A DNA stretch of 64,000 nucleotides from contig CAIIXF020000003.1 in assembly GCA_903813345.2 (NCBI GenBank), positions 9,057,912-9,121,911 on the forward strand. Direction: 5' to 3'. The notes under the pieces were generated by a model, which did not search any database, was not told where the DNA came from, and saw nothing but the letters and a program-made list of their open reading frames with translations. A program made the translations under genes and the position numbers. Origin of the DNA: Owenia fusiformis. Lineage: Eukaryota > Annelida > Polychaeta > Sabellida > Oweniidae. Numbering within the stretch: position 1 is the first letter of the stretch; every line of letters starts with the position of its first letter. Positions 1-64,000 of the stretch are shown here, piece after piece.

Positions 1-168
1 AATATATCTGTGATATGTTAGTTGTATATTCTTTCAAATCACGAGATATATATGAAATGTATAAGTCAGCTTGTGTTTTCCTTTCTATTTGTACCTTGTC
101 TGCTCGATATTTTCAAAATATTGTCAAAACTTACAACGCCTTGCTACAATGTATGCTAATACTTTCAG

Positions 169-261
169 CAAAAAGGAACTTGTCCAAAATTGGTTATTTT
201 GATAAGAAAGGGAACAGTCTGATTATGACACAGCCCCCTGCCATCATATGGAAGTCAAAAG
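169..261 (+). CDS. Exon a: end of ectodomain of GABA-B-like receptor
   Basis: Acceptor CTTTCAG precedes base 169 and donor GGTACAC follows base 261. The exon enters at codon position 2 and leaves in phase 1. Its translation contains LSKIGYFDKKGNSL and PPAIIWKS, which resembles the last beta segment and pre-TM1 linker of GABA-B receptors (KIGYYD... and ..W.GG). The next exon completes a GG pair at the junction, as in GABBR1. Confidence 0.75.
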
Positions 262-3200
262 GTACACGTGTACTGAAGGACTTATTGTGATTCAATATGT
301 ATTTTTTAGCATTCTCAATTATTGTTCAGGTTGTGCACCATAAGCACCAAGCCAACTTTCCAAACGTGAATCTTTGATAGGCAGAATTACCCGGGGAGAA
401 TTGTCAATGTGTCAACAATCATATAAACTGAGACTTAAAACATTGTCGAATCGTTGGAGATATAGAAGATATCCTATGGTTTTTGAGGAATACCACTTTT
501 ATCCACGAGTGGATATCGCCCATCTCCACGAGTTGGCACAGCATATGAATGGAGATCGTCGATATCCAAGAGTGGATAAAAATGATAGCCGAGAAAATCA
601 TAAGAGCACATAACATCGGAACTATATTGTCAAACATTTTCAATTTTTATCAATTTTTTTCACTTTTTCCAAAGTTTTTTTTTCAATTTATTTTATCAAT
701 TTTTTTCGTTACAACTTCTAAATTTTAAATTGTATCCGTCGGATACGATTGGATATCACGTTATATGGATTGGATACAATTTTAGTGGCGCATACCAAAA
801 GTATCTTGTGTTGTTATCCCCATATTTATTTAGTATCCATCGGATAAATATTCATTTTCGATATCATCTGATTCAGAAAAATTAGGATTTATTAATTTGA
901 TTTTACTTTATTACTTTAAAAGTAATTGCTGCATGTTTCAATGTATTGTGTATTTTTCTCGTTAAGACATGTTATTAATTTAAATATGTGCAATAATTCT
1001 TCAGGGATAGGTTTTTGAGAAAAGGGGGAATTTTCCCCATTTCTAAATATGATTTTCTAATTTTTAGGTGGAATATTACCACTCGACTCTGAAATAGAAC
1101 ACGTTGTCCGTAGACGTATTAGTAAGACTTCTATAATCGTACTCTCTGTATTTGCTGGCGTAGGAATACTACTAGGTTTTGTATACATCGTGTATGCGGC
1201 TCTACACAACAGACACGTGTAAGTATGATCATTATAGCCGTATTAGTAAGACTTCTATAATCGTACTCTCTGTATTTACTGGCGTAGGAATACTACTAGC
1301 GTTTGTATACATCGTGTATGCGGCTCTACACAACAGACACGTGTAAGTATAATCATTATATCCGTATTAGTAAGACTTCTAGAATCGTACTGTATTTACT
1401 GGCTTGAACGTGTAATTATTGTATTCATTCAACAGTCGTATCAATTGCTTTTATTTTGTTCGGATTTGTTAGAAGCGTGATCACAAAACTAAATATTAGC
1501 AATATGCATTTATAGTCTGTACATCACCTTCCGGATTAAATTATTGCAGAATGATAAAAGACGAATGGCCGATGACCTGTATAATAATTATTGGTTGTAT
1601 TCTACTTGACGCCTATGTATTGGTTCACATAGCTGACCTACAGACTGGTGTACAACCAGAGCCTTTACTTAAAGATATATGCATGGTACGTAAAATATGT
1701 AATAATTATTGGTTGTATTCTACTTGACGTCTATGTATTGGTTCACATAGCTGACCTACAGACTGGTGTACAATCAGAACCTTCACTTAAAGATATATGC
1801 ATGGTACGTAAAATATGTAATAATTATTGGTTGTATTCTACTTGACGTCTATGTATTGGTTCACATAGCTGACCTACAGACTGGTGTACAATCAGAACCT
1901 TTACTTAAAGATATATGCATGGTTCGTAAAATATGTAATAATTTAGCAAATAGTTGATAAAAGATGAATGGCCAATTATGACCTGTGTGATAATTATTGG
2001 TTGTATTCTACTTGACGTCTATGTATTGGTTCACATAGCTGACCTACAGACTGGTGTACAACCAGAACCTTTACTTGGAAATATAAGCCTGGTACGAAAT
2101 AATTTCTTAAATAGTATGGTCGTTCTATCATTGACCATTGAAATTATAATCTTTATAAAACAGCAATCAAACCGTGAATTTTATGCTTTAACGTCCAACA
2201 TATTTCATTGTATTTTTGTTTTATTATCACATTGTCCGGATTATTATTAGCAGCCATTAATTAGCTGCTAATAAAGATAATTCCATAATGACTATGGTTG
2301 CTGTGTGGCCATTTGAATAATACAAGAAGACACACAAAAGAATAAACAATAAAAACAAGAGTCGCCAATCATTGCGAAAAATTAATATACATTCCTGACC
2401 TTATTCTTATTTACAGATAACAATATAGTCTGGCTACACCTCAACTTATTCGGGAATTATTTTATTGTACAAATCAACAATACCATCAACATCGGTTAAA
2501 TCATGCTTAATATAAATCAAAAACGAATTAAACGCAATTTAAATAGTTACAGATACAATTGTAACTTCATCACTAATTTATAGAATCTTCATTTTTGCTA
2601 CAATTCACAAAAACATACGTCATGGTTGGCTATACATGTACTTTTGACTATGACATCAGCTTTTACGGACGCCTTAGTTCCCCTCGTTGACAAAATTGTC
2701 TGTTTGCACCCACAATTATGATATGTACTTCAATGCCTAGAAGTTTTCCAAAAGTTGATATTAAGACAGGCATAACAAATTAATATAATGAAAACACAGA
2801 ATGAAATCCTGTGCTAAGGGCTGATGTGAAAAAGTCAGTCCACCCCAGTGGGGATTGAACCCACGACTCCTCGCTCTCCGGGCAAGTGCTCTACCACTAG
2901 TACTGAGCTACCACTAGCCATATCAGGTAATTTAATTATGTAATAAAATATTGAAGTATGTATGAAAAATATGTAGATGTTCTTATTGAAGGCTTCTTCC
3001 GGACTTCTTATCTTCGGATTCACGTTTTTCTATGGAGGAATGACTGTAAAATTATGGGGTGTATACAGGTTATTTAGCCAGCAACGAAAGGTAACCAAAG
3101 TGCTGAAAAATTAATCGATAGAATTATAATCAAAGACTATTTTCTACTTTTTATATGCAATTTTAATAATTCAGTCATTTTATATATAAATGGTAAGAAA

Positions 3201-6200
3201 CAGGTAAGGAGATTTGCAATCTTCATTTTTAAAATGAATGAAAATAATAATGATATAACAAATATAAATATTTTATATACGCAATGATTAATGTGCAAGT
3301 AAAAGTACAATTGATGCAGAGACCTTGATCTATTTCAGGAGTCCGTTAAAGAAGGATGGTTGATTTTCATGTTCTTTTTGCTCGTTGTTGTTGATGTAGT
3401 TATAATTGCTGTTTGGTTTGCCATTGATCCATTGCATCCAACCACAAGAGAATTGAATTCAAACGTAAGAATATCGTTTATATCTGCATTGGTTGCTACC
3501 TTCACAACCGGCTTACGGACAACTCATCCCCTAGACAACTCATCCCTGGACAACTCATCCCCTAGACAACTCATCCCCTAGACATTTCATCCCCTGGACA
3601 ACTCATCCCCTGAACACATCATCCCCTAGACAAGTCATACCCTGTACAACTCATCCCCAAGACAACTTATCCCCTAGACAACTCATCCTTTATCACATGA
3701 AGCCAAATTGTTAAGTATTTTTGGAAAATAAATATTTATTAAATACACCTTGAATCATTCTAAATATTATTTTTCACTCTATTGACACAAATAAAATGGT
3801 CAAAGGGTGCCACTAAAACTTTCATATTTTGTCTTAATATTACATGACTTAATATTTCATGACAAAAAATAAAGTTTTCTCTCTGCATAATTCTGAAACA
3901 TGAACTTCAGTAACTTCATCTGTGACTGCTATGAAAAAAATTATCTTTGGATTAAAGAATATTTGAACTCTGAACACACATATAATGACATCAAAGGAGC
4001 TTCTTCAATCAATGTTAACATTTATTGAAATTGTATATTTAACGTAAAATGAAAGGTAAATATTTACACAACAAATCACAGATTAATTGGTTGATGATAT
4101 CCTCGACAATACCATAGTAGTACCATGGTATATCATAGTTTTTTAAACAATCTTCCAGATTTCCCCTCAAGAAAGTCTTTGTTCACTTGTCAGTCAGAAG
4201 ACAACAGAATCGTCGCTTTAATATCTTACTATTGTTATGTAAATGGAAAGAGTTAGAAGTGCAGATCTTAACTATTTTTGAAGTTCTGTTTACGTAGCAA
4301 AAGTGAGGTATTAAATCGAGGATCGTGTTAATCATTTGAATAATATATGAATTAATAATATTACATTAAATTACTCAAACATGCCAAAGGATGAGTTGTC
4401 TAGGGGATGAGTTGTCTAGGGGATAAGTTGTCCAGGGGATGAGTTGTCTAGGGGATGAGATGTCCAGGGGATGAGTTGTCCAGGGGATGAGTTGTCTAGG
4501 GGATGAGTTGCCCAGGGATGAGTTGTCTAGGGGATGAGTTGTCCGGTTACCGTTGGTACCTCAGAACATATTGCGAATATTTCTGGAATCGTTATTTATT
4601 TTCAATCAAATCTAAACAAAATGTTCTAAATATCAATGTCATTTACATGTCATGTCATGTTTAAACTTAACATAAGTGTTGCTTAGCAAAATATATATAC
4701 GGGCCACTCTGCAACAAAATATAAATGTATTAGTAATATTATATGTGTATAGTTAAGGTATATGAAGCACGAAATTGAATATTTGAAGATAATTGCATTT
4801 CTCTATAGTTTGACGATTATACTTCGATTAGGACAATAACTATTATAACTAGACTTGGGAAATTGAACGAAGTTCAATTTCAGACTCCAGATCCAGACTT
4901 TTTTAAGCCCAGTCATCTAAAATAAGCCGAGTCATCCAGAATAAGCTGAGTCATCCAGAATAAGATGGATGGATAAAACAGGAAGGTAGGATAGGATAGA
5001 ATGGGAAGGAACGATAGGATAGAATAAGAAAGAAGGATATGATAGAACAGAATAGGAAGAAAGGATATGATAGGAGAGGATAGGAAGGAAAGGATACGAA
5101 GGAAGGATAGGATAGGATAGGTTCAGATAGGAAGGATGGATGAATTTTTCAATATTTTCTTCTCTACTCTTGACTTTCTACCAGGATACCATCAGATCGA
5201 TTTTCCGAAATTTCAAAACGCCATAACTTCCGAACCGGAAGTCGGAACGAAATTTGATCTAAAGATTTGGATTCCTGACAAAATTCTACCCCTAATTCAT
5301 AACTCATACGTTAAATTTGGCGAATTTTTATTTTGACCTACTTTTCGTACACGCCATAACTTCGGAACTGGAAGTCGGATCGAAATTTGGTTTGCAGATT
5401 CGGATTCCTGAGAAAATTCTACACTTAATTCATAACTCAAACGTCAAAATTGGAGAACTTTTAATTTTGACCTACTTTTCGGACACCATATCTCAAAAGT
5501 GGATCAAAATACTTTCTGACGGCAAAAGGCTAACACTATTAGCACACTCTTGGCTACATGTATACACAATTTCGAAGAATATTATTGAAGTGTAGTGTCA
5601 GAATCGCAAAAATAAGGAAAACCTTTGAATTTGACCTAGATTTTGACCTAGGCATGTTGGTGTCCAAATTTTGAAGCTAGATGGCTTTTTAGGTCACCTT
5701 CTTTTAAAAGCTTTCATTAAATTAAGCTAAACTCAGTCTATATTTCGTATTCTTCACTTCAAAAAAATCTTTTTTCCCATTGACTTAACATGGGCACCAA
5801 ATTTAGCGATTTTTGAGCTTTTAAAACGACATAACTTCCAAACCGGAAGTCGGATCAAAATTTGGTTTGCAGATTCAGATTCCTGACAAAATTCTACCTC
5901 TAATTCATAACTCATACCCTGAATTTGGAGAACTTTTGTTTTGACCTACTTTCTGGACGCCATATTTCAAAATCGGTAAGAGTAATTTAAAAAAACAGGG
6001 ACACTTATGAAAGGGCTTTTTCTAAGCTACATGATGAAAAAAAGATGAAGACGTTTCGATAAATAATGACGAAGATAATTGATAGAATGTTGAAAATGTA
6101 AGATTTGACCTAGTTCTTGACCTTTGACCTAGATAAAAAATTGACCCAATTTCCGAGAAACTAGATACTGGACCTAAATTGACCATATACAGGACTTGAC

Positions 6201-9200
6201 TCAATGTCTTCTAGTTAAGGAGAAAACGTTGGTAGAAGAATAATAACTAGATTTGTAAATTGAACAAAGTTCAATTTAAGACTCCAGATTGATTTACTTG
6301 AGTAAAGAGCTGAGTAAGTAACTGAGTAGGAAGCTGAGTAAGTAGATGATTAAGTAATTGAGTAAGTAGCTGAGTAGGTAGCTGAGTAAGCAGCTGAGCA
6401 GGTAGCTGAGTAAGTAGCTGAGTAGGTAGCGGAGTAAGTAGCTGAGTAGGTAGCTGAGTAGGTAGCTGAGTAGGTAGCTAAGTAGGTAGCCGAGTAGGTA
6501 AGTAGGTAGGTAAGTAGGAATTTTTGACCGGAAGTCAGATTGAAATTTGGTTTGCAGATTTGGATTCCTGAGAAAATTCTACCCTTAATTCATAACTCAT
6601 TTTATTTTGACCTACTTTACGGACACCATATCTCAAAAGTGGGTCAAAATACTCTCAGACGGCAAAAGGCTAACACTATAAGCACACTGTTTGCTACCTG
6701 TTACAAAATTTTGAAGCAAATCCTAAAAGTGTAGTGCCAGAATCGCAAAAATAAGGAAAAACTATGAATTTGACCTAGATTTTGACCTAGGCATTTTGGT
6801 GTCCAAATATTGAAACTAGGTAGCTATTGAGGTCCCCTTCTTTTATAGGAATTCATTATTTTAAGCTGTACTCAATCTATATCTCGTATTTTACACTTCA
6901 AAAAAATATTTTTTCCTTGACTTTCTATCAGGATACCATCAGATCGATTTTTCTCGAAATTTCAAAACGCCATAACTTTCAAACCGGAAGTCGGATCGAA
7001 ATTTGATTTAAAGATTCAAGTTCCTGACAAAATTCTACCCCTTATTCATAACTCATATGTTAACTTTGGCGAATTTTTATTTTGACCTACTTTTTGGACA
7101 CGCCATAACTTCGAAACCGGAAGTCGGATCGAAATTTGGTTTGCAGATTCGGATTCCTGAGAAAATTCTACTTTTAATTCATAACTCATATGTAAAATTT
7201 GGAGAATTTTTTATTTTGACCTACTTTTCGGACACCATATCTCAAAAGTGGGTCAAAATACTCTTTGACGGCAAAAGGCTTACACTATTAGCCTACTCTT
7301 TGCTACCTGTATACAAAATTTTGAAGCAAATCCTAAAAGTGTAGTGCCAAAATCGCAAAAATAAGGAAAAACTATGAATTTGACCTAGATTTTGACCTAG
7401 GCATTTTGGTGTCCAAATATTGAAACTAGGTAGATTTTTAGGTCCCCTTCTTTTATAGGAATTCATTATCTTAAGCTGTACTCAATCTATATCTCGTATT
7501 TTACACTTCAAAAAAATCTTTTTTCCTTGACTTTCTATCAGGATATCAACAGATCGATTTTTCTCAAAATTTTCAAAACGCCATAACTTTCGAACCGGAT
7601 GTCGGATCGGAATTTGGTTTGCAGATTTAGATTCCTGAGAAAATTCTACACTTATTTCATAGCTCATATGTTAAATTTGGTTAACTTTTTAGTTTGACCT
7701 ACATTTCGGACACCATATCTCAAAAGTGGGTCAAAATACTTCCTGACGGCAAAAGGCTATCACTATAAGCACACTCTTTGCTACCTGTATACAAAATTTT
7801 GAAGCAAATTATTTAAGTGTAGTGTCAGAATCGTAAAAATAAGAAAATGCTATAAATTTGACCTAGATTTTGACCTAGGCATTTTGCTGTCCAAATTTTA
7901 AAGCTAGATAGCCTTCGAGGTCCCCTTCTTTTATAGGCTTTCATAATGTTAAGCTGTACTCAGTCTATATCTCGTATTTTACACTTCGAAGAAGTCTTTT
8001 TCCCCATTGACTTAACATGGGGCACCAAATTTAGCGATTTTGATATTTCAAAATGCGATAACTTCTAAACCGGTAGTCGGATCGAAATTTTGTTTGCAGA
8101 TTCGGATTCCTGAGATAATTCTACACTTATTTGATAATTCACACGTTGAATTTGGAGAACTTTTTATGTTCTGACCTACTTTTCGGACGTCATTTCTCAA
8201 AATCGGTAAGAGTAATCAAAAAACGATTTGCCTTACGGAATTAGCTTTTTTTCTAAGGAACATGATGAAAAAAACCCGGAGCAAAAATACCGAAGGACGA
8301 CTGAGAAAACTTGTAAAATAGTGAAAACCCACGATTTGACCTAGTTCTTGACCTTTGACCTAGATAAACATTTGACCTAATTTCCCAGAAACTAGGTTTC
8401 ATTACCTAGTTGACTATGTTAGCAGATTTAAGTAAGTTCTTCTAGTTGCTGAGAAAAAGTGTTCGGAAAGAAAGAAAGAAAGAAAGAAAGAAAGAATAAC
8501 TAGATTGGTAAATTGAACAAAGTTCAATTTAAGACTCCAGATTGATTTACTTGAGTAAAGAGCTGAGTAAGTAACTGAGTAGGAAGCTGAGTAAGTAGAT
8601 GATTAAGTAATTGAGTAAGTAGCTGAGTAGGTAGCTGAGTAAGTAGCTGAGTAGGTAGCTGAGTAGGTAGCTGAGTAAGCAGCTGAGCAGGTAGCTGAGT
8701 AAGTAGCTGAGTAGGTAGCTGAGTAAGTAGCTGAGTAGGTAGCTAAGTAGGTAGCCGAGTAGGTAAGTAGGTAGGTAAGTAGGAATTTTTGACTGGAAGT
8801 CGGATTGAAATTTGGTTTGCAGATTTGGATTCCTGAGAAAATTCTACCCTTAATTCATAACTCATAAGTTAAATTATGAGAACTTTTTATTTTGACCTAC
8901 TTTACGAACACCATATCTCAAAAGTGGGTCAAAATACTGTTTGACGGCAAAAGGCTCTCACTATTAGCACACTCTTTGCTACCTGTATACAAAATGTTGA
9001 AGCAAATCCTAGAAGTGTAGTGCCAGAATCGAAAAAATAAGGAAAAACTATGAATTTGACCTAGATTTTGACCTAGGCATTTTGGTGTCCAAATATTGAA
9101 ACTAGGTAGCTTTTGAGGTCCCCTTCTTTTATCAGAATTCATTATCTTAAGCTGTACTCAATCTATATCTCGTATTTTACACTTCAAAAAAATCTTTTTT

Positions 9201-12200
9201 CCTTGACTTTCAATCAGGATAACATCAGATCGATTTTTCTCGAAATTTCAAAACGCCATAACTTTCAAACGGGAAGCCGGATCGAAATTTGGTTTGCAGA
9301 TTCAGATTCCTGACAAAATTCTACCCCTAATTCATAACTCATACGTTAAATTTGGCGAATTTTTATTTTGACCTACTTTTTGGACACGCCATAACTTCGA
9401 AACCGGAAGTCGGATCGAAATTTGGTTTGCAGATTCGGATTTCTCGGAAAATTCTATTCTTAATTCATAACTCAAACATCAAATTTGGAGAACTTTTTAT
9501 TTTGACCTACATTTCGGACACCATATCTCAAAAGTGGGTCAAAATACTTTCTGACGGCAAAAGGCTAACGCTACTAGCACACTCTTGGCTACATGTATAC
9601 ACAATTTCGAAGAATATAATTAAAGTGTAGTGTCAGAATCGAAAAATAAGGAAAACCTATGAATTTGACCTAGATTTTGACCTAGGCATTTTGGTGTCCA
9701 AATTTTGAAGCTAGATGGCTTTTGAGGTCCCCTTCTTTTAAAGGCTTTGATTATGTGAAGCTGAACTTAGTCTATATTCCGTATTTTTCACTTCAAAAAA
9801 ATCTTTTTTCCCATTGACTTAACATGGGCACCAAATTTAGCGATTTTTGAGTTTTCAAAATGCCATAACTTCCGAACCGGAAGTCAGATCGAAATTTGGT
9901 TTGCAGATTCAGATTCCTGAGAAAATTTTACACTTATTTCATAGCTCATATGTTAAATTTGGTTAACTTTTTAGTTTGACCTACTTTCCGGACGCCATAT
10001 CTCAAAATCAGTAAGAGTAATCAAAAAACGGATGGCACACTCTCGATTTGTTTTTTTCTAAGCTACATGTTGAAAAAAAGATGAAGGAGTTACCACAAGT
10101 AACAACGAAGATAATTGACAGAATGTTGATTGACCTAAATTTGACCTAGTTCTTGACCTTTGACCTAGATAAAAATTTGACCTAATTTCCCAGAAACTAG
10201 GTTGATGGGCTATGTTAGCCATGTAAGTAGGTTAAAGTAAGTTCTTCTAGTTGCTGAGAAAAAGTGTTCGGAAAGAAAGAAAGAAAGAAAGAATGAATAA
10301 CTAGATTGGTAAATTGAACAAAGTTCAATTTAAGACTCCAGATTGATTTTCTTGAGTAAAGAGCTGAGTAAGTAACTGAGTAGAAAGCTGAGTACGTAGA
10401 TGATTAAGTAATTGAGTAAGTAGCTGAGTAGGTAGCTGAGAATTAGGTAGCTAAGTAGGTAGCCGAGGAGGTATGTAGGTAGGTAAGTAGGAATTTTTGA
10501 AGTTATATTTGAAGGATCTGCATTGTGGATATTGGCAAATTTTAAAATGGCGTAGAATCTAAACCGGGAGTCGGATTGAAAGTTGCTTTGCAGATTTAGA
10601 TTCCTGAGAAAATTCTACTCTTAATTCATAACTCATAAGTTAAATTTGGAGAACTTTTTATATTGACCTACATTTCGGACACCATATCTTAAAAGTGGGT
10701 CAAAATACTTTCTGACGGCAAAAGACTTACACTATTAGCACACTCTTTGCTACATGTATACAAAATTTTGAAGCAAATTATTAAAGTGTAATGTCAGAAT
10801 CGCAAAAATAAGGAAAAACTATGAATTTGACCTAGATTTTGACCTTGGCATTTTGTTGTCCACATTTTAAAGCTAGGTCGCCTTTGAGGTCCCCTTCTTT
10901 TATAGGCTTTCATTATGTTGAGCTGTACTCAGTCTATTTCTGGTATTTTACACTTCAAAAAAAACTTTTTCCCTATTGACATTATATGGGGCGCCAAATT
11001 TAGCAATTTTTGAGCTTTCAAAATGCCATAACTTCCGACCGGGAAGTCGGATCGAAATTTTGTTTGCAGATTCGGATTCCTGAGAAAAATCTACCCTTAT
11101 GTCATAGCTCATATGTTAAATTTGGAGAATTTTTCATTTTGACCTACATTTCGGACATCATATCTCAAAAGTGGGTCAAAATACTTTCTGACGGCAAAAG
11201 GCTATCACTATAAGCACACTCTTTGCTACCTGTATACAAAATTTTGAAGCAAATTATTTAAGTGTAGTGTCAGAATCGTAAAAATAAGAAAATACTATAA
11301 ATTTGACCTAGATTTTGACCTAGGCATTTTGCTGTCCAAATTTTAAAGCTAGATAGCCTTCGAGGTCCCCTTCTTTTATAGGCTTTCATTATGTTAAGCT
11401 GTACTCAGTCTATATCTCGTATTTTACACTTCGAAGAAGTCTTTTTCCCCATTGACTTAACATGGGGCACCAAATTTAGCGATTTTGAGATTTCAAAATG
11501 CTATAACTTCTAAACCGGAAGTCAGATCGAAATTTTGTTTGCAGATTCGGATTTCTGAGATAATTCTACACTTATTTGATAATTCACACGTTGAATTTGG
11601 AGAACTTTTTATGTTCTGACCTACTTTTCGGACGTCATTTCTCAAAATCGGTAAGAGTAATCAAAAAACGATTTGCCTTACGGAATTAGCTTTTTTTCTA
11701 AGGAACATGATGAAAAAAACCCGGAGCGAAAATACCGAAGGACGACTGAGAAAACTTGTAAAATAGTGAAAACCCACGATTTGACCTAGTTCTTGACCTT
11801 TGACCTAGATAAACATTTGACCTAATTTCCCAGAAACTAGGTTTCATTACCTAGTTGAGTATGTTAGCAGATTTAAGTAAGTTCTTCTAGTTGCTGAGAA
11901 AAAGTGTTCGGAAAGAAAGAAAGAAAGAAAGAAGGAAAGAAAGAAAGAATAATAGGAAAACTGGCAAAAGCAATAGACTCCAGATTTTCATCTGGAGTCT
12001 AATAATAATAACTAGACATGTAAATTGAACAAGTTCAATTTAAGACTCCAGATTTAAAACTTTTTTTAAGCTAAGTCATCCAAAATACTGTTAGCTGAGC
12101 CATTCAGAATAAGCTGAGTCATCTAGAATACAGACATTTAGACAACTCTTAAGTAGCTTATCTTTGTCTACATTGGCTTAACATGGGGATATCATAATGT

Positions 12201-15200
12201 CGACTTTTCGAGACTTCAAACAGCTATAACTATCTAACCAGAATTTGGGTCGAAATTTGGTTTGCAGATTCGAATTTCTGAGAAAATTCTACGTTTGTGT
12301 CATAACTCATACATTAAATTTTGAAAACTTTTTATGTTGACCTACTTTCCAGACGCCATTCCTCAAAATCGGTAAGAGTAATCAAAAAAGACAGTTACAA
12401 TAATGAAAGGACTGTCTTTAAGCTACATGATGAAAAAAAGATAAAGGAATAACGACGAATAGTGACAAAGATAATTGACATAACATGGGATATCAAAATA
12501 CCAATTTTTTAATTTTTCAAAACGCCATTACTTCCAAACCGGGTGTCGGATTGAAATTTGATTTGCAGATTCGGATTCCTTAGAAAATTCTACCCGTAAT
12601 TCATAACTCATACGTTAAATTTGGAGAAACTTTCATGTTGACCTACTTTTCGGACACTATATCTCAAAAGTGGGTCAAAATACTTTCTGACGGCAAAAGG
12701 CTAACACTATTAGCACACTCTTTGCTACCTGTATACAAAATTTTGAAGCAAATAATTAAAGTGTAGTGTCAGAATCGCAAAAATAAGTTAAAACTATAAA
12801 TTTGACCTAGATTTTGACCTAGGCATTTTGGTGACCAAATTGTGAAGCTAGCTAACTTTTGAGGTCCCTTTCTTTTATAGGCTTTCATTATGTGAAGCTG
12901 TACTCAGTCTTTATCTCGTATTTTACACTTCAAAAAAATCTTTTTTCCCATTGCCATAACATGGGACACCAAATTTAGCGATTTTTGAGCTTTCAAAACG
13001 CCATAACTTTCGAACCGGAAGTCGGATCGAAATTTGGTTTGCAGATTCGGATTCCTGACAAAATTCCACCCCTAATTCATAACTCATACGTTAAATTTGG
13101 AAATTTTTTATTTTGACCTACTTTTTGGACACGCCATAACTTCCGAACCGGAAGTCGGATCGAAATTTGGTTTGCAGATTCGGATTCCTGAGAAAATTCT
13201 ACCCTTAATTCATAACTCATACGTTGGATCTGGAGAACTTTTTATTTTGACCTACTTTTCGGACACCATATCTCAAAAGTGGGTCAAAATACTTTCTGAC
13301 GGCAAAAGGCTAACACTATTAGCACACTCTTTGCTACATGTATACAAAATTTGGAAGTAAATTATTAAAGTGTAGTGTCAGAATCGTAAAAATAAGAAAA
13401 CACTATGAATTTGACCTAGATTTTGACCTAGGCATTTTGGTGTCCAAATTTTGAAACTATGTAGCTTTTGAGGTCCCCTTCTTTTATAAGCATTCATTAT
13501 GTTAAGCTGTACTTAGTCTATATCCTGTATTTTTTCTAGTCTTTTTTCCCATTGACTTAACATAGGCACCAAATTTAGCGATTTTTGAGCTTTCAAAACG
13601 CCATAACTTCCGAACCGGAAGTCTGATCTAAATTTTGTTTGCAGATTTGGATTCCTGAGAAAATTCTACATCTTTTTCATAGCTCACACATTCGATTTGG
13701 AGCATGTTTAGGCGTGACCTACATTTCGGACGCCATATCTCAAAATCGGTAAGAATAATCAAAATTCTGATGTCACATCTTTGATTCGCCTTTTTCTAAG
13801 CTACACGATGAAAAAAAGATGAAGGAGTTACGAAGAATATTGACGAAGATATGATGAAGAATGTTGAAAATGTAAGATTTGACCTAGTTCTTGACCTTTG
13901 ACCTAGATAAAAATTTGACCTAATTTCCCAGAAAGCCGGTTTCAGTCTTTAGTTAACCATGTAAGTTGGATTAAGTAAGCTGTTATAGTTGACGAGAAAT
14001 TTGGTGAGGAGGAAGAAAAAAGAAAGAAAAACTAGATTTGTGAAATTGAACAAGTTCAATTTAAGACTCCAGATTTATTTTACCTAGATAGATCAGTAAA
14101 GAGCTGAGTAAGTAACTGAGTAATTAGCTGAGTAAGTACCTTAGTAGTAGTTGAGTAAGTAGCTGAGTAAGTAACTGAGTAAAAAGCTGAGTAGGTAGCT
14201 GAGTAAGTAGCTGAGTAAGTACCTGAGTTAGTAGCTGAGTAAGTTGCTAAGTAATTAATAACTAATTAAGTAATTGAGTAAGTAGTCAAATAAGTAGCTG
14301 AGTAGGTAGAGAGGTAAAGTAGGGTATGCAGGAATTTTTGAAAGTATATTTGATCAATCTGCATCGTGAATACTGGCAAGTGCGAATTTCAAACTTCAAA
14401 ATGGCGTAGAATCTAAACCGGGGGTCGGATTGCAATTTTTGCTACAAGTATACAAAATTTCGGAGAATATCATTGAAGTGTAGTGTCAGAATCGCAAAAT
14501 AAGAAAAAACTATGAATTTGACCTAGATTTTTTAAACTAGGTATTTTGGTGTCCAAACTTTGAAGGAAAGTAGCTTTTGAGGTCCCCTTCTTCTATGGGC
14601 TTTCATTATGTTTAGCTGTACTCATTCTATATCTCGTATTTTTACACTTCAAAAAATTATTCGGTCCCATTGATTTAACATGGGGCACCAAATTTAGCGA
14701 TTTTTGAGATCTCAAAACGCCATAACTTCAGAACAAGTAGTCGGATCGAAATTTGGTTTGCAGATCTAGATTTCTGAGAAAATTCTACCCTTAATTCATA
14801 ACTCATACGATAATTTTGGAAAACTTTTTACTTTGGCCTACATATCTCAAAAGTGGGTCAAAATACTTTCTGACGGCAAAACGCTAACACTATTAGCATA
14901 CTCTTTGCTACCTGTATACAAAATTTTAAAGCAAATCATTTAAATATAGTGTCAGAATCGCAAAAATAAGGGAAAACTATAAATTTGACCTAGATTTTGA
15001 CCTAGGCACTTTGGTGTCCAAATTTTGGAGCTAAGTAGCCTTAGAGGTCCCCTTCTTTAATAGGCTTTCATTAAATTAAGCTGTACTCAGTCTATATCTT
15101 GTATTTTACACTTCAAAAAAATCTTTTTTCCCATTGCCATAACATAGGCACCAAATTTAGCGATTTTTGTGCTATCAAAACGACATAAATTCCAAACCAA

Positions 15201-18200
15201 AAGCCGGATTGAAATTTGGTTTGCAGATTTGGATTCCTGAGAAAATTCTACCCTTAATTCATAACTCATACGTTAAATTTGGAGAACTTTTTAGTTTGAC
15301 CTACTTTTCGGACACCATATCTCAAAAGTGGGTCAAAATACTTCCTGACGGCAAAAGGCTAACACTATTAGCACACTCTTGGCTACATGTACACAAATTT
15401 TCGAAGAATATAATTAATCTGTAGTGTCAGAATCGCAAAAATAAGGAAAAACTTTGAATTTGACCTAGATTTTGACCTAGGCATTTTGGTGTCCAAATTT
15501 TTATGAAAAGAAGGTCTTGTGGTCCCTTTCTTTTATGGGCTTCCATTATGTTTAGCTGTGCTTAGTCTATATCTCGTATTTTACACTTCAAAAAAATATT
15601 TTTTCCCATTGAATTAACATGGGGCACCAAATTTAGCGATTTTTGAATTTTCAAAACGCCATAACTTCTGAACCGGTAGTCAGATCGAAATTTGGTTTTC
15701 ATATTCGGAATCCTGAGAAAATTTCCCATAAGACTAATATCCTGGACATTGGATTCGGTGAAATTTTTTTTGGACCTCGTTTTCGGACACTGATATCTCG
15801 AAATCGGTTTGAGATACCAAAAAACTAAATCGACCCTAGGTTTTCTACTTTTTTATGAGGAACACAATGAAAAAAACCAGGATCAAAAATATTGAAGGAC
15901 GACCGAGATAATGGGAAAAAGTGACAAAGTACTGGATTTGACCTAGTTCTTGACCTTTGACCTAGATAAAAATTTGACCTCATTTCCCAGAAAGCCAGAT
16001 ACATTCCCTAGTTAATCATGTAAGCAGCTTAAAGTAAGCTCTTCTAGTTGGTGAGAAATCTGGGAAGGAGGAAGAAGAAGAATAACTAGATTTGTGAAAT
16101 TGAACAAGTTCAATTTAAGACTCCAGATTTATTTGACCTAGATAGATCAGTAAAGAGCTGAGTAAGTAACTGAGTAATAAGCTGAGTAAGTACCTTAGTA
16201 GTAGTTGAGTAAGTAGCTGAGTAAGTAACTGAGTAAAAAGCTGAGTAGGTAGCTGAGTAAGTAGCTGAGTAAGTACCTGAGTTAGTAGCTGAGTAAGTTG
16301 CTAAGGAAGTAATAACTAATTAAGTAATTGAGTAAGTAGTCAAATAAGTAGCTGAGTAGGTAGAGAGGTAAAGTAGGGTATGCAGGAATTTTTGAAAGTA
16401 TATTTGATCAATCTGCATCGTGAATACTGGCAAGTGCGAATTTCAAACTTCAAAATGGCGTAGAATCTAAACCGGGGGTCGGATTGCAATTTTAAATTCA
16501 GATCCAGATTCCTGAGGAAATTCTACCCCTAATTCATAACTCATACTTTAAAATTGGAGAACTTTTTATTTTGACCTACATTTCGGACACCATATCTCAA
16601 AAGTGGGTCAAAAAACTTATTGACGGCAAAATGTTACCATTATTAGCACACTCTTTGCTACAAATTTACAAAATTTCGGAGAATATCATTGAAGTGTAGT
16701 GTCAGAATCGCAAAATAAAAAAAACTATGAATTTGACCTAGATTTTGAACTAGGTATTTTGGTGTCCAAACTTTGAAGGAAAGTAGCTTTTGAGGTCCCC
16801 TTCTTCTATGGGCTTTCATTATGTTTAGCTGTACTCATTCTATATCTCGTATTTTCAAAAAATTATTCGGTCCCATTGATTTAACATGGGGCACCAAATT
16901 TAGCGATTTTTGAGATTTTAAAACGCCATAACTTCAAAACAAGTAGTCGGATCGAAATTTGGTTTGCAGATCTAGATTTCTGAGAAAATTCTTCCCTTAA
17001 TTCATAACTCATACGTTAAATTTGGAAATTTTTTAACTTTGGCCTACTTATCGGACACCATATCTCAAAAGTGGGTCAAAATACTTTCTGACGGCAAAAG
17101 TCTAACACTATTAGCATACTCTTTGCTACCTGTATACAACATTTTAAAGCAAATCATTAAAATATAGTGTCAGAATCGCAAAAATAAGGGAAAACTATAA
17201 ATTTGACCTAGATTTTGACCTAGGCATTTTGGTGTCCAAATTTTGGAGCTAAGTAGCCTTCGAGGTCCCCTTCTTTAATAGGCTTTCATTATATTAAGCT
17301 ATACTCAGTCTATAACTCGTAATTTACACTTCAAAAAAATCTTTTTTCCCATTGACATAACATGGGGCAGCAAATTTAGCGATTTCTGAGCTTTCAAAAC
17401 ACCATAACTTCAGAACAGGAGGTCGAATCAAAATTTGATTTGCAGATTCGGATTCCTGATAAAATTCTACCCCTTATTCATAACTCATACGTTACATTTG
17501 AAGATTTTTTATTTTGACCTACTTTTGGGACACCATATCTCAAAAGTGGGTCAAAATAATTTTTGACGGCAAAAGGCTAACACTATTAGCACACTCTTGG
17601 CTACATGTATACACAATTTCGAAGAATATAATTAAAGTGTAGTGTCAGAATCGCAAAAATAAGGAAAAGCTTTGAATTTGACCTAGATTTTGACCTAGGC
17701 ATTTTGTTGTCCAAATTTTCAAAATTAGAAGGTTTTGAGGTCCCCTTCTTTTATGGGCTTCCATTATGTTTAGCTGTACTTAGTCTATATCTCGTATTTT
17801 ACACTTCAAAAAAATATTTTTTCCCATTGACATAACATGGGGCACCAAATTTAGCGATTTTTGAGCTTTCAAAACGCCATAACTTCTGAACCGGAAGTCA
17901 GATCGAAATTTGGTTTGCAGATTTAGATTTCAGAGAAAATTCTGTCTTTAATTCATAGCTCATACGTTAAATTTGGAAACTTTTTATTTTGACCTACTTT
18001 TCGGACACGCCATAACTTCCAAACTGGAAGTCGGATCGAAATTTGGTTTGCAGATTCGGATTCCTGAGAAAATTCTATACTTAATTCATAACTCAAACGT
18101 CAAATTTTGAGAATTTTTTATTTTGACCTACTTTTCGGACACCATATCTCAAAAATGGGGCAAAATACTTTCTGACGGCAAAAGGCTAACACTATTAGCA

Positions 18201-21200
18201 GACTCTTAGCTACATGTATACAAAATTTCGAAGAATATAATTAATCTGTTGTGTCAGAATCGCAAAAATAAGGAAAAACTTTGAATTTGACCTAGATTTT
18301 GACCTAGGCATTTTGGTGTCCAAATTTTGAAGCTAGATGGCTTATGAGGTCCCCTTCTTTTAAAAGCTTTCATTATATTTAGCTGAACTCAGTCTATATT
18401 TCGTATTTTTCACTTCAAAAAAATCTTTTTTCCAATTGACTTAACATGGGCACCAAATTTAGCGATTTTTGAGCTTTCAAAACGGCATAACTTCCGAACA
18501 GGAAGTCGGATCAAAATTTGGTTTGCAGATTCGGATTCCTGAGAAAATTCTACTCTTATTTCATAGCTCATATGTTAAATTTGGAGAACTCTTTGGTTTT
18601 GACCTACTTTCAGGACGCCATATCTCAAAATTGGTACGAGTAATCAAAAATCTGTTGGCACACTCATGAAAGAGCTGTTTCTAAGCTACATCATGAAAAA
18701 AAGACAAAGTTGTTCCCATAAATAATGACGTAGATAATTGATAGAATGTTGAAAATGCAAGATTTGACCTAGTTCTTGACCTTTGACCTAGATAAAAATT
18801 TGACCTAATTTCCCATCATCCCAGATACATTCCCTAGTTCGTCATGTAAGCAACTTAAAGTAAGCTCTTCTAGTTGGTGAGAAATCTGGGAAGGAGGAAG
18901 AATAATAACTAGATTTTGGAAATTGAACGAGTTCAATTTCAGACTCCAGATCTAGACTTTTTTTAGCCGAGTCATCCAGAATAAGCCAAGTCATCCAAAA
19001 TAAGCTAAGTCATCCAGAAAAAGATGAATGGATGGATGGATGAAAAAGGAAGGAAGGATAGGATAGAATAGGAAGGAACTATAGGATAGAATAGGAAAGA
19101 ATGATATAATAGAATAGGAAGAAGGGATAGAATAGGAAGGATAGGAAGGAGAGGATACGAAGCAAGGGTAGATAGGAAGGATAGGATAGGATCAGAAAGG
19201 AAGGATGGATGCATTTTTCAATATTTTCTTCTCTACTCTTGACTTTCTATCAGGATACCATCAGATCGATTTTTCTTGAAATTTCAAAACGTCATAACTT
19301 CCGAACCGGAAGTCGGATCGAAATTTGATTTGCAGATTCGGATTCCTGACAAAAGTCTACCCCTAATTCATAACTCATACGTTAAATTTGGCGAATTTTT
19401 ATTTTGACCTACTTTTCGGACACGCCATAACTTCGGAACCGGAAGTCGAATTGAAATTTGGTTTGCAGATTCGGATTTCTGAGAAGATTCTATTCTTAAT
19501 TCATAACTCAAACGTTAAATTTGGAGAACTTTTTATTTTGACCTACTTTTCGGACACCATATCTCAAAAGTGGGTCAAAATACTTTCTGACGGCAAAAGG
19601 CTAACACTATAAGCGTACTCTTGGCTACATGTATACAAAATTTCGAAGAATATAATTAATCTGTAGTGTCAGAATCGCAAAAATAAGGAAAAACTTTGAA
19701 TTTGACCTAGATTTTGACCTAGGCATTTTGGTGTCCAAATTTTGAAGCTAGATGGCTTTTGAGGTCCCATTCTTTTAAAAGCTTTCATTATATTTAGCTA
19801 AACTCAGTCTATATTTCATATTTTTTACTTCAAAAAAATCTTTTTTCCCATTGACTTAACATGGGCACCAAATTTAGCGATTTTTGAGCTTTCAAAACGC
19901 CATAACTTCTGAACCGGAAGTCCGATCTAAATTTGGTTTTCAGATTCGGAATCCTGAGAAAATTTCCTATATGACTAATATCCTGGACATTTGATTCGGA
20001 GAACTTTTTTTTGGACCTTGTTTTCGGACACTGATATCTCGAAATCGGTTTGAGATATCAAAAAACTAAATCGACCCTAGGTTTCCTACTTTTTTATAAG
20101 GAACACAATGAAAAAAACCCGGATCGAAAATATTGAAGGACGACCGAGAAAATCGAAAAAAGTGACAAAGTACTGGATTTGACCTAGTTCTTGACCTTTG
20201 ACCTAGCTAAAAATTTGACCCAATTTCCGAGGAACTAGATTCTGGACCTAAATTGACCAAATGACTGACTTTACTGAAAACCTTATGGTTATTGAGAAAA
20301 CTGGGTTAGAATAATAAGAATAATAAGAATAAGAAAACTGACGAGAACAATAGACTCCAGATTTTCAATCTGGAGTCTAATAACTAGATTTGTGAAATTG
20401 AACAAGTTCAATTTAAGACTCCAGATTTATTTGACCTAGATAGATCAGTAAAGAGCTGAGTAAGTAACTGAGTAATTAGCTGAGTAAGTACCTTAGTAGT
20501 AGTTGAGTAAGTAGCTGAGTAAGTAACTGAGTAAAAAGCTGAGTAGGTAGCTGAGTAAGTAGCTGAGTAAGTACCTGAGTAAGTTGCTAAGGAAGTAATA
20601 ACTAATTAAGTAATTGAGTAAGTAGTCAAATAAGTAGCTGAGTAGGTAGAGAGGTAAAGTAGGGTATGCAGGAATTTTTGAAAGTATATTTGATCAATCT
20701 GCATCGTGAATACTGGCAAGTGCGAATTTCAAACTTCAAAATGGCGTAGAATCTAAACCGGGGGTCGGATTGCAATTTTAATTCCAGATCCAGATTCCTG
20801 AGGAAATTCTACCTCTAATTCATAACTCATACTTTAAAATTGGAGAACTTTTTATTTTGACCTACATTTCGGACACCATATCTCAAAAGTGGGTCAAAAA
20901 ACTTATTGACGGCAAAATGTTAACATTATTAGCACACTCTTTGCTACAAGTTTACAAAATTTCGGAGAATATCATTGAAGTGTAGTGTCAGAATCGCAAA
21001 ATAAAAAAAACTATGAATTTGACCTAGATTTTGAACTAGGTATTTTGGTGTCCAAACTTTGAAGGAAAGTAGCTTTTGAGGTCCCCTTCTTCTATGGGCT
21101 TTCATTATGTTTAGCTGTACTCATTCTATATCTCGTATATTTATACTTCAAAAAATTATTCGGTCCCATTGATTTAACATTAGGCACCAAATTTAGCGAT

Positions 21201-24200
21201 TTTTGAGATTTCAAAACGCCATTACTTCAGAACAAGTAGTCGGATCGAAATTTGGTTTGCAGATCTAGATTTCTGAGAAAATTCTACCCTTAATTCATAA
21301 CTCATACGTTAAATTTGGAAAACTTTTAACTTTGGCCTACTTTTCGGACACCATATCTCAAAAGTGGGTCAAAATACTTTCTGACGGCAAAACGCTAACA
21401 CTATTAGCATACTCTTTGCTACCTGTATACAAAATTTTAAAGCAAATCATTTAAATATAGTGTCAGAATCGCAAAAATAAGGGAAAACTATAAATTTGAC
21501 CTAGATTTTGACCTAGGCATTTTGGTGTCCAAATTTTGGAGCTAAGTAGCCTTCGAGGTCCCCTTCTTTAATAGGCTTTCATTATATTAAGCTGTACTCA
21601 GTCTATATCTCGTATTTTACACTTCAAAAAAATCTTTTTTCCCATTGACATAACATGGGGCAGCAAATTTAGCGATTTTTGAGCTTTCAAAACACCATAA
21701 CTTCCGAACAGGAGGTCGAATCAAAATTTGATTTGCAGATTCGGATTCCTGATAAAATTCTACCCCTTATTCATAACTCATACGTTACATTTGAAGATTT
21801 TTTTTATTTTGACCTACTTTTGGGACACCATATCTCAAAAGTGGGTCAAAATACTTTTTGACGGCAAAAGGCTAACACTATTAGCACACTCTTGGCTACA
21901 TGTATACACAATTTCGAAGAATATAATTAAAGTGTAGTGTCAGAATCGCAAAAATAAGGAAAAGCTTTGAATTTGACCTAGATTTTGACCTAGGCATTTT
22001 GTTGTCCAAATTTTCAAGATTAGAAGGTTTTGAGGTCCCCTTCTTTTATGGGCTTCCATTATGTTTAGCTGTACTTAGTCTACATCTCGTAGTTTACACT
22101 TCAAAAAAAAAAATTTCCCATTGACATAACATGGGGCACCAAATTTAGCGATTTTTGAGCTTTCAAAACGCCATAACTTCCGAACCGGAAGTCGGATCGA
22201 AATTTGGTTTGCAGATTTGGATTTCAGAGAAAATTCTATCCTTAATTCATAGCTCATACGTTAAATTTGGAAACTTTTTATTTTGACCTACTTTTCGGAC
22301 ACGCCATAACTTCCAAACCGGAAGTCGGATCGAAATTTGGTTTGCAGATTCGGATTCCTGAGAAAATTCTATACTTAATTCATAACTCAAACGTCAAATT
22401 TTGAGAATTTTTTATTTTGACCTACTTTTCGGACACCATATCTCAAAAATGGGGCAAAATACTTTCTGACGGCAAAAGGCTAACACTATTAGCAGACTCT
22501 TAGCTACATGTATACAAAATTTCGAAGAATATAATTAATCTGTTGTGTCAGAATCGCAAAAATAAGGAAAAACTTTGAATTTGACCTAGATTTTGACCTA
22601 GGCATTTTGGTGTCCAAATTTTGAAGCTAGATGGCTTATGAGGTCCCCTTCTTTTAAAAGCTTTCATTATATTTAGCTGAACTCAGTCTATATTTCGTAT
22701 TTTTCACTTCAAAAAAATCTTTTTTCCAATTGACTTAACATGGGCACCAAATTTAGCGATTTTTGAGCTTTCAAAACGCCATAACTTCCGAACAGGAAGT
22801 CGGATCAAAATTTGATTTGCAGATTCGGATTCCTGAGAAAATTCTACCCTTATTTCATAGCTCATATGTTAAATTTGGAGAACTCTCTGGTTTTGACCTA
22901 CTTTCAGGACGCCATATCTCAAAATTGGTACGAGTAATCAAAAATATGTTGGCACACTCATGAAAGAGCTGTTTCTAAGCTACATTATGAAAAAAAGACA
23001 AAGTTGTTCCCATGAATAATGACGAAGATAATTGATAGAATGTTGAAAATGCAAGATTTGACCTAGTTCTTGACCTTTGACCTAGATAAAAATTTGACCT
23101 AATTTCCCATCATCCCAGATACATTCCCTATTTGATCATGTAAGCAACTTAAAGTAAGCTCTTCTAGTTGGTGAGAAATCTGGGAAGGAGGAAGAATAAT
23201 AATAATAAGAAAACTGGCAAAAGCAATAGACTCCAGATTTTCATCTGGAGTCTAATAAGAAAACTGGCAAAAGCAATAGACTCCAGATTTTCATCTGGAG
23301 TCTAATAATAATAATAAAGAAAACTGGCAAAAGCAATAGACTCCAGATTTTCATCTGGAGTCTAATAATAATAATAAAGAAAACAGGCAAAAACAATAGA
23401 CTCCAGATTTTCAATCTGGAGTCTAATAAGAAAACTGGCAAAAGCAATAGACTCCAGATTTTCATCTGGAGTCTAATAATAGGAAAACTGGCAAAAGCAA
23501 TAGACTCCAGATTTTCATCTGGAGTCTAATAATAAAGAAGAATACTGGCAAAAACAATAGACTCCAGATTGACATCTGGAGTCTAATAACAGGATCTTAA
23601 GAGGTTCTGGACAAATCATTTGATTCTGGACTTGTCATATTTTTTTTTCAACGAAATCACATCCAAGGGTTGAATTTTTATTAGCTATTTAGAGAACGAG
23701 TCCTGCCTAGTATCAATTTCAATAAAAAAGTTAAAATAGAACCCTATTTGAGAGTCAATCTAATACTTACATTACATTGATAAATTAAGGCAAATCCTGA
23801 AATATTTTTAAAGTGCATTTTTTTATGAAATATTATCCAGCAAGTATTTAAATGAAACGGTCTTATTTAAATACAAATCATAACATGATATTTTTCATGA
23901 AACATTTTTCAATGAAATTCAATTGAAGGGTCAAGATAAAACGAGCTAATTTAGGTGAAAACCCTTACATGATGATGTGTTTTCATAACTTCTTTCATAA
24001 AATTCCATCAAGGGGTGAAGATAAAATGATCGAATTTAAGTGATTTAAGGATCACGAGAATATGTTTTCTTTGATATTTTCTATGAAATCCCATCCAATG
24101 GTCAAGGTAAAATTTTGATTTTGATTTTGATTTGGTCACTTGTTCGAAAGATCCATATAAGGCCCATAGAACCATATAGGAACGTCATTTTGAATGTCAC

Positions 24201-27200
24201 GCGATAGATCCATATAAGGCTTTTAGAACCATTTATGGAAAGATGAGGGAAGCCCCTGACACCTGTTTCACGATTTTTATGCACTTCATTATTGTACCGA
24301 AGTTTGCCGATTTGATTCGTCGTATTTCGGAATCCTGGTGACAATTTTATACTCCATTGGAGTATTTTTGACCTACTTCTTATGACGGAAATTCCCGAAC
24401 CTTGTTCGGATTAATCCGGATTTTCTGACCTACTTTATCTACCGAGATTTCACGAGTTAACATTCGTCTCATTCCGGAATCCTGGTGACAATTTTATACT
24501 CCATTGGAGTATTTTTGATCTACTTTTTCTGGATTTTGCCCTACTTATTATATCTTGACAACAAGCAAATCAAAAAGTTCGACATGAACGGGTCTCGATC
24601 AACTAACCTAGACTATGGAAGCCAGGCACGCTAACCATGAGGCCAACGAGCCACCGATATGAAAGAACAAAAGTATTATATATTTATACCGAGCGTCAAT
24701 TCAAAATGATCCTCACTTTTGTCTCCACTTAAATACGACTCGTCAGTTGTATCCAGAATAGTAGAACGCCTATGGCGCTAGTGAATAACCAAGTCCCATG
24801 TGAGTGGTTCGTATCCCTCCGTGATATACTATTTTTGTTTTATTAAATACGACAGAAAGGAGCAAGGTGTAGGTTGAAAACAAGACGTTAGTTTGTTTCA
24901 AAACAGTTTGGAAACATTAATCTCTGATAATTTAAGGTTTTCCACTCCTGAAGGGCCTCTAGATCTATGAAATTCAATAATCCACTCAGTAAAAATACGA
25001 TTTCTCTGCAACCTGATGTCCAATCAAGATCATTCAAATATATATGTGTTCCTGACACGTTTGGGCGTCCGGGAATAAAATTGCTTGTGAAAACTATTTA
25101 CAAAAGTGTTCCAGAGACCCTTATCTACTTGGCTAAGGTTTTATTTGAAGATACATTGCCTTATTAGCAGGTAGAGGGGCATACAGAACACAGAAGCAAA
25201 TGCTATGTTGAAAATTTTCTATATTTCAATTTGAACCTGTGTTTACATGTCACGTAGGCCAGTGTTTTATATGGGGATTATATGTACTTTCCTTGTTTAC
25301 ATGAACGTAAATCATTACTTGAAATCTGCATTCTTCTGGGTTTAATCTGGGTTTGTATTGTCTTATTGGGGCTTTTCGACTTTAAAACAAACCCTACCTA
25401 AATGGATTGTGTCTCGGGAACGTTTTTGTAAATAGTTATTATAAACAATTCTGAAAGAATATCACATATTTTTGTCTTCCCGATTTCAGTCATGAATTAC
25501 GTCAATTTCTCGTGCAAACATTGGGTAGACGTTGTCATAACCGGATGCCCGAACGTGTCAGGAACATATAGATACTCGAATGATGCTGATTGAACATCAG
25601 GGTTGAGAGAAATCGTAATTTTACTGAGTGGCTTCACGAAAAAATAAGCAGCACTTTAGGCCACCTAAATACAACTCGTCAGTTGTATCCAGTTGGAATC
25701 CCAGCGTAATGTTTTTAATTATATGGTTGTGCTTTGATTTTACGCTGAAAACATTTATAACTACGTCAACTTTATATTAAAACATTTATTATCTTTTCAG
25801 TTGTATTAAAATGTAAAATATGATATATGTCAGCTTATTGCTTTCTGGAGAACAGTCAAGGTTTAAATTTGGTACAATGAATCGGACACTCATGTAAATC
25901 GACATGGTTATAACATTGAACTCAATGCAGTAAATTAGTTATTTCTATGAATCACAGCGGGATTGGTTTCATTTATATGATTGCCAACTCTGGCGGTTTT
26001 TTGTAAATGCTTTTGACCGCTGTAAATGTGAAACTGATACAGTATTATTCAATTGTTTTATGTCTTGGTCACATTTGCTCCGATTTTCACTACGGCGCCC
26101 GGCCGATTGAGTATTGTGTTCAGAAATGTATTCAATTTTGAACAAAATACTCGCAGCAAATGTGATCCAGGCATTACACAGCGGTATTTCGAACATACTA
26201 TTGTTGCTTAACCACGACCTAGCCAATTTTAAAATCATACTCCTTATTTAAATCCAAGTAATGCCCTGGTCACATAGGCTCCGATTTTCTCTACGGCGCC
26301 CGGCCGATTGAGTATTTTGTTCAAAATTGAATACAATATTGAACAAAACACTCAATCGGCCGGGCACCGGCCGATGGATCGGAGCTTATGTGACCAAGGC
26401 ATAAACGATCAATGTCTAGGTATTTGGCGTTTGATGATACTATGGCCCTTGGCGAATTATGATTAGATGAACCGAGGTCAACATTAATGTTTCTTGTACA
26501 AGGTCATCCCAAGGTCTAAGATAAATATTTAGGTATTTTACGTTTCAAGACCTTTGGACAAATTCGATTCAACGATGTATTAAAGTTAAAATGTATACAG
26601 AGATAAAATGGGTTATCTCCTATCGTTTCCTTGTGTATACGTTTATGTCTCTGCGTAATAACGCAGATGCGAGCAGGTAGTTACCAATCTCACCACAAGG
26701 TGGCTCGTTCGGGTCAGATAGCATGGCGGGTATGGTAGAAAGTTCCCTTTAACTTAAAGTACATCTGTTTTCGTGGTTCAATTTTCATATCACCCTTAAA
26801 ATGTATCTAATAGCAATGCAATTAAAATATGTCCAGTGAACGAAAATGCAATACAAGAATAGATATTTCACTTTTTGTGATTTTGTAACAATGGGGTTAT
26901 TTTTTGTATATGTAACATGGTCATTTTCACATTTTATATTATTACTGTTCATATTAATCAATCCCTATTCATCTCAATATAACAGGTCCCTAAGTAGGTT
27001 GTTTGCAGTTTTACTCTTTTAATACCATGTTCACTTTTCACCTTGAGTTATTCAACTATGCAAACTGTGTCAGTTTTATATATCTATTGTTCCCCTATAT
27101 GGTCTTTCTCACTCACATGTAGCTGAGTTTGCATTGGGTGTTGGCTTGTCAGTAGTTGCTGTAAGAGTTCATGTTGTACATTACAGAGCATTGTATTTTA

Positions 27201-30200
27201 AACATTGAAGTTTGAAATATACTATTTTATATATATTTTAATTTGAAGTTCGAGTTATTTTATTGCCACCCACGGGCCTTCCACACGCCCATTTACATAT
27301 AACGCTTTGAAACAACTTTAAAAAGTGAGCAATGTCAGTGTTGTGATAATAGAGAATTTTCGTTATAAGTTGTTTCAAAAACGTATACGTATACTTATAG
27401 TTTAAAGGGTCTTGTCGAACTAAAATCAATTCAAATTGATTTTCATAATCTGTACCAAGTGGGGCATAACTATTCCCGATATAGTCAAGCTTCATCATCA
27501 ACTAGGGACTGCGAATACAATGTCCTTTGCTAGTGTCAATTATGAACACGATAAACTAAATTCTAGTTGACGGGTCCTTGTAGTGTACGATAAACAAGAC
27601 CCTTTAAAGTGAATCACTACACAAACGAGTCGATCATTTCAAAGTTCTCATGAAATTATAAGGTCAATTTTTAAGTTTTTACGTATAAAAGGGCCTTTAT
27701 ACGCAGATTATAAACTTACAGAGTTGGATCTCCGCATAGTATATGTGTGGACCTACTGACCAGAATGGCTTATTAAAATTAATCGGCTGAATAGGCATAG
27801 TATCCAATCAAATAGCTCGACTCATTCATTAGCTGAACTAATTCTCCCTTCGTTATTTCTACAAGGTGATTCAAAACGATCATCTACAAAAAATATATTT
27901 GAGAGTAGATAAATCTGTAAAACCCGTGTGCTATATCAGCCTATTTGATTCTAGAAAACACATATGACACAACTAAACATGCTTTACATCAAGGGGGTAC
28001 GGATGGTATGCCATTGGCCCTTTTTATTACCTTCCTAGGAGATATTTCCCGACGAATTAGGAAATTATGAAACACCTTGTTTATTGGGTTTATAAGTATA
28101 AGTATACGTATACGTTTTTAAAAAACTTATAACGAAAATTCTCTAATAACGCCCCTCATACCTATTTATTACAGGTCGTGTAGACCATTGTTGCCTGATT
28201 TATAGCAAAAACATTGACTTTTGCACGTTGATGATGATGATGATGATGATGATGATGCGCCTTTTATAATAGATCTCATATCTTAGAAGCGTATCAGTTC
28301 AAAAAATACTAGAAGACCTTACATATTTTGCCATGCACTGCGCCTATTCATTTGGCAATTCAGTTGTAAATTTTATCTTGAAAAAAATAAATCTTCCAAA
28401 TTTGTTGAGTTTTCTTGCAGAAATCGCCTACCCCCCCCCCCCCCCTCCATCCATTTTGTATGATCACAAGGCGTGATTTAAGCTGCTGATATTCTTCTTT
28501 AAACGAGTTGGATTTTCAAAATCTATAAGTTGGACTCCCTTTATAGAAGCTTTGAACTGAATTTGCACTGCTTAATGCTGAAATTTTATTGTTTATCCAT
28601 ACATTTTAAGAAAAAATGTATAAAAAAAGATGTTAAAGCCAAATGTTGCCCTAAAAATTCAGAAAATGTAAAAAATTTCGAATTTTCTATGTACAGGCCT
28701 TGTTGCCCCTTTAAGAAGCTTAATATGTAAATTATCTAATCAAACACTTCGTCCACCATTTTGAAACACTAATCAATCCAATCTGTGCTAGCGATTCATA
28801 GGGCGAGTCAGTGGGATATTTCCAGGGTTCTTACACACCTGGAAATGTCAGGGAAATTGACTTGATTTTCCAAGTGCTGGAAATGTCAGGTAATTTTAAA
28901 ATTAGGTCAAAAGGGCCAAAGATGACCGGGAATATTGAAACGGTAGACATGTCAGGGAAATGTCAGGGAAATTTGTATCAGTGTTGAAAAAATAATGTTC
29001 CAGAGATTAATGTTTCCAAACTGTTTTGAAACAAACTAACGTCTTGTTTTCAACCTACACCTTGCTCCTTTCTGTCGTATTTAATAAAACAAAAATAGTA
29101 TATCACGGAGGGATACGAACCACTCACATGGGACTTGGTTATTCACTAGCGCCATAGGCGTTCTACTATTCTGGATACAACTGACGAGTCGTATTTAAGT
29201 GGAGACAAAAGTGAGGATCATTTTGAATTGACGCTCGGTATAAATATATAATACTTTTGTTCTTTCATATCGGTGGCTCGTTGGCCTCATGGTTAGCGTG
29301 CCTGGCTTCCATAGTCTAGGCTAGTTGATCGAGACCCGTTCATGTCGAACTTTTTGATTTGCTTGTTGTCAAGATATAATAAGTAGGGCAAAATCCAGAA
29401 AAAGTAGATCAAAAATACTCCAATGGAGTATAAAATTGTCACCAGGATTCCGGAATGAGACGAATGTTAACTCGTGAAATCTCGGTAGATAAAGTAGGTC
29501 AGAAAATCCGGATTAATCCGAACAAGGTTCGGGAATTTCCGTCATAAGAAGTAGGTCAAAAATACTCCAATGGAGTATAAAATTGTCACCAGGATTCCGA
29601 AATACGACGAATCGAATCGGCAAACTTCGGTACAATAATGAAGTGCATAAAAATCGTGAAACAGGTGTCAGGGGCTTCCCTCATCTTTCCATAAATGGTT
29701 CTAAAAGCCTTATATGGATCTATCACGTGACATTCAAAATGATGCTCCTATATGGTTCTATGGGCCTTATATGGATCTTTCGAACAAGTGACCAAATCAA
29801 AATCAAAATTTTACCTTGACCATTGGATGGGATTTCATAGAAAATATCAAAGAAAACATATTCTCGTGATCCTTAAATCACTTAAATTCGATCATTTTAT
29901 CTTCACCCCTTGATGGAATTTTATGAAAGAAGTTATGTAAACACATCATCATGTAAGGGTTTTCACCTAAATTAGCTCGTTTTATCTTGACCCTTCAATT
30001 GAATTTCATTGAAAAATGTTTCATGAAAAATATCATGTTATGATTTGTATTTAAATAAGACCGTTTCATTTAAATACTTGCTGGATAATATTTCATTAAA
30101 AAACGCACTTTAAAAATATTTCAGGATTTGCCTTAATTTATCAATGTAATGTAAGTATTAGATTGACTCTCAAATAGGGTTCTATTTTAACTTTTTTTAT

Positions 30201-32356
30201 TGAGATTAATACTAGGCAGGACTCACTCTCTAAATAGCTAATAAAAATTCAACCCTTGGATGTGATTTCGTTGAAAAAAAAATATGACAAGTCCAGAATC
30301 AAATGATTTGTCCAGAACCTCTTAAGATCCTGTTTAATGCTTAAATGTGAATCTACAAACAAGAACTACTTTCCTATTGCTACACTATGTTACATGGGCA
30401 TTCATATATATTGCATTTCTCTATAGCTTGACGATTATACTTCGGTAAGGACAATAACTATAATGATTGAATGTGAATCTACATACAAAAACTACTTGCT
30501 AATTGCTACACTATGCTACAAGGGCATTGTGTTATTGATGGGTGGATTCATAGTTTGGCCAGCACTGTAAGTGATATTTTAAGCAAACACCAATACATAT
30601 GTTATCAACGAACCATCCTAAGTAAGGACGGGTTAATAGGGGATAACACCGATTTCAGAATGAATTTCTAAGCAACAATTATACCAGAGCGATATACTAG
30701 TATACAGTGAGCCTAAGGGATTTGTCATGATTGATGCTTACACTATGTTATTTATATTTCCGATATATTTTGAAGCATTTGAAGTGTATTGAGACCAATA
30801 AAGACGATTAGATGTACTGTTTCAACATCAAGAAAATTAAAACTGCTAAACTGAATTCTGGTTAAATCCATGTGTTTATCTGACTGTGTAACTATAATGC
30901 CATTCTGGTACCATTTTTTCGGAATCTGATATTGGTGGAAAGATCACACCTTATCGAAGATAATCTTTTTCAAAATTGCATAAGTTCTGTTTTTCCGATG
31001 GGTATACGCTTTTCATTTGTTGACTCCATTTAATTTCAATATGCAAAAAGTTTTTTATTAACTTTTTTAGTAGATTTTACAAAAATGTGTCTTGCAGGCA
31101 AAAATATTAATTAAGAGAATGAAATGATGTAAACATGTTGCTTCTTCATTAATACTGTCAATGGCATTATGGAGATATGTCTTCGGCGCATCATCAGTGT
31201 TAGAATTTTTAAACTCAACTTTTGTTCAAGTTGATACGATTGTCCTCTTGAACTAGAGACCTGCCTCATTCGGAAGATCCTAAAAGACTTCATCATAACT
31301 GAAAATCTAAGATCCAAGGATGGTCGAACACGCCGTCAGTCCGCTTTTGATTTTTGACCACAATATGCAAATTCTTTTTTTGGATTCGCTTTTTGGTAAT
31401 ATGTCATTAGCTTTCTTCTAGCTTAAGTAGTTTAACGTGTTTACCAACGCTTATTTAGTACTGAGGAAAGCGGCAATGGTTGTATATCTTTAGTAATCAT
31501 GTTATTGTGTCCGATTGCATGATGCTTTATCAATATCTGGAATTATATTCAAGGTTTATGTCAGTGAAGAAAGGATACTCCCACTTTTCCGGTTTTGCTG
31601 TTGCAGTCTTCATGAGTTTGTTGACCAGTATTGTATTGGTTGTTATCTCGTTCTTGATTCCAACTGAACCGAATGCTTTGTTCATTCTAACTGGATGTCT
31701 GGTATTAATCACAACACTACTGACTACTCTACTGATTTTAACCTCAAAGGTAATTTTTCAAAAATGTTCGAAAACACTTAATAGAACTAAATATCAAGTA
31801 TTCTTATATAGTAACCCGGGCAGTTTTTTGACAATTACATACTGTTGTGTAAACGAATATTATATCTGTGGATAATCTATCCTTAGTAAACAACAAATTA
31901 AAATCATAGAACTTATATGCTTCCATGATAGACTCTTATTACATTATGTAATATCAATATTTATTTTGCATTTGAAATTGAAGTAGTGGCTTTCCTTTTA
32001 TTTGCTATCAGATCAATGTAATGCCGAAAATATAATATATTCTATCAGTTACAAATAATGTACTTTAGGTCATTATCATAGCAAAAGGAGGTGGTCCACT
32101 TTATATGAAGTTATTTTCCCCAATTGGCGCAGCATTTGGCTTCTTGGAGACAGTGGCTGGAGAAGGCCAATTGCCTGGATTGGGTGCTGCTAAGTCGCTA
32201 AACATGCCAGAAGTTGCTCTTGCTGCTGGGAAGATTGAACTAAGTGACCGAAAGTCTGTTTTGGATAATGCTGACCATCACCACGACAAGGGCGGTCATT
32301 TAAATGTCGGTGGTTCGGACTTGATCAATGGCTACGATTTAGAAGAATGCTCGTGA
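169..32356 (+). CDS. GABA-B receptor-like class C GPCR, 3' part of gene (8 exons)
   Basis: Exons: 169-261, 1068-1218, 1550-1685, 2992-3090, 3339-3464, 30427-30566, 31554-31749, 32069-32356. All junctions have AG/GT borders and compatible phases; with one base from an upstream exon they give 410 codons including the stop. The product runs from the end of the ligand-binding ectodomain through seven membrane segments to a short tail. GABA-B-like marks are KIGYFD before TM1, the ECL1 cysteine (KDICM, end of the TM2 exon) with its ECL2 partner (IECEST), KLWGVYRLF after TM3, FAIDPL at the end of TM4 and CYKG in TM5. Known family role: heterodimeric metabotropic GABA receptor coupled to Gi/o. Ligand here is unknown, because metazoan GABA-B-like families are expanded and often uncharacterised. 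Oddities: 27-kb intron 5, short third intracellular loop, no obvious coiled coil in the tail, duplicated exon pieces. The upstream exons are outside the window. Confidence 0.87.
262..1067 (+). other. Intron between ectodomain-end and TM1 exons
   Basis: No gene seen. The interval holds short self-complementary stretches such as ATCCACGAGTGGAT (about 500-515), a related copy near 565-580, and TATCCGTCGGATAC near 735. The rest is AT-rich. Open frames on both strands around 374-643 are shadows of this hairpin-rich sequence. Confidence 0.6.
1068..1218 (+). CDS. Exon b: TM1 of GABA-B-like receptor
   Basis: Acceptor TTTTTAG precedes base 1068 and the perfect donor GTAAGT follows base 1218. The exon encodes GILPLDSEIEHVVRRRIS, then the hydrophobic stretch IIVLSVFAGVGILLGFVYIV, then ALHNRH. 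Position and composition match the GGxxPxD linker plus TM1 of GABA-B receptors. It ends in phase 2 and joins exactly to the first TM2 exon (GT+A gives Val). Confidence 0.82.
1115..1402 (+). repeat. Tandem partial duplications of the TM1 exon (124-bp period)
   Basis: A 124-bp unit starting inside exon b (CGTATTAGTAAG at 1115) recurs at 1239 and, truncated, at 1363. Each full unit holds the 3' part of the exon, its GTAAGT donor and about 20 bases of intron. Copy 2 differs by only a few bases from copy 1. An AG at 1236-1237 could act as an acceptor for copy 2, but the phase is then wrong and a stop follows, so the extra copies look non-coding. Confidence 0.88.
1550..1685 (+). CDS. Exon c: TM2 and first extracellular loop of GABA-B-like receptor
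   Basis: Acceptor TTGCAG precedes base 1550 and donor GTACGT follows base 1685. The exon translates to MIKDEWP, then the membrane segment CIIIIGCILLDAYVLVHIAD, then a loop ending KDICM. It aligns with TM2 and ECL1 of GABA-B receptors, including the cysteine that pairs with ECL2. The distance from that cysteine to the GF of TM3 in the next exon is 11 residues, as I recall for human GABBR2. It enters in phase 2 and leaves in phase 0. Confidence 0.8.
1583..2091 (+). repeat. Tandem copies of the TM2 exon (118-bp period, four copies)
   Basis: The core beginning AATAATTATTGG recurs at 1583, 1701 and 1819 (exact 118-bp spacing) and again near 1990. Copies 2 and 3 lack the 5' end of the exon and any acceptor but keep the donor-like GTACGT or GTTCGT. 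Copy 4 (about 1951-2091) is full length (IKDEWPIMTC...), but a one-base loss at its 5' edge would put TGA in frame if spliced to exon b, and its loop reads GNISL instead of KDICM, losing the conserved cysteine. Confidence 0.85.
2092..2991 (+). other. Intron between TM2 array and TM3 exon
   Basis: AT-rich sequence with no exon recognised. The only structured item is a tRNA-related sequence on the minus strand at about 2835-2928, listed separately. Confidence 0.55.
2835..2928 (-). mobile_element. tRNA-derived SINE-like sequence
   Basis: Read on the minus strand, the interval has a box A-like TAGTGGTAGAGCAC and a box B-like GGGTTCAATCCCC followed by a short GC arm, as in a tRNA T-arm. A second GGTAGCTCAGTACTAG precedes box A, so the D-arm region is duplicated or degenerate and no intact cloverleaf is evident. 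The sequence then runs into CTTTTTCACATC. This fits the head of a tRNA-derived SINE better than a functional tRNA gene. Confidence 0.5.
2992..3090 (+). CDS. Exon d: TM3 of GABA-B-like receptor
   Basis: Acceptor ATTGAAG precedes base 2992 and donor GTAACC follows base 3090; both ends are phase 0. It encodes SSGLLIFGFTFFYGGMTVK and LWGVYRLFSQQRK. The pattern GF..xYGxMxxKxWxV is the TM3/ICL2 signature of GABA-B receptors. An alternative start at 2977 (after ATGTAG) is also in frame but would lengthen the ECL1-TM3 spacing by five residues. Confidence 0.82.
3339..3464 (+). CDS. Exon e: TM4 of GABA-B-like receptor
   Basis: Acceptor ATTTCAG precedes base 3339 and donor GTAAGA follows base 3464; 42 codons, phase 0 at both ends. 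It begins ESVKEGW, has the hydrophobic segment LIFMFFLLVVVDVVIIAVWF and ends AIDPLHPTTRELNSN. The W(x)xxDPLxRT pattern is typical of the TM4/ECL2 border of GABA-B receptors. Confidence 0.88.
3517..4544. mobile_element. Foldback-like element with minisatellite inverted arms
   Basis: The left arm (3517 to about 3690) is a tandem array of a 16-bp unit, GACAACTCATCCCCTA, about 11 copies with variants. The right arm (about 4389-4544) is the same array in inverted orientation. The outer ends GGACAACTCATCCCC and its complement are mirror images. About 700 bp of AT-rich sequence without a coding frame lies between. Long inverted arms built of short subrepeats are the hallmark of foldback transposons. 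I could not define a target-site duplication with confidence. Confidence 0.7.
4545..4806 (+). other. Intron sequence preceding the split TM5 exon
   Basis: AT-rich, no repeats or coding potential recognised. Its last 14 bases (TTGCATTTCTCTATAG ending at 4808) match the polypyrimidine tract and acceptor of the intact TM5 exon at 30411-30426. Confidence 0.6.
4793..4846 (+). pseudogene. 5' fragment of a broken second copy of the TM5 exon
   Basis: TTGCATTTCTCTATAG followed by GACGATTATACTTCG and AGGACAATAACTAT matches the acceptor and first ~40 bases of the intact TM5 exon at 30427 with few differences (translation DDYTSIRTITI against DDYTSVRTITI). The match stops at 4846, where the first composite repeat element begins. 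The missing remainder is found at 30335-30403, on the other side of the repeat block. Confidence 0.85.
4846..6243 (+). repeat. Composite element 1 (purine-rich head)
   Basis: The head palindrome is followed by AAGCCGAGTCATCCAGAAT repeats and a GGATAG/GAAGG microsatellite (about 4965-5140). One core unit follows, then the common tail ending near 6240. It shares its head type with element 8. Confidence 0.7.
6244..8496 (+). repeat. Composite element 2 (GAGTAGGTAGCT head)
   Basis: GAGTAAGTAGCT/GAGTAGGTAGCT tandem sequence occupies about 6300-6520. Core units follow, with GACCTAG marks at 6772, 7382 and 7860. The tail ends in a GAAA microsatellite (about 8466-8495). Confidence 0.7.
8497..10297 (+). 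repeat. Composite element 3 (GAGTAGGTAGCT head)
   Basis: The head is nearly identical to element 2 with a longer microsatellite (about 8550-8785). It carries two core units (marks near 9058 and 9667), the common tail and a GAAA run before 10298. Confidence 0.7.
10298..12008 (+). repeat. Composite element 4, ending in one terminal hairpin
   Basis: Short version of the element 2/3 head with core marks near 10829 and 11305. The tail closes with a GAAA run and one AGACTCCAGAT..ATCTGGAGTCT hairpin (about 11974-12000) directly before the next TAACTAGA. Confidence 0.7.
12009..14028 (+). repeat. Composite element 5
   Basis: The head lacks the long microsatellite and goes straight into degenerate core sequence. 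A truncated tail copy lies internally (about 12365-12480), followed by core units with marks near 12801 and 13409 and a full tail. It is the most diverged member. Confidence 0.65.
14029..16082 (+). repeat. Composite element 6 (GACCTAGATAGATCAG head)
   Basis: The head is followed by GACCTAGATAGATCAGTAAA and a GAGTAAGTAGCT microsatellite to about 14330. Core units follow with marks near 14519 (degenerate), 14988 and 15466, then a tail. Same head type as elements 7 and 9. Confidence 0.7.
16083..18905 (+). repeat. Composite element 7, near-duplicate of element 9
   Basis: Same head as element 6 and four core units (marks near 16736, 17207, 17681, 18290). By eye it is almost identical to 20381-23200 over about 2.8 kb, so one was copied from the other recently, or both from a common source. 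Confidence 0.75.
18906..20380 (+). repeat. Composite element 8 (purine-rich head), one terminal hairpin
   Basis: The head matches element 1, with a GGATAG/GAAGG microsatellite at about 19020-19215. It has one long core unit (mark near 19705). The tail ends with a single AGACTCCAGAT..ATCTGGAGTCT hairpin (about 20351-20378). Confidence 0.7.
20381..23587 (+). repeat. Composite element 9, ending in an array of hairpins
   Basis: Same organisation as element 7, with core marks near 21018, 21495, 21974 and 22587 and the common tail to about 23200. Beyond that it carries seven tandem terminal hairpins, listed separately, and ends where the 6.7-kb inverted-repeat element begins. Confidence 0.75.
23200..23587. 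repeat. Seven tandem copies of an 11-bp-arm hairpin
   Basis: The hairpin AGACTCCAGAT-TTTC-ATCTGGAGTCT occurs at about 23228, 23278, 23338, 23398, 23449, 23502 and 23559. The spacers (AATAAGAAAACTGGCAAAAGCA and variants) are near-identical, and the period is 50-61 bp. Single copies of the same hairpin close composite elements 4 and 8. Its left arm also appears in every element head. Confidence 0.9.
24585..24660 (-). mobile_element. tRNA-like sequence in left inverted arm
   Basis: On the minus strand it reads GGTGGCTCGTTGGCCTCATGG with a box A-like core, and further on GTTGATCGAGACCC, a box B-like T-arm. The mirror copy lies on the plus strand at about 29271-29345. The anticodon arm does not fold cleanly, so this is a degenerate tRNA or SINE head rather than an active tRNA. 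Confidence 0.4.
24982..25631. repeat. Inverted pair in the centre of the 6.7-kb element
   Basis: Bases 24982-25073 and the reverse complement of 25541-25631 share a diverged 90-bp match beginning CCACTCAGTAAAA and including GTTCCTGACACGTT. Both arms stay open in one frame (PLSKNTISLQPDVQS and PLSKITISLNPDVQS). The frame is short and I do not recognise it, so it may be a decayed exon or transposon-gene fragment. Confidence 0.6.
26060..26175. mobile_element. Degenerate copy of a palindromic MITE
   Basis: Contains CTTGGTCACATTTGCTCCGAT and CGGCGCCCGGCCGATTGAGT, with a partial mirror ending TGTGATCCAGGCAT. It is related to the better-preserved copy about 200 bp downstream. Confidence 0.6.
26261..26402. 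mobile_element. Palindromic MITE (about 142 bp)
   Basis: The element starts ATGCCCTGGTCACATAGGCT and ends with its near-complement (ATGTGACCAAGGCAT). The GC-rich CGGCCGATTGAGT is mirrored around an AATTGAATACAATATTG centre, so nearly the whole element folds back on itself. There is no coding capacity. Confidence 0.8.
27347..28150. mobile_element. Inverted-repeat element with about 60-bp TIRs
   Basis: Left end TAGAGAATTTTCGTTATAAG...AACGTATACGTATACTTATA (about 27350-27407) is mirrored at about 28088-28148. The roughly 800-bp body has no recognised frame, and the open frame at 27238-27501 minus spans the TIR and is not a credible gene. Likely a non-autonomous DNA transposon. Confidence 0.65.
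28151..29000. other. Spacer with simple repeats
   Basis: Contains a (GAT)n run at 28229-28257, a 16-17 base C tract near 28430-28446, and repeated CTGGAAATGTCAGG / TGTCAGGGAAAT words at about 28850-28975. No gene recognised; the open frame at 28530-28730 has no known features. Confidence 0.6.
29271..29345 (+). mobile_element. tRNA-like sequence in right inverted arm
   Basis: Mirror copy of 24585-24660, with a one-base difference (GGCTAGTT against GGTTAGTT, read on the same strand). Box A-like TGGCCTCATGGTTAGCG and box B-like GATCGAGACCC are present. Degenerate cloverleaf. Confidence 0.4.
30335..30403 (+). pseudogene. 3' fragment of the broken TM5 exon copy
   Basis: TGTGAATCTACAAACAAGAAC through ACACTATGTTACATGGGCATT matches the middle of the intact TM5 exon (CESTNKNYFPIATLCYMGI against CESTYKNYLLIATLCYKGI). 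It picks up where the 5' fragment at 4793-4846 stops. It ends at GGGCATT without a donor and runs straight into the polypyrimidine tract of the intact exon. Confidence 0.85.
30427..30566 (+). CDS. Exon f: ECL2 and TM5 of GABA-B-like receptor (intact copy)
   Basis: Acceptor TTTCTCTATAG precedes base 30427 and the perfect donor GTAAGT follows base 30566. It enters in phase 0, matching exon e, and leaves in phase 2, matching exon g. The translation LDDYTSVRTITIMIECEST carries the ECL2 cysteine. It continues into LLIATLCYKGIVLLMGGFIV with the CYKG motif corresponding to AYKG in GABA-B TM5. Confidence 0.88.
30567..31553 (+). other. Intron between TM5 and TM6-7 exons
   Basis: No repeats or further exon recognised. 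GABA-B receptors normally have about ten more residues in the third intracellular loop than the direct f-g join gives, so I looked for a small phase 2-2 exon here and found no convincing one. Confidence 0.5.
31554..31749 (+). CDS. Exon g: TM6 and TM7 of GABA-B-like receptor
   Basis: Acceptor ATATTCAAG precedes base 31554 and donor GTAATT follows base 31749. The first base completes a Leu codon with exon f. It encodes FMSVKKGYSHFSGFAVAVF (compare GMSVYNVGIM at TM6), then a second membrane segment ILTGCLVLITTLLTTLLIL ending TSK, where GABA-B receptors have VPK. Confidence 0.87.
32069..32356 (+). CDS. Exon h: cytoplasmic tail and stop of GABA-B-like receptor
   Basis: Acceptor TACTTTAG precedes base 32069, phase 0. 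95 codons plus TGA. The tail begins VIIIAKGGGPLYMKLFSP, is rich in Gly/Ala/Leu in the middle and has DNADHHHDKGGH near the end. I see no heptad coiled coil like that of vertebrate GABBR1/2 and no clear PDZ ligand (ends LEECS). Confidence 0.82.
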   Translation, partial: VIIIAKGGGPLYMKLFSPIGAAFGFLETVAGEGQLPGLGAAKSLNMPEVALAAGKIELSDRKSVLDNADHHHDKGGHLNVGGSDLINGYDLEECS

Positions 32357-32877
32357 CCTTTAAGTTAGATTTCATAACTGCAGCCATTTTGAAAGAACTC
32401 GGGAAATATTACATTGTTCATTGGAAATATGTCCGTATCCAATCCCTTCTAGAATATAACTTCTTTAGATCTGATATATACTGTTTATATCCTATATAAC
32501 TACTACTTGTATGAATATTTTCGATACTTCGTATTTTCCCGTCCAATTTCGTTTATTGAAATCGTATTCGAGTCTCAATCCCAATCATGAAAATGGTATT
32601 CACCTCCCGGGGATTTCAGCTCAGTTCGATATGGCTCGGTATCATGATATTCTTATATGAGAAACGATATTTTTCAATCAAAATCAAAGAGATTTTGGAG
32701 TAGTATGAAGATTGTAAGTTTATATAAACATAGGCAAATTGTTATTTCATCATCATGCTCTGACACGGACAGTCAATGTCATAAAAAATTTGAGCAATGT
32801 GCGAATACCCTGTCATGGACATACGTATTGTTGATGAATTTGTGACAACATATTGTGTTGATGTGTTTATGTTATGC

Positions 32878-32883
32878 AATAAA
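32878..32883 (+). promoter_or_regulatory. Candidate polyadenylation signal
   Basis: AATAAA about 520 bases downstream of the receptor stop codon, with T/GT-rich sequence following. A second AATAAA lies at 32955-32960. Confidence 0.5.
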
Positions 32884-32954
32884 ATGTTTATATTTAAAAA
32901 TGTCATAAAGTTAAGTCATATTTCGTAGACTAAATATAGTTTGTTTCATACAGA

Positions 32955-32960
32955 AATAAA
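32955..32960 (+). promoter_or_regulatory. Candidate polyadenylation signal (second)
   Basis: AATAAA 77 bases after the first candidate. Either may end the receptor transcript. Confidence 0.4.
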
Positions 32961-33589
32961 AAGGATTTTGAACATGAGCTATTTGGATACAAAACTTATT
33001 TAGTATTTGGGATTAAATATTGGTTTATTTCTCGTGACATAGTGATATTTCCCCCTGGTCCTCCGGCTCCACGGGAAATATCATATTGTCCCTTGGATGT
33101 AAAACTCATATTGAATCAATCCAAGTGAATAACATCAATATATTCTGTACTAATAACAAAACATTTCATGAATGTGTGTATAATTGTTTCTCGATTAAAG
33201 CATAAATCTGCAGCGTGCATCACAATTTCTGATTCAAATGATTTCTATAATATTTTTTTGTAAATTATTTCACATGTCGGACCGTTATGTTACTTTATTA
33301 ATACATTAATTGAGTGCGTTGTATATTTGCTTTTTGTGTTATTAATCAAATACATTATCGCTTTGAAATCATAAATTTGTTTTCATGTTCGTGTTTGTTT
33401 ATGGTATGCACAGCGCAAAAGGGAAAGTACCAACCGTTGTCACAGAGCACAGCAAGCTCAATGTAAAACAGCTTAAGGTTACACAAAATGACAAAATTGT
33501 GAACCAAAATGTCAGACAATATTTCGTAAACTAACAAACGCAGCATATTTAAATTGAAGTAAAAGTTTATGAAATAGGTTTAAGATGTA

Positions 33590-34065
33590 GGGGCATCGCT
33601 TTCAAGGTACAGTGGTTTCAGCATGAAAGGGAAATTCCACACACTTGGCCAACAGTTAGAATGGCTGGGACAATGATTTGAAAATCGACTGACCAGTAGG
33701 AAATGTGACCCTGCGTGGGCCCCACAATCACCGGACTTGAATGAAAACCATACCCAGGCAATCAGGGACTAACGATCAGCAATTACTACAAAAAGCAGAG
33801 ACATCCAAGGAAAGGAAAGAGCCCTCTAATGGAAAACTTTGTGCACCGCATTCAGGAGTGACTGTAACATCGAGTTAGTCAAATCGCACATTTTTGAAAG
33901 AGGATAAAAGATGGACCATTTGAATGCCAGAGAGAATACATTCAGAACTTGTTTCTTATCATCTCAGTTTTATTTGAGAGAAAAATAAAAGGTGTTTCAC
34001 TATTATTGATGATTTTATTCACTGTGTTAAAGGATTAATTCATTTTGGGTCACCCTGTATATGCA
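33590..34065 (+). pseudogene. Decayed Tc1/mariner-type transposase remnant
   Basis: At 33710-33745 the translation PAWAPQSPDLNE matches the W.PQSPDLNPIE block that precedes the third catalytic acid in Tc1/mariner transposases. The frame is lost just afterwards. The region ends with TTTTGGGTCACCCTGTAT, a typical terminal sequence of such elements. Stops and frameshifts throughout show it is dead. Confidence 0.6.
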
Positions 34066-34298
34066 GTTCATCTTTAAATAAGACATCAGTGACTGCATTG
34101 TGCAGTCTAGTTTGTGCAACTTAAATGACTTGAGTAGGCAAGTACCTTTTTGATTAAAGCGACCCTCTATGAATTCTAAAGCGGGGTGGTACACTAACAA
34201 TAGTCACGTTCAATTCATTAATTTCTGTCTATGTAACATCTAACTTTCCGTGTGAACGCTATTTGAATGTAGACTCCTCATTATGTAAATAATAAAAT

Positions 34299-34467
34299 AT
34301 GGTAGACATAGCAGGAGTAGTTGTTCTGGCGGTCTTTAACGTCATCATTCTGGGGGTAGGAATAACTGCAGCAAAATTCTCTAAGACGCAAGGGGCCTCC
34401 GAGACAGAACGATCGTTAGTGGCTGGTAGACAACTGAATCTCGGAGTCGGTATCATTTCAATAGCAG
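34299..34467 (+). CDS. Duplicate first coding exon of the choline transporter-like gene
   Basis: 169 bases, open from ATG to a donor (GCAG then GTTAG), the same length and phase as the main exon 1 at 39880-40048. The product starts MVDIAGVVVLAVFNVIILGV and includes SKTQGASETERSLVAGRQLN. It differs from the main copy at about ten residues, notably FNVII for FYLVI. About 150 bases upstream, including the Kozak region, and sequence downstream are also duplicated. It could be an alternative first exon splicing to exon 2, or the relic of a tandem gene copy. No exon 2-like sequence was seen before 39880. Confidence 0.7.
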
Positions 34468-37400
34468 GTTAGTTTTGAGACTATAGCACTACACACATTC
34501 AGATTATGACCGCAGTAGGTGAGCAATCAAGAGCTTCGACTCCAAACTGTTAAGTTGAACAAATGACATTGTTTATCCTTCAATACATCATTTGAAAAGA
34601 TCGGTGTCAAGTTTGTAAAATCAATCGAATGATCAAGTGATTTCCTTAAATATACCTAGATAAAATAAAATCATGCATTAAACCTGACTTTTCATTGATA
34701 TTGTATCAATATTTTGACCCGACCCCTAATGTTTTATGAATATCGATACTTTTACACATATTTGGTCACTTTTTATACAGATCAACTCAAAAATAGTTTA
34801 AGTAAAAGCAGGATGAGAATATTAAAAGTTTCATTAGTTGATATTTAATCTGCTTGTCACAAACATTGCACCTCTTCTTAGACTTTGTAGTCATGGGAAA
34901 GTGGATTTATATCTTCATAGAGGAATTATCTGCCTTTCACCTTCATCTGCTGGTTGGGGAGGGTTACAAGGAATGTTTTCGGTCCTGTGAGTGTAATCCG
35001 GCATTTGTAACAGATAACTGAATTATCAGGGGGATCTTTGTGTTATTTTTCTTTCCATAATTTGCCAAGAGTGTTAGGTTTAGTTACTTTTTTCCTAGAG
35101 ACAGCCGGACTCTGTTTATCACATCCAACACAACGGTACGTTTTGATAGGTGAAATTGTATCCAAAATGGTGGCAGAAATGTTTTAGAAAAAATACCAAA
35201 GAAGTCCAAAAAAACTATATGAGCTGTGTTCTCCTTCACTTTTTGCAACTGAAAATGTTGCCTAATTCAATTTTGGATCTGTATAGCTAAAAATGAAAGT
35301 GGTGGAGAACACAGCTCACAGTGAATTTGTCCATTCAATGAACCATGGTTCATGTTCAATTGAGACGGGTAAATAATGGGGGTCTGGATTATAATCCATT
35401 TTTATGCCACATATCATGCATCATCACACATAAATTTGCTGGATACATTTCAGTAGGGATTACATTATGCATAATTCACTTAAATACTACTTGAAAATTG
35501 TTCTTAAGGCTTTATTTACTATATTTTCTAAAGAACACTAAATTTCACAAATAATCTGCCATGATGGGAGTGGTTACAGAAATGGGACAGAAATCATATT
35601 TTTTACAAAAATATTCACTATATTTTTCAAGAAAATGAAAATACACATATCAGTGAAGAATATTTTGAATTTTTTTTTCAAAAATCTTCAACTGCGTATT
35701 CATGAAATTTTTTAAGTCCTTTAAGAGATCCCAATAAGACTGTACCTTTAATTGCCAACCTGCATCTCATAGTTCTTCATTGTCCTGTGTATAATTTTGA
35801 AACCAGTTCTAATTTGTTTCAAAAACCTTTTTTTTTGACTCTGCAATAACATTCTACATGTAAAAACTTGTATATATATGAATAATGCTATGGATTAAAA
35901 GCAAAACCTCGAAATGATCTTTTGACTCATAATCACACAAAAGTCAGGTGACATTAGCAATGACCAACCATCTTAGTTACACTCTATAATGATTGATCAT
36001 GGCCAAACAAACAGATCATATTTCAAATGCCAACATGACGAACTTAAGGCCATGAGTAATTTTGGAAACAGAATGTCAGCTATATCATTCTTCAATCGTT
36101 TTTTTTATTTATTTTATGAAAGGAGAGGACTTATCTCCTCTAAATGAAATACAAATTGGTAGCAGTATATGGTTAAATGCATTGGAATAATTTTGTGCAG
36201 AACGAAAAATGAATCTGATTACGGATGTGACACATCAGTTCAAATGTTCAAAAGTCCACTTTACTCAGTTATAAGTCACTTATCATCAGCAAATGCAATT
36301 TTAATTTTAACATCAGTAGCCATATGCTAAAATATTATGCAGTTTTGGGACCTTTTGTGTTTTTTTCTGATTAGAGCCATTCACAACAGAGGTTCTTGGG
36401 GTTTGGTGCTGATTTAAGGAAAGACTCTTTCTAGGGCGTAAATATACATTGAGAACTAATGCTCTGATTGGGAAATAGTAAAGTTTCTTTCAATTCATTT
36501 TCGTTACATCTTTCTAATTCTAATTTCTGTTACTTTCTTCCCTTTATCTTTTTCAGTTTTCTGTTGTTAATTACAATGAACCATTTTATGGTTCGATTAA
36601 AATATGTACTTTGTAAAAGAGTGAAAGTGTAGAATCTGAATAGAATGAGGTATTTTTACCTGAAAATTACATTCAAATTAGGAAGCAATTAACATTTCTG
36701 AACAATGGAATTATTTGAGCAACCCCTTGATACTCTTATCACTTATTGCTGTTTCTTCTTTTTCTTCCTTTTCAAAGAGGAATTTCGTAGGCTGTACGCG
36801 ATGACTGAGGTAATCAATGACCTCAGCTTTCTTTTCAAGAGTTATAGGTATTATACTTTCAAACCATTGCACTGCTCTATATTTATTCTCCAAAGGTGGA
36901 ATTGTTTATATACAAGTACTATTAGTAGGTGGTTGTTCATCATCAATATCAGACATCAATATTGGAGTCCAATAAATCTGGAGGTTCACCTTTAGCAATT
37001 GTGTTCTTGTCATTACTGATGGAATCATCATGTCTGTCCAGAATCAGGGGTTGATCATCAGATCTTATAATGCTATCAATAATATAAGATAATTATCAAT
37101 CATGATTACACTTTCCTCATCACTCAATGTACTTCTGCTTTGAGATTTCAATTTTAGTTTTATCTGTTTGACATATCTTTCATACCATGCTGCCCACGCT
37201 GCTGCTTGGTTATACAAGTCTGATAGATTACAGTTTCTAGTTACACTTCCACTTTTTTCAATTTATTTAGGGACCAGGTATATCAAAAGGTACTTATCAG
37301 CTCACTTCTCAATCATATTTCACCAATAATATCATTATTAAGATAACCTTGTTATATTTTGTGCAAATACACCATTCCTTTAGCAAGCCAAGTTGCTTTA

Positions 37401-39879
37401 AAGGTTATAAGATAATGTTGATACATCATATAGATTAGAAATGCAAACCATGTTAAGATTTATTACATTTCCCTGTGTTTTTACCTAAGACAGAAAAAAT
37501 CTTTCATTTTTTCAAAAATATCTCAACTCTTCACAACAAGCAAAACTCTTATTTTCAGTCTGATCCTTTGAACTTCACAAAAAATCATATTTACAATTCG
37601 GTTACCTGTTTTTCAAATCAATTTATCAATGAATTACTCAATATAACATGAAGAAATTCTGACAAATAAACATGTATGCTTTTTGATTACGGATGTGACT
37701 TATTACGGATGAGTGTTTTTGTCAATTTACAGCAACCATTTGAATGTTACATTAAATTCATATGCTAATTTAACTAGATTCTGCCTAAACACATTGCACA
37801 ATATGTGTTTTTAGATGGCTAAAGCTGTAATTTTGATAAAATCAAGCTGAAATATTGATTACGGATGTGACTGGTTTAATTTTTTGAACCAAAATATATT
37901 TTTGAGTGCATACAGAAATATATATTGCAAAGGAAACACCATCAATCTTCTATTTCTCAAATCTTTAATCATTTACTGATTTATTGATGTGAAAACTGTT
38001 GCATGAATCTTTTCAAAGGCTGATATTTTCGACCGTAACGATCATCATTGCTAATGCCAAAATTGCGTAACAAAAAAGTGTGACATTTACAAAATACCCA
38101 ATATCTGGTTTCATCTTGACTTGAATCACATTGGATTGCAACCATAATACTTGGAACTTAAGTATCTTTCAGAAAAATACATTGTTTTCAGAAACTTTTG
38201 ATGATAAATATTTTTTTGACACTTGCCTTGCAACATCAGTTTTGTGAAAATATGGCTTTTTCATGCTTTAAAGGTTGAATAAAGACTATAAAAGAAATTT
38301 GGGAGTCATTTTACCTTTCCCGAGCTATTAGTGCAACGTTTGGCCTAATGTCTTCTTCGCCATACCTACTTTCTTAAAATATATGCACCAATCAGACTTG
38401 CAAATAGACTTCTAAATAAGCAATTGAAAGGTTGGACGTCCCGCATTTTGTTTTTTTGAAACATTTCTAAATCTCCGCCATTTAAAATTCTTGCTGCAGC
38501 TGAGATAGGTAAGACCGCATGTTACAGAATAACCGCGCTTGTCTGATATAACCGTATGTTTGGTACACGATATGACCGCCGTTGACGGTCTATTACCGGC
38601 GACTCTTGCAGTTAATTAGATCCACTGACGAAGAAAAATCAAAAAATCTAAGACTAAAACACCTCAAATCTGCCCATATTCAAGGTCTTCTTGACACGCG
38701 CATGGTATAAAGGAGACAGAATGTTGGATAGAACGAAAACGGGGCTGGAATCCAATGACAATATAACCGGGAAATCATTAAAAGGTACGTGAGCATTTTT
38801 TCTGTCGATGTCGGGAGAAGATTCCCGGGGATTTAGGATGCCAGTAATTGTGAATATCGGCAGAAATTAGGTACGTTCGGGGGTTTTCTTTTTAGCTAAT
38901 GAAAATAAATGTTAGCCTTGATGAAATATTCAAAATTCGATATATTTTGACACCAGGACCATGATCGTTGGATACGTCTCTGCACTATTTATTCAACCTT
39001 TAACTAGTCATAACCTTTGAACCGAACGTCTAATTTGCTTCAAATTTTCAGCATTTCTTTATTACTTCATCTTCGTGAGATGGTAGAAATATATATCATT
39101 TACTTTTAAAGATTTGCTTTCGTAACGATATTGGACAAAAGTGTGCAGAATACTGTGATTTGGCTGAAGGCGTTTGATTGCATATATCTTTTATAAAGTG
39201 TTAGACATGTCCTCTGAATAAATTAACGTTCTAATACCTCTATAACATTCTTATAGATAAACATTTTGCGTATTTGTCATTGTTTTATGTTTTATAAAAC
39301 ATAGGCAACACGTTCGTGTTTGACACCTGGCGATGATAGGTATAAATTCTTTAAATACATTTTTGAAAAAATGAAAACTTAATATATTTGAAATTTTGAT
39401 TTTTTTTAAATAATCCACACAATTTTGTCAAATCTGCTTGACCAGTATTTAAAAAAATAAACGAAATTAAATAAGCACACTAATATAATTACATTAATTA
39501 AGCACGAGAAATTATTGAAAATATTTATGTTTTTTTTTGTTATGAGAGGCATATTTCGACCCAAAAACCCGACTTTTCCCACAAACGGCATTTTCAAAGA
39601 ATCAAGACATATGGACCTCCTTAAATATTGGTTCAAATGCTGCTGCACTATATATTGTGTTACGGATTCTTCATATTCACGAGTCATTCCATGAACTAGT
39701 ATGTTTGTAAACTAACTCTTTTCCTTTTTAAAATTTAAGTGAGCCTCTATGAATTCTAAAGGGAGGTTGCTACGCTTTTAATTGTCACGTTTAATTCATT
39801 TAATCTCTGCCTACGTCAAATGTAACTATCGGGTGAATACTTTTGAAATGATAGCTCCTTTTTATGTACATAATAAAAG
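34468..39879 (+). other. Region between duplicate and main exon 1
   Basis: No further exon recognised. 35740-36100 matches 40265-40640, so the duplication extends into the first intron. A small inverted repeat (GAGCTGTGTTCTCC / GGAGAACACAGCTC) lies at about 35220-35316. The word ATTACGGATGTGAC recurs at about 36220, 37687 and 37860. The rest is AT-rich, with no credible open frame. Confidence 0.55.
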
Positions 39880-40048
39880 ATGGTAGATATAGCAGGAGTA
39901 GTTGTTCTGGCGGTCTTCTACCTCGTCATTCTGGCGGTAGGAATAATTGCAGCAAAATTCTCTAAGACGGAAGGGGCTTCCGAGACAGAACGATCGTTAA
40001 TAGCTGGTAGACAACTGAATCTCGGAATCGGTATCATTTCGATGGCAG
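39880..40048 (+). CDS. SLC5A7: Transporter exon 1: start codon and TM1
   Basis: ATG at 39880 is preceded by AATAAAAG; the exon ends GCAG before GTTAG, phase 1. It encodes MVDIAGVVVLAVFYLVILAV and GGR-like AGRQLNLGIGIISMA. FYLVIL and SMA match human CHT1 (FYLLIL, TMT) better than the duplicate copy at 34299 does, so this copy looks ancestral. Confidence 0.92.
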
Positions 40049-41811
40049 GTTAGTTTTGAGACTATAGAACTACAAATTCAAATCATGGCCGAAGTAGGTT
40101 AGCAATCGAGAACTTCAAATCGAATCTGTTAAGTTAAACATATTCCACAAATATCGCTTCCCAAGCATTTGCAAAGTATTATAAACCTATTCACGTGTTA
40201 TCATATATTTTGGCCTCAGCATAGGAATACCTATTCTATTTCAAAGGTCATGTTGTCACTAACGTTTTTGGCAATTACATGTAATTGCCAACCTGTATTT
40301 CAAAGTTCTTCATTGTCCTTTGTATAATTTTTAAACCAAATCTAATTTGTTTGAAAAACCTTTTTTGATTCTGCAATAACATTCTATATGTAAAAAGTAG
40401 TATATGTATGAATAATGGATATGGATTAAAATTGGCTCAATACCTCGGAATGCTTTCGTTGACTCAAAATCACACAAAAGGCCAGGTGACATTAGCAATG
40501 ACCAACCGTCTTAGTTATATTCTATAATAATTGATCATGGCCGCACAAACAGTTCATATTTTAAATGCCTACATGACGAACTTAAGACCATGAGTAATTT
40601 TGGAAACAGAATGTCAGCTATATCATTCTTCAACCGTTTAAATGCATGCGAAAGAACATTACAGACCAAAAGTTCAATGTAAAGTTTTTAATGTGCTTTG
40701 CATGTAGGCAGTCGTTTATAAACAGACTTTATGACTTCGGAATAATACACATATTCACCAAATCCCATTCCATTATAATATGGATAAATAAGTATGATAA
40801 ATCATTACCTCATCCTATGAAATTGAAATAGACACACCAAATGTTAATTTTCAATTAAAATAGTAAGTACAAATTCTAAAGACCTTCCTTTAAGATTTTA
40901 TGTCCTGTTGTAGACCTTTTTATTTCAATACATTCAAACAGTAATATAAAGGTAGATACTCAAGTAGTCCTTGATTTATTTTTACAAAGGAGTTGGGTAA
41001 CAAGCTACAAAGAGTGCCCCAATTGAAGTGTGAAACCTCTTTTTGAAGGATTTGAGTAAAACACCAGAAATGCTTAGATTAAAGTCTATATTGTTGTGTA
41101 GAATGTATGAAACGATTTCCTGCTGGGTCTGAAGGCATGTAACGAAGATTTGGGTCAGGGGGAAAATATTCAAGATATTTTTCATTCCTCATGAATAATC
41201 CCTTCTTACATTCATTAAACAATATGTACTTTTTAAAAGTAATAGTTTAGAAAGGACATTTAATTTCATGCTGAGTCTGATTGAAACTTTTATTCGTTCT
41301 GTAGGTAGTAATCATCTTATTGCCCCTCCCTTCATACATTAGGGTTAATATAACGTCGATGTACTTGTAGCAAGTTATATCGGTGGCGGATTCTTGAACG
41401 GATACGCTGAATCTGTGGCTAGGGATGGAGTAATCTGGATGTTAATGCCCGTTGGGTTAACGCTGGCACTTTTCATCTGTAAGTTAAGATTGTGTCTAAA
41501 TTTTGGATTCTATATTATCTTACATTTTGATGATATACAGTGCTAATGATACATAAAATATACTCAAGATTATATTTTTCCACAGCATCGTTTGCTTTCG
41601 GAGGAGAGATGCGTAAAAGGAAATATTTGACAATGTTGGATCCATTCAATGAGAAATATGGAAAGGAGGTGACTGCCGTCTTGTTTCTTGCGAGTCTGCT
41701 AGCCGACACGCTGTGGTCTGCTGCTATATTAACTGCATTGGGTATGTGTATACATGTTTCCTCGCCTTTTGAAACCAGACGTAATTCATTTATTTGCATC
41801 GGCTATAGATG

Positions 41812-41845
<34 letters not shown>

Positions 41846-44800
41846 CGTCCGTGCGTGCGTGCGTGTGTGAGGGAGGGGGTCATTTCTATTAGATTATCCA
41901 GAGCATTTGTAAAATTAAATGAAGTTCTGTTCAAGGAATTATTTTTGTTGAATGTAAAGTATATGGAACAACTAAGCTGTATCCGTCATAACCTTTCATT
42001 CGGATACATCGGAGAGAAACACAATGATATTATCTCACTAAGATTTTTATTTTTATTTAATAATTACTTTCCTTGCTTAGGTACAAGCCTTAATGTTATA
42101 ATTGGATTGGATTTTGTGCTGTCTGTGGTAGTATCTGCCGTGATTGCTGTATTCTACACTATGATAGGACAGATGATAGCTGTAGTCTATACAGACGTCC
42201 TAGAGTTGGCTTTCATAGTCATTGGTTTGGTAATGGAGTTCGTATCATGACATAATGAAACAAGGCATTAACATGACAAAATGTCACCACCAAGTTACCC
42301 ACGGAATAATGAGTTCATACTTAAGTCAGATTTGAATTTCTGAAAAATTTGTCATTTTGAAGCAAGTTGAAAAAGACCAATTTGACCTGAAGAAGGTAAT
42401 TGAAAGTCAAATCTTATATAAACTTGAGAAGGTCATTAAAGGTCAAATTTCAAAGCTATAGTCAGATTTGAGATGATTATGGAAATTGGTCAATTTGAAG
42501 CAAGTTGAAAAATATACCTTGTGGACCGTATTTTGATCTTGAGAAGAAGGTGAAATCTCAAAGCTAAGGTTAGATCTTAATTTTTGAGAATAAACAAATG
42601 ATTTTGACAAAATATTGGCTAATTTGAAGCACGTTAAAAATACATTTTGACCTTTTTAAACCTTTTTTGACCTTTGACAGATTTGACTTTCTGATAACTT
42701 GTAGATGATTTTGAGAAAAATGAAGTCACACTAAACAGTATTTGTTAAGTCATTGAAAGTTGTTAGAATTTGTTACAGACGCCAATCACTGACCGCCAGC
42801 CGCAGGTCGTCAACCCCCAACCGCCGTCACAAAAAATGGAGACAATAACAATATCTCATCACTTTTGGTGGTGACATAATGAAGCGCTCAACATAAAAAG
42901 CCTCAGAAAAAAGATAATTTGTCCACTTATATGTATTGGTCATTGAAAAAGGATATATACAATGTATAATTTTTATGAACTATGTAACTGTACAGTCATA
43001 TGAATTTATAAATTTTGCTGAAAATGTAAAAATGTTGTCGACGTACACGAATAAAATATACCTCAATGGATAATTTTACTATCAGAATATCATTGAGGTT
43101 CCAATTTATATGTTTTTATATGGTCATATTGTAGGTTTCTATGGTTACCTTTGACTCTGGGTTGATATTTGTTATTCGTTCATTATTCCAGGTAATAGCA
43201 ATACCATTTGCTGCAACAAATGAAAATGTCGACCTGAGTTCGCTCAGTGAAACACCAGATAGATGGCTAGGCACTATCGAGCCGATACAGATTGCATCGT
43301 ACATAGATCTTGTCGTAGCGCTATGGGTTCATTTATTTATTTATTTTATTAAAGTATTAAAGTTCATTTATTTATTTTTTATTATTAAAGTGTCACCTAT
43401 TGTACCCAGCCAAAAGTGGGCTTATGAGACACATTTAATTATTAATCTTATATACTTGATTACTTCTTATATTGAAATACAGTCTAAATTGTTAACAAAT
43501 CTTTTAACAATACTCTTGGTTTTTAATATATCTATAAATGATTCATATTCGGTGTTAAAAATGAAAGTCTCTCTGCTTCATATAAAATGTTTCTTCAACT
43601 TTGTTTAAATTGCAAACATGGTACATGTACAGTCTTTCTTGTATTGTTGTTTTCTTGGTTGTGAGTATTTCCCAGTCTCTCGTACTAGTGGTAAGATGCC
43701 ACTTCTCTTTTGTGATATCTCACAGTCTCTCTTACTAGTGGTAAGATGCCACTTCTCTATTGTGATATCAGTGAACGTTTTGAAAGTGTTAGTTGACACA
43801 TGACATAAATGTCAGATGTGGGTTCACCTTTGAAAGTAATATATGTGCGCAATTTGTTTTTTGAAGTAATATCCCTTATCCATTTTTCTGTGTGGTTTGA
43901 AGAAAGTATTGATTTAGCTGTAGCTAGTCTGATATGGTCCAGTGTCTCAGATTTTGAGATAAATGAAATAGGTATTATACATGGGCTGTTGATATAATGA
44001 ATATTCTAAAATTAGGTCCACCCTAACTCTGTTGCGACACCTTTTATTTTTGTAAAATTGAGAAGGCGGTCTTTGAAAGTTTATTGTCTATGAGCTACCA
44101 AATTAATAATGTCGTAACACATATTTTTGTAAAATCGAGAAGGCGGTCTTTACACCAGTAATTTCACAGCTGAATACAGAACCAAAACAAGTTCAGTTAA
44201 TTTTTATTGATACATATTTGTTGGTGGAGACGTTTCAACTTGTATCATTTCTATAATATCGTATGGTAGTCAATATTTGACTACAATACACAATTTTCCC
44301 CTCATGCTGTAGCACATATCAAATCAAGGATACCCGATGTTTCGCATTTCGGGAACAAACGATTTAACTCACTGATACAATTTTATGTTATACCGGTTGA
44401 ATCGACTTAAATTGTTTTTATCCGTTTATTAGGTAATTGGAAATATACCATGGCAGAGTAGCATTCAACGGTTCTTGTCAGCAAAATCAGTTAGAGATGC
44501 AAAGATAATGGGGGTTGTTGGAGGAAGTCTCTATACTATCATTGGTGTAGCTCCAATTACTATTGGTGTTATAGGACTTGCGACGGGTAATACACTCTTT
44601 GCATAGACTGATAATCTACTTTTACGCTGTATTGCCTTTTTAATCTAGTATTATACAGTATATGTAATATACATAATTATATGTAGTTATTAGACATTGA
44701 TGGCATTGTTATGTTATAAAAATAAAAATAATATAAACATTAAAACGCTATGACATCATATAGAATATCCATTTATGATATTACTATGCTTACCATTAGA

Positions 44801-46998
44801 TATAAAATAATCTATTCAAGACTGTTAAGACCATAAGGCTCTAAAGTGTTATGTTTTTTTTTTATCCGAGAACTTTCTCTGATTTCTTCTGATTTCTCTC
44901 ATTTCCATAATATAATTCTGTAATTTAAATTTTGCCCATGTGTTGTGATAACTTTGTTCCAGTATACACTAAAGAAGCTTTATTAATAAAACGAAAGTTT
45001 GTAATTCAAAATCATTTTATTGTTTTTAACACTAATTAAAATTATACATCTTGGAAATAAAATATCTTACCTCGAACAAGTCTGATCCTCGGTAAGATAT
45101 CTATATATCCTTTAGAATATACCATATATCCAAAACCTCCCGTTAGCATTACACTTATGTTCTCTTTATAGACTGGAACAATACAAGTTATGGTGAAGAT
45201 CCTATACAAGGAAACAAGACAAGTATGATACTGCCTTTGGTGGTGTACCATCTCACCCCTAGACCCGTTGCAGTCATAGGTGAAAAAGACTTTCTACACG
45301 TAAACCTGAAAAATATAACTTGATAGAATGTTATTTTAAATTAACTCGAACTATTTTCGAATATTAAGACAATAAAAAAGAACTTTTTTTGTAACATAAG
45401 GTAAGGGGTCTTAAAACCAAAAGTAAACTGTAATGTCTCCAACACTATCGTTATCATATTTAATTTAATAATGCTTTGTTCTGTCCATTTATATGAAGCC
45501 TTATGCTCCTTGACGGCTGCAGTGATGTCATCCGTAGACTCCATCATATTGGGATCCAGTGGAATGTTTACACAAAACGTCTATGTAGTTATCATTCATA
45601 AAAAGGTACATTTTTTACCAATTATGATTCAAAACTTGGTAAAATCATTTCCTCAACTGAAAAGTTCATAATATATGAAAAATAACGCTCTCGATTGTCA
45701 GTTAGCTATTTGTTGGATTTACAATAGAGCACTACGACGTCTTTGGTAAAACGGTTTAGCGTTAAAACGTTTTACAAATGTAATGTAAATCTAGATTTTT
45801 CAAAAGCTCTCAACTAAGAGCCCTTAGCTAAAACGTTTTAGGACCTTAGTCATAACGAAGACGTCTTAGCGTTAAAACGTTTTACAAGTGAGTGTAAATC
45901 CATCCTGGGTTTTAGGTAAGAGCTCTTAGCCCGTTTTTTGCGTTGCGCTGAACGAAAAATTTGAAACTTTTTGTTTACATTTGTCGCATAGTCCTTTCTT
46001 TGTCTTATCCCTTGTTCCCAATATCATCCCAAAAATATCGAGAAGAAATAATTTGCATGGCGATCTATCATTATCCTTATATGTGCACAAAATCTTCCTG
46101 CTCTTTTCATGCTTATAACAATGCTCTTTTTAGCACATATTTTTGTGAAACCGATGCTTTCTTTAGCACAAAGAAGAAGCGGGAAAGGAATAGCTATATT
46201 GACTGAACCGTTCTACAACCAGTACTGAACTGCCTTTTTCATTTTACATGTATACCTCCAGATCTCTAACACGTTTTAGAAAAATATGTGTAAACTCAAT
46301 TATATTTCGAAAGACGTCTTGAAAATGGTGATGCAAACTCAACATAATTTTTCTGAAACGTTATAGCCAAGACGTCTTGGAATGTTGCGTGTACTGTAAT
46401 AGGGCTATTGGCGAACTATGCGTCTACATGCAAGAAGATGTTCTTGAAATTTATCTAATTATGTTTGTTTCAGGCATCAGTGCGGGAAATAATGTGGGTA
46501 CAGCGAATAACAATGCTTGTATTGGGTGTTGTCTCGTCAATAATTTCAATATATGGGGAGAACACTGTCATTGGATTGTATTATGTGTGTACTGAGGTTG
46601 CCATGGTGGTTCTATTTCCTCAACTGTTATGCAGTATGTATATTGAAGTTGCCAATGGGTATGGTGCCTTATTAGGCTCTGCTTTGGGATTAGTACTTCT
46701 CTTCGGAAAGGGAATTCCTTCATTAAATCTACTCGCTTTCATTCCTTATCCACCATATGACAACAAATATGATATATTTCCCGTAAGAAGTCTGAGTGTA
46801 ATCGTTACCATCTTGTCCACAGTTGTAATCTCCTACGCTACAAAAATGATGTTCACGAAGAGACTCTTGGCAAGAAAATTTGACATTTTGAATCAATTCT
46901 TCAAAGCTGATCTGGAAGGAGAAGCGAATAACGAAAATGAGCGCAGCCTACGTTGTTATGACAACCCTTTAAACATAACAGACAATATCAAACTTTGA
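39880..46998 (+). CDS. SLC5A7: High-affinity choline transporter-like SLC5 family protein (9 exons)
   Basis: Exons: 39880-40048, 41371-41478, 41586-41741, 42081-42229, 43192-43326, 44433-44586, 45172-45279, 45499-45605, 46474-46998. All splice sites are AG/GT, and the total of 1611 bases gives 536 residues plus stop (human CHT1 has 580). Known family role: Na+/Cl--coupled choline uptake at the plasma membrane, rate-limiting for acetylcholine synthesis in cholinergic neurons. CHT-like marks are IGGGFLNGYAESV after TM1, TMLDPFNEKYG, YTDVLELAFI, RWLGTI, IPWQSSIQRFLSAKS, TDWNNTSYG, SMILPLVV and AAVMSSVDSIILGSS, which carries the Ser-Ser pair of the SLC5 Na2 site. It departs from human CHT1 in SSVDSII (SSADSSI in human) and in a short tail without the dileucine-type endocytosis motif. 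It may be a divergent paralog rather than the neuronal CHT1; substrate is inferred from family only. The symbol denotes the nearest family member, not proven orthology. Confidence 0.92.
40049..41370 (+). other. Transporter intron 1
   Basis: About 375 bases (40265-40640) match 35740-36100 upstream, the intronic part of the exon-1 duplication. No other feature recognised. Confidence 0.6.
41371..41478 (+). CDS. SLC5A7: Transporter exon 2
   Basis: Acceptor GTACTTGTAG, donor GTAAGT. Encodes ASYIGGGFLNGYAESVARDG, then MPVGLTLALFI. Matches the TWVGGGYINGTAEAV block of CHT1. Confidence 0.93.
41586..41741 (+). CDS. SLC5A7: Transporter exon 3
   Basis: Acceptor TTTTTCCACAG, donor GTATGT. Encodes MRKRKYLTMLDPFNEKYGKE, then a hydrophobic segment ending AAILTALG. 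Matches MRSKGYVTMLDPFQQIYG and AAIFSALG of CHT1. Confidence 0.94.
41813..41869. repeat. (GT)n / (GTGC)n microsatellite in intron 3
   Basis: Alternating GT run with GTGCGTGC variants just after the exon 3 donor. It keeps a frame open artefactually from exon 3 into exon 4. Confidence 0.9.
42081..42229 (+). CDS. SLC5A7: Transporter exon 4
   Basis: Acceptor TTGCTTAG, donor GTAATG. Encodes LDFVLSVVVSAVIAVFYTMI and VVYTDVLELAFIVIGL. The YTDV(V/L)(Q/E)L motif is conserved across SLC5A7. Confidence 0.93.
42230..43191 (+). other. Transporter intron 4
   Basis: Contains GACCTTTGACAG/GGTCAAAT-type repeated words (about 42360-42700) and one copy of a dispersed repeat (about 42775-42890, ACCGCCAGCCGCAGG ... 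TTTTGGTGGTGACAT). Related inverted or direct copies lie near 50960 and 52640. Confidence 0.6.
43192..43326 (+). CDS. SLC5A7: Transporter exon 5
   Basis: Acceptor ATTATTCCAG, donor GTTCAT (weak). 45 codons, phase 0. Encodes VIAIPFAATNENVD and RWLGTIEPIQIASYIDLVVA. The joined product has one more residue than human CHT1 between the Asp and IPWQ. Confidence 0.88.
43327..44432 (+). other. Transporter intron 5
   Basis: Holds a two-copy tandem repeat (about 43671-43770: ACTAGTGGTAAGATGCCACTTCTCT, period near 58) in which GTGGTAAGATGCCAC is itself palindromic. Otherwise AT-rich. Confidence 0.6.
44433..44586 (+). CDS. SLC5A7: Transporter exon 6
   Basis: Acceptor TTTATTAG, donor GTAATA. Encodes VIGNIPWQSSIQRFLSAKSV and a membrane segment ending VIGLAT. 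Matches GGIPWQAYFQRVLSSSS of CHT1. Confidence 0.93.
44587..45171 (+). other. Transporter intron 6
   Basis: AT-rich, no repeat or exon recognised. Confidence 0.5.
45172..45279 (+). CDS. SLC5A7: Transporter exon 7
   Basis: Acceptor TTCTCTTTATAG, donor GTGAAA. Encodes DWNNTSYGEDPIQGNKTSMI and LPLVVYHLTPRPVAVI. Matches TDWNQTAYG and ADMILPIVLQYL of CHT1, including the NxT glycosylation sequon NNTS. Confidence 0.93.
45499..45605 (+). CDS. SLC5A7: Transporter exon 8 (Na2-site helix)
   Basis: Acceptor ATATGAAG (poor polypyrimidine tract), donor GTACAT. Encodes ALCSLTAAVMSSVDSIILGS and MFTQNVYVVIIHKK. The MSS serine pair of the Na2 site is kept, but the following AD-S of CHT1 is VD-I here. Phases agree on both sides. 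Confidence 0.9.
45720..46390. repeat. Cluster of perfect palindromic 10-mers in intron 8
   Basis: AAAACGTTTT occurs three or more times, AAGACGTCTT three times and AAGAGCTCTT once within about 650 bp, embedded in repeated phrases such as TTAGCGTTAAAACGTTTTAC. This looks like a fragment of an inverted-repeat mobile element. Confidence 0.6.
46474..46998 (+). CDS. SLC5A7: Transporter exon 9: last TMs and C-terminus
   Basis: Acceptor GTTTGTTTCAG. Encodes EIMWVQRITMLVLG, LFPQLLCSMYIEVANGYGA and IPYPPYDNKYDIFPVRSLSV, then a short tail ending NITDNIKL and a TGA. Matches EIVWVMRITVFVFG, IFPQLLCVLFVKGTNTYGA and the FPFKTLAM block of CHT1. Confidence 0.94.
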   Translation, partial: ASVREIMWVQRITMLVLGVVSSIISIYGENTVIGLYYVCTEVAMVVLFPQLLCSMYIEVANGYGALLGSALGLVLLFGKGIPSLNLLAFIPYPPYDNKYDIFPVRSLSVIVTILSTVVISYATKMMFTKRLLARKFDILNQFFKADLEGEANNENERSLRCYDNPLNITDNIKL

Positions 46999-47403
46999 TT
47001 ATGTACTTCCAATCATTTTTTGCAGTTTACGTATTTTGCATATACAAGTATATGTACAGTACCATACGATTATTACAAATTTTAAAAGTAAATAGATTTA
47101 AAGTAAATATACTTTTTAATTATAATTTGATCTTTGGCGTTACTTCTGGATCACCATGTGCATAATCTAAACGGTGTAAATAAAAAAAAAACATTCCTAT
47201 TAGTTGAATACCACAATGCAAAACATTCTTATTAGTTGCATACCACAATGCAAAACATTCCTATTAGTTGCATACCACAATGCAATAGTATAATCTTAAA
47301 CCAAAGTTTTGAAGTCCCTTCTACTTAATATATCGATACACATTACGCCTTTAGTTAAAAGGCAGCAAGGCTGACAACGAGATTGAAGCAATGATGGCCG
47401 TCG
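46999..47403 (+). other. Transporter 3' UTR and tandem repeat before the gap
   Basis: A candidate AATAAA lies at 47179-47184, followed by an A run. A 32-bp unit (AAAACATTCCTATTAGTTGC...) is repeated three times at about 47188-47283. No gene follows before the N run. Confidence 0.6.
47179..47184 (+). promoter_or_regulatory. Candidate polyadenylation signal of the transporter gene
   Basis: AATAAA about 180 bases after the stop codon, inside GTAAATAAAAAAAAAAC. The adjoining A run makes it less certain. Confidence 0.4.
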
Positions 47404-47903
47404 NNNNNNNNNNNNNNNNNNNNNNNNNNNNNNNNNNNNNNNNNNNNNNNNNNNNNNNNNNNNNNNNNNNNNNNNNNNNNNNNNNNNNNNNNNNNNNNNN
47501 NNNNNNNNNNNNNNNNNNNNNNNNNNNNNNNNNNNNNNNNNNNNNNNNNNNNNNNNNNNNNNNNNNNNNNNNNNNNNNNNNNNNNNNNNNNNNNNNNNNN
47601 NNNNNNNNNNNNNNNNNNNNNNNNNNNNNNNNNNNNNNNNNNNNNNNNNNNNNNNNNNNNNNNNNNNNNNNNNNNNNNNNNNNNNNNNNNNNNNNNNNNN
47701 NNNNNNNNNNNNNNNNNNNNNNNNNNNNNNNNNNNNNNNNNNNNNNNNNNNNNNNNNNNNNNNNNNNNNNNNNNNNNNNNNNNNNNNNNNNNNNNNNNNN
47801 NNNNNNNNNNNNNNNNNNNNNNNNNNNNNNNNNNNNNNNNNNNNNNNNNNNNNNNNNNNNNNNNNNNNNNNNNNNNNNNNNNNNNNNNNNNNNNNNNNNN
47901 NNN
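47404..47903. other. Assembly gap of 500 N
   Basis: Exactly 500 N, the form of a fixed-size scaffold gap. Frames that run through it are artefacts. Confidence 0.99.
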
Positions 47904-50900
47904 TATTGCACTTCAAATCATTCAATAACTTTTATAATATTTACATCCAAAACGTTTCGTTCTTACTCTATTGATTCACAACAAGCAAATCTAGGGAGTA
48001 TCACAAATAAAACAAACATTTCCTCGCGTGCATTTAACTTCTACAGTGAGTAATTACATGTACTCCCGTTGGTTCTGAAAGTTTCACTTATTTTAGGCAA
48101 CCCCCCCCCCCTGGCCAAAAACTCTTTCAAAATCATGCAGTTTTTCATAATTCTGACCATTTTTCGTGTGATTTTGGGTCAAATTTGCAAAATGAAGTCT
48201 TCGAATGAACATTCATTTGCCATGATAACCACCGAGATGCAATGGTCAACTTTTGCTTTTACGTTTAATTATAATCAACGCCTTCCCTAAATTTCTTGTT
48301 AGATCATGAATGCCTAACTTCACCAAGTATTTAAATTATATTTTGCGTTTTATCATCTTTCCCAAAAGCTACAATTCATGCATATGGTACAACTACTACT
48401 AACTGACTTTGGTTTATCATTCTTTTGTTGCAAATATGGGAATGTTTCAACGACTTCAATCTAGGGATTTATATAGACGGGACTTCCCCTTTTGATAATG
48501 TAATTATATATTTTTCTGTTTTGTAGGTTCCCGTGGGTAGGATACACACAAGAACAATATACGGCCCATCCTAAAGGGGTACAGACACAACAATGGCGTT
48601 CTTCAAGTTATAGCCGTGGAATTATATAGTTTATGCATCTTGCCTCAAGCGACGTGTTAAGTCTGACGTGATAACCCTAAAAAGGTTTATCCCATATTTG
48701 GTTTGAGAAACACAGTTGCTGAATACAAGTGCAAACTATGAAATAACCATAATATAACAATAGATAATGTTTGGCATGCATTGTGTTTCTGTTTCATTGT
48801 TTGTTAAATTAGTTGAAAGTATATACAAAGAAGTTAATCACCAGGAGGGATTTCATATGGGGAATATCACATGATATGAATATATCCCGAGGGAACGCAG
48901 TGACAGAGGGAAATATTGATATCATCCGAGGGATATTCTCAATATCATCCCGACAGGTGAATAACGACCTTATACCATGATCAAGAGCAAAATATATCTA
49001 AAATCCTCTTTTGAATGAGAAAAAATGTTTGAAAAAATTTGAATTTTTGTTTTTGAAAAATGAAATTTTTTAATAATACCCGGGTTGATATCCATATCAT
49101 CCCTCTAATCCCAATATCATCCATATCCTAAATATATGATTTATCACTTGCTATTGAATACTGAGATATTGCTCTGACCATGGTATAAAAAGAATAACTT
49201 ATCATAAGCAGATTTCTTTTCAGGGTGTTCAGCGGCGATGTAGGACTGGAAATAAGCGTCACACACCCCGGACGCACATTTCCTCGGATATTAGATCAAA
49301 TAAGCAGTTATTCCTGTTTGCATGTTTTACTTTTGATTTGATTTGATTGTTTAAATTAGATAAAGTCTAATTTAAGTTCTAATTTAAATTAGATAAAATG
49401 CGTTCAAATGTCACCAGTGTCTGGAGGGTTGAGACTTGATTTAGGAATTAAATTAGAATAAGATTTTTTACTATCTGATTTGTTTCCATCATTGTATAAC
49501 GTTGATGTCATTGATTTATTTTCTAAACCATTTTCTGTTTTGTTGCATGAGTTACTATCTTGATTTCTGTTAAAATAGATAATGCGTTGCAACCATTTAA
49601 ATCCTTTTATATATCCTTTTTATATCCTTTTTTGCTTGTAACCATATTAATTAATGAGCATATGTTTAGAGGGGCATGCCGTTTTATTTTGCCATCTACA
49701 TTTTACATCATCAGCCGTATCTTGATATGTTGAGAATTCTTCAGAGACAACTCATAGACACTATCATGGACCGACTACTTTCTTTAAAGTATAAGCTGCG
49801 GCCTTCTTGCCAAGGGGATTTTTTATTTGACAACTATGAAATTAGACTGATAAAGGCAGAACCAGATCTTTTAATAGGGGTGACAAATTGCAAGCAAAAT
49901 GTACAAGTGACAACTAACCGATCAATTTATTCCTTTCAAATTTTTAAAAATAAACATGACAAGGATCGGAATGGTATAAGCAAAAAATATTCAAAAATTC
50001 TTGTTAAGTCTCGGAGTTTGCTTGCTGAATCTGATTTTCCCCTTAATTAATGAGCATAGGTTTTTATGTTTGTTTCTTTGTTTTTATTTCTTATTTGACA
50101 AGTCACATGCATGATGGGTTTATTTTACGCGTTTATTTTGCCATCTACATTTAATATTGTTATCTGTCTTGATAAGATATCTCCGAGAAACTATCATGGA
50201 CTGGCTACATTATTCATAATCTGCTTTTGCCGAGGGGGGGGGGGGGCTCAGCCCCGTCAGAAACTTTTCTTCAAGGGTGTGTGGTTTTACCCCCCCCCCC
50301 TTGGGCTTGATCCGTTTCTATTTTCATACCCAACATGGACTGCGTGTGTGCGTGATTGGAGGGTTTGGTATAATGGGCTTCTAGAGGGGTACTTGGCAGT
50401 CAGAAATTGTTTACGCCACCCCTTCCCTCTATCAAATGAACTATGCATGTAGATTCCTCACATGCATAGAACTATGCTTTATGTGCTTTATGTGCATTGC
50501 AATAATATCAAAATCAGAATTACTTGTTTTCTAGTAACATTCAACAAAAAAAACGCTCAACTAATTGAGACGTTTGATTACTTAATCCAGCGACCATTTC
50601 CCGTCATTACATTGCAATGGTATGGTGGCCAGAGGAAATGAGCCTGTATTGATATGTGATTATGGATTAAAGTGAGTTACTAAGTAAGTGGAAAAGCAAC
50701 TTTGAGAAATCTTAATTATTTGATACCATTCGCACAGACATTCAATAGGCTAGTTTTTTTTATTCATTTCATTCCTATCCAACAGCAATCATCCATGACT
50801 TTTGATAAAGAGTGAAATCAACTGTTCAGGCTTCATGATCTTGTGAAACTTCAAGAAGGGAACTTAATTTACATCTGTTTTACTGGTTCAATTTGAATAT

Positions 50901-51195
50901 TCAACTAAGGTTTTATCTCCATTATAGATCTAGGAACTGTTTGGGATGCGGGTTTGGGGTCTTATATCTATGTCACCACCACAAGTAGAAACATTTGTCT
51001 CCAACTTTTTTTGTGAACGATGTTTGGCGGTTGGTGTTCGGCGTTCGGCATCTGCAACAAAATGTTATCACACAGGCAGATCAATAGTACTTTGATTAAC
51101 GATTATTATGGTTATACTTGTAGTGTCATCTTGTAGTATCATGGGAACCAAGGAAACTTGCATGGTATTGATAATCCTAAAAAAAACTTTTAACC
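47904..51195. other. Repeat-bearing intergenic region
   Basis: No gene recognised. 48101-48195 and 50231-50310 are fragments related to the poly-C MITE at 51196. 49676-49800 and 50125-50200 share a diverged repeat (TTTTGCCATCTACATTT...CTATCATGGAC). The 124-codon frame at 49676-50050 starts inside that repeat, has no feature I recognise, and I do not call it a gene. Confidence 0.5.
50950..51065 (-). repeat. Dispersed repeat copy (inverted)
   Basis: ATGTCACCACCACAAGTAG, TTGTCTCCAACTTTTTTTGTG and GGCGGTTGGTGTTCGG are the complement of the phrase order at 42775-42890 and 52635-52730. Unidentified dispersed element. Confidence 0.55.
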
Positions 51196-51394
51196 CAGGC
51201 CCGTAGCCAGGGGGGGTTCGGGGGGTTCGGGCGAACCCCCCCCGTGGCCAAAATTTCTTTCAAAATCATGCAGTTTTTCACCATTCTGACTATTTTTTGA
51301 GTGATTTTTGGCCAAATTTGCCAAAGTGAACCCCCCCCCCTAGAATTTTTTGGAAAAGTAAACCCCCCCTTGGAAAATTCTGGCTACGGGCCTG
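51196..51394. mobile_element. MITE with GGCCCGTAGCCAG termini
   Basis: Perfect terminal inverted repeat CAGGCCCGTAGCCAG / CTGGCTACGGGCCTG, flanked on both sides by TAACC(C), a likely 5-6-bp target-site duplication. The body has G and C homopolymer tracts and AATTTCTTTCAAAATCATGC. No coding capacity. Fragments without the termini occur at 48101-48195 and 52298-52425. Confidence 0.85.
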
Positions 51395-53524
51395 TAACCC
51401 ATATAATAATAAGCCTTTTGATAGCAGTTTGATTTTTCATCGAACATAATTGCAATCAACTCGATGATATTTGGAAAGAGCAAATATTTTGAAAGCAAGT
51501 GTAATCAAGTTTCGAGATTTCTGATAAAGTTCAATCAAGCTTTGACGAAATTAACTTCATTTCCCCATTGCATTGTATCCCCAGAAAATTAAACAGGTGG
51601 AGGCATTATACTGTTTTTAATTTCAAATTGATATCATATTACGCCTTTAATGTAGGCCGAGACCATCGTAACTAATTATCCTCAATTTTCTTATTCTTAT
51701 TATTTAAAATGCAACTGTATTCTAGGATCCATTTCTGCACTTTATTGTGTTCAGTACTATGCAAAGGCGTAACCATGGGAACGGGTGCGACCCCGATAAC
51801 CAATGAAAATAGAACCATTGGATAGAAGAGGAAAATAGCTTTAAAATGCTCTTTATTGAAAGCGTCTAGCTCAATTTTGAAGGCAGTTGCATCAATTTTT
51901 GTAAAACTCAAAACTAATCTTCGAAAAATTTGTTTTTGCCTTGCTTATGCCAAGATCGCCCCCCCCCCCCCCTGGGTAACCTGACTGACTGAAAGCTGCC
52001 TACGCCCCTCCAGTGTATTAAAATAACTCACGACTTTTTGCTGGCGGGAAGAGCGTCTGAGGATCAATATGATGCAAGCTTTTCCTATTTTTAATTTGAA
52101 AATTGAGAAATTGAATCATTATCTGGTCAGAGAGTGGAATGCATCGTACATGTACATGTACAATGCCCAGTTGGAACTGATAATTTAAATTTTCCCTGAT
52201 CAATTTGAAGCAAGTTAAAAAAGTTTGATCTCCTTCTGAGAACTTGTAGATTTTTCAATCAATTTGAAGAAACTTGCAAAAACTTTGGGAGCGGTTGCCC
52301 CCCCCCCCTCGGCCTATATTCCTTTCAAATCATGCATTTTTTCACCATTTTGATTACTTTTCGCATGATTGTTTTGCCAAAACTGTCAAAAGTTACTCCC
52401 CTTGGTAATAGCCCTCCACCCTCCTAAATGCATAATTGCAACCGATGAAGAAAAAAGATTATATTTGTTTATCAAACAATTTTAAGAAATCAAAATATCC
52501 TGTTTGTGCCGGAAAGAGATCGCCGTGCTCCAGACAATTAATTAGTATTTGTTTTGTATAGTTACTGATCAAAGATGTCAAATTGTGGGAATCATGAATA
52601 ATGACCGTTCAGACCAGCTTTTAAAATACCAACCACCGAACTCCGAACACAAACAATCGAGCACCGTCCACAAAAAGTCGGAGACTATATATATAATTCT
52701 AGTGGTGGCTTAATAACACTTTCATCCTCCCATGGATATACGAGGAGTCTTATATCCAATATCCAGTCTCATAGGCATATTGATAATTTTTCATTTGACT
52801 TAATACGCCTATGTTATAATCATGGACGTCTATCCCGGTTAGATTATTCCTGGTCAATCACCATGCTACATGCAGGTATATAAGCCATGCACACAGGTAT
52901 GAAAAAATAACTGTCACAAGAAATGAAAACAAGAATTTTGGAAAGCAACTATAGGTCAAATATCAAAAATATATTTTAACAACAAAGCAACACAATAAAC
53001 CGTTGAAAACGTCATTGATTAAAGAAGCACAGAAAGTAATTAGCTTAACTAAATATTTATAATCGTGCTTTAATAATCTATATGTATTTTTGCAAGAGTT
53101 TGTCCCCGTCTGCTAAGGTGATAATAGGGTTAAGACACACGTTTCTTAAAAAAGAACGTGGTTCTTTAGATAACTATTTCTCCCATTTGAACTGTTTACT
53201 TGGTCAATTGAGTATAAAGACATACGGAAAACAATCCCAGGTGAATATGAGAGTGGAACAGTATCCCCCGGGAACGAAATAGTACACGCTCGGGTACAAG
53301 TTCTTTTAAAAACGTGTAACTTAACCTTCTTATAAAACCAAGCAAAGGAAATGTAAAGCTAGCTTAACATCGTAAAATGAACAGCCTTTACTATTTTTGG
53401 AATATGAAGACTCTCTCTTTCAAGCAATCTAGTGCATGGCTCTGATAAATCAGAATGCTAGCTCTAATAAATTAAAAATGTATAAACTTAAATAAAGTAC
53501 GCAAAATGCCTATCTAAAAATTAA
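51395..53524. other. Intergenic region with MITE fragments
   Basis: 52298-52425 is a poly-C MITE fragment. 52635-52730 is a copy of the dispersed repeat seen at 42775 and 50950. A C tract lies at about 51960. No gene recognised. Confidence 0.5.
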
Positions 53525-53605
53525 TTATTCGAAATGAATGTAGAGCTCGTCATCAAAATTGTCATCATCACCGTCAACGGACCTGCGCCAACTATTTATG
53601 AATAC
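53525..53605 (-). CDS. Weak candidate terminal exon, minus strand
   Basis: Read on the minus strand, TATCTTCCAG is followed by an open frame VFINSWRRSVDGDDDNFDDE...FE and TAA. The strongly acidic end resembles a protein C-terminus. There is no homology I recognise, and upstream exons are not identified. Confidence 0.2.
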   Translation of the reverse strand, partial: VFINSWRRSVDGDDDNFDDELYIHFE

Positions 53606-54109
53606 CTGGAAGATACATTAAACCCTTAATTATTAACTTTTAAGTGTTAACAATAAAACAAGAAACTGCATGCATAACATGAAGTATAAACACCCGGGTA
53701 TAAACGCATTGTTGGGCGTCGAGGTAGCATTCGCCAATTCAACTGACGGCTGACAGATTCACCAACCAGGCTAATTCATGTCCAAATCATTTAAATATGA
53801 ATAGTAACTGTCACTATTCCTTCATTTATGTTTAAAATGGCTTAAAACTAAATTAAACCACCAGCCGGCATCCGGCAGATGAATTAAACTCCTCATTCAA
53901 CTCACGAGTAGTACCTGCCATTATAAGTAATTGAGTTTACCACTGATAAAAAGTAGGTTAAACCACCAGCCGGCAGCTGAATTCATGAATGCAACCTTAG
54001 TTCTAAATTATATCTGAACTGTTTCTGCTGAATCACATGATGCGTTTTACACCTTTCCTTGAGTAAAGACCCCCGCCCTTCTTTACGTTGTGCCTTCCTC
54101 GCATGTGTC

Positions 54110-54172
54110 CATGTATAACCCCAAAATTCATATGTCCGTCATGTCTGCAGCATTCCATTCATGGAAAGAACC
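54110..54172 (-). CDS. Weak candidate terminal exon, minus strand (second)
   Basis: On the minus strand CTTTTTACAG is followed, in one phase, by SFHEWNAADMTDI and TGA. Good polypyrimidine acceptor. It lies 500 bases from the similar candidate at 53525 and could be an alternative 3' end of the same unseen gene. Pure inference. Confidence 0.15.
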
Positions 54173-55020
54173 TGTAAAAAGAATATATTTAGCAGATTAG
54201 ATATCAAACGGTGACTGAGACATCAAATGTTTTAACCATGGGCCGGGGTTAAATATTGCAGTTGCTTAAAATTATATATGATGGGGCATGCAGGCTCAAT
54301 TAATGTGGGACAGGTTTTTTAAAATCAATAACAAAAAATAGCTGTCACAGTGTCACATTCGCTATATGGGCTCACCTTTCGCCACTGAGTGGTTATTTCG
54401 GGCATACATTTTTAATTAATTGTTTTAATTGGTGTGACTGGATATATCTTGTTGTTAAACGATTTGTTTTGCCCATCGTGTATACATGCCGTGTCCCGCT
54501 GTCTGCCCCAGCAAAGTATTCACACGTTGTCGAACGATGAGCCCATATGTCATAAGTGTGATAGCTCCATAATAATAATGGTTTGTTTTAACCTTAAAAA
54601 TACTCAAATATGTCTGAAATGAAAATATTATGAAAACCAGAAGCCTTGTTTCAGTTGTTTTAAATACTGAACATTGTATTAACGTTTAATGCTATTTGTA
54701 GTATGACACGGGGACTTTGGTATATTCAGGGCTGAAATCAAAGTCCCATTGAACAAGAAGGGGATTAGGCTATTTCATTATTATGTGGACTTAAACATAA
54801 TGTTTGAAGTGAAAAAAGTCATATTTTCGTATATTTCTGTTTATCTTAAAAGAATATCGAATCATTGCATTACACAAATGCGTTGCTTGCAAACATAAGC
54901 GAACCTTTAAATTCGACAGACAGTTAACTGTTATTAATTTGATTTAAATCTGTAAAAATGTCTTGAGTTATTTCATAGATTTATTTGTAAAACTGCCTGG
55001 GAATTGAATGTCGTGAATAA
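54173..55020. other. Intergenic region, nothing recognised
   Basis: AT-rich. The open frame at 54434-54622 has no family feature. Confidence 0.5.
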
Positions 55021-55370
55021 CTCGGTCTCAATACTTTTCCGAAACCAATGCAAACATATAAAATAGTATGTACTTGTCAATACAGTGTATCATACAATGC
55101 CACTGTATGTGCATGGCAAACTGGTTCCCCTGTAAGTATCCGTCCTGTTCAATTGAGTTATTTCATAGATTTACTTGAGAAACTGTCCGGGAACTGAATG
55201 TCATGGATTATACTACAAATCTCAATACCTCCCCGAAATCAATGTATCACGCGTCCACCCTGTTCAATTGAGTTATTTCATAGATTTATTTCTAATTGAA
55301 AGCCTATGGTAAAACTGCCATTGGAATTGAATGTCATGAATTTCTACAGTCTCAATACTTTTCCGAAACC

Positions 55371-56891
55371 GGGTTTTCGGAAAAGACCGACCCCACCGAC
55401 CACCGACCGGTCGGTGTTTTCCACTGGTAGCCTCAAAACAGGGTTTGAAGTTATCGCATCCTACGACCCCTTTAGATTGTGGTCGTAGGCCCGTTTCATT
55501 CGTAAGCCTGTCTTTCTACAATGTCGGAGAATGAACTACGCATTGCGCTATTAAATGACCTACCTCGATACATTCCAGAGTATTTTAAAATTCTTTTTAT
55601 GTTGTTAGATCGCCAATTGTATGGGTTTATCGTCAGAACGAAGAGATTTTAGTTTTTACATCGGAAATATCTCAGCAATTTTCAAAATGTCGGAAGGGGA
55701 ATTCCCCAGGGATTTCCCTTATGACTGGTGCATGCCGGGAACTGAATGGAGGAATTTGACGGTTGAACCTACACGCAAATATTGCTATCAAAAACGAAAA
55801 TATCTTCGTTCTGCCGATAAACCCATACAATTTGCGATTCAACTATATGAAAAGAATTCTAAAATACTCAGGAATGTATCGAGGTAGGTCATTTATGTGT
55901 GCAATGCATAGTTCATTCTCCGACATTGTAGAAACACAGGCTTACTAACGAATCGGGCCTACCGGTGTACGACCACAATCTAAAGGGGTCGTAGGATGCG
56001 ATAAGGTTTGAAGAAAATGTGTAAAAGACTGACCATATCATGTAAAAGACCAAACATATTTGTAGCCTTAGAATATTAATAATTTGATTTTGAATGTCAA
56101 TCGTTGGACTAGGCAACGTTTTTTACCGATTTCGTACCTTGCAACGAATGGCACGCAAACAAATTGGTCATGACCGTCTCCTCTCGATTAATTGTCCTGC
56201 CTTAGGTCCTAACCTATCATTAACCAACCTATCGTTTCTACGGGAATCTATCCTAATTTTTTACTGAAATTTAACAATTTCGAAACAAAAATGATTTGTT
56301 ATCGTCATAGCCTACTGAATACGGAACACGATATAATGTTACATGCGTTCTCTTATCGGAATTAAAAGTGACTTACCAATTTCAGTACACCATTAGAAAG
56401 CTTTTTTTGTCATATCAAATGTAGTCTTTACCAGTTGACGTTTAACAACTGAGAAATCAAACATAACGTTACAACGTCAACATCGACGATGTTTGTGTGT
56501 TTTTGTTATTGCGTTTCATATGAATGAAGAATGAACTTAATGCAATGTTACGTGCGTTTTTTTCCAAAGTGACTAACCAGGATGAAATTGGTCTTCTAAC
56601 AACTGAAACATCACTTAAAAATATGACATTACACACCACGACGATGTAACGTTTTCATCGTGATTTGAAATGATAATTATACGTTTTTAAATCACGACCT
56701 AGTAAAGGTACTGCCGTTGTTTTTTGACACCCTGTATAGTCATTGGATTCCCAGTTCTGGTTTTACTTCTAATTTTGCATTTTTTCATCCTTATGTAAAA
56801 ACCGTCAGCCGACCACCGACCACATGTACCCAACTGTGGAGAGTGACTGGTCGGTGGTCGGTGGTCGGCGGTCGGTGTTTTACGAAAACCC
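55371..56891. mobile_element. 1.5-kb DNA transposon with 9-bp target-site duplication
   Basis: Starts GGGTTTTCGGAAAAGACCGACC and ends with the near-complement (GGTCGGTGTTTTACGAAAACCC). It is flanked by TCCGAAACC on both sides (55362-55370, 56892-56900). Unoccupied repeat units nearby read TTTTCCGAAACCAATGC, a direct empty site. Subterminal GACCACCGACCGG repeats are present at both ends. A nested inverted repeat occupies 55447-56006. No transposase recognised, so it is non-autonomous. A 9-bp duplication is typical of Mutator-like elements (inference). Confidence 0.85.
55447..56006. mobile_element. Nested palindromic element with about 140-bp inverted arms
   Basis: GTTATCGCATCCTACGACCC at the left is mirrored by GGGTCGTAGGATGCGATAA at the right. 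The arms extend inward through ACAATGTCGGAGAATGAACTA to ACCTCGATACATTCC (about 55447-55580 and 55867-56006). Between the arms lie short open frames (MSENELRIALLNDLPRYIPE at 55521; MGLSSERRDFSFYIGN at 55621) of unknown nature. Confidence 0.75.
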
Positions 56892-58260
56892 TCCGAAACC
56901 AATGCAAAAATATATGTTCTTGTCAATACATTGTATTGCACAACGCCACTGTATGTGCATGGCGAACTGGTTCCCCTGTAAGCATCCGCTCTGTTCAATT
57001 GACTTATTTCATTGATTCATTTAGTGAAATTGACCGGGAACTGAAATACTACAAATCTCAATACTTCCCAGAAATCAATGTATCAAGCGTCCGCCCTGTT
57101 TAATTGAGTTATTTCATGTAGGCATATTTATTTTGTGAAACTGCCAATACAGTAGTGGTGTATCATACAACGTCATTGTATGTACATGGCGAACTGGTTC
57201 CCCTGTAAGCGTCCGCCCTGTTCAATTGAGTTATCTCATAAATTTATTTGTGAAACTGCCCGGGAACTGAATGTCATGAACTACTACAAATGATCTCAAT
57301 GATTCCCCGAAATCAATGTATCAAGCGTCCGCCCTGTTCAATTGAGTTATTTCACAGATTTATTTCTAATTGAAAGCCTATGGTAAAACTCCCATTGGAA
57401 TTGAATGTCATGAATTTCTACAGTCTCAATACTTTTCCAAAACCAATGCAAAAATATATGTTCTTGTCAATACAGTGTATTACACAACGCCACTGTATGT
57501 GCATGGCGAACTGGTTCCCCTGTAAGCATCCGCTCTGTTCAATTGAATTATTTCATTGATTCATTAGTGAAATTGACCGGGAACTGAAATACTACAAATC
57601 TCAATACTTCCCCGAAACCAATGTATCAAGCATCCGCTCTGTTCAATTGAGTTATTTCATGTAGGCATATTTATTTTGTGAAATTGCCAATACAGTAGTG
57701 GTGTATCATACAACGTCATTGTATGTACATGGCGAACTGGTTCCCCTGTAAGCGTCCGCCCTGTTCAATTGAGTTATTTCATAGATTTATTTGTGAAACT
57801 GCCCGGGAACTGAATGTCATGAAATACTACAAATGATCTCAATGATTCCCCGAAATCAATGTATCAAGCGTCCGCCCTGTTCAATTGAGTTATTTCATAG
57901 ATTTGTTTGTATAACTCGGGGTATAACTGCTTTGAAATTGAATGTCATTATGTGCATGGCGAACTGGTTCCCCTGTAAGCATCTGCCCTGTTCCATTGAG
58001 TTATTTCATAGATTTATTTTGAATGAATTACAACTAATCTCAATTCTTTTCTGAAATCAATGCAAACATATAAAATATTATGTACTTGTCAATACAGTGT
58101 GTCATACAACGCCACTGTATGTGCATGGCGAACTGGTTCCCCTGTGAGCATCTGCTCTGTTCTATTGAGATATTTCATAGATTTATTTTGTGAAACTGCT
58201 CGGGAACTGAATGTCATGAATTACTTTTCAATACTTTTCTGAAACCGAACTGAATGTTTA

Positions 58261-58985
58261 TGTTGGTAACTTTGACCAATAGCGCACAATCTTTCAATGT
58301 CTATATTTAGATTATAAACACATGAGGTAATGCTCATGTTGATTTTACTCCAATCAGCAAGTGAGTATTTGAACCTTTGATAATGGCATTATGGGAAGTC
58401 CTACCTCGCTTCACTTTCATCTAGGTAAATTTAAAACGACCCTCGCAAAATCGATAAACGTTTTATTTGCTAAATATAATCGAAAGTAATTTGATTGAAG
58501 TGAACCAATTTAATTTAATATCAGGAAGCTGATGACTGTTCAGTTCACATATAAACACTTATAGTTAAGATATGCTGTAAAAAAGATATCGAAAAGTAAT
58601 TATATTTTTGGTGAATGGATTTTATTTGTAAGGGAGATACCTGGATTTGCAGACTTGTAAACATTTGCTCTAAAGACAATATTAAGACGAACATGTATTT
58701 AAGATTCCATCATGATTGATATTCCTGCGACCTGTACTGCTTGATCTTATTATTAATTGAATTTAATTCCCTTTCAATAGTCTGAATTCTATTCCAGCAA
58801 TTTCTGCAAATAATACTGGTACATATTCGTTTAACGTCAATCATCTAATCTAGAAGTTGTCCGTGAGCAGTTCTTTCACCGTTTTTTATTAGTTTTGTTT
58901 TTCCTGAAATCAGTCTTGGCAATGAAGCCCAGTACACAAGGCAAGCATGTTGTTTTTCAGTATTAGGAGTATACTTTCCCGAAAT
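58261..58985. other. Spacer between repeat arrays
   Basis: AT-rich, no repeat or gene recognised. Confidence 0.5.
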
Positions 58986-59810
58986 CATTGCAAACTGTGA
59001 AACTGCCCGGGAGTTAAAAATTCTAAATTACTACAAATCTCAATACTTTTCCGAAATCGATGCAAAAATGTAATATAGTATCCGCTGGACAAAGGTGCGC
59101 TGTAAATATTGTAGGCTACTTTACAGAACTTGTACAATATCATACAACGCTACTGTATGTGCATCCCGGGATGTGCATTGCGAACTGGTTCCCCTGTAAA
59201 GCATCTGCCATGTTCTGTTGAGTTCTTTCAAGTATTTTGTTAAACTACCAAGGAACTGAATATCATGAATTACTACAAATCTCAATACTTTTTCGAAATC
59301 AATATGCAAACATGTAATATATTATCTACTGGACAAAGGTGCACTGTAAATATTGTAGCCTACTTTACAGAACTTGTACAATATCATACAACGCTACTGT
59401 ATGTGCATCCCGGGATGTGCATGGCGAACTGGTTCCCCTGTAAAGCATCCGCCATGTTCTATTGAGTTCTTTCAAGTATTTTGTTAAACTACCCGGGATC
59501 TGAATGTCATGAATTACTACAAATCTCAATACTTTTTCGAAATCAATATGCAAACATGTAATATATTATCCACTGGACAAAGGTGCACTGTAAATATTGT
59601 AGGCTACTTTACAGAACTTGTACAATATCATACAACGCTACTGTATGTGCATCCCGGGATGTGCATGGCGAACTAGTTCCCCTGTAAAGCATCCGCCATG
59701 TTCTATTGAGTTCTGTCAAGTATTTTATTAAACTACCCGGGAACATAATGTCATGAATTACTACAAATCTCAATACTTTTTCGAAATCAATGCAAAAGTT
59801 AATGACTAAT
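58986..59810. repeat. 244-bp tandem repeat, three copies
   Basis: ATGTGCATCCCGGGATGTGCAT, a palindrome-centred phrase, recurs near 59157, 59401 and 59645 (period 244). Units share the TGGCGAACTGGTTCCCCTGTAA and ATTACTACAAATCTCAATAC phrases with the 227-bp array, so both arrays descend from one sequence. Confidence 0.88.
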
Positions 59811-60019
59811 CCATGTTTTTGCCGTGTGTAAATCAAAATTGCTGTATACTATTGTAGCTATGCTCCAAACTTCAAGATCTGATCATTAAATAGGGATTAA
59901 CGTCAAATCAATTCTAAAACAAAAATATCCAATTTAAATAATCTTTTCTTTTTTTCAGTATTATTTTTGTAAATGTTATTAAAATTAAATTAGATATTGT
60001 AGGCCTATATATCATGCAC

Positions 60020-60150
60020 CTGGTTAGGGGAAGCTTAGCTACTAGACCTTGTCTGCCAGGCCCCCCGACCGAGACCTCTCACCATAAACACAGATTGCAT
60101 GACATGTGCGTGTTTAATACAGGTGATGTCTCAAGACATTGTCTAAGTCA
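60020..60150 (+). repeat. Long direct repeat, copy 1
   Basis: GGTTAGGGGAAGCTTAGCTA through CAAGACATTGTCTAAGTCA, about 130 bp, is almost identical to 62671-62797. The following CTCAGCTTATGGACAA... block (60260) also recurs at 63000, giving a larger duplication of about 2.65-2.75 kb. Confidence 0.85.
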
Positions 60151-60861
60151 CCACTCCCAAAAATATGATATTAGGGCTGTCTCCATTAGCCATAAGGATA
60201 AACCCATAATAAGTGAATAACCTGCGTACCAAACCTTCGGGCTAGGTCCCATCGCTCAGCTTATGGACAACTACCTTGTATATTTCATTAAAGATCATAC
60301 ACATTTTCGTACAGGAGGGGCTGCACCATCTTACCATACTTGGTGTTTCGAACTTTCCTTAGCAGCGTGCCAAACATGTAACAATCTTGCCGACCTGGCA
60401 ACAAAAAAACATACACACCTTACAACAGTTTGGAGACACACACAAACTCCAATTCGCAAATTAAAACAATACACATTTACTCATAAACAAACAACCAAAT
60501 AATACCCCGACTGGAAAACACTTTCCAAACCAAAATATAAACAATTACTTCATAACAACCAACACGAAACCAACACTTCAAAATATACATTCTAACAAGG
60601 GAATCTTCCTATTGTCTTCGTAATCACTACTCCCATAACCACACTTAATTCAGGAACATACCTGATACACACATAATTACAGTGACCTAGATACATAATT
60701 GGCCACTGATACTTATATAACACGTACCACTGACAACTAAGAATCAACCTAACTACCAATATGGCTAGGAAACGCAACAACAAACTTTACAAAGCCAAAA
60801 AAACAATACATCCTTTCAAACACTCATAAAACACACAAAACCAAAGCAGCGAAAACTAAGC

Positions 60862-61096
60862 TTAACTTAACTTGTCGGATTACACACCGTCAGAAGCAGA
60901 ACACTCTTTTCTCTCTAAGGGACTCAAGTTTATTCCCACCCCAAACTTAAAAACACTAGAGCGGGAACTCCCGACTGACATTCTAAGTTTTAACAGAAAA
61001 TTTAGATTAAAATACTTATTTCATACAAAGAGTAGAACGAAACACCCGTTCTCTACAACGAAAAAACAACACAACCAAACCAGACTTAAACAATAA
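60862..61096 (+). pseudogene. Penelope-like retroelement fragment
   Basis: After a stop, the frame reads LNLSDYTPSEAEHSFLSKGL, then KFIPTPN, and about 20 residues later FNRKFRLKYLFH. The arrangement NLS..(S/T)..E..(L/F)LSKGL.F.PTP followed by F.R.(L/F)RLK.(L/F)F is the conserved block just upstream of the reverse transcriptase domain in Penelope-like elements. The frame ends in an AC-rich stretch before any RT motif, so the element is truncated. Confidence 0.6.
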
Positions 61097-61119
61097 ACCA
61101 ACCACACACAGACACAATC

Positions 61120-62400
61120 AACCAATATGCATCACCCTCCCGATACAACACAAATATGGGAAAATCAAAATATTTGAAATACGGACGATTAAACCCTACA
61201 TTCAAGTTAATATCTCAACAACAAGATATACCACGAACATAATACACACACCAACAGAAAGCTAAAACATTAAACAAGCCTCCTGAACCAACAGAAAAAC
61301 GATTTACCGATCATAGGCCTACCCTAAACACCGCCAAACTCAAACCAACTTAAAGAATCGAAAATACCGCAAAATGCCGAAAACACCAAAACATGTCCAA
61401 ACACGGAAAAGTTTACAACCCTTCTAATACACACAATATGAACATTAAATATACCTGACCATGAAGCTGACACAATGAACAAAACAACCAAATTAAAATC
61501 AACATCGAACTGACCATACCATGATGCAATTAACTAATACGCATACACCCTCCCGATAAAACACAAACATGAGAAAATCAAAATATTTGAAATACGGGCC
61601 ATCAAACCCTACATTCAAGTTAATATCTCAACAACGAGATATGCCACGAACATAATGCACACACCAACGGAAAGCTAAAACATTAATCAAGCCACCTGAA
61701 CCATCAAAAGACAATTTACCTACCATAGACCCATCCTAGTCACCACCAAACTCAAACCAACTCAACAAATCGAAAATACCGCAAAATGCCGAAAACACCA
61801 AAACACGACCAAACACGAAAAAGTCAACAACTCTTCTAATACACACAATATGAACAAAACATGTACCTGACCATGAAGCTGAAACAATGAACAAAACAAC
61901 CAAATCCAATTTCAACATTGAACCGACCATACCCCGATGCAATTAACCAATACACATACACCCTCCCGATAAAACACAAATATCGGAAAACCAAAATATT
62001 TAAAATACGGGCCATTAAACCCTAAATTCAAGTTAATATCTTAACAACAAGATATGCTAGCAACATATCACATATACCAACGGAAAGCTGAAACAGTAAA
62101 CTTACCACCTGAACCACCAAAATGTAATTTACCTACCCTCAACCCACCACAGACACTGCCAAACGCACACCAACTCAACAAATTGAAAACACCACAAAAT
62201 GCAACCAAACAAGAACAAGTCAACAACCCTTTAAATACACACAATATCAACATATAACATACATGACCATATGGCTTAACCACAAACCAAACCAAACTAA
62301 AATTCATCAATAAACTGACCACGCCTTTATGCAATAAACCAATACGCATAAACAACCACCCCCCTCCCGCTAAAAATGAATACGGGAAACCTATTAAAAT
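61120..62400. repeat. AC-rich tandem repeat, about 410-bp period
   Basis: The phrase ACCCTCCCGATA(C/A)AACACAAATA and the following AATCAAAATATTTGAAATACGG and CTCAACAACAAGATATG recur starting near 61120, 61528, 61946 and, diverged, 62336. Further copies start near 63452 and 63862. The plus strand is strongly A/C-biased. Hydrophobic open frames on the minus strand (for example 61736-61942 and 62068-62469) are products of this bias. Confidence 0.8.
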
Positions 62401-62480
62401 ACAACTGAATGATAGAAATAAAACAGCATTATCATTCACAATAAAATCACAATAAATCACATACAACATTCATTCGGCCG

Positions 62481-62522
62481 CTGAGGAAGAACAATCATGG
62501 GATACCCCCATGAGTTCGAAAC
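62481..62522 (+). ncRNA. Degenerate hammerhead-ribozyme-like motif
   Basis: CTGAGGA (62481-62487, fits CUGANGA) is followed by a long stem: GAAC (62489-62492) with GTTC (62514-62517) and TCATGGG (62495-62501) with CCCATGA (62507-62513). GAAAC (62518-62522) comes directly after. Penelope-like elements carry hammerhead ribozymes of the form CTGATGAAG...CGAAAC, and a Penelope-like fragment lies 1.4 kb upstream on the same strand. I cannot find a convincing cleavage triplet or stem III, so it may be dead. Confidence 0.4.
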
Positions 62523-62670
62523 ATCCTGGGCCCTTATAATGACCAACATATAAGGGAGAAGATCCGCTACCGGCCTCTCTCTACGTGAATGAAGATAGGG
62601 AATAACACACCAATGTCATTACCCTAGGATCTACCAAATATACACTACCCGTCACATGAGTACTGACGGT

Positions 62671-62797
62671 GGTTAGGGGAAGCTTAGCTACTAGACCTTG
62701 TCTGCCAGGCCCCCCGACCGAGACCTCTCACCATAAACACAGATTGCATGACATGGCGTGTTTAATACAGGTGATGTCTCAAGACATTGTCTAAGTC
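62671..62797 (+). repeat. Long direct repeat, copy 2
   Basis: Near-identical to 60020-60150; followed by an A-rich stretch (AAAAATAAAAAAAATAAG). It may be part of a Penelope-like terminal repeat or a separate short element. Confidence 0.85.
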
Positions 62798-64000
62798 ACA
62801 ATTCCCAAAAATAAAAAAAATAAGTTACTATGGCAACCATTTCTTATTCAATGTTTCCGTTATTCTAAATATTGTTAGCTGGATTAATAAACCATTCCAT
62901 GCTGCACATTCTGTGAAAATTTCATAGGAAAATATTGAAAAATAAAGAAATTAGAGAGATATTATGAGAACTTTATGATCAACCCTCGTATGTCACATTG
63001 CTCAGCTTATGGACAAATACCAAGTATATTTCATCTCAAAAACGATCGGACACATTTTGTAGTAGAAGGGCTGTACCATCTTACCACACTTGGTGTTTCG
63101 AACATTTCTTATCAGCGTCCCGAATATTCAACAATCTTTTTCTGCCGACCTGGTAATACAAAAATATATACACTTTATAACCCTATGGAGATAAACACTC
63201 ACTCCAATTCATACTTTAAAAAACAACGCATTTACTCACAAACAACCAACCAAACCAGGTTTCCCCAACCGGGAACCCTATTTAGAAACAGCCCATTCTT
63301 AATAAACAATGGAAGTACATGTAAAACACAAGCATATACAACAGACTATCAAACACATTACCCGTACATCATATAAAACTCATATCAACAAACAAAACAA
63401 ACGAAACAAATTTTAACAAACAAACGGACAAAATCGTGATCTACAATTCACCAAAACGCATACACCATCCCGACAAAACACAAACACGGGACAGTCAACA
63501 AATTGAAAACACGGTAAGACAGCCCCCAGAAACAAGTTAATACCTCAATAACAAGAGATGCTACGACCACAACATATACATCGAAATAAAGCTTAGACAT
63601 GACACTACACACCCAAACCGTTGAAAAACAACTTACCTACCACTTACATACCAAAAAAAGCCACAAAACAAACACGAAATTTACAAACCAAAATACCACA
63701 AAACTCCGATAAAACCAAAATACCGTAACCAATCGCGAACGAGCTAACAACTTCCCCAACGCACACACTATCAAAATAAAAAACACCTCACCATAAGGGT
63801 AAACAACAAACCAAACAAACAAAACAAATTCAAACAAACAAATTGACAACAACTTGATGCAATTAATCAATACGCATACACGATCCCGACACAGACTGCC
63901 CGACAAAACACAAACACGGGATAATCAAAACATAATGAAATCACAGGAAGACAGCCTCCAAAATCAGGTTAATATCTCAACAACAAGAGATGCTACTACC
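62798..64000. other. Continuation of the AC-rich repeat region
   Basis: Contains a diverged copy of the 60260-60500 block (63000-63260) and two more copies of the AC-rich unit (near 63452 and 63862). No gene recognised, and the array continues past the window. Confidence 0.6.

Follow-up and report, generated by a model that had tools for sequence, protein, structure and literature searches.

A 25.5-kb block within the seven-transmembrane part of a GABA-B-like receptor gene of Owenia fusiformis is made up of two insertions, an 18.7-kb array followed by a 6,747-bp transposon. The account proposed here, in which the array and then the element with terminal inverted repeats (TIR) entered an already truncated copy of the TM5 exon while the intact exon kept the reading frame, is very probably correct as a whole. 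Each step is of a known kind (an exon duplicated in tandem and in part, then an array of Helentron/HINE-like units, then a TIR transposon), and the locus is an ordinary yet unusually well resolved example of transposons in dispensable DNA within a gene. The stretch of DNA that was analyzed, referred to as the window, comprises 64,000 nucleotides (C3:9057912-9121911) within an assembly of 498 Mb.

A receptor gene and its truncated TM5 copy

Seven exons on the plus strand of the window splice in frame to give a single open frame of 377 amino acids when the broken TM5 copy is left out. These are TM1 (1068-1218, with AG/GT borders), TM2 (1550-1685), TM3 (2992-3090), TM4 (3339-3464), TM6/TM7 (31554-31749), a last coding exon that carries the C-terminal tail to the stop codon (32069-32357), and the intact TM5 exon (30427-30566), which the first-pass annotation had rightly placed downstream of the block and which is delimited by alignment, by AG/GT borders and by its frame with the six others. 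The translated product matches the Pfam family 7tm_3 (PF00003) across residues 17-279 with a score of 98.4 bits against a cut-off of 33.5 (E = 7.1e-28), and 15 of the 17 PDB sequences that it matched are GABA-B subunits, the other two being GPR156 (best E = 1.3e-22). The seven-transmembrane domain is therefore the feature that the window gene has in common with GABA-B receptor subunits 1 and 2, which are class C GPCRs, and the receptor assignment rests on this part of the protein, the upstream part of the gene, in which the extracellular Venus-flytrap ligand-binding domain would be expected, being outside the window. Although the spliced protein matches PF00003, a genome search with this profile (72 matches) had none in the window or at the C3 paralog loci used here because the individual exons are short. 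Since the complete downstream exon keeps the reading frame, the normal transcript would be expected to join the TM4 donor at 3464 to the TM5 acceptor at 30426 across a 27-kb intron, with exon sequence resuming at 30427.

Several other features were noted in the window. The TM4-TM5 intron holds an element of ~1 kb (3516-4545) composed of 16-bp tandem repeats (GACAACTCATCCCCTA and its reverse complement), with inverted ends of ~176 bp that are 85% identical. An exon at 41534-41800 matches the high-affinity choline transporter 1 (SLC5A7; E = 1.9e-10), and an open frame at 46459-46998 resembles, by eye only, the same SLC5A7 gene. Tandem repeats of about three copies each are found at 59026-59791 (period 244 bp) and 61065-62202 (period 413 bp), and a tRNA scan returned none.

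The proposal in the first-pass annotation that TM5 sequence is partly tandem-duplicated is borne out by alignment of both plus-strand fragments that flank the block. Positions 4789-4846 align with 30406-30464, and positions 30335-30402 align with 30461-30528, in each case with a local score of 91, where the best of 500 query shuffles reached 28 or 29. Joining the host flanks (4789-4843 and 30336-30402) and comparing them with the intact copy gives 110 identical columns out of 123 and a single gap, located before the acceptor. The fragments are thus located where they had been placed, while their limits shift: exon sequence starts at 4809, the host-derived part of the 5' piece (4789-4843) ends at ~4843, since the letters from 4844 onward match the terminus seen in other copies of the inserted element, and the 3' piece (30335-30402) stops at 30402, inside the exon at the equivalent of 30528. 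As had also been recognized, the AG acceptor survives in the 5' fragment. Overall, the split copy retains this acceptor along with 102 nt from the start of the exon, reads without a stop codon, and ends at GGGCATT; 38 nt from the 3' end of the exon are missing, as is the donor, and the sequence upstream of the intact exon starts 7 nt past this end. The two copies differ at 10 of 34 codons, 8 of these 10 differences being non-synonymous. A functional or mutually exclusive duplicate exon would span the entire coding length between an acceptor and a donor, which the split copy does not.

Truncated copies are also present in paralogous genes. A genome search with the intact exon gave 16 matches at 11 loci; seven of the ten loci outside the window were fetched, and C2:5.57M, C8:18.3M and C8:2.9M, with a single match each, were judged from the search alone. 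Truncated TM5 copies were seen at three of the 11 loci: one, which is split, in the window, one at C3:2.03M and two at C3:0.80M. At all three loci the copies end at the same position (query base 124), and the junction GGCATTCATA is present at all four copy-to-copy junctions (one in the window, two at C3:0.80M and one at C3:2.03M). None of the paralog copies is interrupted by an insert. The C3:2.03M copy contains an in-frame TAA, the first C3:0.80M copy has AG changed to AA as well as indels, and the second C3:0.80M copy is little decayed (3 of 33 codons changed). Because copies without an insert end at the same base, the window copy most likely had no donor before the insertion took place. A tree of the TM5 sequences, which are short (~118 bp), leaves the truncated copies ununited: the C3:2.03M copy falls with the unduplicated exon of C3:1.99M (support 0.74), and one of the C3:0.80M copies falls, with a weak support of 0.27, beside the full exon of its own locus. 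This topology calls for conversion among the copies, for duplication more than once, or for a loss in C3:1.99M.

The two components of the block

The left part of the block, at 4844-23583 on the minus strand (ends uncertain by 1 nt), is an 18.7-kb head-to-tail array of nine units. Read along the plus strand, each unit starts with a TAACTAG-type end, which is ATAACTAG in eight units and AAAACTAG in one, and in all nine this is followed by a palindrome, AAATTGAAC..GTTCAATTT, and then by AGACTCCAGAT. The palindromic 3' ends are located at 4845, 6243, 8496, 10297, 12008, 14028, 16082, 18905 and 20380; a further loose match to the pattern, at 6129, has no palindrome and was not counted. At the right end of the array (23559-23584), AGACTCCAGAT is followed by its complement ATCTGGAGTCT, and the complementary 11-mer occurs at nine places in the window, each within the array. 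Two structural features of Helentrons and their non-autonomous derivatives (HINEs) are therefore present: at the 5' end, an 11-bp (sub)terminal inverted repeat next to its complementary copy and, at the 3' end of all nine units, a subterminal repeat and then a palindrome.

The end of the array reads ATAACTAG in 14 of 14 genomic copies that were fetched, drawn from the 40 scored among 1093 candidates, and this shared end places the host border at 4843/4844. When joined, the host flanks give ACTAT|AATG, the same letters that the intact copy has and no extra base, so that at this one site the array has no target-site duplication, which is a further Helentron/HINE feature. A canonical Helitron was considered and rejected, as the 5' TC and 3' CTRR termini are absent and the minus-strand ends are AGACTCC/GACTCC and CTAGTTATA. 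Matches to PF14214 (Helitron Rep) number 58 in the genome, many of them on the small contigs C13, C505 and C515, with open frames of up to ~3,300 aa. Neither the array end motif nor similarity to the array was found in any of four 9.5-kb stretches downstream of Rep/Hel genes. The left part of the block is best described as a candidate non-autonomous, Helentron/HINE-like rolling-circle array.

The right part, at 23588-30334, is a non-coding-looking transposon of 6,747 bp with ends AACAGGATCTTAAG. Its terminal inverted repeats are ~1.34 kb long with arms that are 98.6% identical, and it is flanked by a TAAT target-site duplication at 23584-23587 and 30335-30338. Five copies of the element were examined; both ends are visible in the window, L006, L008 and L009, and the right end of L007 lies beyond the fetched stretch. 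All four copies with two visible ends have 4-bp duplications (TAAT, TTTC, ATTT and AAAG), and the pairing of inverted terminal repeats with a duplication of fixed length that characterizes TIR DNA transposons is thus seen in four of four. The first 293 bp of the element show 99% identity in all 39 places outside the window (of 595 candidate places, 40 were scored), which points to recent spread. A transposase was looked for in the window copy only, where stop-to-stop frames between 23588 and 30334 reach 102 aa at most. With the outer borders located at 4843/4844 and 30334/30335, the first reading is upheld on the point that the composite array and the inverted-repeat element of 6.7 kb together interrupt the TM5 copy.

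Truncated copies of other exons

Of the seven window exons, TM1, TM2 and TM5 have each given rise to truncated tandem copies, and the borders of these copies are found again in paralogs. Copies of TM1 and TM2 lie downstream of their exon and have no acceptor side. On the plus strand, the TM1 copies (one complete 124-bp unit and a partial one, without the first part of the exon) are at 1235-1403, and two TM2 copies of 118 bp each are at 1700-1935. A second, nearly full TM2-like copy with splice-like borders at 1954-2091 is seen in the window gene only. It was tried as an alternative TM2 exon and rejected, as reading on from its AG after the TM1 exon is out of frame and meets immediate stops; it is probably a pseudo-exon.

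TM1 units that start from query base 52-54 are found in the window, at C3:0.57M (three), at C3:0.80M (two complete and one partial) and at C3:4.4M (one partial), with decayed pieces in C3:2.03M and weak, distant matches only in C3:1.99M. TM2 units that start from query base 43 are found in the window (two), at C3:0.80M (one) and at C3:0.57M (13, the last partial). The C3:0.57M array of TM2 units (L011, C3:565500-573500, at ~2380-3970 on the minus strand) has 118- and 106-bp forms, the latter carrying a 12-bp in-frame deletion. Since there is no TM5 match near this locus and no TM3-TM7 match within the 8 kb fetched, it may be a gene fragment.

Could such units be used? The truncated TM1 and TM2 units were rejected as exons, as the acceptor side is missing, and several TM1 and TM5 units contain frameshifts or have lost splice sites, which argues against a coding role. 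Nevertheless, one could propose that the TM1, TM2 and TM5 exons seed minisatellites that serve as banks of competing splice sites tuning the full-length receptor, with the block having parted one acceptor. The ladders of exon units do mostly keep their splice donors (TM1 and TM2) or acceptors (TM5, one lost): donors are GT in 12 of 15 aligned truncated TM2 units and GC in the other three, and GT in five of the six TM1 units with letters at that place and GC in one, the partial C3:4.4M copy having none there. We regard this regulatory proposal as quite improbable. The truncated tandem copies of all three exons look neutral, and retention of a complete exon on one side is what a tolerated partial duplication requires. 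A random-placement estimate for three units of 118-126 bp, each with exactly one exon border, is 0.019, which is no real test since the gene was chosen for its exon copies.

Order of events and comparison with known systems

How did the block come to lie within an exon copy? We hypothesize that an old partial tandem duplication left a truncated, donor-less copy directly upstream of the TM5 exon, made up of an acceptor and the initial ~100 nt of exon sequence. The Helentron/HINE-like array would have entered this copy between ACTAT and AATG, without a target-site duplication as far as the sequence allows this to be judged. Later, a long-TIR DNA transposon would have entered the right border of the array, as is shown by the TAAT that was duplicated there; the left TAAT lies at the border of array and exon and the right TAAT lies in the exon, and for this reason the array must have preceded the TIR element. 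The gene could probably do without this copy by that time, and breaking it would therefore have been close to neutral. Since the truncated copies in paralogs carry no insert and some have decayed, the insertion most likely struck non-coding intronic DNA. The exon skipping by which the first-pass annotation had kept the gene readable is then unneeded.

The same annotation had taken the upstream copy for a complete duplicate TM5 exon, and an alternative hypothesis is that this was once a mutually exclusive exon, broken and partly deleted by the insertion, after which the other copy was used. The acceptor and open frame that both copies have over their shared part are compatible with such a past. 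However, the 3' end of the upstream copy adjoins the intact exon, away from the insertion, the identical 3' end is found in two insert-free paralogs, and among the paralog copies one contains a stop and another has lost its acceptor. Loss of a complete exon is for these reasons rejected, and the former alternative exon is very unlikely. Comparably slight is the probability that the block arrived as a single composite unit, a reading to which the exact abutment of array and TIR element and the presence of only one outer pair of host borders lend themselves. Against it, the TIR element by itself has TAAT on either side, its other copies carry their own 4-bp duplications, and the palindromic end motif of the array is absent from the short flanks (25 to ~530 bp) of L006-L009; moreover, 14 of 14 array copies elsewhere are without the TIR element beside the palindromic end, which is the opposite end to that abutting it in the window.

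An assembly artefact, with repeats collapsed or misjoined, might be suspected in a repeat-rich block within a window that has an N run at ~47.4-47.9 kb, yet both insertions have clean and biologically sensible borders, and this explanation is the least probable of all. Somewhat more room is left for use of the acceptor of the broken copy, by which satellite sequence would be exonised and receptor expression changed or lowered. The AG and its pyrimidine-rich tract are intact, and the frame from this acceptor stays open for 38 codons (4809-4922) into the array. It meets a stop at 4923, however, a GTRAG donor scan of 4809-6300 has its first match at 5976, and the same upstream acceptors are tolerated in paralogs, so that exonisation is unlikely; a transcript of this kind would encode a receptor cut off after TM4. 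Under the preferred reading, that of two successive insertions into a truncated TM5 copy, the succession of nested insertions within the receptor gene can be followed to single bases, and paralogs act as natural controls showing that the exon copy was dead before it was hit. The case also counsels caution, in that a broken exon next to an intact one need not imply the loss of a working duplicate.

Partial tandem exon duplications and exon-derived minisatellites are a known general kind. The truncated units resemble exon-derived minisatellites in having one breakpoint within the exon, a complete exon at one end of the array and a copy number that varies between relatives; they differ in that three exons of one gene are involved here, with borders common to paralogs. 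A literature search, mostly of open-access text, yielded no description that we recognized of exon-seeded arrays in GABA-B-like genes, and minisatellites formed by truncated exon copies, affecting several exons within one receptor family, constitute a wider pattern. The 6,747-bp element shares long TIRs, a 4-bp duplication and many similar copies with long-TIR (foldback-like) DNA transposons, and differs from them in that the window copy is without a transposase.

The array is most readily compared with Cg_HINE, a Helentron non-autonomous element of the Pacific oyster (PMC7492417, PMC8268682). According to these descriptions, both have at one end an 11-bp subterminal inverted repeat next to its complementary copy, while at the other end this 11-mer precedes a palindrome (PMC7492417), and both hold an internal microsatellite and satellite-like tandem repeats, form tandem units and lack a target-site duplication. 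Unlike in Cg_HINE as described there, the microsatellite of the array is at the palindrome end rather than at the other end, and the core repeats are of 133/476 bp. Helentrons are described as inserting into TT (PMC5148889), whereas the array targeted T/A, its single site reading T/A or A/T with an ambiguity of 1 nt.
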